In this document: in pieces, positions 1 through 64,000 of the stretch
How the letters are laid out: the number at the start of each line of letters is the position of its first letter
Numbering within the stretch: position 1 is the first letter of the stretch
Assembly (NCBI RefSeq): GCF_025979705.1
Contig: NZ_CP110136.1
Location: 868,001-932,000 of the forward strand
DNA length: 64,000 nt
Direction: 5' to 3'
DNA from: Hymenobacter sp. YIM 151858-1
Lineage (GTDB): Bacteria; Bacteroidota; Bacteroidia; Cytophagales; Hymenobacteraceae
Notes under the pieces: model-generated
The model's input: the letters and a program-made list of their open reading frames with translations, nothing else
Told to the model about the DNA's origin: nothing
The model's database searches: none
Program-made: the position numbers and the translations under genes

Positions 1-477
1 CTTGCCGTCGAAGGTTTTGATGAGGGTGGTGCGTAGGTTCAGTGCTTCCACGCGGCCCATCAGCTCCTTGTTATCGCGAATCTGGATGGTGTCGTAAATG
101 CGAAACGGTCGGTTGAATGCCAGCACCACGCCGGCAAGGAAATTTTCGGCAATGTCTTTCAGGGCAAAGCCCACCACAAAAGCCGTGAGGCCGGCACCGG
201 CCACCATGCCGCCCACCAAGCCCGTCATGCCCAGTACCTGCAGCACCACCGTGAGGCCCAGCAGGATAAGAGCCCAACGGGTGAGGCGCGTGAGGAACTC
301 GGCCAGCAGCGGGTCGTGGGAGCGGGCGTGCAGGCGGCCGCCCACCAGGCGGCTGATGCGGTTCGACAGAAAAAGGGCAATAATCAGCAGCACAATGGCC
401 ACCACGGCCTTGGGCAGCAGCTCGATGAGGTGTTCCCAGTAATGAACAAAGACGCGGTTGATATCGTCGAGAAGCAT
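1..477 (-). CDS. MscS-family mechanosensitive ion channel (C-terminus beyond window)
   Basis: Inner-membrane small-conductance mechanosensitive channel that releases solutes on osmotic downshock. The visible 159 residues hold an N-terminal helix (about 20-40), a second hydrophobic helix (about 65-85), and then the glycine/alanine-rich pore helix typical of MscS TM3 (around GGMVAGAGLTAFVVGFALKD). The beginning of the beta domain follows (NRPFRIYDTIQI), with the RVEALNLRTTLI segment seen in the family. The start is the only ATG near the upstream edge. The gene runs off the left edge, so the cytoplasmic vestibule is not seen. The family call is secure; gating properties cannot be told. Confidence 0.9.
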   Translation of the reverse strand, partial: MLLDDINRVFVHYWEHLIELLPKAVVAIVLLIIALFLSNRISRLVGGRLHARSHDPLLAEFLTRLTRWALILLGLTVVLQVLGMTGLVGGMVAGAGLTAFVVGFALKDIAENFLAGVVLAFNRPFRIYDTIQIRDNKELMGRVEALNLRTTLIKTFDGK

Positions 478-600
478 AAAACGGAGTTCGGTGGAAGAAA
501 GCGGCTGGCTGGTAGCCGGGCGCTGGCAGCTGAACCTACGCATCAACCTGTCCGCAGGGTTTTTGGGCTGGTTGAGCGGTGGGGCTGGCCCGCCCGCAAA

Positions 601-648
601 CGCAGCGCCCGCGCGGCCTACTGTTGTAAGCCGGCGCGGGCGCTGCGG
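601..648 (-). terminator. Hairpin downstream of the deaminase gene
   Basis: A perfect 14-bp GC-rich inverted repeat (601-614 with 635-648) lies between the 3' end of the deaminase gene and the start of the MscS gene. There is no clear U-run. It probably ends deaminase transcription. Confidence 0.55.
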
Positions 649-668
649 TGAGCAAACCGGTTCCTGGG

Positions 669-1100
669 TTACTCGGCGATGTCTTCGTTCCAGAGCGTGG
701 GCTCGGCGGCGATGAAGTCTTCCATCATCTGCACGCACTCGGGCAGGTCGAGGTCGATAACTTCCACGCCGTGGCTTTCCATAAACTCGCGGGCCCCGTC
801 GAAGGTGCGCGATTCGCCCACAATCACCTTCGGAATTTTGAACTGCACGATGGTGCCGGCGCACATGTAGCAAGGCATCAGGGTGCTGTAAATCACGGTG
901 TCGCGGTAGGTACTTTGGCGGCCGGCGTTGGTGAGGCAGTCCATTTCGCCGTGCTTGATGGCGGAGCCTTCCTGCACGCGCTTGTTGTGGCCTTTGGCTA
1001 CTATCTGGCCGTTGCGTACCAGCACCGAGCCAATCGGAATACCACCCTCGGAGCGGCCCAGGCGGGCTTCGTCGATGGCGGCTTGCATGAATTCGTCCAT
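669..1100 (-). CDS. Nucleoside/cytosine deaminase, FCY1-like
   Basis: Zinc-dependent deaminase of the cytidine deaminase superfamily, 143 aa, cytosolic. The zinc site is complete: HGEMDC supplies His and the catalytic Glu, and PCYMC supplies the two cysteines. From memory, the N-terminal GGIPIGSVLV segment and the C-terminal WNEDIAE end closely resemble yeast cytosine deaminase, so cytosine to uracil is the best guess. Guanine deaminase or another base deaminase is possible. It stands alone with its own promoter box 26 bp upstream and a hairpin after the stop. Family sure, substrate inferred. Confidence 0.85.
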   Translation of the reverse strand: MDEFMQAAIDEARLGRSEGGIPIGSVLVRNGQIVAKGHNKRVQEGSAIKHGEMDCLTNAGRQSTYRDTVIYSTLMPCYMCAGTIVQFKIPKVIVGESRTFDGAREFMESHGVEVIDLDLPECVQMMEDFIAAEPTLWNEDIAE

Positions 1101-1125
1101 GGGAAAGAAATAGGTTTTGTGGCCG

Positions 1126-1133
1126 CAAAGGTA
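1126..1133 (-). promoter_or_regulatory. Bacteroidota -7 box (TACCTTTG) of the deaminase gene
   Basis: TACCTTTG on the minus strand matches the TAnnTTTG box and sits 26 bp before the ATG at 1100. No good TTG element is visible 19-21 bp upstream. Confidence 0.5.
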
Positions 1134-1227
1134 GCAGCTAGCCCACCGTTGCGCGGCCGACAGCCCTAGGTGATGCCGGCCGAGTAGCCGGCCGGGAGCA
1201 ACGGCAGAAGCGCAGTAAGCAGCTGGG

Positions 1228-1596
1228 CTAAAATGCCTGCCCGCGGGCCCAGTCTTCGGCCGACTGCTTTTGCTGCGGGGTAAAGTGCTTGATGAGGGCC
1301 GGCGTGAGGCTGGTGCCCAACCCCACGGCGGCGTTTACCAGGGCGCTATCTTCGGTAATCACGGCCACGCGGTTAAAATCTTTGTAGTGCTTGATGTCCT
1401 GCCGGATTTCCTCCCACAGCGCCCGCAGCGAAATGCCGTCGAAATGGCGCACTTCCACGCACACGTTCACCTTGTTCCAGCGGGCAATTTTCTGCTCCAG
1501 CACGGGCACCACCTGGTCGTAATCGGCCCGCGAAATGGGCCCGTTGATGATGAACGTGAGGAGGTTGTGGTCGGGATGATCAACGGCTCGGAGCAT
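1228..1596 (-). CDS. SpoIIAA-like (STAS-related) protein
   Basis: A 122-aa cytosolic protein resembling the SpoIIAA-like family (STAS/CRAL-TRIO-like fold). Visible family features are the early NLLTFIINGPISRADYDQV strand-turn, the charged middle helix (LWEEIRQDIKHYKDFNRVAVI) and a late helix ending in W. The function of these proteins is unknown; lipid binding or stress roles have been suggested. I chose the ATG at 1596 because the domain begins right after it. The frame is open further upstream, but that part overlaps a membrane-protein gene in another frame and looks unrelated. Confidence 0.75.
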   Translation of the reverse strand: MLRAVDHPDHNLLTFIINGPISRADYDQVVPVLEQKIARWNKVNVCVEVRHFDGISLRALWEEIRQDIKHYKDFNRVAVITEDSALVNAAVGLGTSLTPALIKHFTPQQKQSAEDWARGQAF

Positions 1597-1658
1597 GGCC
1601 TTGGCAATTATTAGTACTGCATTGGTTACGCGTTGGTGGCCACAGGGTTGATTCTTCG

Positions 1659-1979
1659 CTACGAGAGGAAGTAGCGCGACCAGAACACCCAACCCCAAAG
1701 GAGCGGAAATACGAATGGGCTGACAATCAGGCAGCCGTATAGTATTGCTGGGAGCTGATCGTGGTGAGCAACCGAGGAAAAGCACATGCCTAGGTACAGC
1801 ACAGTCTGAACAGCCAAGGTTGCGCTACCTGTCGCCGCAAAAAAGGACGAATATGGGCGTTTGCGTTTAGCAGGTGTAGCACTCCTCCTTAAGAAACCGG
1901 CTAAGCAAGCTGTTGCCAACAGGCCAATAAGTCCTGGGCACAAGTAAAGCAATGCGTATTGCTGAAGCGCCGCTAGCAT
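1659..1979 (-). CDS. Small hypothetical membrane protein
   Basis: A 106-aa protein with three or four hydrophobic segments (about 8-28, 48-66 and 78-104) separated by a basic loop rich in Arg/Lys. Its ATG lies only 6 bp after the stop codon of the AddB-like gene, so it may be translationally coupled to it. Base composition is lower in GC than the neighbouring genes, which may point to a different origin. I do not recognise a family. Confidence 0.55.
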   Translation of the reverse strand: MLAALQQYALLYLCPGLIGLLATACLAGFLRRSATPAKRKRPYSSFFAATGSATLAVQTVLYLGMCFSSVAHHDQLPAILYGCLIVSPFVFPLLWGWVFWSRYFLS

Positions 1980-1985
1980 CCTTTC

Positions 1986-4900
1986 CTACCTAGCGCAGAT
2001 GCCCTTGTAGGGGCACCACTGGCACACGTTCAGGTCGTCGGTTTTGCGGATGGGCTCCTGGGGGTCGAGCATGCGGTCGACGAGGCGGGTGAGCACCTGC
2101 TGGCTGGTTTCCTCGAACAGCTGGCCGTCGGCCGTCAGAAACCCTAGGTCGGCGGAGAGCGGGGCAGGGTCGGGGCTGCGCAGGGGCACGATGGCGGCAT
2201 CGGCAGCGGCATAGCCGCGCTGGGCCAGCATCAGGCGGTAAAGCCAGAGCTGCCGCACTTTATCGGCTCCGCCGCCGGCTTCGGTTACCATGCGCTCGAT
2301 GGCCTCCTGGGGGGTGCGTTTGCTGCGGCTGCCGCCCATCAGGTTGAGCGAAGCGCCGTGCACCGAGCCGGTTTTGTAGTCGATGATGCGGCGGCGGCCG
2401 TCGGGTAGCTCGTCGATGCGGTCGGCAAAACCGATGAGGCGCACCGCCACCCGGTCGCCGGCTTTGGTTTCAACAAACACGGTGCCGTGCAGCTGTTCTT
2501 CCAGGCCAACCACTTTCAGGGGGCCATCGGCCTGGATTTGCGCAATCAGCGAATCCAAATAGCGCTGCACCAGGTGGCGGCCCACGCCGCGCAGCACGTG
2601 GTTCAGGCCTTCGTCGGGCAGTTGCTGGCGGGGGGTGGTGGTTTCGTTGCCGTCGTCGAGGGCGAGGCCACGCTCCAGCAAATCGGCCACGCGCGGCTTC
2701 CACGATTCAACGTCGTCGGCCCCGATGGCGTGGCCGGCCGTTACGTAGGGCCGCATCAGCTCCTCCAGCACGTAGTGGACGGCCGTGCCAAACACGTCGG
2801 CCCCTAGGTCTTCGGCCACGGTTTCCTGCTCCTGAAACTTGGCCACCCGCGAGAAATAAAACTGCAGCGAGCAGGTGAGAAACTGATTCAGGCCCGAGGC
2901 CGACAAGCCCCGCTCGAGCAGCCCCCGAATGGCCCCCAGCATTTCCCAATCCTTCTCGAGCACCAGGTCGCCCTCGTATTTTTGAGTTGTCAGTTGTCGG
3001 TTGCCAGTTGTCAGGTGCTGGTCGAGTGGCAACTGGTTTGCGGGGGCAGTGGCCGAGCCGCGGGCTACTTCGCCGCCTACTTCAAACCCTTCGGGCGTAA
3101 CCGTGGCCGAGGCGGTCAGGTCGAGCACTTCGAGGTTGGGGTTCTGAATCCTTAAGTCGTTTTCGATCTGCAGCAAAAAGCGGCTCCGCTCGCCGGCCTG
3201 CACGCCCTCCGAGCCCGGCAGAATATGCACCAGATCGACGCGCCGGGCCCGCTGCAACAGGCGCCAGAACTGGTGCGAAGTAGCGGCCTCGTGCTCGGCG
3301 TAGGTGGGCATGCCGTACTTGGTGAGCACGTCGTAGGGGAACAACGAGGTGTTGCGCTTGGGCGCGGGCAGGATGTTCTCGTTGCAGCTCAGGATGATGA
3401 TGTGGTCGAAATCCAGGGCGCGGGTTTCGAGCAAACCCATTACCTGCACCTGCGCGATCGGCTCGCCCGAAAAGGGCAGGCGCGTGCGGCCCATCTGCTC
3501 GTACAAAAAGCGGCGGAACGAGCGCACCGAAGGGCGCTGCTCGCGGCAGTCGAAAGCCGAATCGAGCTGACGGACGAGGGTGTAGAACAGATACAGGTAC
3601 TCGGCCTCGATGGCGGTGTGCTCCTGGCGGTACACATCGCGCAGCAAATCAATTACTTCGTAGCAGGCACGCACCACGTCGTCGCAGTTGCGCCACGGGC
3701 GGAACAGCGCCTCCACCAGCGGGTGGTGCCGGCCTAGGTCGCGCAGCTCATCTTCGGAAAGCAACACAGAATTGCGCTTCACGATTTGGCGGCAGATGTC
3801 GTCGAGCACGCCGTGGTAGGGCTGCTGCTCGGGCTGGTGGTCGAGCCATTGCTCGTAGCGGCGCAAAAAGGGGTGCGCCAGCAGCTTGGTTACCGTGAGG
3901 TGGTGGTAGCGTCGCACGCCGTAATCGGGGCCGGTTTCGCCTTCGCGCACGCCCGTGAGGTGCACCTCAAACAGCAAGTCGATGAGGTTGAACAGGGGCG
4001 TGCTGCGGAAGCTTAGGCCCATGGTTACGTTGAACTGCGGCACCTGCTCGGGCGGCAAGCCGTGCAGCACGGGCAGCAGCAAGGTTTCGTCGGGCAGCAC
4101 CACGGCCACCGAGGCGTTGGGCGCGGTTTGCAGCCCTTCGGCCACCAGCTGCCCGGCTACTTTGCCCTGCATCGAGTTGTTGGCCACGCCAATCATGCGA
4201 ATCTGGCGGGGCAACGTGCGCAGCAAATCCTCGGGGCCGGTTTCGGCAAAGCCAAAGGCCGCGGGCCCTAGGTCGAGGTACTCGGCAATGCGCCGGAAGG
4301 GCAAACCGGCCCGATTCGGCGACTCGCCATCGAGGTAAAACCGGTCGGTATCGAAGCGTACTTCGGCCTTGGCCTGCTTGAGCAGCAAACGGATGAGGTA
4401 CTGCTCGGCCCGCGACAACGTGCCCAGGCCCAGGAAGATGTGCTGCGGCACCTGCGCCGCATCGTCCTGCAGGCGCTTCTGCATGCGGTCGACGGCCAGG
4501 CGGTATGCCAGGCCAGGGTAGGCCAGGGCCTGGTCTTTGAGGCGACGGCGCAAGCGGCGGTAGACTTTCTCGAGGTCGTCCCAGAAACGGAACCACGCCG
4601 CCGTGGCCGAGGCCGGGGTGGGCGTGTCGGTTAGGTCCCAGCGCTCCAGGGCCTTGGCTTCGGAGAGGTACTCGAACAAACCGGCGGGGTCCGCGAGGTT
4701 CTGGTCGAGAGCCGAAAAGTCGTCGAGCAGCAGCCGTGACCAGCCCGTGAACAGGTCGAAATCCAGCTTGGGGTCGAGCTCCCGCAGAATGTCGAACAGC
4801 ATGAGCTGCAAGGCAATGGGCTCTTCTACCTGCACGCCGGCCAGCTCCACCATGTAGTCCTCCATGGAGGCTACCCTAGGGCTCCAGATGGCCTCGCCCT

Positions 4901-5102
4901 TGGGGGCCGCCAGCGCCAGCTCGTTTTTCAGGTACACCACCGCACGGCGGGTAGGCACTACCACCACTAGGTCCGACAGTTCGCTGCCCGAAAAGCGGCT
5001 AAGCAAATCCTGCGCGGCCTGGCGCAGAAACGGTTGGAGCGCAGCGGCATCGGGGGCGGAAGGTGAGAACGTCGAGGCGGCGGGCAATACGGAGGGCGTC
5101 AT
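1986..5102 (-). CDS. addB: AddB-like PD-(D/E)XK nuclease/inactivated helicase subunit
   Basis: About 1038 aa. It resembles the AddB/RexB subunit of the RecBCD-like DNA-end resection machine, which pairs with AddA in recombinational repair. The N-terminal part looks like an eroded helicase (VVVPTRRAVVYLKNEL replaces a Walker A). The C-terminal third has the nuclease core: GFADRIDELPDGRRRIIDYKTG supplies the Asp and the D-x-K, followed by a QLWLYRLML helix. A Cys in the FLTCSLQFYF segment and the terminal CQWCPYKGIC cysteines are arranged like the AddB iron-sulfur staple. A short repeat-derived stretch interrupts it near 2984-3033. The start is the ATG at 5102; the partner AddA-like gene is about 8.8 kb away. 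Confidence 0.88.
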   Translation of the reverse strand: MTPSVLPAASTFSPSAPDAAALQPFLRQAAQDLLSRFSGSELSDLVVVVPTRRAVVYLKNELALAAPKGEAIWSPRVASMEDYMVELAGVQVEEPIALQLMLFDILRELDPKLDFDLFTGWSRLLLDDFSALDQNLADPAGLFEYLSEAKALERWDLTDTPTPASATAAWFRFWDDLEKVYRRLRRRLKDQALAYPGLAYRLAVDRMQKRLQDDAAQVPQHIFLGLGTLSRAEQYLIRLLLKQAKAEVRFDTDRFYLDGESPNRAGLPFRRIAEYLDLGPAAFGFAETGPEDLLRTLPRQIRMIGVANNSMQGKVAGQLVAEGLQTAPNASVAVVLPDETLLLPVLHGLPPEQVPQFNVTMGLSFRSTPLFNLIDLLFEVHLTGVREGETGPDYGVRRYHHLTVTKLLAHPFLRRYEQWLDHQPEQQPYHGVLDDICRQIVKRNSVLLSEDELRDLGRHHPLVEALFRPWRNCDDVVRACYEVIDLLRDVYRQEHTAIEAEYLYLFYTLVRQLDSAFDCREQRPSVRSFRRFLYEQMGRTRLPFSGEPIAQVQVMGLLETRALDFDHIIILSCNENILPAPKRNTSLFPYDVLTKYGMPTYAEHEAATSHQFWRLLQRARRVDLVHILPGSEGVQAGERSRFLLQIENDLRIQNPNLEVLDLTASATVTPEGFEVGGEVARGSATAPANQLPLDQHLTTGNRQLTTQKYEGDLVLEKDWEMLGAIRGLLERGLSASGLNQFLTCSLQFYFSRVAKFQEQETVAEDLGADVFGTAVHYVLEELMRPYVTAGHAIGADDVESWKPRVADLLERGLALDDGNETTTPRQQLPDEGLNHVLRGVGRHLVQRYLDSLIAQIQADGPLKVVGLEEQLHGTVFVETKAGDRVAVRLIGFADRIDELPDGRRRIIDYKTGSVHGASLNLMGGSRSKRTPQEAIERMVTEAGGGADKVRQLWLYRLMLAQRGYAAADAAIVPLRSPDPAPLSADLGFLTADGQLFEETSQQVLTRLVDRMLDPQEPIRKTDDLNVCQWCPYKGICAR
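2984..3033. repeat. Short repetitive insertion inside addB
   Basis: A degenerate direct repeat of an AGTTGTC-like unit (several tandem copies, then an inverted TGGCAACTGG) sits inside the addB reading frame and codes for HLTTGNRQLTTQ-like residues. The composition and the low-complexity product differ from the surrounding protein, and the frame stays open. Confidence 0.6.
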
Positions 5103-5192
5103 GTCAGGTAAAGATACAGCCGGGGGCCAAGTGCGGCCCGGTCGGGTCGTAAGTTTGTTGGACCTGGATGGAGCGCGTTGAGCCAATACCGG

Positions 5193-5236
5193 CGGGCGTG
5201 CTGCCGCGTGCCTGCAGGGGCGAGGCAGCACGCCCG
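5193..5236. terminator. Hairpin between the T9SS gene and addB
   Basis: A perfect 13-bp GC-rich inverted repeat (5193-5205 with 5224-5236) with an 18-nt loop, upstream of addB and downstream of nothing on its own strand. It may be an attenuator or structured addB leader rather than a simple terminator. Confidence 0.35.
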
Positions 5237-5322
5237 ATAAGCTGCTATTCGCAGCCAGTAATAGCCGAAATTAGTCGCCTCCGCCTGATTTCGCCCTGCC
5301 CACCGGCTGTTCCGGCCGCTGC

Positions 5323-7989
5323 CTACCGCAGCACTTCTACCCAGCCCTGGTACACCTGTTGGGTGATGGTGTGGCGCAGTTTGTAGTAGTAGGTGCCCGC
5401 TGCTGCCTCCGGGCCCCAGTCGTTGCGGTAATCGGCGGAATGATACACGCGCTGGCCCCAGCGGTTGAATACCTCCAGGATGTAGCGGCCCGGTGGCAGG
5501 TGGTGCAGCACCCACCGATCGTTGTGCTGGTCGCCGTTCGGGGTGATTACGTTTGCTAGCAGGGCGCAGTCGGTTACGGTTATTTTGCGCGAGGCGCTAA
5601 CCGTGCCGCAGGCTGTGGTTACTTGCAAGGTGTAGGCGCCGCTTTGGGTTACGCGCAACTCCGGCCCCCGCGAGCCATCCGACCACAGGTATGCCGCATC
5701 GGGGCCAAAATGCGTGGGCGCCCGCAAGGTAAGCGGCTCATCGGCGCAAATGGTGGTATCCCGACCTAGGCCGAAAGCCACGGGCGGCGGCAGTTGGCGC
5801 ACGCGCATGCGGGCCGTGGTGCGGCACCCGTTGCTGTAGCTAGCCTCCACGGCGTACCAGCCCGGCTGGGTTACGGTAAGCGTGGGCGTGGTAGCACCCG
5901 TGCTCCAGCGGTAGCCGGTGGCCCCGGCGGCCACGGCCGTGAGCTGCACACTGCCGCCAGGGCAAAACAGCGAGTCGCCGCTGATGGCTGCCACCGTAGC
6001 GCCCGCCGCTACGGTGTGCGTGCTGGTGAGCACGCAGCCGTTGGCAAAGCTCGCCTCGAGGCGGTAGGTGCCGGCCTGCGTAATCGTGAGGGTGGGGGCG
6101 GTGACGCCGGTGCTCCACCGCAAGGCGCTGGCGCCCGGGGCCACGGCCGTAAGCGTAGCGCTGGTGCCTGGGCACAGCAAAGTGGGCCCCGCAATAGCCG
6201 CCGAGGGGCCTCGTACCACCACCTGTCGGCTGGCCGAGCAAGTAGTACCGAAATAAGCCGTAACAGTGTAGTTGCCGGGCTGATTGATGCTGATGCGCGC
6301 CGTGCTGTCGCCGGTGCTCCAGTAGTAGCCGGTGGCATATGGGGCGGCTGCCACGAGTTGGGCCCGCGTGCCGGGGCAAAGCGTGGTGTCGCCTGTAATG
6401 CGTACGTCGGCAGTCAGCAGCGATACCAGCTGCTGATCGGTGGCGGTGCGGCCATCGGCAAATCTTACCTCAACCGAGTACGTGCCCTGCTGCGTGGGGC
6501 GGATGCTAGCCGTGGTAGCGCCCGTGCTCCAGCGGTAGCCGACGGCGGGCACGCTGCTGGTGGCCGTAAGCAGCAGCGGCTCCTGGCACAGCACCGAGTC
6601 GCCCCGAATTTCGGCCCGGGGCGCGCCGCTGGCAGGGGGCGTGGGGTTCAGCCGCAGGGCCCAGAAATCGAAGCCGCCCCGGCCAGGCTGCGACTTATCG
6701 GCCGAGATACCCGAATCGGACGAGCCGGCCAGGATAAATCCTAGGTCGGCGGTTTGCTGCATGCTGTATAGTTCATCGGCTCTGGTGCCGCCGTAGGTGC
6801 GGTCCCATTGTTTGCGCCCGCGGCCGTCGAGCTTTACCACCCACCAATCCTGAAACCCCATCGCGGGCTGCGTTTTGTGGCCCGATACGTTGCCCACGGA
6901 GGCACCGCCGAGCAAGTAGCCGCCGTCGGCCGTGAGGGCCAGGGCGCGCAGTTCGTCGTGGCCGCTGCTCCCAATGGTCGAGTCCCACTGCTTGGCCCCG
7001 GTGGCGTCAAGCTTCACAATCCAGTAGTCGCTGCCCCAGCCGAGCTTGGGCTCGGTACGCTCGCCCGAGCGCTTGGATTCGGAAAAGCCGGCCAGCAGGT
7101 AGCCGCCGTCGGGCGTTTGGCGCATTTTGGTGAGCACGTCGGTAAGGTCACCGCCCACGGTACGGTCCCACTGCTTGGTACCCGAGGCGCTGAGCTTCAC
7201 CACCCAATAATCGACGGAGCCGCGGATGGGCTGGCTTTTATCAGCTCCCACGCCCGATAACGAAAAGCCGCCCACGATACAGCCGCCGTCGGTGGTAACT
7301 TCCAGACAGGTAAATTCTTCGCGCTGGGCGCCGCCCAGGGTGCGGTCCCACTGCTTGCGGCCTTGCGCGTCGAGTTTCACTACCCAGTAATCCAAGGAGC
7401 CGCGGCCGGGCTCACTCTTGTCGCCCGATTGGCCCGAGTACGAGCGGCCCCCAAGCACAAAACCGCCGTCGGAAGTTTGGCGCATGGCCATAAGCACGTC
7501 GTAATCGTCGCCGCCCAGGGTACGGTCCCAGAGCTTGCGGCCCTGCGCGTCGAGCCGAATAATCCAGTAATCGTAGCCACCGCGGCCGGGCTCCGATTTG
7601 TCGCCGCTCACGCCGGCGTTGGAGGTGCCTGCCAGCACGTACCCGCCGTCGGCGGTTTGCTGCATGTCGTCGAGCGAGGCACCGCCAGCAGGCCCGAAAA
7701 CCCAGTCCCACTGTTTCTGGCCGTTTTCGTTAAGCTTGACAAGCCAAAGACCGGGGCGCGCCTGTGTTTTATCGGCCGATAAGCCGGAGGAAGAGGTACC
7801 GCCAAGCAAGTATCCCCCGTCGAGGGTTTGCTGCACCTGCTCGAGTGATTCGTGTTCGGCGCCACCCAGGGTTATGTCCCAGCGTTTGGTGGGTGGGGTG
7901 TTTTGGGCGGGTGCACTATAAGCAATAAGCAACCACAAAACCAGCAGCCCGCCTTGCCAGCGCAGCTGCAAATCAGTAAAGAAGATCAC
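5323..7989 (-). CDS. T9SS type B sorted protein: seven-repeat propeller plus Ig-like domains
   Basis: About 888 aa, secreted. A hydrophobic signal segment ends in SAPAQ. Next come seven repeats of about 60 aa, each opening with a WDRTLGG-like strand and closing with a DYWVVKLDAQGRKQ-like strand, probably forming a seven-bladed beta-propeller. Five Ig/PKD-like domains follow (each with C-P-G and W-S-T-G-A landmarks). The end is a gliding-motility-type C-terminal domain (NVITPNGDQHNDRW ... FNRWGQRVYHS), the signal for T9SS export and surface attachment. The start is uncertain: there is no ATG; GTG at 7989 is chosen, with TTG at 7971 or 8019 also possible. Ligand unknown; adhesion is an inference. 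Confidence 0.85.
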   Translation of the reverse strand: MIFFTDLQLRWQGGLLVLWLLIAYSAPAQNTPPTKRWDITLGGAEHESLEQVQQTLDGGYLLGGTSSSGLSADKTQARPGLWLVKLNENGQKQWDWVFGPAGGASLDDMQQTADGGYVLAGTSNAGVSGDKSEPGRGGYDYWIIRLDAQGRKLWDRTLGGDDYDVLMAMRQTSDGGFVLGGRSYSGQSGDKSEPGRGSLDYWVVKLDAQGRKQWDRTLGGAQREEFTCLEVTTDGGCIVGGFSLSGVGADKSQPIRGSVDYWVVKLSASGTKQWDRTVGGDLTDVLTKMRQTPDGGYLLAGFSESKRSGERTEPKLGWGSDYWIVKLDATGAKQWDSTIGSSGHDELRALALTADGGYLLGGASVGNVSGHKTQPAMGFQDWWVVKLDGRGRKQWDRTYGGTRADELYSMQQTADLGFILAGSSDSGISADKSQPGRGGFDFWALRLNPTPPASGAPRAEIRGDSVLCQEPLLLTATSSVPAVGYRWSTGATTASIRPTQQGTYSVEVRFADGRTATDQQLVSLLTADVRITGDTTLCPGTRAQLVAAAPYATGYYWSTGDSTARISINQPGNYTVTAYFGTTCSASRQVVVRGPSAAIAGPTLLCPGTSATLTAVAPGASALRWSTGVTAPTLTITQAGTYRLEASFANGCVLTSTHTVAAGATVAAISGDSLFCPGGSVQLTAVAAGATGYRWSTGATTPTLTVTQPGWYAVEASYSNGCRTTARMRVRQLPPPVAFGLGRDTTICADEPLTLRAPTHFGPDAAYLWSDGSRGPELRVTQSGAYTLQVTTACGTVSASRKITVTDCALLANVITPNGDQHNDRWVLHHLPPGRYILEVFNRWGQRVYHSADYRNDWGPEAAAGTYYYKLRHTITQQVYQGWVEVLR

Positions 7990-8029
7990 CGGGGTAGGAA
8001 TAGGAGCAACAAAAAGCAATTGGTTGCCC

Positions 8030-8037
8030 AAAGGTAG
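8030..8037 (-). promoter_or_regulatory. -7 box (TACCTTTG) of the T9SS propeller gene
   Basis: TACCTTTG on the minus strand. It implies transcription starting near 8023, which argues for a start codon downstream of that point, such as GTG at 7989. Confidence 0.5.
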
Positions 8038-8104
8038 CTTGCCAACGGCCCCCGAAGACCTAGGGCCGCCCCCTTTTTGCGCGCTGCACCAGCAAGCTCG
8101 TCCG

Positions 8105-8644
8105 CTAGCTTAGCGGGCCAGAGGGGGCTGTTGGCAGTGGATTGTCGATGGTGTAAAACCGCACGGGCCCGCCGTAAAATTCGGCCATGTGCCGGTAGCG
8201 CAGGCCGCACTTTTCGAGCACGTGCTGCGATGCCCGGTTTTCGGGGTTGGTAACGCCCACAATTTGCTGCAGCCCTAGGTTCTCGAAGCCGTAGCGCAGC
8301 AGGGCCTTGGTCATTTCGGTAGCGTAGCCGCGGCCCCAATACTCGGGGAAGAAGCGGTAGCCCACCTCGATGTGGCCCGAGGCTTCGAGGTGCTTGAGCA
8401 CGTGCACGCCCACAAACGCGCCGGTGGTTTTCTCGATTACGGCCCAGCGCCCCAGGCCCGGAAACTTCGGGTAATTGGCTATCAGCTCCTCGAGGTAAGC
8501 ACGGGTGCCATCGTAGGTGCGCGGCGGAATGATGTAGCGCATCACCTCGGGGTCGGAGTCGAGGCGGTGCAGGGTATCGAGGTCGGCCGGGGTAAGCTGG
8601 CGCAGAGCCAGGCGCTCGGTTTCGGGCAGCGGAATGGTGGGCAA
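8105..8644 (-). CDS. GNAT-family N-acetyltransferase (copy 1)
   Basis: A 179-aa acetyl-CoA-dependent acetyltransferase of the RimJ/RimL-like type that acetylates an amine; the substrate is unknown. It opens with LPETERLALRQLTPADLDTL, has the acetyl-CoA loop region EVGYRFFPEYWGRGYATEM, and ends with NRASQHVLEKCGLRY. It is the tandem paralogue of the gene at 8992-9510 (shared ASQHVLEKCGLR, EVGYR, PxxWGRGYATEM). No ATG is suitable: TTG at 8644 aligns with the paralogue's start and lies 11 bp after the upstream stop. GTG at 8695 would overlap the upstream gene. Confidence 0.8.
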   Translation of the reverse strand: MPTIPLPETERLALRQLTPADLDTLHRLDSDPEVMRYIIPPRTYDGTRAYLEELIANYPKFPGLGRWAVIEKTTGAFVGVHVLKHLEASGHIEVGYRFFPEYWGRGYATEMTKALLRYGFENLGLQQIVGVTNPENRASQHVLEKCGLRYRHMAEFYGGPVRFYTIDNPLPTAPSGPLS

Positions 8645-8655
8645 GGCACGCGCAG

Positions 8656-8976
8656 CTAGAGGTGGTAGATTTCGGCACAGGTGTCGCTCAGCCACACGGC
8701 CGTGCCGCCGGGCAGCGCCCCCACGCCATCCGACTCGATGAGCAGCACGTAGTCGGCCGCTTGCTCGGGCCCTAGGTCGTCGGCGGGGCGTTGCAGCTCC
8801 TCCACCGAAGCGGGCACCGTGAGTGTATGGCCGTTGCCAAAACGCAGCTCCACCTCCAGGTTGGCATGGATGGGAAACCGCCGCAGGCTTTGCTGGTGCT
8901 GCTCCGACATGGCCAGCATGCCCAGCCCTGGCAGGTGCAAACTGTTTTCAACAACCATCAGCAATTGGCTGGGCAT
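8656..8976 (-). CDS. Hypothetical protein between two GNAT genes
   Basis: A 106-aa soluble protein, beta-rich by inspection, with no signal peptide. Landmarks are VVENSLHLPGLGMLAM near the start, a conserved-looking FPIHANLEVELRFGNG middle and GALPGGTAVWL near the end. The first part faintly recalls the domain of elongation-factor-like proteins that begins with a regulatory strand and GxG turn, but I would not assign a function. It is the middle gene of a three-gene operon, 15 bp after the upstream GNAT stop and 11 bp before the next start. Confidence 0.65.
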   Translation of the reverse strand: MPSQLLMVVENSLHLPGLGMLAMSEQHQQSLRRFPIHANLEVELRFGNGHTLTVPASVEELQRPADDLGPEQAADYVLLIESDGVGALPGGTAVWLSDTCAEIYHL

Positions 8977-8991
8977 GGCTGGCGGCAATTG

Positions 8992-9510
8992 TTATTGGGC
9001 GGGAAGGTTGGGGTTGTCGGCGGAGTAGAAGCGCTGCTCAGCCCCGTAGTAGTAGGCCATGCCCTGAAAGCGCAGACCGCATTTTTCGAGTACGTGCTGC
9101 GAGGCAATGTTAGCATCGGTAGTGATGCCCACCACCTGTGGCAAATTCAACTGCTCAAAGCCGTACTGCACCAGCGCTTTAGCCATTTCGGTTGCGTAGC
9201 CGCGTCCCCAGAAAGCAGGCAGCAGGCGGTAGCCTACCTCGATAAGCTCCGTCTGATCCAGGGGCTTCAGCAGATGCAGGCCTACTACTTCACCCGAGGC
9301 CTTTTCGATCGTGAGAAAACGGCCCATGTTGGGCCAACGCTCGTAATCGGCGGCCATGTTATCCAAGTACTGACGCACTACCTCCGCGCTTTTCGGGGGG
9401 CCGATTGTCGCCATGATCTGCGGCTCGGTATTCAGCAGGTAGTAAATATCAAAATCGTCGGGCGTGATGCGCCGGAGTGTTAAATTTCGGGTTTCAGGTA
9501 GTGTAAGCAT
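8992..9510 (-). CDS. GNAT-family N-acetyltransferase (copy 2)
   Basis: A 172-aa acetyltransferase of the RimJ/RimL-like type and first gene of the operon. It has the same architecture as the copy at 8105-8644: LPETRNLTLRRITPDDFD opening, EVGYRLLPAFWGRGYATEM cofactor region and ASQHVLEKCGLRF close. It starts at a clear ATG, which helps to fix the start of its paralogue. The pair probably arose by tandem duplication around the intervening hypothetical gene; the substrates cannot be told from sequence. Confidence 0.88.
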   Translation of the reverse strand: MLTLPETRNLTLRRITPDDFDIYYLLNTEPQIMATIGPPKSAEVVRQYLDNMAADYERWPNMGRFLTIEKASGEVVGLHLLKPLDQTELIEVGYRLLPAFWGRGYATEMAKALVQYGFEQLNLPQVVGITTDANIASQHVLEKCGLRFQGMAYYYGAEQRFYSADNPNLPAQ

Positions 9511-9545
9511 GGGGGCAAGTTAGCCTTGCGGCGCCATTGTGCCGA

Positions 9546-9959
9546 TTATTTGCTCTTGGGCGCACGTACGGGGCCGCTGGTCAGGGCTTTGTCGGGTGCG
9601 GTGCGGCGCAGGGCCTTCATGTACGCTACCAGGTCGTCGAGCTGTTCGGCCGAGATTTCGTGCTGCTTAAACGAGGGCATGCGCCCTACGCCCGCAAAAA
9701 ACGCCCGGCTGCGGATGCGAAACCGCAGGGCGGCGCCGGGCAGCGGCACGTTGTTGAGGGCCGGGCCGGCACCGGCCTCGCCGCCGGGGTGGCACTTCTG
9801 GCAGTTCAGCATAAACACCTGGTGGCCCCGCTGCACTTGCTCGTTGCCGCCCACGCTGAGGCTGCCACCTAGGGGCTCGCTGCGGCGGGCGGTGGAGCAG
9901 GCGGCCAGCGCCAGCCCGAGCAGGGCCGGGGCCCATAATTTGCTTACAACTTGCTTCAT
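9546..9959 (-). CDS. c-type cytochrome lipoprotein
   Basis: 137 aa, exported. The signal sequence ends in a lipobox (LALAAC), so it is probably anchored by lipid. The haem site is CQKCH, and the methionine of GRMPSF is the likely second axial ligand, giving a class I cytochrome c. It lies 39 bp downstream of a sorbosone/glucose dehydrogenase-like gene on the same strand and is plausibly its electron acceptor. The ATG at 9959 was chosen because the signal peptide (MKQVVSKLW) begins there. Confidence 0.85.
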   Translation of the reverse strand: MKQVVSKLWAPALLGLALAACSTARRSEPLGGSLSVGGNEQVQRGHQVFMLNCQKCHPGGEAGAGPALNNVPLPGAALRFRIRSRAFFAGVGRMPSFKQHEISAEQLDDLVAYMKALRRTAPDKALTSGPVRAPKSK

Positions 9960-9998
9960 GGCTTTGGGGCGGGTTGGGTGCGTTGCGGAAACCAACTT

Positions 9999-11465
9999 TT
10001 ACTGCTTGGTAATCTTCCAGACCACGCCGGTTTGCTTGCGGGGGCTGGGGCCTTGCTCCGTCATGGGCATCACGCCAAAATCGACCACGTACAGGGCCGA
10101 GCCGGTGGGGTCGAAGCGGGCTGCTACGGGGCGCTCCAGGCCGGCGCTGCCAATTTCGGAGGCCGGGCCGTTGGTGCGGCCCTTGTTCACCACAAAATCC
10201 TCCACGGCCCCGGTGGCGGGGTTCACGCGCACCACTTTGTAGCCTACGGGCCCGTATACGCGGCCAACTTCGGGGGCCATGTCGCCGAACTGCGCCACAA
10301 ACGCCTCGCCCACATGCCCAAAGGCCGCCGCGCGCGAGAAATCGAAGCCGTTCGACGACGAATGCACGCCCAGGATGGCCGCAGGCTTAGGCGGCTGCTG
10401 CGGGTGCTTGGCCAGCAAAAATTTGGGGTCGCGCTTAGGCGTTTCGTAGTCGGAGGTGTTCATGGGCTGGCCGGCCGAGTAATCGGGGAAGCCGTACCAC
10501 GCGCCGGGCTTGATTTCCCAGAGCACGTCGCCGCAGCCGTAGCCGGGCCGCGAGCCGCGGGTATCGTAGGCGTTTTCGGTGGTGAAGAGGCGGCCGTCGG
10601 GCGAGTAAGCCAAGCCGAAGGGGTTGCGCAGGCCCCAGGCCACCAGCTCGGGCGTGCCGCCGCGCAACGAAACGCGCATAATGGCGCCGGTGCAGGGTAG
10701 CTGGCCTTTAATAACCTGCCCCTGGGTAGTGGCCGTGCCAAAGGGCACGTAGGCGCCGGTGGTAATCTTGTCGTCTTTGGCCTCGGTAAGCGGGTTGTCG
10801 GACTGAAAGTTTTCGCCCGTGAGGGTAATGTCCTGGCACGGAATGTCGTGGAACTCGCGGCGGCGCGTAAGCCAGCCGTAGTCGGCATTATCGGGGCCCA
10901 CCACGCCCGAATTTGTGGCTGTGCCCTGCCCGAAGTACAGGTAGCCATCGGGGCCCACCAAGGGCATGTTGGTGTGGTGGTCGCCGTAGCTGGGCAGCTT
11001 ATCCACCACCACGCTCATTTGGCCCTGCGGCGACACGCGCAGAATGCGCCCGCCCTCCAGCTGGCCGCCTTCCGAAATGTAGAAGTTGCCGTCGTGGTAG
11101 GTTACGCCTGTCCAGGGGCCGTTTTTGCCGCCTACGTACACCTCGCTGGTGCGGCCGCCGGCCTCCAGTCGCAGCAGGCGCGGGGCCGTCCATACCTCGC
11201 CGTACGAGTAGCCGGCCTCGAGCACGTAGGGCGTGCCGCGCTCGTCAAACGCAATGCCCGTGGGGTAGGTGAGCCCCTGCGCTACGGCCTCTACGCGGTA
11301 GCCGGCGGGCACGGCCACATCGGTTGCCTCCACGCGCCGGGCCAGCGGCTCGAAGGTTTGCGTGCCGCCGTAGTGGCCGCGCAGCTTGTAGCAGCCGCTG
11401 AGGGCCGTGGCGAGCAAAAGAGCCAGCGGCAGAAACACCCGCGGGGTTGGCGTAAAATCGTTCAT
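9999..11465 (-). CDS. PQQ-type sorbosone/glucose dehydrogenase-like lipoprotein
   Basis: A 488-aa exported lipoprotein (signal with LSGC lipobox) with a glucose/sorbosone dehydrogenase-like beta-propeller. Landmarks: VPAGYRVEAVAQGLTYPTGI, GDHHTNMPLVGPDGYLYFGQ, a WGLRNPFGLAYSPDGRLF segment typical of the family, and a late VRVNPATGAVEDFV blade. The family oxidises sugars or other alcohols with PQQ in the periplasm; whether PQQ is used here is not shown. It forms a two-gene unit with the cytochrome c just downstream, suggesting periplasmic oxidation feeding electrons to the respiratory chain. Confidence 0.82.
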   Translation of the reverse strand: MNDFTPTPRVFLPLALLLATALSGCYKLRGHYGGTQTFEPLARRVEATDVAVPAGYRVEAVAQGLTYPTGIAFDERGTPYVLEAGYSYGEVWTAPRLLRLEAGGRTSEVYVGGKNGPWTGVTYHDGNFYISEGGQLEGGRILRVSPQGQMSVVVDKLPSYGDHHTNMPLVGPDGYLYFGQGTATNSGVVGPDNADYGWLTRRREFHDIPCQDITLTGENFQSDNPLTEAKDDKITTGAYVPFGTATTQGQVIKGQLPCTGAIMRVSLRGGTPELVAWGLRNPFGLAYSPDGRLFTTENAYDTRGSRPGYGCGDVLWEIKPGAWYGFPDYSAGQPMNTSDYETPKRDPKFLLAKHPQQPPKPAAILGVHSSSNGFDFSRAAAFGHVGEAFVAQFGDMAPEVGRVYGPVGYKVVRVNPATGAVEDFVVNKGRTNGPASEIGSAGLERPVAARFDPTGSALYVVDFGVMPMTEQGPSPRKQTGVVWKITKQ

Positions 11466-11607
11466 AGTCAGCGCTTCACAGGGTTGATACGACAGGGCAA
11501 TTGGTAGCTATACTGCCCGGGGGCGGCCGATGTTGTGCCCGGTGGCCGGCAATTGCATCCTTGCTTTGGCGGCAAGCGTACTGCCGCTGTACCAACCCCG
11601 GCCCGCT

Positions 11608-11982
11608 ATGCGCTACCGCTACTTATTTGGCACCCTCAGCCTGCTACTGGTGGTGTTTGCCGCCTTGCAGCTCAACGACCCCGACCCGCTGCTGTGGGTT
11701 ACGCTGTACCTGCTGCCGGCCGCCACCCTGGCCTGGGCCGCCCGCCGCCCGTTGCCGCGCTGGCTGCCAGGCCTGCTGGCCGTGGCCTACCTAGGGCTGG
11801 GCGCCTGGTGGTGGCCTACCCGGTTCGATGGCGTAACCGGACCGATGAACCCCGGCACCACCATAGAGGATGCGCGCGAGGCCCTGGGCTTGTTTATTTG
11901 CGCAGGCTGCCTGGCAGTGGCGGGCTGGCTCGGGCAAGCACGCCGCGGCAGCTTCGTGGCCCGTTTGGAGTCTCAGGGCTAA
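11608..11982 (+). CDS. TMEM220-like small membrane protein
   Basis: 124 aa with four likely transmembrane segments. The FAALQLNDPDPLLWVTLYLLPA stretch is the hallmark of the transmembrane family 220 helix domain. Function unknown. The ATG at 11608 is used because the upstream extension is not family-like. Its stop overlaps the start of the next gene (TAATG), so the two are translationally coupled. Confidence 0.75.
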   Translation: MRYRYLFGTLSLLLVVFAALQLNDPDPLLWVTLYLLPAATLAWAARRPLPRWLPGLLAVAYLGLGAWWWPTRFDGVTGPMNPGTTIEDAREALGLFICAGCLAVAGWLGQARRGSFVARLESQG

Positions 11983-13094
11983 TGCGGCGGTTTGTGCAAT
12001 TGGCAGCCCTGGTCCTTACGCTGGGCTGCCCGCTGCTGGCCCACGCGGCCACCACGGCGCCCGCGTGGGCCCCCGATTCGGCGAAAGTGCGGCGGGTGGG
12101 GGTGCTACCGGTGCCGGCCATCGGCTACGCGCCCGAAACGCGCGGCTACCTGGGGGCCGTGGCGTTGTTTACGTTACGCTTGTACCCGAACGATAGCCTC
12201 ACGCGCACCTCCAACGCCAAGCTCGAGGTCAATTTCACGCAAAACCGGCAACGCATTTTCAGCGGCGAGTGGACGGTGCTGTTGCGCCGCGAGCAGTACC
12301 TAAGCCAGGGGCAGGTGGCGTACCTGCGCTTTCCGGAGTATTTCTGGGGTGTGGGCAACCAGTCGCCCGAATCGGCTAAGGAACTGGTAGATAGCCGCCG
12401 CGTGGAGGTGCGCGCCACCGCCCTCCGCAAGCTGCGGCCCTACGTGTTTGCGGGCCCACGCGTGCAGTTGCAGCACCTGTACGGCGTGCGCCCGGCCGCC
12501 GGGGGCTTGCTGGAGGGCGGCCAACCCGTGGGCAGCCGCGGCGGCACCTCGAGCGGGGCGGGCTACGAGCTGGTGTACGATGGCCGTGACAACCTGCTAA
12601 ATCCCCAACGGCGCGGCTACGCCCGCCTGGCGCAAACGTTTTTTGGCGGATGGCTGGGCAGCGACTTCCGCTTTACCCGCTACGAGCTGGATGTGCGCCG
12701 GTACCAGCGCCTGGGCAAGCGGGTGGTGCTGGCCGGGCAGGTTACGGGCGTGTTCCACTCGGGCGAGCCACCCTTCCGGATGCTGGCGCTGCTCGGCTCG
12801 GAGGCCGATATGCGCGGCTACTACCGCGGCCGTTTCCGCGACCGGCAGTACGCCGCTGCGCAGGCCGAACTGCGCTTTCCGGTGTACAAGCGCCTAGGTG
12901 CGGTGGCCTTCGCTGGCGGCGGGCAGGTAGCCCGCAACCTCGGCGGCTTCGGCCCGAACGCGCTGAAACCAACCGCCGGGGCCGGCCTGCGCTTTCTGAT
13001 GGATCGGCGCGAAAACATCAACCTCCGCCTCGATTACGCCATCGGGCAGGACGGCAGCAGCGGCTTTTACATTGCTTTTGGCGAGGCGTTTTGA
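11982..13094 (+). CDS. Omp85/BamA-type outer-membrane barrel protein
   Basis: 370 aa with a signal peptide (LAALVLTLGCPLLAHA). It resembles the C-terminal barrel of surface-antigen (D15) proteins without POTRA domains: VYDGRDNLLNPQRRGYARL is the classical D15 opening motif, ARxGALLGSEADMRGYYRGRFRD-like residues correspond to the lid/L6 region (RGYYRGRFRD), and it ends with alternating strands and an aromatic terminus (FGEAF). It may insert into or assemble something in the outer membrane. It is coupled to the preceding TMEM220-like gene. Confidence 0.8.
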   Translation: MRRFVQLAALVLTLGCPLLAHAATTAPAWAPDSAKVRRVGVLPVPAIGYAPETRGYLGAVALFTLRLYPNDSLTRTSNAKLEVNFTQNRQRIFSGEWTVLLRREQYLSQGQVAYLRFPEYFWGVGNQSPESAKELVDSRRVEVRATALRKLRPYVFAGPRVQLQHLYGVRPAAGGLLEGGQPVGSRGGTSSGAGYELVYDGRDNLLNPQRRGYARLAQTFFGGWLGSDFRFTRYELDVRRYQRLGKRVVLAGQVTGVFHSGEPPFRMLALLGSEADMRGYYRGRFRDRQYAAAQAELRFPVYKRLGAVAFAGGGQVARNLGGFGPNALKPTAGAGLRFLMDRRENINLRLDYAIGQDGSSGFYIAFGEAF

Positions 13095-13290
13095 GGCTTG
13101 ACCAAGCAGCTACGCGTTGCGGCCCTAGGTGGCGCCAGCCCGTGCCGCTCCCTGGGGCCGGCGCTACCTAGGGTTTTCGCTCGTGCTGCCGCACCCGATC
13201 ATCCAAAAGCCTAATGCTCAGCCAACCTACGCGGGGCAGGTGCGTACGCCCTGCAAGCACGTTATCGTTTCAACTTAAACCGCCGGCTAC

Positions 13291-13818
13291 ATGAATCCGC
13301 AGCAACTCAGCCAGGAATTACGCCTCGAAAAAACGCCCGACCTCACGCGCCGCCGCTGGATTATCGGCTTGTCGTTGCTGGGTGCGGCCCTAGGTCAGAT
13401 CGTGACGCTGTACCAAACAGGCATCATCCGGCACTTGCCCGATCCGCCCCTCGATGTGTTTGATTCCGATAAAGTTGATGCCTCCAACTACGCCTACAAG
13501 CGCCTCGATACGCCCGACGCCGCCGGCATGATCGTGACTTACGGCATCACCACGGCCCTGGCCTCGGCCGGGGGCAAAAGCCGCGCCCTCAATAAGCCCT
13601 GGCTGCCACTGATGATGGGCACCAAAATCCTGAGCGACGTGCTGACGAACATGAAACTGGCGCAAGAGGAATGGGCCGAAAACAAAAAGCTGTGCTTCTA
13701 TTGCCAGCTGGCCAACGTAGCCTCGCTCGCGTCGTTGGCCTTAGCGGTGCCCGAGGTAATTCGGTCAGTAAAAAACCTGCAGAAAGGCACCGGCCCCAAC
13801 AGCGTGGCGCAGGTGTAG
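13291..13818 (+). CDS. VKOR-like CxxC membrane protein
   Basis: 175 aa with an N-terminal helix (WIIGLSLLGAALGQIVTLY), a middle loop rich in Asp/Pro (LPDPPLDVFDSDKVDASNYA) and a C-terminal helix pair with KLCFYCQ, a CxxC-type motif. This pattern fits short bacterial proteins annotated as vitamin K epoxide reductase-like, which shuttle disulfides in membranes. The second cysteine pair of full VKOR is not evident, so a redox role is inferred. It is a single gene closed by a strong terminator. Confidence 0.6.
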   Translation: MNPQQLSQELRLEKTPDLTRRRWIIGLSLLGAALGQIVTLYQTGIIRHLPDPPLDVFDSDKVDASNYAYKRLDTPDAAGMIVTYGITTALASAGGKSRALNKPWLPLMMGTKILSDVLTNMKLAQEEWAENKKLCFYCQLANVASLASLALAVPEVIRSVKNLQKGTGPNSVAQV

Positions 13819-13841
13819 CTACAAGCTGATAGCAGAATAAA

Positions 13842-13876
13842 CCCCGGCCCGGAGGCAGTAACTTTCCGGGCCGGGG
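13842..13876 (+). terminator. Rho-independent terminator after the VKOR-like gene
   Basis: A 12-bp perfect GC stem (13842-13853 with 13865-13876), followed by a T-rich stretch (TGTTTGTTTGGG). Confidence 0.8.
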
Positions 13877-14014
13877 TGTTTGTTTGGGTTTAAGGCAGGG
13901 CCTGAATCCGGTGCCCTGATTAAAAATCAATGCTGGACGGGCCAATACAGCGCCTGATGAAAAGAATATGAGAAAGAAACAGCGCTGGGCTGACCCTGCG
14001 AGTCTACCCGCAAC

Positions 14015-17000
14015 TCAGCACGCAAATTCCACCGCTTCCTCCGTCTCAAAGTAGTAAACCAAGCCCTGCACATCGGTGTAGCCGAGGCGCTTAAACAGCT
14101 GGCCGTACTGCTTCAGCAGGTACTGATGGCGGTCTTCGGGCGGGGGCAGGCGGAAGTCGATAAGCGTGACGCGGCCGGGCGCCGGGCCTATTTCGGGCTG
14201 AAACACCACGCGGTCGGGTTTGTAGTCTTCGCGGGGGGCACCGCCGACGAGGATTTCGCGCTCGGTTTCGGCGGCTACGCCCGGGCGGAAGTACGGCACC
14301 AGCGCGGGGCGCTGCACCAGCCGGTGCAAGCGCTGCAGCAGCTCGGGTTGCTCGCGGCGGCTGACCAGGCCCTCGGCCGTGAGTTGGCCCGCCACGCGCT
14401 CCACATCCTGCGCCGAAAGCACGCGGCGCAGGGCAAAGTGCAGTTTGCGGTTCCAGTCGCGCTGCTTTTCCTGCTCCGAAAAGTCGAATACCGTGGTGGC
14501 GTGGCGGCGCAGGCGCAGGCGCTGCTCCCAGTCGGCCGTGGCCAGGTTGAGCAGCGGGAAATAATTATTAATTACTAATTGATAGTTATTAATTGCTAAA
14601 GCGCCTTGGCTGAGCACGTAGGCAAGCTGCTCCTCGTTCCACTGGCCCAGGTCGAGCAGGTAGCGGTGCAGCAGCTGGGCTATATTGGTAGCAGGCCCTA
14701 GGTCGGCCTTGGAGGTTTTGCCGCCATCGGGCCGGCGGCTGATGATGTAGAGGCGGTTGCGCGGACGGGTGAAGGCGACGTACAGCAGGTTCAGGGCCTC
14801 GACAAACGTCTTCTCGCGCTCCACGGAGTATTGCTCACCTAGGGCGGTTTGGTACAGGGCTTCGCGCTGCGTTACCACGGCCACGGGCGGCATGTCGGCA
14901 ATGGGGCGGTCGTCGACGTCGGGGAGTCGGCCCCACAGGTACTCGCCGCGGCGGGGCTCCAGGCTCCAATCAGCAAACGGAACGATTACCACGCCGTAGG
15001 CCAGGCCTTTGGCCTTGTGCACGGTGGTGATGGTTATGGCGTCGCGGCCGGCCGGGGCGTTGATGCTCAGGTTGCTCTTGCGCTGATCCCAGTAAGCCAG
15101 GAAATTACCCAGGTTGTTGCCGAAGCGCAGCGAGTATTCCAGCGTGAGGTCGAGGAAACGGAACAGGTACTCGCTTTCTTCGCGGCGGTGCAACAGGCCA
15201 AACAAACCCATGAGCTTCTCGCTAAGCTCGTACAAATCGAGGTTGCCGGTTTGGCGTTCCTGCACATCATACCCCAGGCGGCGCAGCTCGTCGAAGAAGG
15301 GCAAAGAGCGGTCCTGCTTTGCTAGGTCGGCAATCATGCGGGCGCGGTCGGGGGTGGGCGGCAGGCCGCGCACCACTTTGTCCACGAGCAGCAGCGCCTC
15401 CACCCGCGACAAAGAGTCGGCGGGCTGATGCAGCACCCGCAAAATGGCCACCAGCAGGTTTACCACTTCGGCAAACTCCAGCGACAGCGAATCGGCCGAA
15501 ATGATGTCGTAGCCGCGCTCTTTCAGAAACTTAGCCACGCGGCGCGACTGGTCGCGGCGGCGACATAGCACGGCAACGTCTTGGGGCCGGAAGCCATCGG
15601 CCAGCGCCTGCTCCACCAAGGCCAGCGTAAGGTACAGCGTGCTTTCTTCGTAGTCGAGGGCATCGGTGGCAGCGTGGCCGGGCAAAGGCGCCTCGGTGTA
15701 AGCGCCGGCCCGGGGGTTGTAGATGCGCGCCGGGGCATCGGGCTGGGTGAAGAGCAGCTCAACGTGGGCCTCACCCCCCCGGCCCCCCTCTCCCGCGGAG
15801 AGGGGGGAGCCTGACGATTCCGTTCTGGCGGGGGCGGCGGCTTCGGCTAGCGCCTCCGCCGCCTTGAGGGCTTCGCTTATTTGGACCAGTACCTTGGGCA
15901 TATCGTTCAGCACCTGCTCATTGGTGAAGCGCAGCACCCGGTAACCCAGTTCCTGCAATTCGTAGCTGCGCCCAGTGTCGTAATCAGCCTGTTCCGGGTC
16001 GCCGTGCACGGCACCGTCTACCTCAACGATCAGCATTGCCGACACGCAAACGAAGTCGACAATGAAATGGCCGATAACGTGTTGGCGACGGAATTTTGCC
16101 CCTAGGTTGCCGCCGCGCAGCTGCTGCCAAAGAGCTTCTTCGGCAGGCGTGGGTTCGCGGCGCATGGTTTTGGCGAACGACGACGTTTGTTCCCAGCTGT
16201 TCACGTCGGCTGTCATCACAAATTCGCCAACTGCGCCCTCCTGCTCAGCCGCGGAGGCGCGAGCCGCAGCGGCTGCTTCTTTGCTGATGGCTGGCTCCCC
16301 CTCTCCGCGGGAGAGGGGGCCGGGGGGTGAGGCCTCACCCGGCGCCACCTGCTTAGCGCCCTCGTCGTAAATCGACTGCACCAGCCCAAACTGCGGATGC
16401 CCCTGGCTGACGTGCGCGAAGAAATCGTTGTTGAACTGGATGATCTGCGGGCCCGAGCGGTAGTTGGTTTGCAGCGAAGCCGGCTCCAGCGCGTGCTCCA
16501 GCGTGAAGTAGCGCCCGGCCAGCAAGTCGCGGGTTTCTTCGTCCTGGGCTTTGTCGACGAGGGCCCCGGTCTGGCCTTGGTACAAGCGCAGAATCTGCTC
16601 CATTTCGCCGCCGCGCCAGCGGTAAATGGCTTGTTTGGCATCGCCCACGGCCAGCGACAAAAAGCCGTTGGCCACGGCGTTTTCGACCAGGGGCAGCAGG
16701 TTGTTCCATTGCAGCTCCGAGGTGTCCTGAAACTCGTCGATCAGCAAATGCTGGTACCGCTCGCCCAGGCGCTCGTACAAAAACGGCACCGGCTCGCGCA
16801 GCACAATGCTGGCCAACCGGCGGTTGAACTCGCTGATGAGCACCACGTTGCGCTCCTGGCTTACCTGCTGCACCGCTTTGCTTAGCTCGCTCAGGAGCGA
16901 CACATGGAAAAGGTGCGGCAACAAGCCTTCCATCAGCAGAAACTGGCTGAGGTAGCGCAACCGGATGAGGGTCAGCTCCTCGAACACTTCCTGCAGAACG

Positions 17001-17974
17001 GGCTGCACGGCATCGACCCGGCTTTTGTTGGGCTCCTTCTTGCCGGTAGTGCTGCTCCACACGCCGCTTTCGGCCACTTTTTGCGCGGTGGCGGTAGGGG
17101 TGTCGCCGTCTTCGAGCCAGCGGCGCCAGTTTTTGAAATGCGTGTACACGCCCCGTTCGCCGCCGGCCAGCAAATCAGGCGTTACGCCGTGCTGCTCCAG
17201 GGCCGCAAGGGCGCGCTCAGCGGTGGTTTTTACCAGGTTCTCGAGTTCGTCGCGGCGTTGGCGCAGGGTTTTGTGCAGCGTCCGGAATTCCTTCAGCTCC
17301 ATTTTCTGCAGCTGCGCCACGGCCTCGTGCACCGATTCGTTCAGCAGAAACTTGCCGAAGCGCATCAGCTCGTCGGGCAGGGTGTTCCAGCTGCGGCCTT
17401 CTTCGGCTTTGCTGAGGGCGTAATCCTGCAGGGTGCGCGTGAGCAGCTCGTGGCCTGGGCCGCGGTTTACCTTGTCGAGCAAGAGCGCCACCGCCGCGTG
17501 CAGCACCGATTCGTCGTCCATCTCCACCTCAAACGCCGCGGGCAGGCCCAGCTCGCGCGTAAACGACTGCACCACCCGCTGCACAAACGAGTCGATGGTG
17601 CTCACGGCGAAATCGGCGTAGTGGTAGAGCACCAGCTTAAAGGTGCGCTGGGCGCGGCTGCGCAGCAGGTTCTGGCGCTGCTCGGGCGTATCGAGCACGC
17701 GCGGCAGCAGGCCCTCGGCGGCCAGCTCTTCGGCCAGCTCCGCCAGCATGCCGTCGGCCTTGGCATCGGTGCCGGGGTAGGCAAAGCCGCGCAGTGCGCC
17801 TACAATACGCTCCTTCATTTCGGCCGCGGCGGCGTTGGTGAAGGTGATGGCCAGAATGGTCTTGTAGTACCCGGGGTCTTCCGAACCTAGGGCCAACCGC
17901 AGGTATTCCTTGGTAAGCTGATACGTTTTGCCGGAGCCGGCAGAAGCGGAATAAATGCGGAAGGTGGCGGGCAT
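14015..17974 (-). CDS. addA: AddA-like UvrD-family helicase with inserted DUF559 domain
   Basis: 1319 aa, the AddA/RecB-like helicase of DNA-end resection. Walker A is SASAGSGKT (residues 8-16); LLIDEFQDTSELQW is motif II, VGDAKQAIYRWRGG motif III, LQTNYRS motif IV, and ITTVHKAKGLAYGVVIVPF plus LYVAFTRPRNRLYI are the late motifs. Between motif IV and the late motifs, about residues 547-736 derive from an inserted element coding for a DUF559 (Vsr-like) nuclease domain. In the C-terminal nuclease-like region the expected D-Y-K is D-F-R (LIDFRLP), so nuclease activity may be lost or altered. A second small AT-rich insertion lies at 14560-14600. The frame is intact throughout. Confidence 0.9.
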   Translation of the reverse strand: MPATFRIYSASAGSGKTYQLTKEYLRLALGSEDPGYYKTILAITFTNAAAAEMKERIVGALRGFAYPGTDAKADGMLAELAEELAAEGLLPRVLDTPEQRQNLLRSRAQRTFKLVLYHYADFAVSTIDSFVQRVVQSFTRELGLPAAFEVEMDDESVLHAAVALLLDKVNRGPGHELLTRTLQDYALSKAEEGRSWNTLPDELMRFGKFLLNESVHEAVAQLQKMELKEFRTLHKTLRQRRDELENLVKTTAERALAALEQHGVTPDLLAGGERGVYTHFKNWRRWLEDGDTPTATAQKVAESGVWSSTTGKKEPNKSRVDAVQPVLQEVFEELTLIRLRYLSQFLLMEGLLPHLFHVSLLSELSKAVQQVSQERNVVLISEFNRRLASIVLREPVPFLYERLGERYQHLLIDEFQDTSELQWNNLLPLVENAVANGFLSLAVGDAKQAIYRWRGGEMEQILRLYQGQTGALVDKAQDEETRDLLAGRYFTLEHALEPASLQTNYRSGPQIIQFNNDFFAHVSQGHPQFGLVQSIYDEGAKQVAPGEASPPGPLSRGEGEPAISKEAAAAARASAAEQEGAVGEFVMTADVNSWEQTSSFAKTMRREPTPAEEALWQQLRGGNLGAKFRRQHVIGHFIVDFVCVSAMLIVEVDGAVHGDPEQADYDTGRSYELQELGYRVLRFTNEQVLNDMPKVLVQISEALKAAEALAEAAAPARTESSGSPLSAGEGGRGGEAHVELLFTQPDAPARIYNPRAGAYTEAPLPGHAATDALDYEESTLYLTLALVEQALADGFRPQDVAVLCRRRDQSRRVAKFLKERGYDIISADSLSLEFAEVVNLLVAILRVLHQPADSLSRVEALLLVDKVVRGLPPTPDRARMIADLAKQDRSLPFFDELRRLGYDVQERQTGNLDLYELSEKLMGLFGLLHRREESEYLFRFLDLTLEYSLRFGNNLGNFLAYWDQRKSNLSINAPAGRDAITITTVHKAKGLAYGVVIVPFADWSLEPRRGEYLWGRLPDVDDRPIADMPPVAVVTQREALYQTALGEQYSVEREKTFVEALNLLYVAFTRPRNRLYIISRRPDGGKTSKADLGPATNIAQLLHRYLLDLGQWNEEQLAYVLSQGALAINNYQLVINNYFPLLNLATADWEQRLRLRRHATTVFDFSEQEKQRDWNRKLHFALRRVLSAQDVERVAGQLTAEGLVSRREQPELLQRLHRLVQRPALVPYFRPGVAAETEREILVGGAPREDYKPDRVVFQPEIGPAPGRVTLIDFRLPPPEDRHQYLLKQYGQLFKRLGYTDVQGLVYYFETEEAVEFAC
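14560..14600. repeat. AT-rich repeat insertion inside addA
   Basis: About 40 bp of nearly pure A/T built from repeated TTAATTA/AATTG units inside a GC-rich gene, coding for INNYQLVINNY. Similar short in-frame repeats are known in many Bacteroidota and cyanobacterial genes. The frame is kept. Confidence 0.65.
15767..16334. mobile_element. DUF559 element with terminal inverted repeats, inserted in addA
   Basis: About 568 bp bounded by near-perfect inverted repeats of 45 bp (15767-15811) and 42 bp (16293-16334), which differ only in the lengths of C/G runs. Each arm is itself palindromic around a CCGCGG core. Between them the addA frame codes for a DUF559 domain (FAKTMRREPTPAEEALWQQL, KFRRQHVIGHFIVDFVC, LIVEVDGAVH, GYRVLRFTNEQV), a fold related to Vsr endonucleases. 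GGCCTCACCC occurs at both edges (15767-15776 and 16331-16340), either a target duplication or a by-product of the repeats. The element appears to have entered addA in frame. Confidence 0.8.
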
Positions 17975-18022
17975 GGCAGGATGGGGTATGCTTGGTAGAA
18001 GGTCGGCTGGCCGAGGTATCCG

Positions 18023-18760
18023 TTATTCCTCCTGATCCTCGGTTGTTGTGGCCGAAGCGGGTTTTGCTTGCTCCACCACAATGCGCGAAGCCCCGGCCCG
18101 CTGCACCATCACTTGCTTGCCCAACTCGGCCAGGTTGCGGCTTTCGTAAATTTTCATGGCCGTCGAGATGTCGATGGCCTGGCGCGTCTGCTCATCGAGG
18201 TCGAAGGTGAGCGTAATGAAATTGAGCTGCACGCCCAGGGGCTCCAGGGCTTTGTTGGAGAGCACCAGTAATTGACTTTCCAATTCGGCCTGATCCAGCT
18301 CCACAATGTCTTCGTTCAGAAACAGCGCCTTGCTCACGTCGCGGATGCGCTTATCAATCACCATGTTCTCGGCGCCTTCGAAGGCCGAAGGTTGCAGCGC
18401 CTCCTGGCTGTCGGCGTGGGCGTTGGCCTTGCCCAGGTACTTGGCCTGCCTGATGAACGCCAGCGGATCGACAATGGTGTAGTCGTAATCTACCTGCACC
18501 GAAGCCCGCACCCGGTCTTTCAGGTTCGTGATAAACCGGCTGTCGCCCTGCATGGGGAAGTTCGGAATTACCACCTTCATGTGGCAGGGGTTCATGGTGC
18601 CTTTGGGTACGGCCTCGCCAGCGGGCACCCGTTCCCATTTCATGCCGCAGTCGGATGATATGAGCACTTGCTGGTTGGATTTGGCGTAGCTGCACCCCGA
18701 GAGGATAGCGGCAGCTGACAGAGCTTGGGCGAGGTTGCGGACGCGGCGGGCAGTTAACAT
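18023..18760 (-). CDS. SPFH/Band 7-like lipoprotein
   Basis: 245 aa with a lipobox signal (AILSGC). The body resembles an SPFH (prohibitin/stomatin) domain: VDYDYTIVDPLAFI is the middle strand region, a DVSKALFLNEDIVELDQAEL helix follows, and GVQLNFITLTFDLDEQTRQAID leads into the AMKIYESRNLAELGKQVMV helix. SPFH proteins form membrane scaffolds; a lipid anchor instead of a transmembrane helix is unusual. The start is the ATG at 18760, just before the signal; the open frame upstream has no signal-like content. Confidence 0.7.
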   Translation of the reverse strand: MLTARRVRNLAQALSAAAILSGCSYAKSNQQVLISSDCGMKWERVPAGEAVPKGTMNPCHMKVVIPNFPMQGDSRFITNLKDRVRASVQVDYDYTIVDPLAFIRQAKYLGKANAHADSQEALQPSAFEGAENMVIDKRIRDVSKALFLNEDIVELDQAELESQLLVLSNKALEPLGVQLNFITLTFDLDEQTRQAIDISTAMKIYESRNLAELGKQVMVQRAGASRIVVEQAKPASATTTEDQEE

Positions 18761-18801
18761 AAGGCTGTCGAAAGCCCGAAAGGTAAGGCCTGAAAACGGC
18801 T

Positions 18802-19230
18802 TTATCCTACCGGCCCCTGCATCCTTTCCACCACGCTCGGCTCGATGCGTTTGGGCCGTTGTGTCAGCGGATCGAGCAGCACCCATTTGGTTTCGGCTTC
18901 GCACAGCAAGGCGCCGTCGGCCACGCGCTCAATGCGGGTAAAGCGCTGCGAGGTAGCGCCTTTCATTTCGCCTACCCAAGTGGTCAGTAGGAGTTCATCA
19001 CCTAGGAGCGCGGGTTTGTGGTAGCGTACGTGGTGCTCCATCACTACCCAAATGTACTGCTCCCGCTCGCCCGCGGGGTAGGCCGTAAGCCAGTGCCAGC
19101 CGGCAATGTCCTGTATCCATTGCACGTACTGCACGTTGTTCACGTGGTTAAGCGCGTCAATGTGCGATTCGACAACCGTAACGGGCCGCGAAAAGCGGAA
19201 AGCCGACGAAGGGGAGGGCGTTGGTTGCAT
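18802..19230 (-). CDS. Acyl-CoA thioesterase, hotdog fold (YbgC/4HBT type)
   Basis: 142-aa cytosolic thioesterase that hydrolyses acyl-CoA thioesters. The active-site motif is DALNHVNNVQY, with the catalytic Asp, near residue 22, followed by the hot-dog helix and strands (EHHVRYHKPALLGDELLLTT, CEAETKWVLLD). The length fits the family. The ATG at 19230 is preferred over a TTG slightly upstream. It is divergent from the disordered-protein gene at 19305. Confidence 0.85.
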   Translation of the reverse strand: MQPTPSPSSAFRFSRPVTVVESHIDALNHVNNVQYVQWIQDIAGWHWLTAYPAGEREQYIWVVMEHHVRYHKPALLGDELLLTTWVGEMKGATSQRFTRIERVADGALLCEAETKWVLLDPLTQRPKRIEPSVVERMQGPVG

Positions 19231-19304
19231 TGTTGTAAGCAAAGGAAGAACACTCTACGCAGAAACCTTCGCTTTGGCAGGGCAGTAAACCTAGGCACCA
19301 ACCA

Positions 19305-20060
19305 ATGCACCTCACGTTCATGCCTTACGAACAGAACTTCGATTATCGGCCGACGCGCGGCGAGCGTGATCAGCCCCGCAACGAAAACCGGAACAACAAC
19401 GAGCGCCGCCAGCAGGATAACCGCCGCAACGGCAACGACCGGTGGGACGGCTACGAGCCGCGCCAGCACCGTGGCCCCGAAGGCAGCCGCTACGACCACG
19501 ACTACCAAGACCGCGGCGACCGGCACAACGACTACGACCGCAGCCAGCCGCGCGGCGACTACGGCCGCGACCCAGGCACCTTTAGCTACGGCCGGCAATC
19601 GGAATATTACGACGGCCGCGCCGACCGCTCTTCGTTTAGCACCTCGCGCGAGCGGCAAAACCCCAGCGCGTTTCAGGGCGGCCTAGGTCCGGGCTCTAAC
19701 CGCTACGAAGGCGACTACCGCGGCGGCCGCGGCCACTACTTCGACGAAGACCAGCGCTGGCGGCGGGGCCACGAAGCCGACCGCCCCGATAGCCGCCGCT
19801 TCCAGGACCCGTACGACCGCGACGACCGCCCGGCCCGCGAACGGCCCTCGGGCTACGGGGCGCCCGGCGAGCGGGTACGGCAGATAAACGACCAGTACGG
19901 CCACGACAGCTACGACGGCAGCAGCCAAAGCGGCCGCTACCGCGACGATAATCGCCGAACCAACGACGACTACCCCGGCCGCGACCGGGCCCGCGACGAC
20001 CGCGACGGCCGCTACCACTACGACGACGACAACGACCGCGGCAACCACCGCCGGCGCTAA
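19305..20060 (+). CDS. Arg/Asp/Gly/Tyr-rich intrinsically disordered protein
   Basis: 251 aa of strongly biased composition: repeated DR, RD, RG, YDRD and NRR-like units with almost no aliphatic residues and no signal peptide. It starts NFDYRPTRGERDQPRNENRN and ends DDDNDRGNHRRR. No fold is expected. The mix of arginine and tyrosine spaced by Gly/Asp is what RNA-binding, condensate-forming proteins use, and a cold-shock protein and an RGG-tailed helicase lie just downstream. A role in RNA or envelope stress is inference only. The start could also be the ATG at 19320 (MPYEQNFDY). It ends with a strong hairpin. Confidence 0.65.
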   Translation: MHLTFMPYEQNFDYRPTRGERDQPRNENRNNNERRQQDNRRNGNDRWDGYEPRQHRGPEGSRYDHDYQDRGDRHNDYDRSQPRGDYGRDPGTFSYGRQSEYYDGRADRSSFSTSRERQNPSAFQGGLGPGSNRYEGDYRGGRGHYFDEDQRWRRGHEADRPDSRRFQDPYDRDDRPARERPSGYGAPGERVRQINDQYGHDSYDGSSQSGRYRDDNRRTNDDYPGRDRARDDRDGRYHYDDDNDRGNHRRR

Positions 20061-20074
20061 TACCAACCATGCGC

Positions 20075-20105
20075 AATCGGCGCCGGGGCATCCCCGGCGC
20101 CGATT
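20075..20105 (+). terminator. Terminator after the disordered-protein gene
   Basis: A perfect 14-bp stem (20075-20088 with 20092-20105) with a 3-nt loop, followed by ATATTTA. Confidence 0.8.
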
Positions 20106-20455
20106 ATATTTACCGCCCTAGGTACCGTGTGTGGGCTTGGCTCCGGGCAGGGGAGGGCGGCGGGCGCAGCGCATCACTTATTAGGTCTGGCTGGGCTGCT
20201 GCGCCATTACAGATGAACGCTACGTTCAGGGGCGAGCCACTTTGGCGCTAAGGGCTTGGCTAGTCGGTGTGCGCTGAACCAGGAAACCAAGCGGTAGAAG
20301 ACCGATGAAACGGATGAATTCGGTACAGAATTCGGTTTTTGAGGCGTGTCAGATTGCTTTAATTTTGTTTGTAAGATATTGGTAATCTGAATGTATGAAG
20401 CCTTGCAAGCGCTTAGGCAGCTTGCGGAGCCCCGCACAAGTGACACGCCTCCGCT
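20106..20455. other. Gene-free stretch upstream of the cold-shock gene
   Basis: About 350 bp that become AT-rich toward the cold-shock promoter. I see no convincing gene; the open frames here lack a credible start or composition. Confidence 0.5.
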
Positions 20456-20484
20456 TTGTCAAAAAATAAATAAGCATATCTTTA
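20456..20484 (+). promoter_or_regulatory. Promoter of the cold-shock gene
   Basis: TTG at 20456-20458 and TATCTTTA at 20477-20484, 18 bp apart, close to the Bacteroidota consensus. The transcript would have about 100 nt of leader, as is common for cold-shock genes. Confidence 0.55.
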
Positions 20485-20590
20485 CCAGCGTTTAAGAATA
20501 ATTGCTTCCGTTTCTCTGTGTTGCCTTTCTTTGCTTTCACAGGCTGCTGTTGCCATTCGGCTTAAATAATTTATTCATCACCTCCTTACC

Positions 20591-20782
20591 ATGCAGACAG
20601 GAACGGTAAAATTCTTCAACGAGACCAAAGGATTTGGTTTCATCAAAAACGATGCAACCGGCCAGGACATTTTCGTCCACGTAACTGGTCTCATCGACGA
20701 AATCCGCGAAAACGACAAAGTGCAGTTCGAAGTGGCCGAAGGCCGCAAAGGGCTGAATGCCGTGCAGGTGCGTCGCGCCTAG
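20591..20782 (+). CDS. Cold-shock protein (CspA family)
   Basis: 63-aa single OB-fold (cold-shock domain) protein binding single-stranded RNA/DNA as an RNA chaperone. Both RNA-binding motifs are present: KGFGFI (RNP1) and DIFVHV (RNP2). The length is normal for the family. It has a long A/T-rich leader and is closed by a hairpin terminator before the DEAD-box helicase gene, with which it is likely to act in cold adaptation. Confidence 0.95.
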   Translation: MQTGTVKFFNETKGFGFIKNDATGQDIFVHVTGLIDEIRENDKVQFEVAEGRKGLNAVQVRRA

Positions 20783-20817
20783 TTAGCCGACGTATCCTAC
20801 AAGGATATAGCGTGATC

Positions 20818-20850
20818 AAAGCGGCCTGCTCCTTTGGGGCAGGTCGCTTT
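20818..20850 (+). terminator. Terminator of the cold-shock gene
   Basis: A 12-bp stem with one mismatch (20818-20829 with 20839-20850) followed by GTTTTT. Confidence 0.8.
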
Positions 20851-20942
20851 GTTTTTACCGGCCAAGGCGAAAAGCGGGCTTGCGCATCGTAAATAAAGCG
20901 CCCTGCGTTTGCGGGTGGCTCTGAATTGTATTATAATTTAAG

Positions 20943-20950
20943 TATCTTTG
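20943..20950 (+). promoter_or_regulatory. -7 box (TATCTTTG) of the DEAD-box helicase gene
   Basis: TATCTTTG in an AT-rich upstream region. The predicted leader is about 165 nt, long enough for post-transcriptional control. A TTG occurs only 14 bp upstream, so the -33 element is weak. Confidence 0.5.
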
Positions 20951-21122
20951 CACCCGCAATTGTAAATCGGTCCGCGTCCCGGCCGTGGCGGTTAGTGTTG
21001 TCTGCCGCTTTCAAATAAGAATAAGAAGTTCGTCTGCTGTCGTCGTCCGTTGTCCTCTCGTGTTGCGTAGGGAAAGGAACGCGCTGGTTTCGATTGCCGT
21101 TTCTATCACTCCCTACTAAGAC

Positions 21123-23021
21123 ATGGAGAAAGTAAAATTTGAAGAGCTACAGCTCTCGGAAGAGCTGCAGCGTGCTATTACCGAAATGGGCTTTGAGGAA
21201 GCCTCGCCCATTCAAACCGCCGCCATTCCGGTACTGCTCGAAGGCAAAGACGTTATTGGCCAGGCCCAAACAGGCACCGGCAAGACGGCTGCGTTCAGCA
21301 TTCCGGCAATCGAAGCGCTCGACCTGAACTCGCGCGAAGTACAGGCGTTGGTGCTCTGCCCCACGCGCGAACTGGCCGTGCAGGTTTCGGGCGAAATCCA
21401 GAAGCTGGGCAAATACAAGCGCGGCCTCTCCGTAGTGCCGATTTACGGCGGCTCGTCGTACGACCGTCAGTTTAAGGCCCTGGAGCGTGGCGTGCAGATC
21501 GTAATCGGTACCCCCGGCCGCGTGATGGACCACCTGGAGCGTGGCACCCTGAAGCTGGACAACTGCAAAATGATCATCCTCGATGAGGCCGACGAAATGC
21601 TCGACATGGGCTTCCGCGACGACATCGAGACGGTGCTGAGCCAGATGCCCGAGCAACGCCAGACGGTGTTCTTCTCGGCCACGATGAGCAAGCCCATCAT
21701 GGATCTGACGCGCAAGTACCAGCGCGAGCCCCAGATCGTGAAGGTGAACCACCAGGAGATGACTGTTTCGAACATCGAGCAGGCATACTACGAGGTGCGT
21801 GGTCCGCAGAAAAAGGACGTACTGTCGCGCGTAATCGACATGTACAGCCTGAAGTCGGTGATTGTGTTTGCTAACACCAAGCGCATGGTCGACGACATCG
21901 TGAGCGACCTGCAGGCCCGCGGCTACTTTGCCGATGGTTTGCACGGCGACATGAGCCAGCAGGCCCGCCAGAACACCCTCGACAAATTCCGCAAAGGCAC
22001 GCTCGAAATCCTGGTGGCTACCGACGTAGCTGCCCGCGGCATCGACGTGGACAACGTAGAGGCGGTAGTAAACTACGACCTGCCCACCGACGAGGAATAC
22101 TACGTGCACCGCATCGGCCGTACGGGCCGCGCTGGTAAATCGGGCAAAGCTTTCACCTTCGTGAGCGGCCGCGACATTTACAAGCTCCGCGACATCATGC
22201 GCTTCACCAAAGCGCAGATCAAGCAGGAGCGCATCCCGTCGTTCGAGGACGTATCGGAGGTGAAAACCACCGTTCTCCTAGGTCAGATCAAGGAAGTTAT
22301 CGAAAAGGGCAACCTCGAGAAATACATCGGCCGCGTGCAGCGCCTGATCGATCAGGAGGAAGAAGTAACGTCGCTCGACATTGCCGCTGCCTTGCTGAAG
22401 ATGGTGATGAAGGAAAGCAAGCAGGCCGAAAAAGGCCTGGAGGCCGACCGCCAGAAGGGCACGCCGCGCGAGGGTTACACCCGCCTGTTCGTGACGATGG
22501 GCAAGAAGGACCGCTTGCATCCGCGCGACCTCGTTGACCTGATCGTATCCTCGTCGAACATTGCCCCGGGCCGCGTGGGCGACATCGAGCTGTACGACAA
22601 GTTCAGCTTCGTGGAAGTACCCACCGAAGACGCCAACGACGTAATTGAGCAACTGGGCCGCACCTCGCTGTACGGGCGTCCGGTATCGTTTAGCCTGGCT
22701 ACCCAGCGCGAAGCCGGTGCCGCAGCAGCCGAAGGCGGCGACGAGCGTCGTCCGCGTCGTTCGGGTGGCGTAGGTGGCTTTGGCGGCAACCGCGAAGGCG
22801 GCTACCAGCGCCGCGAAGGCGGTTTTGGGGGCGGCAACCGCGAAGGCGGCTACGGCGGTAACCGTGGTGGTTACGGCGGTGGTCAGCGTCGCGAGGGCGG
22901 CTACGGCGGCGGCCAGCGCCGCGAGGGTGGTTTCGGCGGGGGCGGTGGCTACCGCGGCCGCCGCGACAACGAGGGCGGCTACCGCCCGCGTCGCGACCGT
23001 AGCGAAGGCTTCGACGACTAG
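21123..23021 (+). CDS. deaD: DEAD-box RNA helicase with RGG-like tail (DeaD/CsdA type)
   Basis: 632-aa ATP-dependent RNA helicase for ribosome assembly and mRNA unwinding in the cold. Motifs in order: F...GFEEASPIQ (Q motif), AQTGTGKT (I), PTRELA (Ia), TPGR (Ib), DEAD (II), SAT (III), VATDVAARGID (V), [10 protein letters not shown] (VI). A DbpA-like RNA-binding domain follows (TRLFVTMGKKDRLHPRDLV ... VEVPTEDANDVI). The last about 80 residues are repeats of GGNREGGY, GGQRREGGY and related units, an RGG-like tail. It has a long leader and a bidirectional terminator, and follows the cold-shock gene. Confidence 0.95.
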   Translation: MEKVKFEELQLSEELQRAITEMGFEEASPIQTAAIPVLLEGKDVIGQAQTGTGKTAAFSIPAIEALDLNSREVQALVLCPTRELAVQVSGEIQKLGKYKRGLSVVPIYGGSSYDRQFKALERGVQIVIGTPGRVMDHLERGTLKLDNCKMIILDEADEMLDMGFRDDIETVLSQMPEQRQTVFFSATMSKPIMDLTRKYQREPQIVKVNHQEMTVSNIEQAYYEVRGPQKKDVLSRVIDMYSLKSVIVFANTKRMVDDIVSDLQARGYFADGLHGDMSQQARQNTLDKFRKGTLEILVATDVAARGIDVDNVEAVVNYDLPTDEEYYVHRIGRTGRAGKSGKAFTFVSGRDIYKLRDIMRFTKAQIKQERIPSFEDVSEVKTTVLLGQIKEVIEKGNLEKYIGRVQRLIDQEEEVTSLDIAAALLKMVMKESKQAEKGLEADRQKGTPREGYTRLFVTMGKKDRLHPRDLVDLIVSSSNIAPGRVGDIELYDKFSFVEVPTEDANDVIEQLGRTSLYGRPVSFSLATQREAGAAAAEGGDERRPRRSGGVGGFGGNREGGYQRREGGFGGGNREGGYGGNRGGYGGGQRREGGYGGGQRREGGFGGGGGYRGRRDNEGGYRPRRDRSEGFDD

Positions 23022-23040
23022 TCCAAGTTTAGACGTATAA

Positions 23041-23078
23041 AACAGAAAGGCCGCCTCAGCTGAGGCGGCCTTTCTGTT
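23041..23078. terminator. Bidirectional terminator
   Basis: A 38-bp perfect palindrome with A and T runs at its flanks, between the convergent helicase and DUF2383 genes; it can serve both. Confidence 0.88.
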
Positions 23079-23143
23079 TATCGGGCTTTTAATTACAACG
23101 GGCAGATTCGAGCTGCCATAAAGCCCGATGAAGCTTTAGCGCA

Positions 23144-23617
23144 TTACTTCGACGAGTCGCGCAGGCTGCGAATTTGATCGTGGGCCTGCTTGATGCCGTT
23201 GTATTGCTTTTCAACAATCGACTTGATTTCGTGGGGCAGGCTTTCCGACTGAACGGCTTTCTGGAAGGCCTTTACGGCGTAGTCCTCGCCACGCTCGCAT
23301 TCGTCCAGAATGGCTTTGCGGTCGTTGCCGGTTACTACCGATTTAATGTTGATCCAGGCGCGGTGCGCGGTGCCAACCACCGAGTCGAGCTTGCCTTCCT
23401 TGGCTTCGGCGGGGCGCATGTTCAGGTTGTGCATGGCGTTTTCCAGCTCCGTGAGGTAGCTGTCGCGCTGCACGGCGTATTGCTTGAATACCTGCTTCAG
23501 GTCCTGATCTTTAACATCGGTAAGGGCTTCGGAATAGCCACGCTCACCGTCTTTCAGGGTTTCAACTAGTTCGTTCAGAACGCTGTGGAGGGCGCTGTTT
23601 TGGTTGTCAGTAGCCAT
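23144..23617 (-). CDS. PA2169-family DUF2383 four-helix protein
   Basis: 157 aa, all-helical and without signal peptide. VLNELVETLKDGERGYSEAL and the later ECERGEDYAVKAFQKAV segment are characteristic of the PA2169/DUF2383 family, ferritin-like four-helix proteins of unknown function often linked to general stress. The two E-R-G-E/Y segments could be metal-binding, but this is not established. Monocistronic and convergent with the helicase gene. Confidence 0.88.
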   Translation of the reverse strand: MATDNQNSALHSVLNELVETLKDGERGYSEALTDVKDQDLKQVFKQYAVQRDSYLTELENAMHNLNMRPAEAKEGKLDSVVGTAHRAWINIKSVVTGNDRKAILDECERGEDYAVKAFQKAVQSESLPHEIKSIVEKQYNGIKQAHDQIRSLRDSSK

Positions 23618-23778
23618 GATGTTTGGGATGTTAGGGTTAGAGCAGATGCGGGAGTATCTCTCTACTGACCCCGTGCGCCTAAGGTTGCGCTTTGGCCCTG
23701 GGCTGCGGCTACTGTGGCTTGCAGGAAGTTCTGTTGATCAGCGGGTTGTGAGTCGTTCTGGCCGCCGGTGGCTGAACC

Positions 23779-25020
23779 CTAGGTGGTTGCGGCCATGGCA
23801 CGGCCCGCGAGGTACCCGGTTGTCCAGGCGGCCTGAAAGTTGAAACCCCCGGTGATGCCGTCGATGTCGAGCACCTCGCCGGCAAAGTACAGGCCGGGCA
23901 CCTGGCGGCTCTCCATCGTTTTCAGGTCTATTTCACCTAGGGGCACGCCGCCGCACGTCACAAATTCCTCTTTAAAGGTGGTTTTGCCGCGCACCTGCAG
24001 CGGGGTACGCAGCAGCAGCTCCAGCAAACGGTTTTGCAGCTTGCCCGCCAATTCGCTCCAGCGCACTTCAGCCCCGATGCCGGCCTGCTCCACCAGGGTG
24101 CGCCACAGGCGTTGGGGCAAGCCGAACAACGGGTTGGCCGCTACTATTTTTTTGCCGTTTTCGGTGCGGAACGTTTGCAGCCACTGGCGCATGCTTTCCT
24201 CGGTGTAGGTGGGCACCCAGCTAACCAAGGCCGTGCCGGTGTACTGCAGCTCGTGCAGGCGGCGCGCGCCCCAAGCCGACAATTTCAGCACCGACGGGCC
24301 GCTCACGCCCCAGTGCGTAACCAGCAGCGGGCCTTCGTATTCGAGCTTTTCGCCGGCCAGCAGCACGCGCGCATGCGGCACGCTTACGCCCATCAGCTCC
24401 TTAAGCGGCGAGTTGGGCACGTTGAAGGTGAACAACGACGGCACCGGCTCGCAAATGCTGTGCCCTAGGTGCCGCAGCCAATCATAGGCCGCCGACTTGG
24501 CGTTGCCGCCGGTGGCTACCAGCAACCTTTGCACGCGCAGCTCCTGGTTGCCACTTAAATGCAAGCAGAAGCCGCCGCCCGCGAGCGGCTCGATGCGCTC
24601 GGCGGCCGTGCCGGTGAGCACGCGCACCCCGGCCCGCTGGGCGGCTTGCTCGAGGCACCGCGCCACGGTTTCCGACGAATCGGTGACGGGGAACATGCGG
24701 CCGTCGGGTTCGGTCTTCAACCGTACGCCGCGGCGCTCAAACCACTGCACCGTGTCCTGGGCGCCAAACTGCTTGAACGGCTCTTTGAGGTGCTTGCCGC
24801 CCCGCGGGTAAAACTGCACCAGCTGCGCCGGCGAAAAGCAGTGGTGCGTTACGTTGCAGCGCCCGCCGCCCGAAACCCGCACCTTGCTCAGCAGCTTGGT
24901 GGTTTTTTCGAGCAGTATTACGTTGAGGGCAGGGTTGGCTTCGGCGCAGGCAATGGCCCCAAAAAAGCCGGCCGCACCGCCCCCCAGCACGGCTACATCG
25001 GCAGCAAAAGAATTTTTCAC
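23779..25020 (-). CDS. HI0933/BaiN-family flavoprotein oxidoreductase
   Basis: 413-aa FAD/NAD(P)-binding protein. The dinucleotide site is AVLGGGAAGFFGAIA near the N-terminus; KVRVSGGGRCNVTH and the late FAGEVLDIDGITGGFNFQAAWTTG are family signatures. The central part carries the insertion domain of HI0933-like proteins. Relatives are annotated as aminoacetone oxidases or BaiN reductases, but the physiological reaction is unsettled. A -7 promoter box ends 5 bp before the ATG, so the mRNA may be leaderless. Confidence 0.9.
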   Translation of the reverse strand: MKNSFAADVAVLGGGAAGFFGAIACAEANPALNVILLEKTTKLLSKVRVSGGGRCNVTHHCFSPAQLVQFYPRGGKHLKEPFKQFGAQDTVQWFERRGVRLKTEPDGRMFPVTDSSETVARCLEQAAQRAGVRVLTGTAAERIEPLAGGGFCLHLSGNQELRVQRLLVATGGNAKSAAYDWLRHLGHSICEPVPSLFTFNVPNSPLKELMGVSVPHARVLLAGEKLEYEGPLLVTHWGVSGPSVLKLSAWGARRLHELQYTGTALVSWVPTYTEESMRQWLQTFRTENGKKIVAANPLFGLPQRLWRTLVEQAGIGAEVRWSELAGKLQNRLLELLLRTPLQVRGKTTFKEEFVTCGGVPLGEIDLKTMESRQVPGLYFAGEVLDIDGITGGFNFQAAWTTGYLAGRAMAATT

Positions 25021-25025
25021 GAGTG

Positions 25026-25033
25026 CAAAGGTA
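25026..25033 (-). promoter_or_regulatory. -7 box (TACCTTTG) directly before the BaiN-like ATG
   Basis: TACCTTTG on the minus strand leaves only 5 bp to the start codon at 25020, which suggests a leaderless or nearly leaderless transcript. Confidence 0.55.
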
Positions 25034-25077
25034 CGCCTGACCTAGGTTTGGTTAGGAGGCATGTTAAGCCCCGGGCG

Positions 25078-25914
25078 TCAGCAAAAGTTCAGGGCCGCAA
25101 TGGGCTCGGGGTGCCGAAACGAGTAGGGCAGGGTTTGCTGCAGCAGCGTGGTGTCGATGCGTTTGCCGCTGCGCTCGTCGCCGGGGCTGAATACGGGCGG
25201 ATGCAGCCCTAGGTGCGTAGCCGCTGCGCTGTAGAAAGCCAGGCGCGAGGGGTGCTCGGGGGCGCAAACATTCAGGGTGGCACCCCAGGTGTTTTGCCCG
25301 ATCACCGCCATGATTACGCCCACGGCATCGGCCAGGTGCAGCATGTTGACGGGGGCGTTGGGCTGGGGCACATCGGTACGAGCGGCCAGAAAGCGACCCG
25401 GCGCACGGCCCGGGCCCATTAGGCCACCCAAGCGCAGCACGGTGGTTTGCCATGCCTGGCCAGCCTCCTGAAATAGCGCTTCGGCCCGGAGCAGGTGGCT
25501 TTCCGCATCGGGAGTGGCCAGGGCGTCGGCTTCTGTCATGGGGCGAGGCTCGTCGGGGTACACGCCGGTTGAGCTGACGAATACCACGTGCTTTACCGAA
25601 GATGCACCTAGGGCTACTACTACGGGCGCCAGGGCCGCCGTGTACGCGGCGCGGTCGGCGGAGGGGGCGGTGCGCGAGGGCGGTACATTCAGCACCAGCA
25701 CCTGCGCACCGGCCAGCAACGGGGCTATTTCGCTGGGCCGGGTATCGGGGCTCAGGCGCAGCAGGTGCGGTTGTATGCCGCTGGCTTTCAGGCTGGCAAG
25801 TTTTTCGGGCGTGGTGGTGCTGCCGGCAACCGGGTAGCCCGTCTGGGCCAGAGCGCTGCCCAGGGGCAGGCCCAACCAGCCGCAGCCGAGCACGGCAATG
25901 GAGTTCGTGTTCAT
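25078..25914 (-). CDS. NAD(P)-binding SDR/epimerase-like protein (YeeZ type)
   Basis: 278-aa Rossmann-fold protein of the extended SDR group. The cofactor loop is AVLGCGWLGLPLG. VFVSSTGVYPDEPRPMTEADA and the following segment match YeeZ-like sugar-epimerase relatives, where the S-T-G-V-Y tyrosine is active. The substrate is unknown. The ATG at 25914 places the cofactor loop a few residues from the N-terminus, as usual. It is 57 bp from the BaiN-like gene on the same strand. Confidence 0.85.
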   Translation of the reverse strand: MNTNSIAVLGCGWLGLPLGSALAQTGYPVAGSTTTPEKLASLKASGIQPHLLRLSPDTRPSEIAPLLAGAQVLVLNVPPSRTAPSADRAAYTAALAPVVVALGASSVKHVVFVSSTGVYPDEPRPMTEADALATPDAESHLLRAEALFQEAGQAWQTTVLRLGGLMGPGRAPGRFLAARTDVPQPNAPVNMLHLADAVGVIMAVIGQNTWGATLNVCAPEHPSRLAFYSAAATHLGLHPPVFSPGDERSGKRIDTTLLQQTLPYSFRHPEPIAALNFC

Positions 25915-26048
25915 AAGCAGCGGCAAGTAACAACCTAGGGCGCGAGTAGCCTAGCAGGATTTTCGGCGGAAAACTAGGCGGCATGCATACAAAACCCGGC
26001 AATTGCCTTTCTTGCAGCATTGCATTTGCCACCCCAACGTATTTCACC

Positions 26049-26921
26049 ATGCCCTCACCCTACGCCCAACCCATGCTGCGCGACGGCGCCCTCGAAGGAA
26101 AAACCATCATTGTAACCGGCGGCGGCACCGGCTTGGGCCGGGCCATGACGACGTATTTCCTGCAGCTCGGGGCCAACGTAGTCATCAGCTCGCGCAAACT
26201 CGATGTGCTGGAAACCACCGCCAACGAGCTGCGCGAAAAAACGCATGGCAAAGTGCTGGCCGTGCAGTGCGATGTGCGCAAGTACGACGAAGTGGAGGCC
26301 ATGATTGCGCGCACCGTGGAGGAATTCGGCCGCGTGGATGTGCTGGTCAACAACGCCGCCGGCAACTTCATCAGCCCCACCGAGCGCCTTACCCACAAGG
26401 CCTTCGATGTCATCGTGGATATTGTGCTGAAGGGCACCTACAATTGCACCCTGGCCATCGGCAAGCATTGGATTGCGCAGCAGCAGGCTGGTACCATTCT
26501 GAACATCGTAACTACTTATGCCTCGGTGGGTTCGGCATACGTGGTGCCCTCGGCGGCGGCCAAAGCAGGCGTACTGGCCATTACCCGCTCGCTGGCGGTG
26601 GAGTGGGCCAAGTACGGCATTCGCTCGGTGGCCATTGCCCCCGGCCCGTTCCCGACGGAAGGCGCCTGGAGCCGCCTCTTCCCCGAGCCGCTGGCCTCCA
26701 AGCTCGATCCGGCTGCGTCGGTGCCGCTTAAGCGCGTAGGCGAGCATCAGGAGCTGGCCAATCTGGCTGCTTACCTGGTGTCCGATTTTGCAGCGTACGT
26801 CAACGGCGAAGTCATCACCATCGACGGCGGCGAGTGGCTGAACGGCGCCGGCGAGTTCAACAAGCTGGAGCTGCTAACCCCGCAGATGTGGGACCAGATC
26901 GAGAAAACCATGCGCCGCTAA
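26049..26921 (+). CDS. 2,4-dienoyl-CoA reductase-like SDR
   Basis: 290-aa short-chain dehydrogenase that reduces 2,4-dienoyl-CoA esters during degradation of unsaturated fatty acids. Cofactor motif IIVTGGGTGLGRAM and NNAAGNF are visible. The usual active-site Tyr of YxxxK is replaced (SAAAKAGV), as is known for the dienoyl-CoA reductase branch, and PGPFPTEGA plus NGEVITIDGGEW fit that branch. The ATG at 26049 is preferred; the open upstream region lacks the fold. Divergent from the epimerase-like gene. Confidence 0.85.
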   Translation: MPSPYAQPMLRDGALEGKTIIVTGGGTGLGRAMTTYFLQLGANVVISSRKLDVLETTANELREKTHGKVLAVQCDVRKYDEVEAMIARTVEEFGRVDVLVNNAAGNFISPTERLTHKAFDVIVDIVLKGTYNCTLAIGKHWIAQQQAGTILNIVTTYASVGSAYVVPSAAAKAGVLAITRSLAVEWAKYGIRSVAIAPGPFPTEGAWSRLFPEPLASKLDPAASVPLKRVGEHQELANLAAYLVSDFAAYVNGEVITIDGGEWLNGAGEFNKLELLTPQMWDQIEKTMRR

Positions 26922-26943
26922 ACTGCCACCACCCTGTCCGGTA

Positions 26944-27140
26944 TCATTGCGAGCCAAGCGAAGCAATCCTTCCTCTCGCGGCACCACCGTTCAGCAGGCA
27001 GCAACCGGAAAATCATCCGCGCTAAAAAACCGCACCGCCCGAATCCTGATTCCAGAATTCGGGCGGTGCGGTTTTCGGTTGGTACTAAGTAACAGGTTGT
27101 ACCCTGACCAGGACGGATTGCTTCGCTTGGCTCGCAATGA
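26944..27140. repeat. MITE/REP-like element with 26-bp inverted ends
   Basis: A 197-bp unit between two convergent genes, bounded by perfect 26-bp inverted repeats (26944-26969 and 27115-27140) that begin TCATTGCGAGCC and read GAAGCAATCC inward. The CATTGCGAG...GAAGCAATC pattern recurs as an intergenic repeat in many unrelated bacteria. A strong terminator-like hairpin sits in its middle. No coding capacity. Confidence 0.8.
27026..27075. terminator. Bidirectional terminator inside the repeat element
   Basis: A 19-bp nearly perfect stem (27026-27044 with 27057-27075) starting with AAAA and ending with TTTT, between the convergent dienoyl-CoA reductase-like and DUF1571 genes. Confidence 0.8.
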
Positions 27141-27158
27141 CAGCTAGGGGAGCGGCCG

Positions 27159-28031
27159 TTAAAACTTGTAGCCTTTGTAATCCTTCGTGAACTCGGCGGC
27201 GGCGATGGGCTGGTTGGCCACTACCTGCGAAAACTCGAACGACTCAAACAGGCCTTTGTCGTCCCACACGGCCACGGCCAGCGGCAGCATGCTTTTTTGC
27301 TCCACGCACAAAATGGTGCGGCGGCCGTAGGCGTTGGGCACTTGCAGCACGCGGCCCGCGGGCAGCGGCGAGGTGTAGTCTACGTTGTTGCGCTCGGCAA
27401 TGCGGTACTCGCCGCAGCCGTAGCGCTCGGCAATTTTGCCCACGGTTTCGCCGGCGGTAGTTTTGTGGCTGATGTAGCGGAACTGCGGAAAATCGGAGCG
27501 CAGCAGGTAGCACAGGCGGCCCTGCACGGTGGTGTCGCCGGCGTAGCGGAACGAGCGGCGGTAGGCCTCGGAGCGTTGCGGGGCCATCCGGATGAGGTCG
27601 GCAATGGTGCCGTAGCCGGCATCGGTTACCGAATGGTGCTGCGTGCGGCGCATCAGCGAGCCGTTGGGGTCGAGGCTGAGCGTTACGTACGGAAACTTGT
27701 TGGGGTACACCCAGGCGTCGCCGTCGTTCTGGCCTTGCACCCACAGCACCTCAATGCCCTTGTTGGTGCGCAAATACACGCGCAGCGGCGAGCTGCTTAC
27801 CTTCATTTGCGTGAGGGCCTGCTGGTAAGCGCCGTCGTGCCGCTCGCTGGCTTTCACGGTGCAGCGCAGGGTTTGCAGCCGGCTGATGGCCGCTGACAAG
27901 CGCGAGAGCAGGTTATCGACGGAAGGTGCCTCGGCGGCGGTGTTCCCAGGTGCCCGGGCATCGGCAGCCGCAGGGGCAGCAGGAGCAAGGAGCGAAACCA
28001 CAACCGGGAGCCAGTTCAGCGAAAACAACAT
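27159..28031 (-). CDS. Secreted DUF1571 protein with LysM-like region
   Basis: 290 aa with a signal peptide (LPVVVSLLAPAAPAAADA). The body matches DUF1571 (LRCTVKASERHDG, SPLRVYLRTNKGIEVLWVQG, DAWVYPNKFPYVTLSLDPNG), a family of exported proteins of unknown function. A LysM-like segment near residues 200-245 (TTAGETVGKIAERYGCGEYR ... RVLQVPN) would bind peptidoglycan. The ATG at 28031 is at the signal peptide. Cell-envelope location is inferred. Confidence 0.8.
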   Translation of the reverse strand: MLFSLNWLPVVVSLLAPAAPAAADARAPGNTAAEAPSVDNLLSRLSAAISRLQTLRCTVKASERHDGAYQQALTQMKVSSSPLRVYLRTNKGIEVLWVQGQNDGDAWVYPNKFPYVTLSLDPNGSLMRRTQHHSVTDAGYGTIADLIRMAPQRSEAYRRSFRYAGDTTVQGRLCYLLRSDFPQFRYISHKTTAGETVGKIAERYGCGEYRIAERNNVDYTSPLPAGRVLQVPNAYGRRTILCVEQKSMLPLAVAVWDDKGLFESFEFSQVVANQPIAAAEFTKDYKGYKF

Positions 28032-28096
28032 AAGGTAACGGCAAGGTAAACAGCGGGTGGAGCGCAAGGGCGCAGCGGCCCCGAAGCGGATATCGG

Positions 28097-28396
28097 CTAA
28101 TTAAGGCTGATTTTGGGCAGGCGCGAAGCCGAGCTGTCGAACACAAACAACTCGTCGATTTCGACGTGCTTCAGAAACCGGTACAGCGGAAACTGCTCTA
28201 CCACGGCCCGCACGCTTTCGGCGTTGGGCCCTTGCATGGTAACCCAGCCGCGCGAACGATCGGCGCTGATGGCGTACGACACCACCACGTTGTCTTCGAT
28301 GAGGCTGTTGATGAATGCCCGATGGCGCGGGATTAAGGCAACGAATTCCTCGTCGAAGTAGTCGGGTAAGCGCAACGACACTACGTACATGCTCAT
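28097..28396 (-). CDS. YCII/muconolactone isomerase-like small protein
   Basis: 99-aa cytosolic protein with a ferredoxin-like alpha/beta fold: MYVVSLRLPDYFDEEFVALI, then VVSYAISADRSRGWVTMQG and a VEQFPLYRFLKHVEIDELF end. It is close to the dimeric alpha-beta-barrel YCII/muconolactone isomerase-like proteins common in Bacteroidota. Function unknown. The ATG at 28396 begins the first strand. Confidence 0.72.
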   Translation of the reverse strand: MSMYVVSLRLPDYFDEEFVALIPRHRAFINSLIEDNVVVSYAISADRSRGWVTMQGPNAESVRAVVEQFPLYRFLKHVEIDELFVFDSSASRLPKISLN

Positions 28397-28508
28397 GGGT
28401 AGAACGGCAACGGAGCCTTGCCGCCTAAACGCCGCTGCGAAGGGGAAAGTTGGGCTAATTGAGCCCGGGAGGTAACTTTTTTCGTCAGCAGCCGAACAAG
28501 CGGGCACT

Positions 28509-29276
28509 ATGCATTTTGCTATCATCACCCCAACGCACAACCGCGCCGCCTACCTGCCCGAAGCCGTGCAGAGCGTGCGCGCCAGCGTGCTGGCCCCGCT
28601 GCCCGAGGCCAGCTACGAGCACCTCATCCTCGACAACGCCTGCGCCGACGATACCGCCGGTTTTCTGAACGAAGCCACCGGCTGGGAGGGCCCGCCCATC
28701 CGGAGCTGGCAGCACGCCGGCCCCGAGCCTATGGCGCCCGGCGCAGCGCGGCACCTGCTCATCGGCCATGCCCAACCCGAGAGCTGGTTGGTGCCCCTCG
28801 ACGACGACGACCTCCTGCTGCAGCGCACACTCTACCACTACGGGGCCCAAATGGGCGCCCACCCGGGCAAGCAGTGGTTTGTGGCCGATTTTCTGCGGGT
28901 TGATGAGGAGCGGCGCTACATGCCCGGCGAGGATTATTACACCTGGCGCTTCGATACGCCCGCCGACATGCTGCGCGCCATTTTCAAGGCCGAGCACTTC
29001 ATTCAGGGCAACGTGTGCTTTAGCCACGCGCTGTACCGCGAGGTGGGCGGCTACGACGAGCAGCTGCGCATGGCCGAAGACCTGGACCTGTACGTGCGCT
29101 TCCTGCTGGCGGGGCACCTGCCCGTGTTGTGCCCGCACATCAGCCACCTGCATCGCTTCCATCGCTCCAACGTGAGCATCGGGGTTGATGCGGCCCGCCA
29201 CGGCGCCGATCTGCAGGTGATTTACGATAAGTACGCCGCGCCGCTGAAGGCCCTGGGCGTGGCGGCGCCGCAGTAG
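28509..29276 (+). CDS. Glycosyltransferase family 2 (GT-A fold)
   Basis: 255-aa cytosolic glycosyltransferase. AIITPTHNRAAYLPEAVQSV is the family opening, VPLDDDDLLL the DxD-like nucleotide-sugar/metal motif, and GGYDEQLRMAEDLDLYVRFL the acceptor-side ED motif. It transfers a sugar to an unknown acceptor, probably a surface glycan. No transmembrane segment. The gene stands alone and is divergent from the small YCII-like gene. Confidence 0.9.
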   Translation: MHFAIITPTHNRAAYLPEAVQSVRASVLAPLPEASYEHLILDNACADDTAGFLNEATGWEGPPIRSWQHAGPEPMAPGAARHLLIGHAQPESWLVPLDDDDLLLQRTLYHYGAQMGAHPGKQWFVADFLRVDEERRYMPGEDYYTWRFDTPADMLRAIFKAEHFIQGNVCFSHALYREVGGYDEQLRMAEDLDLYVRFLLAGHLPVLCPHISHLHRFHRSNVSIGVDAARHGADLQVIYDKYAAPLKALGVAAPQ

Positions 29277-29288
29277 CACCTAGGGCAC

Positions 29289-30137
29289 TTAGTGCGCGAG
29301 GCTGCTTTCGAACTCCCGGCGCGGCAGCACGCGCAGCTCCTGGGTGTTCAGCTCGAACACCGAAGCCAGCTCGGCACCCAGCACCACGTGCCGGCTGTGC
29401 GACGGGGGCAGTGCCTCGCGGTAGAGCAGCAAGGTGCAAATGTCGGTGGGGGTAATCAGGGCGGGGTAGCCGGGCAGGTGCGTGTGCACGCTGGCTTGCA
29501 CGGTGGTGCCGGCGGGCGGCGGCGTAATGGGCACGTAGCTTTGGTGCAGCCGCTGGGTGCGCTGCAGCTTGCCATCGGGCCCGTAGGTAAGGCACCAATC
29601 GGCACCTAGGGGCACCACGCCGGCGGTGGTGGCGCCCAGCAGCAGGTAGGCTTTGTAGGTGGTGCCTTGCTCGATTACCGATACGTTGTAGGTGGTGCCG
29701 GCGGGGCTTTGGCCCCCGGTGAGCTTGCGCTGGCGCTTAAGTACGTCTTGCTGAATGAGAAACAGCTTTTCCTCGTTGTCGGCCAGGGGGCGGCCGGTTG
29801 GCTGCACCCGGGCCTGGCTGGGCTGCAGCTGGCCCTTGCCGTAGCTTACTTGCAGCACCACCGTGGGCTGGTTGGCCACCACGCCGATAAACACCGTGCG
29901 CACCGAATCGGGCGTGGCGTAGGAGAGAAACGTGACGGGCTGCAGCGGCAGGCTGGGCTGCGCGCGCAGCACGTCATCCGAAACCCAGGAGGCCCGCTCT
30001 ACCTCGTAAAGCGCCAGCCCATCGCGCAGTGCTTGCTGACGCGCCGCTTCGGCATCGGGAGGTAAACCCACGTGGGCAGGAACGAGCAAGCCCGCCAGGG
30101 CCATGAAACCCGAAAACAAAGGGCGAAACAGTAGCAT
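29289..30137 (-). CDS. Secreted protein with a JAMM-like HxH...D motif (paralogue A)
   Basis: 282 aa with a signal peptide (FSGFMALAGLLVPAHVG). After an N-terminal LALYEVERASWVSDD segment and strand-rich middle, it has VHTHLPGYPALITPTDICTL followed by VVLGAELASVFELN. The H-x-H-x(8)-T-P-T-D spacing is close to the zinc-binding JAMM motif of MPN/JAB metalloproteases and RadC (H-x-H-x(7)-S-x2-D). It is a paralogue of 33184-34029. No known function; a metallopeptidase-like domain is my inference. Confidence 0.6.
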   Translation of the reverse strand: MLLFRPLFSGFMALAGLLVPAHVGLPPDAEAARQQALRDGLALYEVERASWVSDDVLRAQPSLPLQPVTFLSYATPDSVRTVFIGVVANQPTVVLQVSYGKGQLQPSQARVQPTGRPLADNEEKLFLIQQDVLKRQRKLTGGQSPAGTTYNVSVIEQGTTYKAYLLLGATTAGVVPLGADWCLTYGPDGKLQRTQRLHQSYVPITPPPAGTTVQASVHTHLPGYPALITPTDICTLLLYREALPPSHSRHVVLGAELASVFELNTQELRVLPRREFESSLAH

Positions 30138-30206
30138 AAGGCAACAGGTGGTTGGCTAAAGCGCGGTACGTAAACGGCTGCCTTGTGGCTGAGCGGCCGG
30201 CCGCAC

Positions 30207-31502
30207 CTAGGGCTGCCGGTATACGGCGCCGCCCTTCATCACCCATTGCACGTGCCTTAGGGCCTGCACATCGGTGGTGGGGTCGCCTTGCACGGCTACC
30301 AGGTCGGCCAGCAGGTTGGGCGCCACGCGGCCCCTATCGGGCAGGTGAAACAGCCGGGCGTTGCCGCTGGTAGCACCGCGCAGCACCTCCAACGGCGTCA
30401 AGCCAAACTCTTGCACCAGCAACTCCAGCTCGCGCACGTTGTCGCCGTGGGTAAATACGCCTACGTCGCCGCCAATGGCCAGGGTTACGCCGGCTTTGCG
30501 GGCGGCTTGCATGCTCTGGCGCTTTTGCACAATGCGCTCGGGCTCGGGCTTTTGGCCCCGGCGCCACCCGCGGTACTGCGAAATGGCGTCGCCGGCGGCT
30601 ACGGTGGGGCATAAGGCTACCCCGCGCTGCCGCATCAGCTTAAACACCTCGGCGGTGCCGCCGTCGCCGTGCTCAATGGTTTCGACGCCGGCCAGCGTGG
30701 CGCGGCGCATGCCCTCGGGCGTGGAGGCGTGCGCCACCACCGGCCGGCCCAGGGAGCGGGCCGTGGTTACCAGCAGGTTCAGCTCGTCCTGCGAGAACGT
30801 GGGTACCGAAGGGCCGGCGGCCGAAAGGCGGTAATCGGCATACACCTTTACTACGTCGGCGCCCTTGCCGATTTGCTCGCGCACGGCCCGCACAATTTCA
30901 TCGGCGCCGCTAACTTCCTGCGCTCCTTGGGGCACCTCCACATCGGCCGAAAGCTTGGGGCCGTAGCAACCCGTGGCCACCAGGGCTCGGGTGGCAATCA
31001 GCAACCTAGGGCCGGGTATCAGGCCCTGGTCGATGGCTTGCTTCAGGCCCACATCGGCGTACCCGGCGCCTTCGGTGCCCAGGTCGCGGGCGGTGGTAAA
31101 GCCGGCTTGCAAGGTTTGGCGGGCGTGCACGGTAGCGCGGGCCACGCGCAGGGCCTGCGATTCGAGCAGCACCTGGTCGTTCCAGGAGGTTTCGTTGTAG
31201 GGGTGCAGCAGCAGGTGCGAGTGCCCTTCGATCAGGCCAGGCAGCAAGGTGAGGCCGGGCAGCGGCACCGTGCGCGCTGCCGCCGGAGCTTGCAGCTGGC
31301 TGGCCGGGCCCACCGACTTTATTCGGTCGCCTTCAACCAGCACGGCCCAGCCGGGGTGCAGCGTTTCGCCATCGAAAACGGCTGCCGGTTGCAGCAGCAT
31401 GGCAGCCGGGGCAGGGGCGGGCGTTTGGGCAGCGAGCTGGCCGCTGCGCCACAACAGGGCACCGGCCAGGGCCAGCTTACCCACGCGCGATAAAAGCGTC
31501 AT
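30207..31502 (-). CDS. Secreted metal-dependent amidohydrolase (imidazolonepropionase-like)
   Basis: About 431 aa with a signal peptide (LALAGALLWRSGQLAAQ). The TIM-barrel amidohydrolase pattern is present: PGLTLLPGLIEGHSHLLLHP (first metal histidines), the carboxylated-Lys region GADVVKVYADY, VVAHASTPEGMRRA, ETIEHGDG and AIGGDVGVFTHGDN (final Asp). It hydrolyses C-N bonds, perhaps dipeptides (Xaa-Pro dipeptidase-like enzymes of this group); substrate unknown. The ATG at 31502 starts the signal. It lies between the two JAMM-like paralogues. Confidence 0.88.
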   Translation of the reverse strand: MTLLSRVGKLALAGALLWRSGQLAAQTPAPAPAAMLLQPAAVFDGETLHPGWAVLVEGDRIKSVGPASQLQAPAAARTVPLPGLTLLPGLIEGHSHLLLHPYNETSWNDQVLLESQALRVARATVHARQTLQAGFTTARDLGTEGAGYADVGLKQAIDQGLIPGPRLLIATRALVATGCYGPKLSADVEVPQGAQEVSGADEIVRAVREQIGKGADVVKVYADYRLSAAGPSVPTFSQDELNLLVTTARSLGRPVVAHASTPEGMRRATLAGVETIEHGDGGTAEVFKLMRQRGVALCPTVAAGDAISQYRGWRRGQKPEPERIVQKRQSMQAARKAGVTLAIGGDVGVFTHGDNVRELELLVQEFGLTPLEVLRGATSGNARLFHLPDRGRVAPNLLADLVAVQGDPTTDVQALRHVQWVMKGGAVYRQP

Positions 31503-31672
31503 CAATCAGATCGGAACTCAGCAGCAGGCTTCAGTGGCGGAGCCGGCCCGGAAAGTTATGCCGGTTCGGGCAAACTGATAGCGCACGGATTTATTTGCTG
31601 GTTCTTCGTGGATAAGGATAAGAAATAATCAAAATATTATAACTTATACAGCGCACCCTATCGCTCTGGATC

Positions 31673-33106
31673 ATGGACGATGCACACGCTTTGCGCCCCC
31701 TTTGCCGGGGCACCGGGTTGGCCTTGTTGCTTTGGGTGATTACATCGCCCATCAGTTGCGGCCAACGTTTTGCGTGCATCGGCGACTACGGCTTCGAGGG
31801 GCCGAATTTGCAGCAGGTAGCGGGGCTGATTAAAACCTGGAACCCCGAGTTCATCATCACGACGGGCGACAACAACTACGATTTCGGAGCGAAGGAAACC
31901 ATCGACCGGAACATCGGCCAGTACTTCCACGATTACATCTACCCGTACTCCGGAACCTACGGCGCGGCGTCGCCCAAAGCCGAAAACCGCTTTTTCCCGA
32001 GCATCGGCAACCACGATGTGTATACCGAAAGCGGCAAACCCTACCGGGATTTTTTTTCCCTGCCCGGCAACGAGCGGTACTACGAGTTTACGCGCGGCAA
32101 CCTGCATTTCTTCGTCGTCAACAGCGACCCGAGCGAACCGGACGGCACCAGCAGCAGCTCGGTGCAGGCCCAGTGGCTGAAGCAACAACTGGCCGCCTCA
32201 AACAAGCCCTGGAAGGTGGTGTACTTTCACCACGCGCCGTACTCCTCGGGCCACTACGGCAACATCGAGTACATGCAGTGGCCGTTTAAGGCGTGGGGGG
32301 CTTCGTTGGTGATGGCCGGGCACAACCACCACTACGAGCGGCTTACGGTGGACGGCCTCACGTACATCGTGAACGGCCTGGGCGGCCGAAGCCTGTACGG
32401 CATCGGGGCCAAAAAAAGCTTTACGCAGGCGTTGTACGCCGGCGACTACGGCGCCATGCTGCTGGAAGCCTCAGCCAATACCCTGAGCATGAAATTTATA
32501 ACCCGCACGGGCATTGAGATTGACGCGGCCACGCTGGTGCGCGTGGGTGCGCCCCTGCCCGTTACGCTCACCGCGTTTCAGGCCACGCGGCGCGGCTCCG
32601 AGGCCGTACTGGCCTGGTCGACGGCCAACGAACTGCGCAACCGCGGTTTCGGCATCGAAGTCTCGACCGACGGTACCGCCTACCGCACGCTGGCGTTTGT
32701 GCCGGCTACTGGCCGTACCACGCAACAGCCCCAGCACTACACCTACCGCGACACCGAGCCCAACAAAAGCGACATGCGCTACTACCGCTTGCGGCAGGAA
32801 GACGAAGACGGCAAACAAAACTACTTTGGCCCCGTGCCCGTGCGCTTCGACCCCATGGCCGTGGCCCTGAGCACCTACCCAAATCCTTTCGAGGAAGAGC
32901 TAACCCTGGAAATATTGGCCGAAACCACCGCTGCCGCCACCATTACCCTAACCGACAACCTAGGGCGGGTGGTGTGGCAGGCTGCCCGGGCGGTGCAGCC
33001 CGGCGCCAACCGCGTGCAGCTGGTGCCAGGGCTGAGCAAGGGCTTGTACCAGGCCACCGTGCTGCTCAACGGCAAGGTGCTGAGCCAGCGGCTGGTGAAG
33101 CAGTAA
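31673..33106 (+). CDS. T9SS-sorted metallophosphoesterase (purple acid phosphatase-like)
   Basis: 477 aa, exported by the T9SS. After a signal peptide (LALLLWVITSPISC) comes a metallophosphatase domain: IGDYG, TTGDNNYDFG, SIGNHDVY, YFHHAPYSSGHYG and MAGHNHHYER give the complete dinuclear metal site. The C-terminal about 80 residues are a type A sorting domain (LSTYPNPFEEELTLEI ... GLYQATVLLNGKVLSQRLVKQ). An Ig-like linker (LPVTLTAFQATRRGSEAVLAW) lies between. It is likely a cell-surface phosphomonoesterase for phosphate scavenging. Confidence 0.92.
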   Translation: MDDAHALRPLCRGTGLALLLWVITSPISCGQRFACIGDYGFEGPNLQQVAGLIKTWNPEFIITTGDNNYDFGAKETIDRNIGQYFHDYIYPYSGTYGAASPKAENRFFPSIGNHDVYTESGKPYRDFFSLPGNERYYEFTRGNLHFFVVNSDPSEPDGTSSSSVQAQWLKQQLAASNKPWKVVYFHHAPYSSGHYGNIEYMQWPFKAWGASLVMAGHNHHYERLTVDGLTYIVNGLGGRSLYGIGAKKSFTQALYAGDYGAMLLEASANTLSMKFITRTGIEIDAATLVRVGAPLPVTLTAFQATRRGSEAVLAWSTANELRNRGFGIEVSTDGTAYRTLAFVPATGRTTQQPQHYTYRDTEPNKSDMRYYRLRQEDEDGKQNYFGPVPVRFDPMAVALSTYPNPFEEELTLEILAETTAAATITLTDNLGRVVWQAARAVQPGANRVQLVPGLSKGLYQATVLLNGKVLSQRLVKQ

Positions 33107-33183
33107 AACAATTCGGCAACAAGAACGGCCGTTGCCATCGGCAGGGAGTAAAGGCGGTTAAGAGGCGCGAAACAAGCGCGCTA

Positions 33184-34029
33184 TTAACGGCTATCCATCA
33201 TTTTGTCGAAAGCCTTCTTTTCCATAATCAACACGTGTTTTTGGGCCACATTGAAAATGGAAACGTACTTCTGGCCAATCACAAGATGGGTGTCAACAGG
33301 CAAGGTGTTGCGGTAGAGCAACAGGGAGCAAATGTCGGTTGGGGTGATGTAGGGGTGCGCGGGCAAATGCGAATGCATGGCGGCCTCAACGGTTTTCGCC
33401 TTTTCGGGCATGCGCATGGCGATGTACGTGTTGTGCAGGCGCTCTACCGTTTCTAACTGGCCCTTTGCCGAAAACGTCATTAGCAAATCGTTGCCGATGG
33501 GCAAAACGCCTTCTTCCTGCGGCCCAACCAGTACGTAAGCACGCGGCTTGGGGCCATCGTCGAGCAGTATCACATTAGGCCGGGTTCGGTCCGGAAAAGT
33601 GTAGGCTTTGCTCTTTGTGGGCTGCACCAACTCTTCAAACACCTGCTTGCGAATGGCAAACAAGCGCCGTTCGCGCTCGGAGGTTGGCCGCGCCGCGCAT
33701 ATTCGGCCGGAGCTTGGCGTAATCTCGAAGTTGCGCGGAAAGCTGAAGGCGTGGCTGACTGCCAGTGGTTCGGCGGCCGCTCCGCGGGCCACGAACACGG
33801 TGCGCACAGAGTCGCCGTCGGCGTAGGTAATGTAACCACCTAGGGTTGACATGTCGGTTTGCCGAGCCACGAGCAAGTCGGTGGCAACCCACGAGGCGCG
33901 TTCAGATTGGTAAAGCGCAAGCCCTTCTTTCAGAACGGCTTCTTCTTGTTTAGCAAAGCGGGATTGGGCTTCGGCAGAAAACTGCGCTAGCACCGTTAGC
34001 AAGCAGCCATGGAGTAAAGTATGCTTCAT
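33184..34029 (-). CDS. Secreted protein with a JAMM-like HxH...D motif (paralogue B)
   Basis: 281 aa with a signal peptide ending in EAQ. Shared with paralogue A: LALYQSERASWVATDLL, DSVRTVFV, a G-V-L-P-I-G segment, and the key MHSHLPAHPYITPTDICSLL, which fits H-x-H-x(7)-T-x2-D exactly as in JAMM metal sites, followed by LVIGQKYVSIFNV. A matching upstream Glu is not obvious. The family is not one I can name; a JAB/MPN-like fold is an inference. Its start is just downstream of the S46 peptidase terminator. Confidence 0.6.
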   Translation of the reverse strand: MKHTLLHGCLLTVLAQFSAEAQSRFAKQEEAVLKEGLALYQSERASWVATDLLVARQTDMSTLGGYITYADGDSVRTVFVARGAAAEPLAVSHAFSFPRNFEITPSSGRICAARPTSERERRLFAIRKQVFEELVQPTKSKAYTFPDRTRPNVILLDDGPKPRAYVLVGPQEEGVLPIGNDLLMTFSAKGQLETVERLHNTYIAMRMPEKAKTVEAAMHSHLPAHPYITPTDICSLLLYRNTLPVDTHLVIGQKYVSIFNVAQKHVLIMEKKAFDKMMDSR

Positions 34030-34052
34030 GCAAATAATGGGGGGGTATAAAT

Positions 34053-34090
34053 CGACGCCCGCCGGAAGTTAAGTATTCCGGCGGGCGTCG
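34053..34090 (-). terminator. Terminator of the S46 peptidase gene
   Basis: A perfect 15-bp GC-rich stem (34053-34067 with 34076-34090) between the peptidase stop and the next gene's start. Confidence 0.65.
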
Positions 34091-34111
34091 TGGTCACTCG
34101 TATAGCAAGAG

Positions 34112-36391
34112 TCAGGAAGTGGCTTTTTCGCGCTTAACTTTCACCTTCTGCTTCCTGGCTTTTTTGTCGGAGCCGGCCTCGGCGGGCTGGTTCTGGTCGG
34201 CACCGCCCACCAGGTTCATTTCCTTGATAAGGTGCGAGGCTCCGGCGTATTTATCCACCACGAACAGCATGTAGCGAACATCCAAGGTAATGTTGCGCAC
34301 GCGCTCGGGGTCGTACATGATGTCCGACATGGTGCCCTCCCAGTTGCGGTCGAAGTTGATGCCGATCAGCTCGCCGCGGCCGTTGATGACGGGCGAGCCG
34401 CTGTTGCCGCCGGTGGTGTGGTTGGTGGCCGTAAAGGCCACCGGCACAGTGCCATTTACGGCGTAGGGGCCGTAGTCTTTTTGCTGATACAGCTCGGCCA
34501 GGCGCTTGGGCACTTCAAAGTCGGGGTTCAGGGGGGCGGCTTTTTCCATGATGCCGTCGAGGGTGGTGTAGTATTCGTACTGCACGCCGTCGGCGGGTTG
34601 GTAGCCGGCCACCTGGCCGTAGGCTACGCGCAGGGTGGAGTTGGCATCGGGGTAAAACTTGCGCTCGGGCTGCCACTGGCGCAAGCCGGCAATGTAGGTG
34701 CGCTGCAGCAGGGTAATCTGGTCCTGGGTTTGGGTGTAGGTGGGCAGCACCTGCTGGCGGTACGTAGCCACAATGGGCGCGGCCAGCTGGTAGGCGGGGT
34801 CGGTGAGCAAGGCGGCGGCATTGCCTTTGGCCAGCTCATCGAGTACGCGTTGGGCGTCGGAATCAGCGGTCAGCTTGCTGCGGGCGAACAACGCGCCGAC
34901 GTAACGCTGCCAGGCCTCGGGCGAGGTATGCTGCGCGCGCAGCTGCTTCACGTAAGCTGGCAGCAGCTCGGTGGGCGTGCCCTCGGCGTAGAGCGGCAGC
35001 AGCGCAGCGGCCACTTTGCGGTCGGTAGGGGCCGAGTAGTTCCGGAAGAAGTTGCTGGTGCCCTTGCGGGCCTTCTCGATGGCCGCCTGCAGCTCGGCTT
35101 GCGGGGCCTTGGCCTGGATCAGGTCGACGAGGTTTTGCAGGCTGTTAGCGTAAGCAATCAGTTCGATGCCCAGGGCGGCTTCGGTGGCGTAGTCGCGGGC
35201 TACCACGTAGGGCCGCGCCAACTTGTACTGTTGCTCCAGCTGGCTCAGGATCTGGCCGTAGGCGGCTTGGCGCGTAGCGTCGCCTTGCTGCACCCATTGG
35301 CCAAATTGCTGCTCCTGCTGCTGCTTGCGGCGCACGGCATCGAGGCGTTTCAGGCCGCGCATTTCGCCCTGCCACTTTTTCCAGTAGTTGGCCAGCGAGG
35401 CGTACTTGGCCGCGTACTGAATGCGCACCTTGTCGGAGGCCTTCATGTCCTGGTCGAGCAGGCGCAGCTTCGTGTCGCGGATTTTCACCCTCGCCGGGTC
35501 CGATACGGAATAGACCTCATCAACGCCCCACGAGGTGAGGTACTCGTTGGTACGGCCCGGAAAGCCGAACACCAGCGTAAAGTCGCCGGGTCGTACGCCG
35601 CTAAGCGAAATGGGCAGCGCGTGGCGGGGCCGGAAGGGCTTGTTCTGCGGCGAGTAGGGGGCCGGTTTGTTGTCGGGGCCGGCGTAAATCCGGAAGATGC
35701 TGAAGTCGCCGGTGTGGCGGGGCCACATCCAGTTGTCGGTGTCGCCGCCAAACTTGCCGATGCTGCTCGGCGGCGCCCCCACGAGGCGCACGTCCTCAAA
35801 TACTTCCGTTACGAACAAGTAGTACTCGCCGCCGCCAAACATGGGGCGCACAAAGGCTTTGTAGTGCGTGCCTTCGGTGGCTTTGTGCGCCACCTGGGCG
35901 CTGCGCTGCTGCACCGCCTGCTCGCGCTCGGCCTCGGGCATGTTGGCCGGCAAGCCCTGCAAAATCGGCCCCGTTACGTCCTCCATCCGCACGATGAAAG
36001 TGGCGGTGAGGCCGGGGTTGGGCAGCTCCTGCTCGCGCGACATGGCCCAGTAGCCGTTGGTGAGGTAGTCTTTCTCAACCGACGAGTGCTGCTGAATCTG
36101 GCCGTAGCCGCAGTGGTGGTTGGTGAGCAGCAGGCCTTCGTTGCTGATGATTTCGCCGGTGCAGCCGCCCCCAAACTGCACCACGGCATCCTTCAGCGAG
36201 CCGCGGTTGACGGAGTAAATATCTTCGGCCGAGAGCTTTAGCCCTTTTTGCTGCATGTCGGCCTCGTTAAGCTGCTTCAGCAGCATAGGCAGCCACATGC
36301 CTTCGTCGGCGCGGGCCGCGGCGGGCAACAACAACAGCCAAAACGCCGCCAGGCGGCGCAACCAGGAACCAGATACGAAACGTTTTGCCAC
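34112..36391 (-). CDS. S46 dipeptidyl peptidase, DPP11-like
   Basis: 759-aa exported serine peptidase that removes dipeptides from oligopeptides in the periplasm. The signal peptide is followed by DEGMWLPMLL, as in the family. The catalytic His lies in LLLTNHHCGYG and the Ser in TGGNSGSPVING. Downstream, FDRNWEGTMSD carries Arg at the position that in Porphyromonas DPP11 (Arg673) selects Asp/Glu at P1, where DPP7 has Gly; this suggests an acidic specificity. The start codon is GTG (no ATG fits). A basic tail (KKARKQKVKVKREKA) ends the protein. Confidence 0.92.
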   Translation of the reverse strand: MAKRFVSGSWLRRLAAFWLLLLPAAARADEGMWLPMLLKQLNEADMQQKGLKLSAEDIYSVNRGSLKDAVVQFGGGCTGEIISNEGLLLTNHHCGYGQIQQHSSVEKDYLTNGYWAMSREQELPNPGLTATFIVRMEDVTGPILQGLPANMPEAEREQAVQQRSAQVAHKATEGTHYKAFVRPMFGGGEYYLFVTEVFEDVRLVGAPPSSIGKFGGDTDNWMWPRHTGDFSIFRIYAGPDNKPAPYSPQNKPFRPRHALPISLSGVRPGDFTLVFGFPGRTNEYLTSWGVDEVYSVSDPARVKIRDTKLRLLDQDMKASDKVRIQYAAKYASLANYWKKWQGEMRGLKRLDAVRRKQQQEQQFGQWVQQGDATRQAAYGQILSQLEQQYKLARPYVVARDYATEAALGIELIAYANSLQNLVDLIQAKAPQAELQAAIEKARKGTSNFFRNYSAPTDRKVAAALLPLYAEGTPTELLPAYVKQLRAQHTSPEAWQRYVGALFARSKLTADSDAQRVLDELAKGNAAALLTDPAYQLAAPIVATYRQQVLPTYTQTQDQITLLQRTYIAGLRQWQPERKFYPDANSTLRVAYGQVAGYQPADGVQYEYYTTLDGIMEKAAPLNPDFEVPKRLAELYQQKDYGPYAVNGTVPVAFTATNHTTGGNSGSPVINGRGELIGINFDRNWEGTMSDIMYDPERVRNITLDVRYMLFVVDKYAGASHLIKEMNLVGGADQNQPAEAGSDKKARKQKVKVKREKATS

Positions 36392-36420
36392 TAAGCAGGA
36401 GCCTTAGGTGAGTGATGGTG

Positions 36421-36428
36421 CAAAAGTA
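36421..36428 (-). promoter_or_regulatory. -7 box (TACTTTTG) of the S46 peptidase gene
   Basis: TACTTTTG on the minus strand, 29 bp before the GTG start. No TTG at the right spacing is evident. Confidence 0.45.
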
Positions 36429-36525
36429 GGTGCCCCGGCCCAAAGCCCGCGTTGCCCTACCTAGGGCCGCAAACGCCGTACGTTGGGGTTGGGTGCCCTG
36501 GTTGTGGCACCAAATTGCTTGTGCT

Positions 36526-37368
36526 ATGCCCTTCACCTTCAGTCATGCAGCCGCTGTGGTACCCTTGGCGCGTTGGGTGCGTTTGCCGCTCTCGGCCCTG
36601 GTGGTGGGCAGCCTCAGCCCCGATCTGATTTACTTTATGCAGCTGAAAGCCAGCGGCAACATCGGCCACACGTTGCCGGGGCTGTTCGTTTTTTGCCTGC
36701 CCGTGGGCCTGGCGGCGCTGTGGCTGTGGCACGAGGTAGCCAAGCTGGCGGCCGTGGCGTTGCTGCCGCCGTGGGTGCGGGCGCGCACGCTGCACGTGGC
36801 GCATCAGCCCTTTCGGTTTGGGCCGGGGCGGCGCCTGGTGCAAGTGGCCGCGGCCATTTTGCTAGGTGCTCTTACACATATTGCCTGGGATGCCTTTACG
36901 CACGTCGATGGCTGGGTGGCCGAGCGCGTGCCTTTGTTTCAGCAGTTGCTGCCGTTCCCGGGGTTTGGCAGCATGCCCGTATACAAGCTGGCGCAGCTGC
37001 TCAGCACGGCGGTGGGGGCGGCCTTGCTGGCGTGGTGGGCCCGGCAATGGCTAGGCCAGCAGCCCGCGCACAGCATTGCGGTGCCTAAGCTGCGGCACCG
37101 GCGGGCATGGCTGGCTGGTTTGGTGCTTGCGGCTGCCGCCGCGGGCGTGCTCTACGCCCGCTCGCACGCCGCGCCGCTGATGGCTTACCCCGAGCTGCGC
37201 GTGTTTACGTTGCGCATCATCATTACTACCTGCACGGCCTTTTGGCTGGGCCTGCTGGCCTTTGCCGGCTGGTACCGTTGGCGGTACCAGCCGCACCTAG
37301 GGCATCCGGTGCCCGCGCCTACGAGTGGCCCAGCTCCGAAACGGCCGCGGCATTCTGCGCCGAAGTAG
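36526..37368 (+). CDS. DUF4184-family membrane protein
   Basis: 280 aa with about six hydrophobic segments. MPFTFSHAAAVVPL at the N-terminus and the GSLSPDLIYF and ALTHIAWDAFTHVDGW motifs are hallmarks of DUF4184, a family of integral membrane proteins related to metal-dependent membrane hydrolases; the conserved H and D residues are present. Function unknown. The ATG at 36526 gives the family start. Its last 50 bp overlap, in the opposite strand, the 3' end of the YkvA-like gene. Confidence 0.85.
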   Translation: MPFTFSHAAAVVPLARWVRLPLSALVVGSLSPDLIYFMQLKASGNIGHTLPGLFVFCLPVGLAALWLWHEVAKLAAVALLPPWVRARTLHVAHQPFRFGPGRRLVQVAAAILLGALTHIAWDAFTHVDGWVAERVPLFQQLLPFPGFGSMPVYKLAQLLSTAVGAALLAWWARQWLGQQPAHSIAVPKLRHRRAWLAGLVLAAAAAGVLYARSHAAPLMAYPELRVFTLRIIITTCTAFWLGLLAFAGWYRWRYQPHLGHPVPAPTSGPAPKRPRHSAPK

Positions 37369-37834
37369 CCGAAGCTTCCAAAGGCAAACCGGCAGCGGGT
37401 GCTTCCGTGGCGGTAGCGCCAGTAGCTTCCCACTCGCGGAAACGGCGGATTTCGCTCTGAAACTTGCCGATAAACCAGCTCAGCAGGCTCAAATCATCCA
37501 AGAAACCCAGCACCGGAATAAAGTCGGGCACCAAATCGATGGGCGACAACGTGTAGAGCAGCACCGCCAAACCCGATACAATGGTGCCGGTTTCGATTTG
37601 CCGGTACGAGCCGTTTACGTAGGCCTGCACCAGGCGCACCAGCGAACGGCCGGCATCGAGCAACTGCTTGAATTTGTTGTCTTTGCTTTCGGCGCTGGAT
37701 AATTTATCGGCTACTTCGTTGAGCACCAATACCACCTTAAACGGCTTGCCCAGCAGCTTGCCGGCGCGGCTCATAAACAAGCTAAAAATTGCGTTTTTCG
37801 AAATCTGAAGGCCTTTATCAGCAAGTGAAGACAT
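37319..37834 (-). CDS. DUF1232/YkvA-family membrane protein
   Basis: 171 aa. GTIVSGLAVLLYTLSPIDLVPDFIPVLGFLDDLSLL is the DUF1232 signature, a short helical hairpin that inserts in the membrane. The N-terminal 70 residues form a charged helix and the C-terminal 40 are Ala/Pro-rich. Function unknown. The ATG at 37834 begins MSSLADKGLQ. It is convergent with, and overlaps by 50 bp, the DUF4184 gene. Confidence 0.85.
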   Translation of the reverse strand: MSSLADKGLQISKNAIFSLFMSRAGKLLGKPFKVVLVLNEVADKLSSAESKDNKFKQLLDAGRSLVRLVQAYVNGSYRQIETGTIVSGLAVLLYTLSPIDLVPDFIPVLGFLDDLSLLSWFIGKFQSEIRRFREWEATGATATEAPAAGLPLEASATSAQNAAAVSELGHS

Positions 37835-37950
37835 ATGCAAAAATGAGTTGAGTGTGCCCCGTGTACGCACACGCCCGGGCAGGCGTTGTTGCCCCACATG
37901 CGGGCGGCGCACCGATAATGTATCATATTCAGCCACCAGCCCCAACCGCC

Positions 37951-38612
37951 ATGCTCCTGCAAACCCTGCACCTGTTAGCCCCCGATTTGCCCCGGCAGCG
38001 GCATTTTTATGCCGAGGTGCTGGGCCTGCCCGCGCAGCTGCCCACGCCGCACGAGCTGGTGGTGCACCTAGGGTTTTCGCGGCTGGTGTTTCGGCAGGCC
38101 GATGGGGGTACTGAGCCTTTTTACCACTTCGCCGTTTCGGTGCCGCACAACCAGCTGGTTGCGGCGCACGGCTGGCTGCCCGCACGCCTTTGCTGCCCTT
38201 CGTGCACGGCGAGGCTATTGCCGACTTCCCGAACTGGCGCGCTCAGGCGTTCTACTTTCACGACCCGGCCGGCAACATTCTCGAATGCATTGCCCGCTTC
38301 GAGTTGCCCAATGCCACCACCGAGCCCTTTGGCGCCAAGCAGTTTCTGGGGCTGAGCGAAGCGGGTATTGTGGCGGCCAACGTACCGGCCCTGGCCGCCG
38401 AGTTAGCTGCCCGGTACGGCATTCCCGATTTTGCCCGGGGGCCCAAGCTGCCCAATTTTGCCGCCCTGGGTACCGACGAAGGGCTGCTTATCCTCACGGA
38501 GCAGGGCCGGGGTTGGCTGCCCACCGGCCGCCCCGCCGAGCGGCACTGGCTGCGCCTCGAAGGCGAACATGCCGGCCGCTCCTTTGTGATTGAAGACCCC
38601 CCCGGCACCTAG
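37951..38612 (+). pseudogene. VOC/glyoxalase-like gene broken by one frameshift
   Basis: Frame 1 from the ATG at 37951 gives HLLAPDLPRQRHFYAEVLGL ... AVSVPHNQLVAAHGWLPA; a second frame then continues without loss of similarity from about 38185 (TPLLPFVHGEAIADFPNWRA ... YFHDPAGNILECIARF). Together they form a two-domain vicinal-oxygen-chelate protein of about 220 aa. A one-base shift near 38180-38190 (around the CCCGCACGCC run) separates the two. It is either a recent pseudogene or a sequencing error. Confidence 0.75.
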
Positions 38613-38627
38613 GCGGCCGCACAAAAA

Positions 38628-38654
38628 AAAGCCCGGCCAACCTGGCCGGGCTTT
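38628..38654. terminator. Bidirectional terminator
   Basis: A 12-bp GC stem (38628-38639 with 38643-38654) with an A-run before and T-rich sequence after, between the convergent VOC remnant and T9SS nuclease-like gene. Confidence 0.85.
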
Positions 38655-38676
38655 CTTATTCGGGCTGCGTGCTGGG

Positions 38677-41600
38677 CTATTGCTTCACGAAGCGCTCCAC
38701 GTAGGTTTGCTGCTCGCCCACGATGCGTACGGTGTACATACCGGCGTTCAGGTTGCCTACTTTCTGGTTCAGCTGCTGGTTGAGCTGCTCCACCGAGCCC
38801 TTGGCGCTGATGGCTACCCGGCCGTCGGCGGTGAGTACCTGCAGCTGCAGGTGCTGGCCACGCTCGGGCACCTCTACGCGCACCGTTTTGCTTACCGGGT
38901 TGGGGTAGAGGCCCAGCTTGGCAGCGGCCACGCCAGCCTTGTTGTTGGTTACCACGTTGGCACCCAGGATAAAGCGCGTCTGGATGGGGTAGTGGTCGGA
39001 GGTGGTGTTGCCGTAGTTGGCAATGGTGCCGGCAATGTCCGTCCGAATGTTCGCCGAACCATCGAGGTAAAGCGTGTTCAGTTCGTTCGAAACCACCACG
39101 TGGTCAATCACGTCGTTGAAGCCCACCGTCGATTTCAGGCCGGCCTGGCTCAGCGGCAGCGTAAGGGCCGAGTACTGCGCAGCATCGGCCGTAAAGGCCT
39201 GGTACGACGACGCCGTTACGTTCGGAATGTTGGCGATGGTAACGTCGAGGTCGTCGTTGAAGTCGCCCATAATCAGCACATTGCTGGTGGCGTAGCGGGC
39301 ATCCAGCTCGGCCTTCAGCGCTTCGGCACCGGCCTTGCGGCGGTTGTACGAGTCGCCGCCGTCGTTGCTTTCGTTGGCCTTGGCATGAATCAGCACGAAC
39401 GCAACGCGGCGCGTCTGGCCGTTCACCAGCTTCACATCGGCCTCCATCATGTACGGCACGCGGCCCGTCGACCAGTTCGTCGACCAGTTATTCGGGTCGG
39501 TGCAGCTGGTGCAGGCAGAAAGAGTAGTGAAGGTTGCGTTGCTGAACGACGTGGCGCGGTACACGAATACCAGTTTCTGGGCCGAGCCGAACGACGAACC
39601 CGATACGCCCGTGGATACGCTATAGCGGTAGCCACCCGGCAGCTGCCGCACAATGGCGCCTAGCTTAGCCGTGTCCACAATTTCGGCCAGGCCATACACG
39701 TCGGCGTTCAGGTCGGTCAATACTTTTCTGGCGTTGGTTTCCTGCAGGGCCTCGTCGGTGGGGCCGTTGCCGGTCGAGCCAAACCACTCAATGTTCCAGT
39801 TCACTACGTCGAGCGTAGCGTTGGGCACGTACGTGTTGCCGGCCAGCGCCACCGGCACGGCAGTAGCACCTGGGGTAGTAATGCTCAGCGAGGCGGTATA
39901 GTTGGTGCTGGCCGCGGTGGGGGCAAACTCTACCGTTACTTCCTTGGGGGCTGCCAGGGCTTCGGCCGCCGTAAAGGTTACGGAGTTGCTGAAGGTGGTG
40001 CCATCTTTCGAAACCTTAAAAGCAGCGCTCGGCGAAGTGATGGTTACGTCGCCAGTTACGTTGCGCGAGGTGGTCAGGAACTTGCGCGTAGCCTTCTCGT
40101 TCTCCTTTACATAGTCGAAGTTGAGGCGGCTGGGCACGGCACGCACCGCTACCGGAGCCGGGGTGCTCGAGTTCGTAACCTGAATGTCGTCTACGGTCCA
40201 CTGGGCGGCACCGCTGGCTGCCGACGAGGTGTACACGAAAGCTACGTATACCGGGCTTGCTTTGTACGAGCTCAGGTCTACGTTCGAGGTGCGCGTCCAG
40301 GTATCGGAGTTGGCGGCGGGCAAATCCACGTCAATGGTCGTCCAGGTAACGCCTGCAGCCGTGGGGGAGCCGGTGCCCGAGTAATTCGTTGAAACCCGCA
40401 GCTGCACGGCCGGCCCGTTGAAACGGGTGCGCGACCAGAACGAGAGCAGCGGCACATTCATCGACGAAATATTGAGCGCCGGCGAAATCAGCCAGTCTTC
40501 GTTTGTCTGCGCAGAGCCCGCAAAGCCGTTGATTTGCACGGCGTTGGGCGATGTGGCCTTGCCTGAAGCGTCGGCAGCATCGCGGCCAAACGCGGTGCAG
40601 GCCCATACCTGCGCGCCCGTTACGCTTACCTGCGTCCAGCCATCGGCCAGGTTGGTGCCGCAGTCGTTAAACGAGTAGGTGGGATTTGCCGGGTCGAAGC
40701 CGGTGCCGCGCAGGTTTACCGTTTTGGAGGCTGCGCCCTGGCTGGCAATGGCAATGCTGCCCGTAGCCAGGCCGCCGGCCGTTGGGGCAAAGCGTACGTG
40801 TACGGTTTGGTTGGTGGCCAGCTCGGCCGGCGTAAAACTAATCGAGGAGGCAAACGTGGTGTTGTCCTTCGAAAGCTGGTAAGGGCCCGTAGCCGTGAGG
40901 GTGGTATTGGCCGTGAGGTTGGCGCCACCTAGGGTAAAGGTTTGGCTGCCCGTTGCGCCGATGGTCTGCGTGCCGAAGCCTAGGTCGGTTACGCTGCTGA
41001 TCAGGCGTGCATCCGAAGCAGTTTTCCACGACAGGTTAAAATCATCGATGGCCGAAGTAGGGCGGTTGCCCGAGCCCGCGCTAGCCGACAAGGCCACGAT
41101 GCGAATCCATACGGGTTCGTTCTTGTCGTCGAGGGCGTTGCCGAAGTCTACGTTAACCGTGGTGTTGCTGAAGGTGCTGTTGCCTGTAACGGCCGAAGTA
41201 GGCAGGGCGGTAAAGGAGGTAGGAGTGGCACCTACCGCGTAGTCGACGCGCCAGGTAGTTGTGCGCGGCGAGCTGGCATCGAGCGACTGCAGCTTGAAGC
41301 TAAGCTGCAGCTCGTAGCGGCCCGTGGTGTTGGCGGCCTGGAAAACAAAGGCCGAACCGGGGTCATATCCCGTGGAGCTGGTCTGGCGCACGCCAAGGGC
41401 GCGGTTGGTAGCCGCGGCCTGATCGGCTGTGCTGGTGGTTGCCGTCAGGCCCGTGGCCGAAGCGTAGTTTCTAAAGCCTACGGAAGTGGCGAAGTTCCAT
41501 TCCGTAGGGGTGGTGGTAAGCGTTTGGGTGGTGCCAAGAGCAGTAGCCGTGGCGGCCGAGCGCACGGTAAAACCCGTGGGCAAGCCGGAGGCCAACGCGT

Positions 41601-41712
41601 TAAAGTCTTGAATGTAGGGGCTGGTGCCTAGGGTAACCTGTGCCCAAGCATGCGGCGATGCAAACGTGAGCATCCCGGCGCCTAACAAACCAAGAAGTAA
41701 AGGTGATTTCAT
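38677..41712 (-). CDS. T9SS-sorted multidomain protein with exonuclease/endonuclease/phosphatase domain
   Basis: 1011-aa secreted protein. After a signal peptide (ASPHAWAQ) come a jelly-roll-like domain, choice-of-anchor/Ig-like domains (DLGFGTQTIGATGSQTFTLG, FAPTAGGLATGSIAI) and a second carbohydrate/MAM-like domain (NEDWLISPALNISSMNVPLL). The endonuclease/exonuclease/phosphatase core follows: LDVVNWNIEWFG, YGLAEIVD, VLIMGDFNDDL and TSDHYPI. It ends with a type A sorting domain (LGLYPNPVSKTVRVEV). Likely an extracellular DNase or phosphodiesterase; the substrate is inferred. Confidence 0.9.
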   Translation of the reverse strand: MKSPLLLGLLGAGMLTFASPHAWAQVTLGTSPYIQDFNALASGLPTGFTVRSAATATALGTTQTLTTTPTEWNFATSVGFRNYASATGLTATTSTADQAAATNRALGVRQTSSTGYDPGSAFVFQAANTTGRYELQLSFKLQSLDASSPRTTTWRVDYAVGATPTSFTALPTSAVTGNSTFSNTTVNVDFGNALDDKNEPVWIRIVALSASAGSGNRPTSAIDDFNLSWKTASDARLISSVTDLGFGTQTIGATGSQTFTLGGANLTANTTLTATGPYQLSKDNTTFASSISFTPAELATNQTVHVRFAPTAGGLATGSIAIASQGAASKTVNLRGTGFDPANPTYSFNDCGTNLADGWTQVSVTGAQVWACTAFGRDAADASGKATSPNAVQINGFAGSAQTNEDWLISPALNISSMNVPLLSFWSRTRFNGPAVQLRVSTNYSGTGSPTAAGVTWTTIDVDLPAANSDTWTRTSNVDLSSYKASPVYVAFVYTSSAASGAAQWTVDDIQVTNSSTPAPVAVRAVPSRLNFDYVKENEKATRKFLTTSRNVTGDVTITSPSAAFKVSKDGTTFSNSVTFTAAEALAAPKEVTVEFAPTAASTNYTASLSITTPGATAVPVALAGNTYVPNATLDVVNWNIEWFGSTGNGPTDEALQETNARKVLTDLNADVYGLAEIVDTAKLGAIVRQLPGGYRYSVSTGVSGSSFGSAQKLVFVYRATSFSNATFTTLSACTSCTDPNNWSTNWSTGRVPYMMEADVKLVNGQTRRVAFVLIHAKANESNDGGDSYNRRKAGAEALKAELDARYATSNVLIMGDFNDDLDVTIANIPNVTASSYQAFTADAAQYSALTLPLSQAGLKSTVGFNDVIDHVVVSNELNTLYLDGSANIRTDIAGTIANYGNTTSDHYPIQTRFILGANVVTNNKAGVAAAKLGLYPNPVSKTVRVEVPERGQHLQLQVLTADGRVAISAKGSVEQLNQQLNQKVGNLNAGMYTVRIVGEQQTYVERFVKQ

Positions 41713-41741
41713 CGACAGATGTCGTAAGTGGTGGTGGAAAG

Positions 41742-41749
41742 CAAAAGTA
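41742..41749 (-). promoter_or_regulatory. -7 box (TACTTTTG) of the T9SS nuclease-like gene
   Basis: TACTTTTG on the minus strand, 29 bp before the ATG at 41712, with a TTG about 17 bp further upstream (41767-41769). Confidence 0.5.
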
Positions 41750-41902
41750 CTCGCCTACAAGAAAGTCAATGTTATCAGAATGTTACCAAATTCTGCCAGC
41801 AGAAATTTGTCTACACCTCCCTCATCTGGCGCTTTGCTTGCCAGGTGCTCTGTTCCTGGTTCGCCCATCTACCTAGGGCAGTTCCGCGTGCTGCGGCGCT
41901 GC

Positions 41903-42544
41903 TTACGCTTTTGTGTAGTAGGGTTCCTTTTCCTTGTCGTGGTAGCGCAGGTAGCCGTGCAGCACCAGCTTAATCAGCATGCGGTGGGCGCGGCGCTTCG
42001 AAACGTTGATCAGCTTGGTGTACTGATCCAGAGTCATGCGCGGGTTTTTCCGCACGTAATCCAGGGCTGCCTCTTCGTGCCGGCTCAGCGGTATTCTCTC
42101 GAACCGGCTTTCGGGCTGTTCGTTGGTTGGCACCTTCTCCGTGAGCTGGCTGGTTTGCACGCTTTCGGCCCCCACCCGTACGTAACCCCGCCAATCGTCG
42201 TCGGCCACTAGTGCTTTGTGTGGTTTGCGTTGGCTTTCGGCTACGGTTACCACCAATATTATTCGTTCGTCGTCTTCTACTTCCTCCACACGAAATGGCA
42301 GCGGCGGCATTACATATTGCTCCGCGGCCTGCCTAAGCAAATATATTTCTTCTTCGGCGTCGCGCACGCCCACAATCCGGCCGTTGTCTTCCACACCAAT
42401 CAGGATTCTGCCACCCCGGCTATTGGCAAACGAGGCCAGGGTGCGCGAGATACGTGTGGGGTGCGTAGTGCGCTTTTTAAATTCGAGCGTATCGCCCTCG
42501 CCGCGTGCGATTAATTCGCGCAGCCGCTGTGCCGTAAATGCCAT
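41903..42544 (-). CDS. Schlafen AlbA_2-domain protein with winged-helix-like C-terminus
   Basis: 213-aa cytosolic protein. The N-terminal AlbA_2 domain shows EGDTLEFKKRTTHPTRISRT, the LASFANSRGGRILIGVEDNG loop and a VVTVAESQRKPHKAL strand; this domain binds nucleic acid or nucleotide and occurs in transcription regulators. The C-terminal 70 residues look like a winged helix (SRHEEAALDYVRKNPRMTLD, KRRAHRMLIKLVLHGYLRYH). It is probably a regulator; targets unknown. The ATG at 42544 starts the AlbA_2 domain. Confidence 0.85.
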   Translation of the reverse strand: MAFTAQRLRELIARGEGDTLEFKKRTTHPTRISRTLASFANSRGGRILIGVEDNGRIVGVRDAEEEIYLLRQAAEQYVMPPLPFRVEEVEDDERIILVVTVAESQRKPHKALVADDDWRGYVRVGAESVQTSQLTEKVPTNEQPESRFERIPLSRHEEAALDYVRKNPRMTLDQYTKLINVSKRRAHRMLIKLVLHGYLRYHDKEKEPYYTKA

Positions 42545-42936
42545 GTTCCGAAAGGCAGTTACATAAAAATCTAACCTATACGAGTACTCGGTAAAAAGGC
42601 TGCAAGCATAGTAGTTTCCTACCAGTCGGTAGCCTAGGTCGGGAGCCTGAAAAATTTCCAAACATCCTGCAGGTCATATTCGATTTAGCACCTTGGAATT
42701 CAGGTTTTCGCTTTCATTTGCATCAAGCACAGCTTCCCGGCTGTTAGGGTTTGGGAGCAGATTATTAGGTGCATTGGTTTGCCTTTCGCAGGGGCGTGAT
42801 GATTGGAGGAAAGGATTTCACAATCAGTTCGGGCCATACGCAACCGTGCTTATATGCTGTAAGCTTAAATGGCAGAGTCTTGTTCGGGGAAGCTGTTACG
42901 AATTGAAGCGGCGCTGTAAAAAATCAGGCAGTAAAA
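42545..42936. other. Gene-free stretch
   Basis: About 390 bp with mixed composition. Open frames here are short and lack family features; I see only the terminator at its right edge. Confidence 0.5.
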
Positions 42937-42966
42937 AAGCCCAGCGGCCGTTAGGCCACTGGGCTT
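42937..42966 (-). terminator. Terminator of the AT-hook protein gene
   Basis: A 13-bp stem with one mismatch (42937-42949 with 42954-42966); on the minus strand it is followed by a T-run. Confidence 0.85.
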
Positions 42967-42987
42967 ACAAAATCAGCGGTGCTAAGC

Positions 42988-43248
42988 TTATGCGTTGTTA
43001 GCAGCGTTTTTGGGCGGACGGCCCGGACCGCGGCGGCGGCCTTCACCGGCCTCCCCGCCTTCGGCGGTGGGTTTGCGGCCTGGTTTCTTACGCTGGGTTG
43101 GCTCGTAAGCAGGGTCGAGCAATTCGGCCAGCTCGTTCAGGGCAGATTGCACCTTGCCGTGAGCACGACGAATTTCCCGCACCAAATTTTCGTTGCGACC
43201 CGCATCTTCCAATACTTTCTGCAGGTGCTGAAGGTTTAGTTCGGCCAT
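42988..43248 (-). CDS. Small AT-hook protein
   Basis: 86 aa. The first 45 residues are a helical, possibly coiled-coil region (LQKVLEDAGRNENLVREIRR), and the basic tail holds two AT-hook-like cores (KKPGRKPT and RRGPGRPPK) that would grip the minor groove of AT-rich DNA. Such small proteins are common in Cytophagales and may act as nucleoid or regulatory factors; this is inferred. It is followed by a clear terminator and preceded by an AT-rich region. Confidence 0.8.
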   Translation of the reverse strand: MAELNLQHLQKVLEDAGRNENLVREIRRAHGKVQSALNELAELLDPAYEPTQRKKPGRKPTAEGGEAGEGRRRGPGRPPKNAANNA

Positions 43249-43516
43249 TTTATATCAGTGGTTAATGGTTCAAATTCTGAACAAAGAAACGAGAATAAAG
43301 AAATAAAGTATCGGCCTAGGTATTTTTTTTCTGGCGAAATACCAAAATAATGCCTGACCATGCCGGCGTAAATTTGAAATACGTGCAGAGGTAAAGGCGA
43401 AATTCGGCCGCAGTTCGGCTTTGGTGCACTCCTCCGTTTTTGCTAGCCTGCCGCCCGTATTTATAGCCTTGTCCTAGGTGCAAACGCTCGTAATACAGCT
43501 ATTGGCACCGGAATAT

Positions 43517-44401
43517 TTATTCACCAACGCCCGTTTCGTCGGCCGAAATACGCCACAGCCGGAATGCCTCCGCGCGGCTTGCCGCCTTGCTCGAAACCCG
43601 GGCCGGATGGCAATTTTTGAGGTATGCACCGTTAAATTTCATCGGGTCGGTTTCGGTTACCAGGCACACAATTGTTTCGGCTGCTTTTTCATTTGATCGG
43701 GCAAACGGCAGCGCCAGCAACACCATGGCGCGCATTAACCACGAGCTGTGCAACCACAAATTAGAACGCACCAAACCGGGGTGTAAGCAGTGGGCCGTAA
43801 TAGGGGTGAGCTCCAAGCGCTCGGCCAGTGCTTTGGTAAACAAAATATTAGCCAGTTTCGAATCGCAATAAGCCGTAAATGCGCTACTGCGGTTGGGGTC
43901 GATGCGCGCCTCGATGGTGCTTTCAATTTCGCCCAGCCAGTGCGCCTCGGATGCCACCGTGATTATGCGGGCACCAGCGCCGGCCTGCTCCAGCAGCGGC
44001 AGCAAACGGTTAGTGATTACAAACGGAGCCAGGTGGTTGGTAACCCAGCAAAGTTCGTGGCCTTCGTCGGTTGCGATAAGCTTATCGGGCAACACGCCGG
44101 CGTTGTTAATCAGCACATCGAGCTTGGGGTAGCGGTCCAGAATCTCATCGCACAGCTGATGCACCTCGGCCAGTATGGCCAGGTCGCAGAGCAACAGCTC
44201 GGGGGCGGGCGTGTTGGGCGCGGCTGCGGCCTGCACCTCGGCCAGGGCCTGTTGGCCACGGGCCTGGTTGCGGCACACCAGCAGCAGGTGCGCACCTAGG
44301 GCGGCTAGGAGTTTGGCGGCGGCAAGGCCAATGCCCGCCGATGCGCCCGTGAGTAAAATTGTGCGGCCGTGCAGCGGCCGTTTGGCAGTAGTAGTAGGCA
44401 T
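43517..44401 (-). CDS. Retinol dehydrogenase-like SDR oxidoreductase
   Basis: 294-aa NAD(P)-dependent short-chain dehydrogenase. The cofactor motif is LLTGASAGIGLAAAK, with NNAG in INNAGVLPDK, the active-site Ser in ITVASEAHW, and Tyr/Lys in AYCDSKLAN. The pattern matches retinol dehydrogenase/WWOX-like SDRs. Substrate unknown. The ATG at 44401 is chosen; a longer open frame upstream adds nothing family-like. Monocistronic, with a terminator upstream belonging to the DUF3127 gene. Confidence 0.87.
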   Translation of the reverse strand: MPTTTAKRPLHGRTILLTGASAGIGLAAAKLLAALGAHLLLVCRNQARGQQALAEVQAAAAPNTPAPELLLCDLAILAEVHQLCDEILDRYPKLDVLINNAGVLPDKLIATDEGHELCWVTNHLAPFVITNRLLPLLEQAGAGARIITVASEAHWLGEIESTIEARIDPNRSSAFTAYCDSKLANILFTKALAERLELTPITAHCLHPGLVRSNLWLHSSWLMRAMVLLALPFARSNEKAAETIVCLVTETDPMKFNGAYLKNCHPARVSSKAASRAEAFRLWRISADETGVGE

Positions 44402-44452
44402 GGTGGAGAAGCCGGAAATAGCTGGAGGCCTCTGGCTTGGGTGCATACGCAA

Positions 44453-44485
44453 AAATGCCGCTTCCGGTAACCGGAAGCGGCATTT
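44453..44485. terminator. Terminator of the DUF3127 gene
   Basis: A 33-bp palindrome of two 15-bp arms with A/T flanks, between the DUF3127 stop and the SDR start. Confidence 0.8.
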
Positions 44486-44508
44486 GCAGTATCATTTGCA
44501 GCGGCTGC

Positions 44509-44931
44509 TTAGAAAGGCAGGTCGTTGTCGTCGTCCGAAGCAATGGGGGCCGGGCGCTGCGGCTGGGCATCGCGGCGCAGGCCGGGGTTGTTGTTGGCAG
44601 CCGGAGCCGAGTAACCGCCGCTCTGCTGAGCGCCCGCGCTGGCACCACCACCCGCCGACGGCTCAATGCGCCAGGCTTCGAGGTTGGTGAAGTACAGCAT
44701 CTGGCCGTTTTTGTTGAAGCCGCGGCCACGCAGGTTGAACTGAACGCGTACCTCGTCGCCGATTTTGTATTGGTCGATCAGTGCGGTTTTGTCTTGTACC
44801 AGCTGAAATTTGATATGCTCGGGATACTGGCCGTCTACGACTTCCAGCACGAACTCGCGCTTGCGGAATTTCTCGCTCACCTGTTGCTCGTCCATGATGT
44901 CGTGCAGGCGGCCGGTAGCTTCGTAAGCCAT
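44509..44931 (-). CDS. DUF3127 protein with SSB-like acidic tip
   Basis: 140-aa protein. The first 85 residues are an OB-like beta domain of DUF3127 (MDEQQVSEKFRKREFVLEVV, YKIGDEVRVQFNLRGRGF). Then comes a disordered Gly/Ala/Asn/Pro linker, and the C-terminus is DDDNDLPF, almost the same as the acidic tip of single-stranded DNA-binding protein that recruits repair proteins. So it may be an SSB-like protein. A TAGATTTG promoter box is 37 bp upstream of the ATG. Confidence 0.8.
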   Translation of the reverse strand: MAYEATGRLHDIMDEQQVSEKFRKREFVLEVVDGQYPEHIKFQLVQDKTALIDQYKIGDEVRVQFNLRGRGFNKNGQMLYFTNLEAWRIEPSAGGGASAGAQQSGGYSAPAANNNPGLRRDAQPQRPAPIASDDDNDLPF

Positions 44932-44967
44932 AGTCAATGAAAGGAGGGATGTTGAAAATTTATAAGC

Positions 44968-44975
44968 CAAATCTA
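44968..44975 (-). promoter_or_regulatory. -7 box (TAGATTTG) of the DUF3127 gene
   Basis: TAGATTTG on the minus strand fits TAnnTTTG and lies 37 bp before the ATG at 44931. Confidence 0.5.
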
Positions 44976-45030
44976 CGAAAAATAATTCCGGATGGGTGGT
45001 GCCGGGCCGTGGTTGGTGGCTCACTTTTGC

Positions 45031-45052
45031 ACTCCTATATATAATAAGGAGT
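45031..45052. repeat. AT-rich element, copy 1 (arms ACTCCT/AGGAGT)
   Basis: A 22-bp AT-rich inverted repeat with 6-bp arms, between the divergent DUF3127 and isoaspartyl peptidase genes. Related copies are at 46193-46212 and 49041-49058. Confidence 0.6.
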
Positions 45053-45127
45053 AGCCCACCCGGCGGCGGTGGGCAAACCGCCCACCGCCGTTGCCGTACT
45101 TGTGGCTCAGCAACTCAATCTTACTGC

Positions 45128-46099
45128 ATGTCGCACATTGCCCTTGCCCTGCACGGCGGCGCCGGCACCATTGCCCGCAACCAGCTGCTCCCCGAGGCCG
45201 AATACGAATACCGCCAGGCTTTGCAGCATGCCTTGCTCGCCGGCTACGATTTGCTGCGGCAGGGCGCGCCGGCCCTCGATGCGGTGGAGCACACCGTGGT
45301 GCAGCTCGAAAACAACCCGTTGTTTAATGCCGGCCGCGGTGCCGTGTTCACCCACGAGGGCCACCACGAGCTCGATGCTTCTATCATGGACGGCCGCACC
45401 AAGCAGGCCGGAGCCGTAACGGGTGTGCGGGCGGTGCAAAACCCCATCAGGGCGGCGCGCCTGGTGATGGAGCGCTCCGAGCACGTGCTGTTGGCCTGGC
45501 CCGGCGCCGAGGAGTTTGCCCGCCAGCAAGGGTTGGCCATGCAGCCGCCTGCGTATTTCTTTACCGAGCACCGCTATGCGCAACTGCAGGAGGCGCTGGC
45601 GAGCGGCCGCATCCGTCTCGACCACAGCCACGACGCCCCGCTCGACGAGCCCAATAAATTCGACGAAGACCCGAAGCGCAAGATGGGAACGGTTGGAGCC
45701 GTGGCCTGCGACCAATACGGAAACCTGGCGGCGGCCACCAGCACGGGCGGCATGACGAACAAGCGGTTTTCGCGCGTGGGCGACTCGCCCATTATCGGGG
45801 CGGGCACCTGGGCCGACAACCGTACGTGCGCCATCAGCTGCACCGGCCACGGCGAGTTTTTTATCCGGGCTGTGGTGGCGCATGATATTGCCTGCCTGAT
45901 GGAGTACCGGGGCCTGAGCCTGGCCGAAGCCTGCCACGTGGTGGTGCACGATAAACTGGCCCCCGTTGGCGGCGAAGGCGGACTGGTAGCCGTGGATGCC
46001 GCCGGCAACATCGCCTTGCCCTTCAACTCCGAAGGCATGTACCGGGCCAGCATCAGCAGCTACGCGCCCTTGTTTGTGGGCATCTACCACGACGAATAA
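45128..46099 (+). CDS. iaaA: Isoaspartyl peptidase / plant-type L-asparaginase (Ntn hydrolase)
   Basis: 323-aa Ntn-hydrolase that cleaves isoaspartyl dipeptides and asparagine. It begins LALHGGAGTI, carries FNAGRGAVFTHEGHHELDASIMDG in the alpha part, and self-cleaves before the nucleophile Thr in KMGTVGAVA; STGGMTNKRFSRVGDSPIIG and GTGEFFIR-like HGEFFIRAVV are in the beta subunit. The neighbour is a cyanophycinase-like gene, whose beta-Asp-Arg dipeptides this enzyme could split. The ATG at 45128 starts the domain. Confidence 0.92.
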   Translation: MSHIALALHGGAGTIARNQLLPEAEYEYRQALQHALLAGYDLLRQGAPALDAVEHTVVQLENNPLFNAGRGAVFTHEGHHELDASIMDGRTKQAGAVTGVRAVQNPIRAARLVMERSEHVLLAWPGAEEFARQQGLAMQPPAYFFTEHRYAQLQEALASGRIRLDHSHDAPLDEPNKFDEDPKRKMGTVGAVACDQYGNLAAATSTGGMTNKRFSRVGDSPIIGAGTWADNRTCAISCTGHGEFFIRAVVAHDIACLMEYRGLSLAEACHVVVHDKLAPVGGEGGLVAVDAAGNIALPFNSEGMYRASISSYAPLFVGIYHDE

Positions 46100-46158
46100 C
46101 AACCCCTAGGTGTTCTGGGCCTTTGGCGCTGGCAGCACCTAGGCAGGTGGCAAAGAGC

Positions 46159-46194
46159 AGCGGCCCCGGTAGTGCCATGACTACCGGGGCCGCT
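46159..46194. terminator. Bidirectional terminator between isoaspartyl peptidase and cyanophycinase genes
   Basis: A perfect 15-bp GC-rich stem (46159-46173 with 46180-46194) between convergent genes; an AT-rich element follows directly. Confidence 0.8.
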
Positions 46195-46212
46195 CCATAT
46201 ATATTAAGGAGT
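46193..46212. repeat. AT-rich element, copy 2
   Basis: A 20-bp copy with CTCC/GGAG arms that follows the terminator directly, close to the 3' end of the cyanophycinase gene. Confidence 0.5.
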
Positions 46213-46219
46213 AGCAGGC

Positions 46220-47143
46220 TTACGACGCCGGGCGTACTTCAACGGCTGGCCGATGCGCTTCCACTGCAGCATCGTGGGTTGCCTTGTCGACAAAAAATCT
46301 GCGTTCCTGAATATCGTACACGTTGCCTTTCGCCAGCACGTGCATGGTAATGTTCTCAATCGAGAGGGCCGTGCCCTTGGGAGCAGCGGCCGTGTTGTTG
46401 TGCCGGATGTGGTGGCCATCGATAATGATGACCAGATTGGAGCCGATGGTTTCGATGAGGTTGCCGTTGCGGATAAGCACGCCTGTGTCCTCGCCCAAGC
46501 CAATGCCGATGAACGTGGGATGCAAACCCACCGATTCAATCAGGCGACCAAAACGGCCGCGCTTTACAAAGTGCGAGTCGATGATAACGTTCGGAATCAG
46601 GCTCAGGCCCGTGCCCATTTTCACGGCGCCCTTCATCAGCGACTCCGGTACCGAGCCGCCCCGGATCATGATGTGCGACATGGCCATGGCGCCGGCGCTG
46701 GTGCCCGCAATTACAAAATCGGGCTCGGCAAAGTAGCGCTGCGTCAGGATTTCCAGAAAGCGCGTGCCGCAAAACATTTCCCTGAGCCGCGACTGGTCGC
46801 CGCCCGAAAACATCACCAGGTCGGCCGCGAGCAGGCGTTCGAGCATTTCGGGCTGATCGGTGTCTTGCGGAACCCGGATGTCCATCACGCCCACGTCGAG
46901 GCAGTTCAGCATGCCAAACGACGATACGTAGATGCGCCCGACCTCCTCCGGAATCATGGAGGCGGTGGTGATTACCTCGATGCGCGGGTTGGTTTTGCCG
47001 CTTTCCAACACAATGCGCTTCAGAATGCCCAGCTCAAAAAAATTGAGGTAGTACTTCTTCTTTTTGCGCGGGTTGGGGTAAGTGCCTTTGTCTTCGTTGC
47101 CCCCAACGGCAATCAGTTTACCCTGTGGTTTCGGTGCGTTCAA
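46220..47143 (-). CDS. cphB: Cyanophycinase-like S51 peptidase
   Basis: 307-aa serine peptidase of family S51. GKLIAVGGNEDKGTYP opens the class I glutaminase-like fold; the nucleophile Ser lies in VIAGTSAGAMAMS, with SGGDQSRL and the later SVGLHPTFIGIGLGEDTG helping form the active site. Cyanophycinase cuts cyanophycin into beta-Asp-Arg dipeptides, and an isoaspartyl dipeptidase-like enzyme is next door, but no cyanophycin synthetase is seen in the window, so another isoaspartyl-type substrate is possible. Start codon TTG; no ATG fits. Confidence 0.87.
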   Translation of the reverse strand: MNAPKPQGKLIAVGGNEDKGTYPNPRKKKKYYLNFFELGILKRIVLESGKTNPRIEVITTASMIPEEVGRIYVSSFGMLNCLDVGVMDIRVPQDTDQPEMLERLLAADLVMFSGGDQSRLREMFCGTRFLEILTQRYFAEPDFVIAGTSAGAMAMSHIMIRGGSVPESLMKGAVKMGTGLSLIPNVIIDSHFVKRGRFGRLIESVGLHPTFIGIGLGEDTGVLIRNGNLIETIGSNLVIIIDGHHIRHNNTAAAPKGTALSIENITMHVLAKGNVYDIQERRFFVDKATHDAAVEAHRPAVEVRPAS

Positions 47144-47236
47144 CTAGCAGAAAAGTGAGGCGTGGGTGAGTGAGAAAGGAGAGAATCGGAACGTATGCTG
47201 CATGAAGCAACTCCTGCGCCAAAAAGTGCCAAAAGG

Positions 47237-49039
47237 CTAAGCGAATGTTGGCTTGCCAACCAGCGTGTCGAGGGTGCTGGTTGAAACCGAGTGGTAGTTG
47301 CCGCGGGCCTGGGCGTATATCTGGCGGGCGCGCTCCTGGCCCTCGGGTGTGGCCAGCAAGGCTTTGTAGAGCGGAACCAGAAATTTGCGGCGGCCAACGC
47401 GCGTAAGAAAATCCTGCAGCGCGGTGTTGGCCGGTGCATAGTGGGCGCCAACAGCCAACGGAAACCAGGCCGTCAGGATTTCGGCGTTGCCCGAATTGGT
47501 AAAGCCGAAGGCTTTATCCAAGTCGGCAAGCTGCTCGGGGCTGATGTGCTCAGGCAAGCCGTGCAGGAAATGTACCCACTCGTGCGTGCTCCAGGTGTGG
47601 GTTTCGAGTGCAGCCGGAACGGCGCCGTGCCGCCAGGCTTGCAAAGCCGCCTCCACGCTGGCAAACCGCTCCGACTGAACCGGCGGCGCCATTGGCGGAA
47701 TACCTGGGGCGTTTATCCAGGTTTCGAGCTGTAATTGCGCTTCGGCACCCGGTACCTGGCTGAGCAGCTCGCGGCGCAGGTACGCCACAAAGTGCGCGGT
47801 ATCCATCGACTGGAAGGCGTGCTCGGAGAAGTACTGGGTGATGAAAGCGTCGAGCTTTTCGCGGCCCACGATGCTCTCAAGGGTTAGGAGCAGGTAGTTG
47901 CCTTTTTCGTAGGCAATTTCGTTGAGGCCCTCGTCGGGGTCGCGGCCGGCGAGCTGCAGGTGCAGGTGGGTGTCGGGGCTGTTGGCACCTAGCTCCTCAA
48001 TGGTGTGGTGCAAGGCCGTTTGGCCCAGTACCTGCAGCATGTCGGCGTAGTCGCGGCCGTACAGCCGCTCCATGATGCGCCGCTCAAAGTACACCGTAAA
48101 GCCTTCGTTCAGCCAGAAGTCGTTCCAGGTGGCGTTCGTCACGAGGTTGCCCGACCAGGAGTGGGCCAGCTCGTGCGCTACCAGGCTGGTCAGGCTTCGG
48201 TCGCCGGCCAGGATGGTGGGCGTTACGAAAGTAAGGCGCGGGTTTTCCATACCGCCGAAGGGGAATGAGGGTGGCAGCACCAGCAAATCGTACCGCTCCC
48301 AGCGGTAGGGGCCGTACAACTCCTCGGCTGCGCCCACCATCTGCTCGAGGTCGGCAAACTCGTGGGTAGCGCTGGGCAGCGTAGCCGGCTCGGCGTAAAT
48401 ACCGGTGCGGTTGCTCAGGGCCTGAAACTGCAGGTTGCCCACGGCCAGCGCCATGAGGTAGGAGGGAATGGGCTGCGGCATGCGGAACGTATACTCGCCC
48501 GAAGCCGAAAGCTGCTGCGGGTTTTCGGCGCTCATCAGGGCGAGCAGCTCTTTGGGTCCGTTCACGGTGGCTTCGTAGGTGAAGCGTACGCCCGGCGAGT
48601 CCTGGCACGGAATCCAGGTGCGCGCCAGAATGGCCTGCGACTGGGTAAACAAAAACGGGTGCTGCTTGCCGGCCGTTTGCTCGGGCGTTAGCCACTGCAG
48701 GGCGGCGGCCTCCGGCGAGGTGCGGTAGAGCACGGTTACCGAACGGGTAGTGGGGTGCACGTGAATGCGCATTGGTCGGCCGAGCACGGGGTCGGGTTCG
48801 CCAAGCTCAAAGGCCGTAAGCGTGGTATCGTTATCGAGGGTAACCGCTTCAATGGCCAGGTCGCGGGTGTCAAGCCACAGTTCCGTAATGCCCGGCTGTA
48901 CCTCCACCTGCCACGTGGCTTTGCCCAGCAAGCGCTTGGCGGCAAAGTCGACGGTGAGGTGGAGCACCAAGTGGCGCACCACGGCCTCTTGCGGGCGGGC
49001 GCAGCTGTGCGGGTCGGAAGCCAGAAGCGTTTTAACCAT
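47237..49039 (-). CDS. M1-family aminopeptidase (leukotriene A4 hydrolase-like)
   Basis: 600-aa zinc aminopeptidase. GGMENP is the exopeptidase motif that binds the N-terminus, and VAHELAHSWSGN gives HExxH; the second Glu is in WLNEGFTVYFERRIME. The C-terminal alpha-helical domain and overall length match leukotriene A4 hydrolase-like bacterial enzymes. No signal peptide, so cytosolic. It is third in a peptide-degradation neighbourhood with isoaspartyl peptidase and cyanophycinase. Confidence 0.92.
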   Translation of the reverse strand: MVKTLLASDPHSCARPQEAVVRHLVLHLTVDFAAKRLLGKATWQVEVQPGITELWLDTRDLAIEAVTLDNDTTLTAFELGEPDPVLGRPMRIHVHPTTRSVTVLYRTSPEAAALQWLTPEQTAGKQHPFLFTQSQAILARTWIPCQDSPGVRFTYEATVNGPKELLALMSAENPQQLSASGEYTFRMPQPIPSYLMALAVGNLQFQALSNRTGIYAEPATLPSATHEFADLEQMVGAAEELYGPYRWERYDLLVLPPSFPFGGMENPRLTFVTPTILAGDRSLTSLVAHELAHSWSGNLVTNATWNDFWLNEGFTVYFERRIMERLYGRDYADMLQVLGQTALHHTIEELGANSPDTHLHLQLAGRDPDEGLNEIAYEKGNYLLLTLESIVGREKLDAFITQYFSEHAFQSMDTAHFVAYLRRELLSQVPGAEAQLQLETWINAPGIPPMAPPVQSERFASVEAALQAWRHGAVPAALETHTWSTHEWVHFLHGLPEHISPEQLADLDKAFGFTNSGNAEILTAWFPLAVGAHYAPANTALQDFLTRVGRRKFLVPLYKALLATPEGQERARQIYAQARGNYHSVSTSTLDTLVGKPTFA

Positions 49040-49040
49040 G

Positions 49041-49058
49041 CTATATATAATAAGGAGT
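49041..49058. repeat. AT-rich element, copy 3
   Basis: An 18-bp half-element (CTATATATAATAAGGAGT) lying directly upstream of the M1 aminopeptidase ATG; it lacks the left arm of copy 1. Confidence 0.5.
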
Positions 49059-49385
49059 GAAACCGGGCGGCGCCGGTGGCCAATGTTGCCTACGCACGAA
49101 CCGGCCCCAAAGATAACCCCCTACGTGGCGGGACCGTTTGGAGCCGCCGGCACCTAGGGCGAGCGGCCGAAACCAATGAGCGCGTAGGGCTGAAAACCGA
49201 GCCGCTGAGCAGCAAGATGCCGGCTCGCATCGTTTTACAATTATCTTGCAGGCTGGAAGAGAGTAACTCAGGCAACCTGTAACGGGCTGTTGGAGTACAA
49301 TCAAGCAGCCCGCAGCGGCGGCCCTGTGGTTCAGGGATGCCACCGCCGCCCCGCGGAAGTGCCGCTTTGTTTTTCCACCATACTC
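49059..49385. other. Gene-free stretch upstream of the L,D-transpeptidase gene
   Basis: About 330 bp between divergent genes. It holds a CCTAGG copy; no gene or strong promoter box is evident. Confidence 0.4.
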
Positions 49386-51173
49386 ATGAAGTCATCGGTT
49401 CAAACCGTTTTTCTGTCCACCTTACGGCTGATGCTGGCTTTCTGCCTGCTGCTGGTTACTGCCTCGTGCAGCCAGGAGCAAAAGGAGAAAGTGCAGGACG
49501 CAGCCGCTGATCTGCTGCCGGGCACCGCCGCTAAAAAAGCCGGCCCGCAGCCGCGCATCGATACCGTGTACGTTGAGAAGTACATGGCCGCGAAGCCGGC
49601 GTTCAAAGGCGAAATCGAATGGGGTAAAAAATTCTACAAGGAGCGCGAAGGCCGCCTAGGTTGGTTTCGTGAGCACGAAGTGGTGCCCCATGCCGAGCGT
49701 ATGCTCTCGGTGCTCAAGAAAGCCGGCGAAGAAGGCCTCGACCCCAAGGACTACAAAGTCGTTGATTTCGACAAGCTTTTCGCGCAGCTGAAAGAAGCCC
49801 CCGATACCACCGCCCGCAACGCGCTCGAAAAAGAGATTGATGTCGCGCTATCAGCCACTTACTTCAATTGGGCCGATGATTTTTATCGCGGCCTGGTAAA
49901 CCCGCGCGAGGTAAAAAACATCGACTGGAAGATCAAGCGTAACAAAATCAAGTTGCACAAGGCGCTCATGACCATCCTGCAGGAGCGGGAAAGCACGTAC
50001 CCCTACTACGAGTTTGAGCCCCTGCACCCCGAGTACGACCGGTTGCGCGAGGCCCTGGCCCGCTTCCGTACCATGCAGCGCAACGGCGGCTGGGCCACCG
50101 TGCCGGCCGTGAAACGCCTGCGCCCCAACGATACCTCGGCCGTAGTACCGGCGCTACGCCGCCGCCTCTTTGGCTTCAGGCCCGATGGCACCCCGAACCC
50201 GGAGCTTGCGGCTCAACCGCAGGCAGTACCGGTATCGAACAAAGCAGGACAGGCCGGCGCCACGGGTGTGCAAGAATCGCGCACCTACGATGCTGAGCTC
50301 GTGGCTGCCGTCAAGGCATTTCAGCAACAGAACGGCCTGAACCCCGACGGCAACCTAGGGCCCGAAACCATCAAGCTGCTCAACATCCCGCTGCAGCAGC
50401 GCATCGATCAGATCATCCTGAACATGGAGCGTTGGCGCTGGATTCCGAAGCGCTTCGAGCCCAACTACCTGCTCGTAAATATCCCCGACTACCACATGTG
50501 GGTGTACGAGAACGGCAAGCCCGCCATCGACATGCGCGTGATTGTGGGCAAGCAGCTGAACGCAACTCCCGTGTTCAGCGACAAGATGGAATACGTGGTG
50601 CTGGCGCCGTACTGGAACGTGCCCTTTAGCATCATCGACAAAGAGCTGCGTCCTGGTTTGGAGCGCGATGCTGCCGGCTACCTTGAGCGCCTCGACATGG
50701 AGGTGGTGAAAGGCTCCGGTGCCAAGGCCACGCCGGTCGACCCATCGAGCATCGATTGGGCCAACCTCACCGAAGGCAAGTGGAAGTACACGCTGCGCAA
50801 GCGCCCAGGGCCGCGCAACGACCTAGGCGACGTTAAGTTTTTGTTCCCGAACTCGGAGGACATCTACCTGCACGACACGCCCAACGACGAACTCTTCAGC
50901 CAGGCCAAACGTGGTTTCAGCCACGGCTGCGTGCGCGTAGAGCGGCCCCTGGAGTTGGCCGAGTACCTGCTGCGTAACAAGCCCGGTTGGGACATGACCA
51001 AAATTCAGGAAACCGTAGCGGCGGGGAAGGAGCAGTACGTAACGCTTCCGGAGAAGCTGCCCGTTTACCTGGTGTACTTTACTACCTGGGTCGACGACGC
51101 TGGCAACGTGCACTTCCGCGACGACATCTACGGCCACGACAAATCTTTGGCCCGGGAGTACTTTAGCACCTAG
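49386..51173 (+). CDS. L,D-transpeptidase (YcbB/LdtD-like)
   Basis: 595-aa lipoprotein (lipobox VTASC) that cross-links peptidoglycan in the cell envelope. It has a large N-terminal scaffold domain, a peptidoglycan-binding-like helix region (ELVAAVKAFQQQNGLNPDGN ... GPETIKLLN), and the YkuD catalytic domain ending in GFSHGCVRVERP, where His and Cys are the active residues. This three-part layout is that of YcbB. The start is the ATG at 49386 before the signal; the open frame upstream is not signal-like. Confidence 0.92.
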   Translation: MKSSVQTVFLSTLRLMLAFCLLLVTASCSQEQKEKVQDAAADLLPGTAAKKAGPQPRIDTVYVEKYMAAKPAFKGEIEWGKKFYKEREGRLGWFREHEVVPHAERMLSVLKKAGEEGLDPKDYKVVDFDKLFAQLKEAPDTTARNALEKEIDVALSATYFNWADDFYRGLVNPREVKNIDWKIKRNKIKLHKALMTILQERESTYPYYEFEPLHPEYDRLREALARFRTMQRNGGWATVPAVKRLRPNDTSAVVPALRRRLFGFRPDGTPNPELAAQPQAVPVSNKAGQAGATGVQESRTYDAELVAAVKAFQQQNGLNPDGNLGPETIKLLNIPLQQRIDQIILNMERWRWIPKRFEPNYLLVNIPDYHMWVYENGKPAIDMRVIVGKQLNATPVFSDKMEYVVLAPYWNVPFSIIDKELRPGLERDAAGYLERLDMEVVKGSGAKATPVDPSSIDWANLTEGKWKYTLRKRPGPRNDLGDVKFLFPNSEDIYLHDTPNDELFSQAKRGFSHGCVRVERPLELAEYLLRNKPGWDMTKIQETVAAGKEQYVTLPEKLPVYLVYFTTWVDDAGNVHFRDDIYGHDKSLAREYFST

Positions 51174-51274
51174 GGGTTCCCTTGGTACGATGGCTGCCCC
51201 AAACCAGAGCCCATTCGATTTGGTAGTTTCCGAGGGGCATCCGCAGAACTAGTCTGCGACTTCTGATAGTTACA

Positions 51275-51310
51275 ACAAAGCGCCCCGGCACCGTAGCCGG
51301 GGCGCTTTGT
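51275..51310 (+). terminator. Terminator downstream of the L,D-transpeptidase gene
   Basis: A perfect 15-bp stem (51275-51289 with 51296-51310) followed by TTTTTT. Confidence 0.88.
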
Positions 51311-51459
51311 TTTTTGCCCGAAGGACATCCGGCAACCAGATGAGCGGAAAGGACTACAGAAAACCTACGCGGCATAGTCTTGAAGCGGACCAAGTAAGAC
51401 CAGCAAGGAGCAGAATCAGATAAATTACTATTAGTGAACTTATGTAAACAGCAGATATC

Positions 51460-51469
51460 GTTTGTAAAC
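51460..51469. promoter_or_regulatory. Candidate operator of the XRE regulator
   Basis: The 10-bp GTTTGTAAAC site, a near palindrome, upstream of the XRE gene. Related sites: TATGTAAACA at 51441, TGTAATTACA at 51501, GTTTGTAACC at 51562, and TTTGTAAACA again at 52750 before the small lipoprotein gene. Confidence 0.35.
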
Positions 51470-51584
51470 AAAAGTAACTAAAGGATGCCCTGTATAGATA
51501 TGTAATTACATTTGTAATGGCGGCCATTGACTGTCCATTCGCTTTACTCATTAGTGTGTAGGTTTGTAACCAGCCTTTCTTGCT

Positions 51585-52178
51585 ATGCTCGATCGAATTC
51601 GCCAGCTTATCCAAGCACGCCAGCTTTCCTCCACGCAGTTTGCCGATGCCATAGGCGTTGCACGGCCAATTGTGAGCCACATATTGAGCGGCCGTAACAA
51701 GCCAAGCCTGGAGGTGGTGCAGAAGATACTGGCAGCATTTCCGGATCTGTCGATGGCTTGGCTGCTTAATGGCCAAGGGGCAATGCTTTCATCGAAGCCA
51801 ATGAGCCCGCCTCAGGTCTCTGTTAAGCCGATTGCGGCTAGCTCGGCTACTGCGCCACCCAAACGGGGCGTTAAGGCCGCTACGGAGCCCGAGAAGCCTG
51901 CAGAAAGCTATAAAGCGCCGAGTATCGCTCTACCAGCCTCGTCAGAAGCCCCGGACGCTATTGCCGACGCTACACCGACTGCTCCGCCCGATCTTCCCTT
52001 AGGCGCTGGCTCCCCGCCTCCTGGCCCCAACAATAGTGCGGGTACCATCAGCAGCAGAGCCATTCCTGAAGTGGTGGCCCAACCTGCTGTTACACAACCA
52101 AAAACCATTCGCAGAGTATTGATATTCTATAGCGATGGGACTTTCACCGACTACACTCCTGCAACCGAACCTGCCTAA
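51585..52178 (+). CDS. XRE-family HTH regulator with disordered middle
   Basis: 197-aa DNA-binding protein. Residues 1-60 are a lambda-repressor-like HTH (MLDRIRQLIQARQLSSTQFA, GVARPIVSHILSGRNKPSLE, FPDLSMAWLLNGQGAML). Residues 70-165 are Pro/Ala/Ser-rich and probably disordered. The last 25 residues, KTIRRVLIFYSDGTFTDYTP, look like a conserved small beta motif. Low-GC AT-rich DNA surrounds it on both sides, and candidate operators occur upstream and near the next gene. Confidence 0.85.
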   Translation: MLDRIRQLIQARQLSSTQFADAIGVARPIVSHILSGRNKPSLEVVQKILAAFPDLSMAWLLNGQGAMLSSKPMSPPQVSVKPIAASSATAPPKRGVKAATEPEKPAESYKAPSIALPASSEAPDAIADATPTAPPDLPLGAGSPPPGPNNSAGTISSRAIPEVVAQPAVTQPKTIRRVLIFYSDGTFTDYTPATEPA

Positions 52179-52547
52179 GCGTGTCTGTGGCGAAAACTGC
52201 TGCTGTCCAACTGTCGTACTTACTGCAGGAGCATTAAGATGGCATCCGATTTCCGATGCAATTGTGTCTGGTTGTCAACCACAAGCCAACAGGTTGCTTA
52301 ATATTATAAGTCCAATTGTATAGGATGATAATGTGGCTTGGTACTTGTTAATCGAATGCTTATTATAAATCGTTGATAGCCAGCGGTAAAATGCTCTACA
52401 TGTGAAGTGCATTGATAAGGCTTTAACCCGTGTTGTACAGATGATGACCTTATTTTTTTAGTTCTATTAACGGTGTCGCTGCGGTGTTAATGGATAGACT
52501 GCTTGTTTGGCGTATTTTCAACATCTGATGCTAATAATTGTAACACG

Positions 52548-52661
52548 ATGGTTTCCGTGAAATGTACAACAGGTTGCCTTGCTCTGGCACTGGTTTCAGC
52601 CTGTAGTCAGGCTTTCAGCTGGCCTGATCTTCATGATCTGGGTTTACGCAGGATGCGGTGA
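52548..52661 (+). CDS. Possible 37-aa lipoprotein-like small ORF
   Basis: ATG to TGA; the N-terminal CTTGCLALALVSACSQ resembles a lipoprotein signal with the lipobox VSAC, and about 19 residues would remain. Only one Lys precedes the hydrophobic stretch. No family is recognised, and composition offers little help, so it may be chance or a remnant. Confidence 0.3.
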   Translation: MVSVKCTTGCLALALVSACSQAFSWPDLHDLGLRRMR

Positions 52662-52823
52662 TCAGGCCAAGGACAATGGAGTGGTTTTTAATAACCACTA
52701 AACTTAGACCACAGCATAAGTCATAGTTTCCGGATGATTACAGTTGTTATTTGTAAACAGGGCGTTTGATCGAACCCGAATCCGTGCTCCATAACTCACT
52801 TAAGGCCGGTGCGTATTTCGGCT

Positions 52824-52853
52824 TGACGATCTAATCCGGCGCACTTACCTTTG
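52824..52853 (+). promoter_or_regulatory. Complete Bacteroidota promoter of the small lipoprotein gene
   Basis: TTG at 52824-52826, then 19 bp, then TACCTTTG at 52846-52853: the best full match in the window. The ATG starts 5 bp later, so the mRNA is likely leaderless. Confidence 0.8.
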
Positions 52854-52857
52854 GGGT

Positions 52858-53034
52858 ATGAAAAAGTCCTGCCTGCTTGCATTATTTGCTTGGGTTGCTG
52901 TGCTGGCCACGTCGTGCACGCCTCCCCCTGATGCCGAAAAAGATCCGAACGCCGATGCTGCTTACAAGCGCGAACACCGGCCGGAAGGTTACCGCGAAGC
53001 CCAGAGCAGTCAGCCGAACGCCATCGAGCAGTAA
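52858..53034 (+). CDS. Small lipoprotein, 58 aa
   Basis: A signal sequence with lipobox ATSC (KKSCLLALFAWVAVLATSC), followed by about 39 polar residues (TPPPDAEKDPNADAAYKREH ... QPNAIEQ). It is predicted to be a lipid-anchored envelope protein. The support comes from the ideal promoter right before it and the strong terminator right after it. The family is not recognised. Confidence 0.75.
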   Translation: MKKSCLLALFAWVAVLATSCTPPPDAEKDPNADAAYKREHRPEGYREAQSSQPNAIEQ

Positions 53035-53062
53035 TCTGGCTCTGCGCAGTTGGTGCCAGCCT

Positions 53063-53120
53063 CCCGAAAAAGCAGCAGCCCCGCCTGAGGTACCTCAGGC
53101 GGGGCTGCTGCTTTTTCGGG
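53063..53120. terminator. 58-bp perfect palindromic terminator
   Basis: Arms of 29 bp meet without a loop at GGTACC, with AAAAAG and CTTTTT flanks. It lies between the small lipoprotein gene and the convergent hypothetical gene and can terminate both. Confidence 0.88.
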
Positions 53121-53122
53121 TC

Positions 53123-53605
53123 CTAGGTGTGTTGCACCAGCGCAGGCTCCGGCACCGGCTGCAGCGAGGGAAGTTTGATACCTGCAATTAATTGCTCCTC
53201 CAGCAGCTGAGCCCAGGTGCGCAGATACAGCACCACATCGTCGCGCATGTTGTGGCGTAGCGCATTGCGCCGCTCGAACGGAATGGCCGCCCGGATGGTC
53301 GGGTCGGAGAGGCGCTCCAGATGGGCCAGGTCAGAGCGGGTAAAGCCGGCGGCCAGCATCTCGTCGATGGTCTCGTCGATCGGCAAGCCGCTGGTAGGGC
53401 AGTAGTCGCGCAGCTGCTGGTCCCAGTCGCCGTAGCGCTGCAGCGCGCGGGCATGGATTTCGGCTTTGCTGAGCTGGGTAATGGTTTGGGCCAGGTGGCC
53501 GCAGTTGCAACTCCCCATGTGGCCCCACTGGTAGGGTGCCTGCGTTGCTAGTCGTTGCGCCGTGGTGCGGAGGGTTTCGATAACAGAAAGCGAGCAAGTA
53601 GCCAT
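53123..53605 (-). CDS. Conserved-looking hypothetical protein
   Basis: 160 aa, cytosolic by inspection. An N-terminal helix (LSVIETLRTTAQRLATQAPY) leads to WGHMGSCNCGHLAQTI, a Cys/His cluster that could bind metal, then GDWDQQLRDYCPTSGLPIDE and a long charged helix region (DLAHLERLSDPTIRAAIPFE). No family recognised. The ATG at 53605 begins the helix. It ends just inside the palindromic terminator. Confidence 0.72.
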   Translation of the reverse strand: MATCSLSVIETLRTTAQRLATQAPYQWGHMGSCNCGHLAQTITQLSKAEIHARALQRYGDWDQQLRDYCPTSGLPIDETIDEMLAAGFTRSDLAHLERLSDPTIRAAIPFERRNALRHNMRDDVVLYLRTWAQLLEEQLIAGIKLPSLQPVPEPALVQHT

Positions 53606-53783
53606 AAAGAAGTACCGAAAGGAAGAAAATTGCGGTGCTCTGGTGTCGGGCGTCCACATGAACGTACCAGCTATATAAGCAAACCGGCCTTGGTTTTGTT
53701 CGGCATCCAGCCCTCTGGTCGCTGGGTTTGCCCAATGCCCACCGTGCTTGTGGCCTGCCAAAGGCCCTAGGTGCCAAAAGCAA

Positions 53784-53809
53784 AGCCCCCGCGCAGGGGC
53801 ACGGGGGCT
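53784..53809 (-). terminator. Hairpin downstream of the RhlE-like helicase
   Basis: A short 8-bp GC stem (53784-53791 with 53802-53809) after the helicase stop, followed on the minus strand by TTTGCTTTTGG. Confidence 0.55.
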
Positions 53810-53834
53810 GTACTGACAGGCAAAGTACCTAGAG

Positions 53835-55253
53835 CTAGTCGCGGCGGCGCCGACGACCGGAACGGCCGTTGGGGCGCGGCTTGCCAGGGCCAGCTGCAGC
53901 AGCCCCCTGGCTTGGCGACGAAGCCTTGCTGCGGTTGTCTTGCTTCTGGCGCGGAGCCGTGGCTGGCCGGGCATGGCCCGCAGCGGCTCCGCGGTTGGCC
54001 TTAGCGCCGCCTCCGGTGGTGGCGGGCCCCCGGCCGGGGCGCGGCGGCCGGCCAGCCGGGCCTTTGGGCTTGGTAATGGTGGGGCCTTTGAGCGGCACCG
54101 GGGCTACGTCGTTGTTGGCGTACGAGTGGTTGTCGACCAACGGAATTTCGCGGTTAATCAGCCGCTGAATATCCTGCAGGTAAGCCCGCTCCTCCTGGTC
54201 GCAGAAGGACAGCGCCATGCCCTCGGCACCGGCCCGGCCGGTGCGGCCAATGCGGTGCACGTAGGTTTCGGGCTCGTTGGGTAGCTCGTAGTTTACTACG
54301 TGGCTCAGCTCGTCTACATCAATACCCCGGGCTGCCAGGTCGGTAGCCACCAACACCCGCGTTTCGCCGCTCTTGAAGTTTTGCAAAGCCCGCTGGCGCG
54401 CATTCTGCGATTTGTTGCCGTGAATGGCCTCCGCCACGATGCCTTTGGCATTCAGGCCCTTCGCTACCCGATCGGCGCCGTGTTTGGTACGGGTAAACAC
54501 CAGCACGCGGCGCAGCTCAGGGTTGCTCAGCACCTCCAGCAGCAGGTAAGGCTTGTCGGTCTTCTCGATCATGTACACCGCCTGCTCCACCTTTTCGGCG
54601 GTGCTGGAAACGGGCGTAACCGCCACCTGCACGGGATTGCGCAAAATGCTATCAGCCAGCTGCTGAATGGTGGGCGGCATGGTGGCCGAGAAAAACAGCG
54701 ACTGGCGTTGCTTGGGCAGCAGCGGCAGTATGCGCCGGATGTCGTTGATGAAACCCATGTCGAGCATGCGGTCGGCTTCATCCAGCACGAAAATTTCCAG
54801 GCGCTTCAGATCAATGTAGCCTTGGTTGATCAGGTCGAGCAGGCGGCCGGGGGTGGCAATCAGCACATCAACGCCGCGGCGGAGGGCCTCAACTTGCGGG
54901 TGCTGGCTTACGCCGCCGAAAATTACCGCATGGCGCAGCTTCAGGTTTTGCCCGTAAGTAGCAAAGCTTTCCCCGATCTGAATGGCCAGCTCGCGGGTGG
55001 GCGTCAGAATCAGCGCCCGAACGGCACGCGGGCCACTGGGCTGATTGGTGGGCTTCGAAAGATGAAGGCGCTGCAGCAGCGGCAAGGTAAAGGCCGCCGT
55101 TTTGCCGGTGCCGGTTTGGGCCACGCCCAGCAAATCGCGGGCGTCGAGCACATACGGAATGGCTTGCTGCTGAATGGGAGTGGGGCGCTCGTAGCCCGTA
55201 GCGTGCAAAGCTGTCAGCAGTTCTGGCAGCAGTTGGAGGTCGTTAAACGTCAA
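53835..55253 (-). CDS. rhlE: DEAD-box RNA helicase, RhlE type
   Basis: 472-aa RNA helicase. [11 protein letters not shown] and [11 protein letters not shown] are the Q-motif region; AQTGTGKT (I), TPTRELA (Ia), [22 protein letters not shown] and [10 protein letters not shown] follow. The C-terminal 90 residues are a basic Gly/Pro/Ala/Arg-rich tail for RNA binding. RhlE acts in ribosome assembly or RNA decay. No ATG fits; TTG at 55253 puts the Q motif at the normal position. Confidence 0.92.
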
Positions 55254-55352
55254 AATCAGGGGAAAAAGAAATGCGGCAAAGGGATAATCGGCCAAACAAA
55301 GGCCTGCATATTTGGCGTAAGTGGTGGTTCAGGCCTGTACCAATAGCATCCC

Positions 55353-55871
55353 ATGAAGATTACAAAGGTAGAAACGGTTTACGACGGCTTCTATAAAATG
55401 CGCAAGCTGACGCTCGAACACGAAGGCGAACAGCTGATTCGGGAGCGTTTTGAGCCCGGAAACGCGGTAGCGGCGTTGGTTTTCGATACCAACAAACAAC
55501 AGTTCGCATTCGTGCGACAATACCGCATCGGACCCGAAAAGGAAACGTTGGAGATACCGGCCGGGATGCTCGACAAGGAGGGCGAACCGGCCGAAGAGGC
55601 GATGCGCCGCGAAATAGAGGAGGAGTTGGGCTATGCCCTCGACAAGCTCGAGCACATCGTGGATATGTACCCTTCGCCGGGTGGCGACGCCGAGCAAATT
55701 TCGGTGTATTACGCCGAGGTAAGTCGGCGCATAGGCCAAGGCGGAGGGGCCGAAGGCGAGAACGAGAACATCACAGCCGTAATGTTGGGTTGGGATGAGC
55801 TGCTGCGCGAAAACCTGCAAGACGCCAAGACGCTCGTAGCCGTTCAGTGGGCCCAACTAAGGCGCCGCTAA
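55353..55871 (+). CDS. NUDIX hydrolase, ADP-ribose pyrophosphatase-like
   Basis: 172-aa cytosolic hydrolase of nucleoside diphosphate linked compounds. The Nudix box is complete: GMLDKEGEPAEEAMRREIEE followed by ELGY. PAGMLD and SPGGDAEQISVYYAEV are typical of the ADP-ribose pyrophosphatase (NudF) branch; substrate inferred. Divergent from the RhlE gene; a 17-bp inverted repeat follows. Confidence 0.92.
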   Translation: MKITKVETVYDGFYKMRKLTLEHEGEQLIRERFEPGNAVAALVFDTNKQQFAFVRQYRIGPEKETLEIPAGMLDKEGEPAEEAMRREIEEELGYALDKLEHIVDMYPSPGGDAEQISVYYAEVSRRIGQGGGAEGENENITAVMLGWDELLRENLQDAKTLVAVQWAQLRRR

Positions 55872-55881
55872 TGGCTTAACT

Positions 55882-55951
55882 AAATGCATAAACACCATCG
55901 TTGGCTGCTCAGCAAAGGCTGGAAAAGGCTGACAATGGTGTTTATGCATTT
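55882..55951. terminator. 17-bp inverted repeat between convergent genes
   Basis: Perfect arms (55882-55898 with 55935-55951), AT-containing, with a 36-nt spacer that itself has GGCTG repeats. Probably a shared terminator of the NUDIX gene and the next one, though without the GC stem usual here. Confidence 0.55.
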
Positions 55952-55959
55952 GGGTATAC

Positions 55960-56520
55960 CTACTGAGTAACTACAATGTAGTCAAAGCGTTGCTTTAGCT
56001 TGTCATCAGCAATGCTCACCTGAACGGGGCCCGGTTCATCGGTTTTAACAAATGGAATAGTGCGGGTGCTCATGTACAAGTCGCGGTTCCAGAAGCGGCC
56101 CGTGCCCGGCGTGAGCTGCTGGCTGAGCAGTTGCTTGCCATCCTTGGTGGTGGCGGTTACCGTTAGCAGGCTAGGATCGGCGTTCTTGGCACCTTTGCGG
56201 TGCATGGTAATTACCAGCGTGCCGCCGGCGGGCAGGTTGTTGAAATGGCGCTGGTAGGTGCTGTCGGCCCAGTTGTTCATCTTCTTGAGCTCGTTGATGA
56301 CAACCAGCATCTCGGAATACGGGCGGTAGGCAACGCGCGTGTACGTGCCTTCTACCTGCTGCTCCTCCTCGGTGTTCTTGGTAACGTTTTGTACGTACTG
56401 GCACTCGTCGTCTTTTTTCGGGCGCAGGTACTTCTTGCGCTCGGCACCGGGGTCGGCTTGGGCATGGGCCGCTGATGCACCTAGCACCAGCAGGGTAAAC
56501 AGGGTAAAAAACTTCTTCAT
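55960..56520 (-). CDS. Secreted hypothetical protein
   Basis: 186 aa with a clear signal peptide (FTLFTLLVLGASAAHAQ). The mature part is beta-rich: ECQYVQNVTKNTEEEQQVEG, YSEMLVVINELKKMNNWADS, LPAGGTLVITMHRKGAKNAD and a GPVQVSIADDKLKQRFDYIV end. It resembles a periplasmic or outer-membrane associated domain but I recognise no family. It has a promoter box about 40 bp upstream. Confidence 0.75.
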   Translation of the reverse strand: MKKFFTLFTLLVLGASAAHAQADPGAERKKYLRPKKDDECQYVQNVTKNTEEEQQVEGTYTRVAYRPYSEMLVVINELKKMNNWADSTYQRHFNNLPAGGTLVITMHRKGAKNADPSLLTVTATTKDGKQLLSQQLTPGTGRFWNRDLYMSTRTIPFVKTDEPGPVQVSIADDKLKQRFDYIVVTQ

Positions 56521-56560
56521 ATCGCAGATGATTGGGCGCTGCTTGGCAGCCTTCAGTTGG

Positions 56561-56568
56561 CAAAATTA
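56561..56568 (-). promoter_or_regulatory. -7 box (TAATTTTG) of the secreted hypothetical gene
   Basis: TAATTTTG on the minus strand, 41 bp before the ATG at 56520. Confidence 0.4.
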
Positions 56569-56812
56569 GGCAACTTCCGACGCAGCACCGCAGCTGTAGG
56601 GCGTTAGTTGAGGGCGATTTATCCAATTTAGGTGCTGCGCGTACCCAAAGCCCGTTTCACGTAGGCCGATTTCCTTCCGGAACGTGTAAGCATGCCAGTT
56701 GCAATCCTCCGCCGATTGGATGAAACTCAGATAAAGCCAGCTTCAAAAAAGACGCATAATTAAAGCGCCGTATTATTCTGCCCGACATACAGCAGCGCAA
56801 GGCAAGCTTCCG

Positions 56813-56820
56813 TAATTTTG
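56813..56820 (+). promoter_or_regulatory. -7 box (TAATTTTG) of the OmpA-family gene
   Basis: TAATTTTG, 33 bp before the ATG at 56854; no clear TTG at the correct distance. Confidence 0.4.
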
Positions 56821-56853
56821 AACATTACCTAAGTTTCTCCCGCCGCGTCGCTC

Positions 56854-58863
56854 ATGAGGTTGTTGTTGTTGCTGGTTCTGGCTCTGGGCTGGATTGAGCT
56901 GCATGCGCAGGAAACCTCGGAGCAGCATGTGTTTCGGGATTTGCAAGCGGGCTACCGCCTGAAATACCCCCGCGGCTGGCAATTGGAGCGTAAGCCCGAC
57001 ACCAATACGGCTTCCTTTTATGCCGGCGGCGCAGGGCGGGCAGCCGAAGTGCTGGCCTCGGCGCAAGTAGCCGTTGTGAATCAGTACAACGAAGCGGCCG
57101 ACTCCGTGTGGCTCGCAATCCGGCGCCAACCGCAGGCGCAGGTGTTGCGCCTAACCGAGCAGGCCAGCGCGGCCCAACTCGAAGTACGCTACGACTACAC
57201 TTACTTGGAGGCTCCCGCGCCCGCTTTGCGCACCCACGTGGTTGGGCGCCGGGTGTGGCGCAACGGTTACGAGTACCGCCTCGAGTACCACGCGGCCATC
57301 AGCGAAGACCACGATTACCTGCCCCAGGCGCAGCAACTGCTCGAGTCGCTCAGCTTTGTGGCACCGGCGCCGCCCACCCTGCCTGTGGTTAAGCCGGTAG
57401 TGGTACGCCAACGCTGCGACGATAAAATGTACGGCATTGCCGCCCTGCGCACCCGCAACGGTATCTGGGAAGACGATTGCCGCACCATCCACGAGTTTTC
57501 GGTGGCCAACCCCTCGGCTCAGCCCACCATACATCGGTCGGTGCTGCCGTTTCAGTCGTACGCCTTGGCCAAAGGCCTCGATAATTGCCTGTACTCGGTA
57601 ACCAAGGCGCCCACCGATGCGCCCGAGTACGTGTACCGCTACAACCCCGCCACGCGCGAAGGTGCCTACACGCCGTGGCGGCTGCCGGCGCAGGGCGAGG
57701 AGAACGTATGGATTTCGGCTGCTACCGATGCCCGCGGCGACCTGTACTTCATCACCTCCGATGGCAATAAGCTGGTAAAGGTGAGCCCGGCCGATAGCTC
57801 GGTGAAGGTGGTTTGGAGCACCGACCCCGTGCGGCGAGCCGCTTACTACACGGCCATTGGGTTTTCGGGCGCCGGCACGCACGCCAACTTCTGCCTCGCC
57901 GACAACGACACCGTATACCAGGTTTACAGCACCGATGGCTCTTTGCTGAAGATTGACCTAGGCTCGCAGCAGCCCGCACCGGAGCTTGTCCGGATCGACG
58001 GCCTGCCCAAGCGCGGCGGTTACAGCGACGTGCTGATGCAGGAGGGGCCCGGAGGCGGGCGCGAGCTTTACCTGGCCGGCCCCAAAGCCCTGTACCGCGT
58101 CGATCTGGAGAAGCGGCAGGCCCAATTGGTGCGCCGCGGCGTTTACACCGATTTGGCCGGCTGCAACTTGTTCGATGTGGCCCCGCCAACGCAGGTGCCC
58201 CCCGCGGCAGTAGCGCCCGCAGTGCCCACACCAGCAGCCGCTGCACCACCTAGGGCAGCTTCCTGGCGCGGCCGCATCCTCGACGCCGTTACCCTGCAGC
58301 CGCTGCCCCAAACCCGCTACAAGCTGCGCAACAGCGTGGGCGAGGAAATCCTTGTGCCCCTAGGTGCCGACGGCTCCTTCGCTGTTGAGGTAGAGGCCGG
58401 CCGCTCCTACGTGGGGCAGGCACAACTCGGCGGCTACGGGGTGGCTAGTACTTTTTACAGCGCCAACTCGGGCTCCATCGCCGAAGATATCCTGTTGCAG
58501 CCCCTCGCCGTGGGCGTAACGCTGCCCCTCGATAACGTGCAGTTTCAGCAAGGCAAAGCCGTGCTGCTGCCATCGTCGCACGCTGCGCTCGATCAGCTGG
58601 TTGGCATCCTGACGGCCAACCCGGGCATTGCCATAGAGCTGCAAGGCCATACCGATAACGTGGGCGACCCGCAAAAAAACGTGGTGCTAAGCCAAATGCG
58701 CGCCGCCGCCGTGAAAACCTACCTGGTGCACCACGGCATTGCCTCCGGGCGCATCGCCAGTGTGGGCTTTGGCGGAGCCAGACCCAGGGCCAGCAATGCC
58801 CGCGAGGCCACCCGCAGGCTCAATCGCCGTGTGGAATTCAGGATAACCAGCGTGCAGCCATAA
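56854..58863 (+). CDS. OmpA-family protein with N-terminal propeller-like region
   Basis: 669 aa with a signal peptide (LLLLVLALGWIELHAQ). The N-terminal 150 residues include a psbP/lipid-like domain (RDLQAGYRLKYPRGWQLERK), then a region of beta-propeller-type repeats (CLADNDTVYQVYSTDGSLL), a Pro/Ala linker, a small CarboxypepD_reg-like domain, and a C-terminal OmpA domain (LPLDNVQFQQGKAVLLPSSH ... LQGHTDNVGDPQKN ... RLNRRVEFRI) that binds peptidoglycan. It probably links envelope layers. Confidence 0.88.
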   Translation: MRLLLLLVLALGWIELHAQETSEQHVFRDLQAGYRLKYPRGWQLERKPDTNTASFYAGGAGRAAEVLASAQVAVVNQYNEAADSVWLAIRRQPQAQVLRLTEQASAAQLEVRYDYTYLEAPAPALRTHVVGRRVWRNGYEYRLEYHAAISEDHDYLPQAQQLLESLSFVAPAPPTLPVVKPVVVRQRCDDKMYGIAALRTRNGIWEDDCRTIHEFSVANPSAQPTIHRSVLPFQSYALAKGLDNCLYSVTKAPTDAPEYVYRYNPATREGAYTPWRLPAQGEENVWISAATDARGDLYFITSDGNKLVKVSPADSSVKVVWSTDPVRRAAYYTAIGFSGAGTHANFCLADNDTVYQVYSTDGSLLKIDLGSQQPAPELVRIDGLPKRGGYSDVLMQEGPGGGRELYLAGPKALYRVDLEKRQAQLVRRGVYTDLAGCNLFDVAPPTQVPPAAVAPAVPTPAAAAPPRAASWRGRILDAVTLQPLPQTRYKLRNSVGEEILVPLGADGSFAVEVEAGRSYVGQAQLGGYGVASTFYSANSGSIAEDILLQPLAVGVTLPLDNVQFQQGKAVLLPSSHAALDQLVGILTANPGIAIELQGHTDNVGDPQKNVVLSQMRAAAVKTYLVHHGIASGRIASVGFGGARPRASNAREATRRLNRRVEFRITSVQP

Positions 58864-58880
58864 GCTAAGCTGATAAGCAG

Positions 58881-58916
58881 AAAGCCCCCGCCCGAATCGT
58901 ATCGGGCGGGGGCTTT
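58881..58916. terminator. Bidirectional terminator after the OmpA gene
   Basis: A perfect 15-bp stem (58881-58895 with 58902-58916) with A and T flanks. Confidence 0.85.
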
Positions 58917-58979
58917 CCTGTGCATGTCACTTCACCTACGTGCACTTATCGGCATACTGCCGGGTATGGGGGCGTGCCG

Positions 58980-59228
58980 TTAGCGGCGCGTGCTGTGCGT
59001 AGCCCGAACAAAGCGCGGAGCCGCTTTGCTGGCCTTTAGCTTGCCGGCTTTGCTGCGGCGGTGGCGCTTCGAGAATTTCCAGCCTTTATAGCGTTTGTAG
59101 TTGGGTCGATGAACGTATACCCGGCCCTTCATTTTGGCCTTGGCGTAAGCGCTGATGCGGCCGGCTTCGGCAGGTGCGGCGAGGCTGCTCACCAGCAGCG
59201 CAAAACACAATAGCAGGATCCTGATCAT
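58980..59228 (-). CDS. Small basic secreted protein
   Basis: 82 aa with a signal peptide (LLLCFALLVSSLAAPAEA). The mature 60 residues are very basic (KMKGRVYVHRPNYKRYKGWK, KRHRRSKAGKLKAS), with Tyr-rich repeats. Such small basic periplasmic proteins are common in Cytophagales; function unknown. The start ATG is well placed. The gene is followed by the OmpA terminator region on the other strand. Confidence 0.7.
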   Translation of the reverse strand: MIRILLLCFALLVSSLAAPAEAGRISAYAKAKMKGRVYVHRPNYKRYKGWKFSKRHRRSKAGKLKASKAAPRFVRATHSTRR

Positions 59229-59653
59229 GGTACTGATGAAGGGTTAAGGTGTATCGCTCAAACTCGGCTGATGCATTGAAAAATGCGTGCCACAACAGGT
59301 TGGTTGTGCGTTGCTGTACCGCTGGCTTGCTTTATATTTATAATGTTTATTGCATGTAATGAATTGATAATAAGTTGCTTGTGTAGATAATGCAAGAGTT
59401 CAAAAAAAGTAAAATTATTTTGCCCTCCTGCTGCCCTAGGTGCGGGAGGGTGGGAAATTTGAACTAGGGACTAGTACTCAAACCCGTGGGACATTGCCCT
59501 GAGTTGGTGCTGCGAGCTACAGCATGCCTGATTGCTCCTTGACCATCGTCTCAGACTTTCAAACGCGCTGAGTTGAACTCCAAGCACCCACGCTACAAAC
59601 GGTAGCTCTCAGCCACCGACTGCCCGTTGGTCGGTTGCTGCTTGTAAAAGCAA
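59229..59653. other. Gene-free stretch
   Basis: About 425 bp, AT-rich near 59340-59430. No gene is supported; it contains the CCTAGG copy at 59435 and, at the right edge, the accA terminator. Confidence 0.5.
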
Positions 59654-59683
59654 AGCGGGCCGGCACCTAGGTGCCGGCCCGCT
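59654..59683 (-). terminator. accA terminator, palindrome centred on CCTAGG
   Basis: A 30-bp perfect palindrome with no loop, centre CCTAGG, 3' of accA; on the minus strand it is followed by TTTGCTTTTAC. Confidence 0.75.
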
Positions 59684-59705
59684 CCGGGTCAGGATGGTAA
59701 AGGGT

Positions 59706-60653
59706 TTACTCTACCACAACGCCCATACGGCCGAATTTATCAATACGCTGCGAAACGCGCTCATCGGAGGGAAGAGCCTCGAGTTCGTCGAGGGTTTTGA
59801 CAATCGTTTTCTTCAGAGTCTCGATCATGCGGGCAGTGTCGGTGTGGGCGCCACCCAGGGGCTCTTTCACGATGCCATCGACGAGGCCTGCCTTGAGCAT
59901 ATCCGTAGCCGTGAGCTTGAGCGCCTCGGCCGCTTGCTCCTTGTAATTCCAGGAGCGCCACAGGATGCTCGAGCACGACTCCGGCGAAATCACCGAGTAC
60001 CAGGTATTTTCCAGCATCAGCACCCGGTCGCCGATGGCAATGCCCAAGGCCCCACCCGAGGCGCCCTCGCCGATGATGATGCAGATAACCGGCACCTTCA
60101 GCATGAACATCTCCTTGAGGTTGCGGGCAATGGCCTCGCCTTGCCCGCGCTCCTCGGCCTCCAGGCCCGGGAATGCGCCAGGCGTGTCGATCAGCGTGAC
60201 GATGGGCTTGCCGAATTTCTCGGCCAGCTTCATCAGGCGCAGCGCTTTGCGGTAGCCTTCGGGGTTGGGCATGCCGAAGTTGCGCATCTGGCGCTGCTTG
60301 GTATTGCGGCCTTTCTGCTGGCCGATAAACATTACCGTGCGGCCGTCGAGCTCGGCAAAGCCGCCCACCATGGCTTTATCATCGGCCACGGTACGGTCGC
60401 CGTGCAGCTCCACGAACTTCTCCGTCATGCCCTCAATATAATCGAGGGTGTAGGGGCGGTCGGGGTGGCGCGAAAGCTGAACCCGCTGCCAGCGCGTGAG
60501 GTTTGCGTAAGTCTCTTTCTTAAGGGCCTTGATCTTGGCCTCCAGCGCCTCTACTGCTTCCGATACATCAACCTGGCTATCCTGCGCCAGTTTCTGCATT
60601 TCGCGGAGTTTGCCTTCGAGGGCGGCAATTGGTTGTTCGAAATCGAGCAGCAT
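59706..60653 (-). CDS. accA: Acetyl-CoA carboxylase carboxyltransferase alpha subunit
   Basis: 315 aa; with AccD it transfers the carboxyl group from biotin to acetyl-CoA to give malonyl-CoA, the first step of fatty-acid synthesis. Hallmarks are the N-terminal helix ([18 protein letters not shown]), the R-H-P-D-R-P segment, [40 protein letters not shown], and [20 protein letters not shown]. The length fits. The start is the ATG at 60653. Confidence 0.97.
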
Positions 60654-60715
60654 AGCCAAACGGGCGGAACGAAAACCGCCACGGAGGAAATCTTAAGGTG
60701 GAAAATGGGGGAGGG

Positions 60716-60723
60716 CAAAGGTA
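60716..60723 (-). promoter_or_regulatory. -7 box (TACCTTTG) of accA
   Basis: TACCTTTG on the minus strand, 62 bp before the accA start; no TTG at the expected spacing. Confidence 0.45.
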
Positions 60724-60845
60724 AGCGAAGCGGCGCAAGCCTGCTGCGAACAAGGCCAGCAATATGCGCGAAAAAATTTATGGCTCACAATCAGCCACAA
60801 AGCCCCCAGAAGCGGTATTTCGGCCAAAAACTTTGCGCCAAGGCT

Positions 60846-60876
60846 TGCAACGAGCCAAAAAGACGTTCTACCTTTG
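60846..60876 (+). promoter_or_regulatory. Promoter of tRNA-Asp copy 1
   Basis: TTG near 60845-60847 and TACCTTTG at 60869-60876, about 21 bp apart. The -7 box lies within the duplicated unit, but the TTG lies outside it. Confidence 0.7.
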
Positions 60877-60913
60877 CAACGCAATCGGGGATAACGCCCC
60901 GGGATTGCCCGAT

Positions 60914-60987
60914 GGTTCGGTAGTTCAGTCGGTTAGAATGCCGCCCTGTCACGGCGGAGGTCGCGGGTTCGAGTCCCGTCCGAACCG
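60914..60987 (+). tRNA. tRNA-Asp (GTC), copy 1
   Basis: 74-nt cloverleaf: acceptor arms GGTTCGG/CCGAACC, D-arm, anticodon stem CCGCC/GGCGG with GTC at 60948-60950, T-arm with TTCGAGT, discriminator G. CCA is not encoded (GCAC follows). Confidence 0.97.
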
Positions 60988-60990
60988 CAC

Positions 60991-61021
60991 AACGCCCCGC
61001 AGCACCCCGCTGCGGGGCGTT
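60991..61021 (+). terminator. Terminator of tRNA-Asp copy 1
   Basis: A perfect 13-bp stem (60991-61003 with 61009-61021) followed by TTGCTTTTTC. Confidence 0.9.
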
Positions 61022-61034
61022 TGCTTTTTCAGCC

Positions 61035-61436
61035 TGTGTTCAGGCCTTTTTCCCCGCACCAGAAAACAGGCAAGTAACCAAGCCTAGGTCGGGAGTAGGG
61101 GAACGGGCCCCCAAAGTGGGCAGTGCCCCGCGAATGCAATAAGACCTTGCGCGGCGTGGCCTCCAGTGTCATAACGAAAGAAGAACAGTCCTCGCTATCC
61201 TGGGTGGGGCTACCAAACCGAATTCTTCAGCAGCGCGGTGCTGTGCGACCAAGGCAACCTAGCCTAAAGTACGACATATGTACTTGCGTTAGGCTATCCA
61301 CCAAAACGGAAAGATGCCGTAGCCAACGTATCGGTAATTTGAAATTTTCTTGCACTGCTAATCAGGTGCTTGGGGCTGCAAACGCGTTTTTTTAGCTTGT
61401 TTTTTAGCAGTAGTGTTGGTGTAATCCAAAATTGCC
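61035..61436. other. Spacer between the tRNA-Asp copies
   Basis: About 400 bp of unique DNA between the two copies. No gene is supported; the open frame at 61123-61395 has no ATG and no recognisable features. An inverted repeat AGCCTAA/TTAGGCT lies at 61261-61295. Confidence 0.5.
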
Positions 61437-61446
61437 TCTACCTTTG
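61416..61446 (+). promoter_or_regulatory. Promoter of tRNA-Asp copy 2
   Basis: TTG at 61416-61418, 20 bp, TACCTTTG at 61439-61446. The -7 box is in the duplicated unit; the TTG is not and belongs to the spacer. Confidence 0.7.
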
Positions 61447-61483
61447 CAACGCAATCGGGGATAACGCCCCGGGATTGCCCGAT

Positions 61484-61557
61484 GGTTCGGTAGTTCAGTC
61501 GGTTAGAATGCCGCCCTGTCACGGCGGAGGTCGCGGGTTCGAGTCCCGTCCGAACCG
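61484..61557 (+). tRNA. tRNA-Asp (GTC), copy 2
   Basis: Identical to copy 1, anticodon at 61518-61520; CCA not encoded. Confidence 0.97.
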
Positions 61558-61560
61558 CAC

Positions 61561-61591
61561 AACGCCCCGCAGCACCCCGCTGCGGGGCGTT
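61561..61591 (+). terminator. Terminator of tRNA-Asp copy 2
   Basis: Same hairpin as copy 1 (61561-61573 with 61579-61591), followed by T-rich DNA. Confidence 0.9.
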
Positions 61592-61649
61592 TGCTTTTTC
61601 AGCCCAAGCGTACCGGCCTAATGCCGGGTAAGGCAATGGCCGGAATGAG

Positions 61650-61726
61650 AAAAAGCCTTAACCAGAAAGGCTAAGGCTCTCACCAATTTTCCCTGGGTGC
61701 ATTGGAAATGCACCGGTGCAAAAGTA
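61650..61726 (-). ncRNA. Possible small RNA or structured 3' end
   Basis: On the minus strand: a -7-like box TACTTTTG (61719-61726), a 6-bp hairpin (61697-61702 with 61708-61713), then a 7-bp hairpin (61654-61660 with 61672-61678) followed by a short T-run. It could be a transcript of about 70 nt, or simply the terminator of the gene ending at 61769. Confidence 0.35.
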
Positions 61727-61768
61727 CCTGTGCCGGGGCAACCGCGCTACCACATCAACATGTGGGTG

Positions 61769-62020
61769 CTAAACTGCCACTTCCGATTGCTTGCAGTGCT
61801 TGCCGCCGTGTTTGCGGAAGAATCGTTCGATGCTGGCTTCCAGGTTTTCCTGCTCGGTTAAGCTGAAGCCGGTAGCCTGACCGCGTTTGGCGCGGGGCAC
61901 AGAGATGTATAGCCGGGCACCGTCGCGGGCCGGGTGGGCGTAGACGTACATGGCCGTTTGCAGCGGGAAGTCACTTACCCACCGCTCAAAACCCAACGCG
62001 AGCAAATAGGAGTCGTCCAT
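61769..62020 (-). CDS. Small hypothetical protein
   Basis: 83 aa (MDDSYLLALGFERWVSDFPL ... LYISVPRAKRGQATGFSLTE ... IERFFRKHGGKHCKQSEVAV), probably a small alpha/beta protein, no signal peptide. The composition is consistent with a real gene; I recognise no family. The ATG at 62020 is favoured over more upstream starts. A hairpin lies about 90 bp downstream. Confidence 0.55.
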   Translation of the reverse strand: MDDSYLLALGFERWVSDFPLQTAMYVYAHPARDGARLYISVPRAKRGQATGFSLTEQENLEASIERFFRKHGGKHCKQSEVAV

Positions 62021-62213
62021 ATGTGGCACCCAAAGTAATAAGTACACGCTGTAGTGTAAAATAACGGAGCAATCGGGCGGGTTGATATCACATGATAATG
62101 TGGTGTTGGAGGGCTAAAGCCATATTTTATTTGCTTGATCCGACAAACGGCGGTTGGCGCACCAGAGAAACATTGAGTTGGGGTAGCTGCCGGGGTTTGC
62201 GCATCTTGCGCCC

Positions 62214-63062
62214 ATGAACGTCTACACCCTCGATACTGGCTTATTCAAACTGGATGGCGGCGCCATGTTTGGCGTAGTACCCAAATCGTTGTGGAGCCGG
62301 CAGTACCCCGCCGACGAAAACAATATGTGCACCTGGGCCATGCGCTGCCTGTTGGTGCAGGATGGCAACCGGCTGCTCCTCGTCGACAACGGCATTGGGA
62401 ATAAGCAGGACGAGAAGTTCAAAGGGCATTTTTACCTCCACGGCGACGCTACCCTCGAAGGCTCGCTGCGGAAGCTGGGGTTCACCTCGTCCGACGTTAC
62501 CGATGTGCTGCTTACGCACCTGCACTTCGACCACTGCGGCGGCTCGGTGGTGCGTACCCCCGACGACAAACTGCAGCTGGCCTTCCCGAACGCCACTTAT
62601 TGGTCGAACGAAGCGCATTGGCAATGGGCCGTGCAGCCCAACGCGCGCGAAAAAGCCTCCTTTCTGAAAGAGAATATCCTGCCGATTCAGGAAAGCGGGC
62701 ACCTGCGCTTTATCGATCAGGCGGCTGGGGTTCCCGAAGAGTTGCCCATGCTGCGCGAGATTGTGTTTGCCGATGGGCATACCGAAAAGATGATGGTGCC
62801 GGTGCTGGACTACAAAGGGCGTAAGCTGGCATTTATGGCTGATTTGCTGCCCTCGACCGCACACCTGCCCATGCCGTGGGTGATGAGCTACGACGTGCGC
62901 CCGCTGCAAACGCTGGTGGAAAAAGAAGCCACCTTGCAGCGCGCCGCCGACGAGCAGTGGGTGCTGATATTGGAACACGACGCCCACACCGAAGCCTGCA
63001 CCGTACAGCAAACCGACCGCGGCGTGCGGCTGAGCGAAACGCTGCGCATCGCCGATCTGTAA
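62214..63062 (+). CDS. Metallo-beta-lactamase-fold hydrolase
   Basis: 282-aa MBL-fold enzyme. LLLVDNGIGNKQDEKFKGHF opens the fold; the metal site is THLHFDHCGG; further ligands include the Asp of MADLLPSTAHL and the His of LILEHDAHTEAC. Relatives include quorum-quenching lactonases and other hydrolases; the substrate cannot be told. No signal peptide. Separated by 16 bp from the patatin gene, so probably co-transcribed with it. Confidence 0.88.
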   Translation: MNVYTLDTGLFKLDGGAMFGVVPKSLWSRQYPADENNMCTWAMRCLLVQDGNRLLLVDNGIGNKQDEKFKGHFYLHGDATLEGSLRKLGFTSSDVTDVLLTHLHFDHCGGSVVRTPDDKLQLAFPNATYWSNEAHWQWAVQPNAREKASFLKENILPIQESGHLRFIDQAAGVPEELPMLREIVFADGHTEKMMVPVLDYKGRKLAFMADLLPSTAHLPMPWVMSYDVRPLQTLVEKEATLQRAADEQWVLILEHDAHTEACTVQQTDRGVRLSETLRIADL

Positions 63063-63078
63063 CCCAACGAACACGGAT

Positions 63079-63876
63079 TTGTCGACGCGAAAGATAGGAC
63101 TGGCCTTATCGGGAGGAGCGGCCCGCGGCATTGCCCACCTGGGTATGCTGCAAGCCCTGAGCGAGCTGCAACTGCCCATTGGGGCCATGTCGGGGGTGAG
63201 TTCGGGCGGGTTGGCAGCGGTGTTTTTTGCCGCTGGCATTCCGCCGCGCGAGGTGTTGCGCCTGCTGTCCGATACCCGCTTTTTGCGCCTGGTGCGTCCG
63301 GCTTACAAGCGCGGGCTGGTAAACCTGGGCTTGCTCGAGAAGCTGTTTGCTGCTCACCTGCCCGGCAACCAAACCTTTGCCGACCTAGGGATGCCCGTAA
63401 CCTTAGCGGCAACCGATTTGAGCAGCGGCAAAACCGTATTTTTCAACGAAGGCCCGCTGGTGCCGCCGCTGTTGGCCACAGGAGCGGTGCCCGTGCTATG
63501 CCAACCCATTGAGTACCTAGGGCACGTGCTGGTGGATGGGGGCTTGCTCAACAACCTGCCCATCGAGCCGCTGCAGCACCGGCCGGAGCTGGCCTTGGTA
63601 GGCGCGCACACCAACATTGTAAACACCGAGGCACCCATCAGCACCATCCGGCACGTGGCCGAGCGCACCTTTATGCTGGCCATCGGCACCAACACGGCGC
63701 CCCGGCTTAAGCAGTGCGAGCTGGTGCTGCAGCCACCGGAGCTCCGCCGGTTCAGGGTTACGGATTTGCGCCATGCCACCGAGCTGTATGCCATCGGTTA
63801 CGAATACACCCTGAGCCAGGCCGCCGAACTGGAGGCCTTGCTCAGCAAACCCGCGCCCGAGCCAGATTTTGGCTAG
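63079..63876 (+). CDS. Patatin-like phospholipase
   Basis: 265-aa lipid acyl hydrolase. LALSGGAARGIAHLGML gives the oxyanion loop, GVSSGG the nucleophile Ser (GxSxG), and VLVDGGLLNNLP the catalytic Asp. No signal peptide is obvious. The start codon is TTG. It follows the MBL-hydrolase gene closely. Confidence 0.92.
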   Translation: MSTRKIGLALSGGAARGIAHLGMLQALSELQLPIGAMSGVSSGGLAAVFFAAGIPPREVLRLLSDTRFLRLVRPAYKRGLVNLGLLEKLFAAHLPGNQTFADLGMPVTLAATDLSSGKTVFFNEGPLVPPLLATGAVPVLCQPIEYLGHVLVDGGLLNNLPIEPLQHRPELALVGAHTNIVNTEAPISTIRHVAERTFMLAIGTNTAPRLKQCELVLQPPELRRFRVTDLRHATELYAIGYEYTLSQAAELEALLSKPAPEPDFG

Positions 63877-63915
63877 CTTTGGCGTCCATTTCCGCATTTC
63901 TTCAACCGCTCCTGT

Positions 63916-64000
63916 ATGAACAGCTTTTGGCTGGCGTTTTCGAAGTTTTGGTTTAAGCTGGTAGGCTGGCGCTTGGCTTCCAGCATTCCGCCCGAAATCC
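63916..64000 (+). CDS. Probable lysophospholipid acyltransferase (N-terminus only)
   Basis: The first 28 residues (NSFWLAFSKFWFKLVGWRLA ...) match the start of Bacteroidota 1-acyl-sn-glycerol-3-phosphate acyltransferase-like proteins. The rest is beyond the window, so the call is tentative. It is 39 bp after the patatin stop, consistent with a lipid-metabolism unit. Confidence 0.6.
   Translation, partial: MNSFWLAFSKFWFKLVGWRLASSIPPEI

What the first reader, a model, noticed from the sequence alone, without database searches (positions are those of the whole stretch)
1165..63521. CCTAGG as a highly iterated palindrome, HIP1-like
I count 69 copies of CCTAGG in 64 kb by eye, in both coding and intergenic DNA, usually flanked as ACCTAGGG or CCCTAGGT. 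CTAG-containing sites are usually depleted in bacteria, and here most CTAG sites are of this form. In genes the site falls almost always in the frame NNC-CTA-GGN, giving Leu-Gly, so the rare CTA codon is nearly confined to it. It also centres one loop-less terminator (59654-59683). Cyanobacterial HIP1 shows that such a genome-wide palindrome can exist without being a transposon; here the role (methylation, repair bias, chromosome organisation, uptake) is open.
Basis: partly seen in the sequence, partly recalled or inferred. Interest (0 to 1): 0.85.

Follow-up and report, generated by a model that had tools for sequence, protein, structure and literature searches.

The report
Oriented genome-wide DNA self-mark, dialects
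A short, directional eight-letter DNA word is scattered thousands of times over the chromosome, but hardly over the plasmid-like DNA, of some soil bacteria, and related species use other words of the kind, much like the uptake words by which Neisseria and Haemophilus recognise their own DNA.

Summary
The count is right: 69 CCTAGG in the window, 5,325 in the genome (reversed control 75). The palindrome reading is not: 522 of 571 sampled sites have A on exactly one side, so the unit is an oriented octamer, ACCTAGG[G>C>A]. The host is a Hymenobacter relative; 3 of 8 genus genomes carry the word (5,325-6,212 CCTAGG), 5 do not (123-249). In coding DNA ACCTAGGG is about 80-fold above a synonymous-codon shuffle. 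Sites are 3.5 times denser between genes, show no polarity with GC skew, and are scarce on small plasmid-like contigs and around methylase hits. At coding sites non-carriers mostly differ at two or three of six bases, spread over all positions, against a single-base repair bias. Pontibacter species carry other words (AGGTATAG, AAGTATAA, AACTATAG) that sometimes replace one another at homologous positions. None of five methyltransferase families is shared by the three carriers. Best explanation: a self-recognition mark of the DNA-uptake-sequence type, kept by biased uptake or recombination. Against it: the one type IV pilus/type II secretion ATPase family searched is absent from the genus, and no reader protein is known. 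Chi-like and chromosome-binding roles stay open; HIP1/methylation is disfavoured.

The parts
1165..1170 (-). site, read CCCTAGGT on +
1789..1794 (-). site
2143..2148 (-). site, conserved in G005 and G007
2803..2808 (-). site
3733..3738 (-). site, conserved in G005 and G007
4267..4272 (-). site, conserved in G005 and G007
4875..4880 (.). site without A flank
5765..5770 (+). site
6740..6745 (-). site
8059..8064 (+). site
8274..8279 (-). site
8771..8776 (-). site
9868..9873 (+). site
11790..11795 (+). site
12893..12898 (-). site
13124..13129 (-). site
13167..13172 (+). site
13389..13394 (-). site
14697..14702 (-). site
14838..14843 (+). site
16101..16106 (-). site
17886..17891 (+). site; four of five non-carriers read GCCCAGGG here
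19001..19006 (+). site
19290..19295 (+). site
19682..19687 (-). site; non-carrier G004 also has CCTAGG here
20117..20122 (-). site
22277..22282 (-). site
23778..23783 (-). site
23936..23941 (+). site
24464..24469 (-). site
25041..25046 (.). site with A on both sides (rare form)
25208..25213 (-). site
25607..25612 (+). site
25934..25939 (+). site
29279..29284 (+). site
29605..29610 (+). site
30206..30211 (+). site
31005..31010 (+). site; four non-carriers differ from the octamer at four bases, the fifth at three
32959..32964 (+). site
33839..33844 (+). site
36460..36465 (+). site
37296..37301 (+). site
38067..38072 (+). site
38608..38613 (+). site
40928..40933 (+). site
40979..40984 (-). site
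41627..41632 (.). site without A flank
41872..41877 (+). site
42633..42638 (-). site
43315..43320 (-). site
43473..43478 (-). site
44295..44300 (+). site
46105..46110 (-). site
46138..46143 (+). site
49153..49158 (+). site
49655..49660 (-). site
50354..50359 (+). site
50822..50827 (+). site
51169..51174 (+). site
53122..53127 (-). site
53766..53771 (-). site
57957..57962 (+). site
58249..58254 (+). site
58359..58364 (-). site
59435..59440 (-). site
59654..59683 (.). 30-base perfect palindrome (terminator-like) centred on the site at 59666, which has A on both sides
61083..61088 (-). site
63384..63389 (+). site
63516..63521 (+). site
1986..5231 (-). PD-(D/E)XK nuclease protein, AddB-like by length and domain (my reading); relevant only to the rival Chi explanation
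14015..17974 (-). UvrD helicase with an inserted DUF559 domain, AddA-like (my reading); relevant only to the rival Chi explanation

Best explanation
The word is an oriented octamer, ACCTAGG[G>C>A], that marks the inherited chromosome as self. Shown: it is asymmetric, enriched in coding and intergenic DNA, balanced over the strands, restricted to one clade of the genus, scarce on small plasmid-like contigs and around methylase hits, assembled by changes at every position, and paralleled in Pontibacter by other iterated words that can replace one another at homologous positions. Inferred: a DNA-binding step in the uptake of free DNA, or in its recombination into the chromosome, prefers DNA that bears the word, so copies accumulate by molecular drive, as DUS and USS do in Neisseriaceae and Pasteurellaceae. 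Plasmids and fresh islands would lack it because they are not replaced by conspecific homologous DNA. Not shown: that these bacteria take up DNA, or which protein reads the word.
For: Asymmetry: 522 of 571 sites have exactly one A flank, 11 both; intergenic sites alone give the same (8 both, 44.3 expected). ACCTAGGG 1,555 forward / 1,551 reverse in G000, 2-10 per strand in the five non-carriers. Coding ACCTAGGG 214 against 2.6 in 30 synonymous shuffles. Intergenic 3.30/kb, coding 0.95/kb; convergent gaps 4.05, tandem 2.56, divergent 1.89 per kb. 5,303 of 5,325 copies lie outside the two small contigs of G000 (one counted over 100.0 of 100.9 kb); small plasmid-like contigs of the three carriers 0-0.16/kb each. 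Gaps of 5.9-18.9 kb around all six chromosomal methylase-family hits fetched. Sites kept in carriers 37 of 49 and 34 of 53, against 44% and 40% for all 4-GC hexamers. At 112 coding site comparisons non-carriers differ at 2.3 of 6 bases on average; amino-acid identity at site codons equals flanks, 0.692 and 0.695. Pontibacter: at AGGTATA sites the other clade has AAGTATA in 113 of 635 comparisons over 30 species pairs (17.8%), against 5.6% for the same change in control heptamers; orientation agreed in 121 of 121 co-located sites. Matching traits of known USS (about 1-kb spacing; scarce in newly acquired segments and coding DNA): passages of PMC7811141. Dialects: PMC3630211, abstract and section 'DUS dialects'. 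Atypical DUS distribution in mobile elements: PMC7371117 abstract.
Against: No T2SSE (PilB/PilT/GspE-type) ATPase at E 0.001 in any of the 8 genus genomes; other pilus genes were not searched. So the machine that known DUS/USS systems use is probably missing. ComEC is in 37 of 38 genomes and tells nothing. No report on uptake in Hymenobacter or Pontibacter was recognised in the listings (the two papers that one search listed were not opened). Scarcity on small contigs and islands would follow from any slow process if these are recent. Other hexamers are as conserved: CCTAGG ranks 5th of 399 in G005 and 15th of 430 in G007. Dialect counts pool related species pairs: for reference L066, 10 of 29 distinct aligned sites show the B word in at least one species and 9 keep the A word; in two of five single pairs retention exceeds switching; pooled retention (80 of 635) is at the control rate (13.0%), and towards P. 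populi retention (18 of 163) exceeds switching (8). Not all words are clearly asymmetric: AACTATA is most often followed by GTT, making a palindrome, and H. cavernae and H. crusticola have both palindromic and other forms. Only 3-4 window sites align to those two and none faces CTAG. Spacing is random, CV 0.98, while USS are described as relatively even.
Confidence: 0.5

Rival explanations
1. Chi-like recombination signal read by an AddAB-type helicase-nuclease, which the window itself seems to encode.
For: Oriented 8-mer on the chromosome; a PD-(D/E)XK nuclease protein and a UvrD helicase with DUF559 lie in the window; Chi words differ between taxa (recalled).
Against: No polarity with GC skew (96:109 and 65:70, p 0.90; coarse, the origin was not located). 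The AddB-like protein persists in non-carriers G006 (84% over 1,053 aa) and G002 (87% over 624 aa), with a 176-aa match in G001 and none in the fetched blocks of G004 and G003, while the AddA-like protein is found in all seven relatives; yet the five non-carriers show no outstanding iterated 8-mer (top z 7-9 against 23-32 in carriers). The enrichment is far above that of known Chi (recalled).
Confidence: 0.15
2. Binding site of a chromosome-organising or segregation protein, kept by selection at each site.
For: Largely confined to large contigs in three species, sites conserved in carriers, no strand polarity, words that can replace one another at homologous positions.
Against: About 5,300 randomly spaced sites (CV 0.98) would each need selective value; sites occur in all 20 chromosome samples (17-34 per 20 kb), while stretches of 16-19 kb do without them.
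Confidence: 0.18
3. HIP1-like word produced by a DNA methyltransferase and linked mismatch repair.
For: About one site per kb, as in HIP genomes (PMC4390886, section 3.4); CCTAGG is a known restriction-methylase target (AvrII, recalled).
Against: Not a palindrome. None of PF00145, PF01555, PF02384, PF02086 or PF07669 is found above cut-off in all three carriers. Small contigs hardly carry it. Sites arise by changes at all positions. Other methylase families were not searched, and no methylation data were at hand.
Confidence: 0.06
4. By-product of codon usage or base composition.
For: 89% of coding sites (344 of 386) lie in the Leu-Gly frame.
Against: Coding ACCTAGGG 214 against 2.6 after synonymous shuffling; denser outside genes; close relatives lack it.
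Confidence: 0.01

Closest known systems
DNA uptake sequence (DUS) dialects of Neisseriaceae
   Same: Short word in thousands of copies (up to 5,918 in 2.4 Mb), related words in related species (PMC3630211), atypical distribution in mobile elements (PMC7371117 abstract). One-mismatch copies added 21% in K. oralis; here one-off forms of ACCTAGGG at its first seven positions are 483/Mb (318/Mb in non-carriers) against 711 + 323/Mb for ACCTAGGG and ACCTAGGC.
   Different: Bacteroidota; no T2SSE-type pilus ATPase found in the genus; uptake not shown; different word.
Uptake signal sequence (USS) of Pasteurellaceae
   Same: About 1-kb spacing, under-represented in coding and newly acquired DNA (PMC7811141 passages).
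   Different: 9-base core with flanking AT tracts (recalled); flanks here carry little signal beyond one or two bases; spacing here is random rather than even.
HIP1 and alternate HIPs of cyanobacteria
   Same: About one site per kb; replaced by other words in some relatives (PMC4390886, abstract and sections seen).
   Different: HIP1 is a palindrome tied to methyltransferases; here the word is asymmetric and no searched methylase family is shared by the carriers.
Chi sites of RecBCD/AddAB
   Same: Oriented word of about 8 bases on the chromosome (recalled).
   Different: No strand polarity seen and a much stronger enrichment here (Chi values recalled).

Membership tests
DUS/USS | Short oriented word at about 1 per kb over the chromosome, far above expectation | tested here: met
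DUS/USS | Both strands equally, genes and gaps, denser in gaps | tested here: met
DUS/USS | Scarce in plasmids and acquired islands | tested here: met
   that the small contigs are plasmids and the gaps islands is inferred
DUS/USS | Related words in relatives (dialects) | tested here: inconclusive
   Supported among three Pontibacter words; the link to the Hymenobacter word rests on a shared ANNTA layout only
DUS/USS | Type IV pilus or related uptake machine | tested here: not met
   no T2SSE ATPase in 8 of 8 genus genomes; only this family was searched
DUS/USS | Word increases DNA uptake | not testable with these tools
   needs a transformation assay
HIP1/HIP | Palindromic word | tested here: not met
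HIP1/HIP | Methyltransferase specific for the word | tested here: inconclusive
   five families searched, none shared above cut-off by the three carriers; other families and actual methylation not tested
Chi | Oriented with replication (leading strand) | tested here: not met
   origin not located, skew sign used instead
Chi | Modulates the RecBCD/AddAB nuclease | not testable with these tools
   biochemistry needed

The most novel reading that the evidence does not exclude
Hymenobacteraceae possess a previously undescribed, type IV pilus-independent DNA uptake or recombination system that recognises an oriented octamer of layout ANNTANNN; its specificity has shifted repeatedly (ACCTAGGG, AGGTATAG, AAGTATAA, AACTATAG and perhaps others), giving each clade its own genome-wide self-mark and a barrier to foreign DNA.
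Probability: 0.35. Interest if true: 0.95.

Novelty: new variant of a known kind. Interest (0 to 1): 0.85.

Why it matters
Strong uptake preference for marked self-DNA is described in two proteobacterial families (PMC7811141, introduction passage). A similar mark with dialects in Bacteroidota that lack the pilus ATPase would mean either a second, independent route to uptake specificity or another process able to write thousands of copies of one word into a chromosome. Carriers and non-carriers in one genus, and switched words at shared positions in Pontibacter, give a natural experiment for finding the reader protein.

Tried and rejected
Palindrome: rejected on flank exclusivity. Codon bias: rejected by synonymous shuffles. 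Single-base repair bias of the Vsr kind: rejected because differences from non-carriers spread over all octamer positions (21-57% per position in 123 comparisons). Methylase-driven HIP: disfavoured. Even spacing as expected of a distance-dependent repair signal: not seen (CV 0.98). AddB divergence tracking the word: not seen. ComEC as a marker: uninformative. Beyond the family: of 15 stretches from 15 other genomes of the order scored, two passed z 10, G037 (a CRISPR-like cluster) and G040 (ATTTCCTG, 16 against 1.4, not followed up); G048 gave z 6; three more were seen only as raw 8-mer counts. H. cavernae/crusticola against window sites: too few aligned. Literature: searches listed nothing that I recognised as an iterated word in Hymenobacteraceae; the library is open-access only and most listed papers were not opened. 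Seen of papers: PMC4390886 outline/abstract, sections 2.3, 2.6 and part 1 of 2 of 3.4; PMC3630211 outline/abstract and one section; PMC7965970 passages and one section, whose authors list A-rich k-mers in Riemerella and Flavobacterium as candidate uptake words, unlike these; PMC7371117 outline/abstract; PMC7811141 passages.

Rows dropped before counts: window sites without an aligned relative (20 of 69 for G005, 16 of 69 for G007); L068 and L137 left out of the dialect alignments; 51 of 571 sites left out of the oriented logo; coding sites with gap-free alignments only, and oriented sites only for the per-position table; one contig of G007 that read N left out of the contig comparison.
Full report
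Observation. The window holds 69 CCTAGG. The genome in which it lies (G000: a 4.36-Mb contig plus contigs of 158 and 101 kb) holds 5,325, against 75 for the reversed control. The nearest named relatives by a window peptidase are Hymenobacter gummosus, H. sp. 15J16-1T3B, H. edaphi and H. busanensis at 81-84% amino-acid identity, so the host is an unnamed Hymenobacter relative.

It is not a palindrome. Over 464 kb (window plus 20 evenly spaced 20-kb stretches) 571 sites read ACCTAGGG 330, ACCTAGGC 150, ACCTAGGA 42, ACCTAGGT 11, and no A flank 38. With A on 48% of flanks about 130 sites should have A on both sides; 11 do. Intergenic sites alone show the same (both A: 8 observed, 44.3 expected; no A: 12 observed, 48.3 expected), so codons do not cause it. 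The unit is an oriented octamer, ACCTAGG followed by G, C or A.

It is not chance or codon use. In 133,634 codons ACCTAGGG occurs 214 times against 2.6 in 30 synonymous shuffles; in 79,666 codons of non-carrier relatives CCTAGG occurs 7 times against 8.2. Density is 0.95/kb in genes and 3.30/kb between them, highest between convergent genes (4.05/kb) and lowest between divergent ones (1.89/kb). Gene calls are my own heuristic. The two strands are equal (1,555 and 1,551) and orientation does not follow GC skew (the origin was not located). Spacing is random (CV 0.98).

It is clade-restricted. Of 8 genus genomes held, three carry it (5,325, 5,678 and 6,212 CCTAGG) and five do not (123-249). The three carriers form one clade in a 38-row tree of the M1 peptidase (support 100/98; G006 is not in that tree). 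Aligned to the window, carriers keep 37 of 49 and 34 of 53 sites, against 44% and 40% for all 4-GC hexamers; that is high but not unique, ranks 5 of 399 and 15 of 430. In non-carriers 112 coding-site comparisons show 0 to 5 mismatches in the hexamer 1, 22, 37, 46, 5 and 1 times; control Leu-Gly pairs show 0 to 4 mismatches 70, 104, 64, 21 and 4 times. The differences are spread over all octamer positions, and amino-acid identity at site codons equals that of flanks (0.692 and 0.695). At 31005 four non-carriers differ from the octamer at four bases and the fifth at three. Sites were therefore assembled by several changes without extra protein change, which a single-base repair bias does not explain.

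It marks the inherited chromosome. G000 contig C2 has 16 copies in 158.2 kb and C3 6 in 100.0 of 100.9 kb; the large contig has about 1.22 per kb. In G005 (C2 40 of 42 kb, C3 and C4 whole) and G007 (C4 whole, C5 80 of 259 kb) small contigs have 0-0.16 per kb and large contigs 1.05-1.50. G007's C2 (89 kb) has 25 in its first 20 kb and may be a chromosome piece. That the small contigs are plasmids is my inference; a 4-kb stretch shared by G000 C2 and G007 C5 at 85% identity has none in either. Around the above-cut-off methylase-family hits on the large contigs of G000 (five stretches) and G005 (one), the hit lies in a site-free gap of 18.9, 18.1, 16.7, 9.3, 7.7 and 5.9 kb; the six 20-kb stretches L270-L275 hold 18, 1, 6, 1, 13 and 3 sites. 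Two stretches around below-cut-off PF07669 hits hold 25 and 28. Such islands and small contigs may simply be recent.

Relatives have other words. Of 15 Pontibacter loci of about 12-22 kb, 7 have AGGTATA(G), 5 AAGTATA(A), one AACTATA(G) and two nothing outstanding; all three are enriched over synonymous shuffles in genes (7- to 60-fold) and denser between genes. H. cavernae and H. crusticola have ACCTAG[CG]T and AGCTAGG, partly palindromic; an Adhaeribacter-like pair, G009 and H. fodinae show weaker words. Most can be read as ANNTANNN; for the AT-rich ones this register is easy to fit by chance, and H. fodinae does not fit. Pooled over 30 species pairs, AGGTATA sites face AAGTATA in 113 of 635 comparisons and AGGTATA in 80; control heptamers make the same single change in 5.6% and are retained in 13.0%. 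By position 121 of 626 co-locate, all in the same orientation. Octamer AGGTATAG faces AAGTATAA 47 times and itself 6 times in 272. These counts pool related species. With one reference, 10 of 29 distinct sites show the switch and 9 show retention in at least one species; for octamers 4 and 1 of 13. Towards P. populi retention exceeds switching, 18 to 8 of 163.

Machinery. The type IV pilus/type II secretion ATPase family gives no match at E 0.001 in any of the 8 genus genomes; in the family one genome (G013) has a full match. ComEC is present in 37 of 38 genomes. PF00145, PF01555, PF02384, PF02086 and PF07669 methylases: none is found above cut-off in all three carriers.

Mechanism. Density, orientation, strand balance, preference for gaps, scarcity in acquired DNA and dialects match uptake sequences; random spacing and the missing pilus ATPase do not. 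Published modelling says biased uptake alone can write such words (PMC7811141 passage), and a Bacteroidota species, Riemerella columbina, was reported to prefer its own DNA in transformation (PMC7965970 section). The uptake step and its receptor are inferred here; the missing ATPase would make this a different kind of uptake system if the reading holds. A Chi-like role for the AddAB-like pair in the window and a chromosome-binding role are not excluded.

Noticed in passing
window, whole: GGATCC (1), GACGTC (1), TCGCGA (3), AGATCT (0) and TCTAGA (0) are strongly depleted against composition; GGATCC is 75 in the whole genome, as if a restriction system selected against it.
   Followed up: no
window 14015-17974 (-): UvrD helicase with a DUF559 (Vsr-like fold, recalled) domain between its two helicase parts; a PD-(D/E)XK nuclease protein, possibly its partner, is at 1986-5231.
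   Followed up: partly
L062, L066, L068, L070-L072, L074; L060, L061, L063, L078, L100; L067: Pontibacter loci carry their own iterated words (AGGTATA(G), AAGTATA(A), AACTATA(G)), heptamers at about 2-3 per kb; P. ummariensis (L065) and P. qinzhouensis (L073) loci do not.
   Followed up: yes
L029 (Hymenobacter fodinae): Iterated TAGGCCA(CT), 32 copies of the heptamer in 22 kb against 4.5 expected; layout unlike the other words.
   Followed up: partly
L132, L211 (G009) and L089, L145 (Adhaeribacter rhizoryzae, G023): Iterated TATATAA and AAATATT/AATATTG, enriched 4- to 7-fold over synonymous shuffles.
   Followed up: partly
L196 (G040): ATTTCCTG / ACAGGAAC strings over-represented (16 against 1.4) in one 20-kb stretch of another family of the order.
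   Followed up: no
G048: A genome of another family in the order has 807 CCTAGG against 62 for the reversed control; no outstanding word in one 20-kb stretch.
   Followed up: no
L041, L046: Iterated AAAGCCCCCCA-like strings in two Hymenobacter loci, possibly terminators.
   Followed up: no
L086 and L080: H. nivis and a Hymenobacter MAG show many GGGGCCCC / CCAGGGCC strings.
   Followed up: no
L193 (G037): Cluster of about 20 copies of direct-repeat words (GCGGGGAC / CGCAGTCC) in 20 kb, CRISPR-like.
   Followed up: no
window 60914-60988 and 61484-61558 (+): Two tRNA-Asp genes (GTC) 0.5 kb apart; the ORF before them (59694-60923) has no match in the relatives' blocks, which end near window position 62,000.
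   Followed up: no
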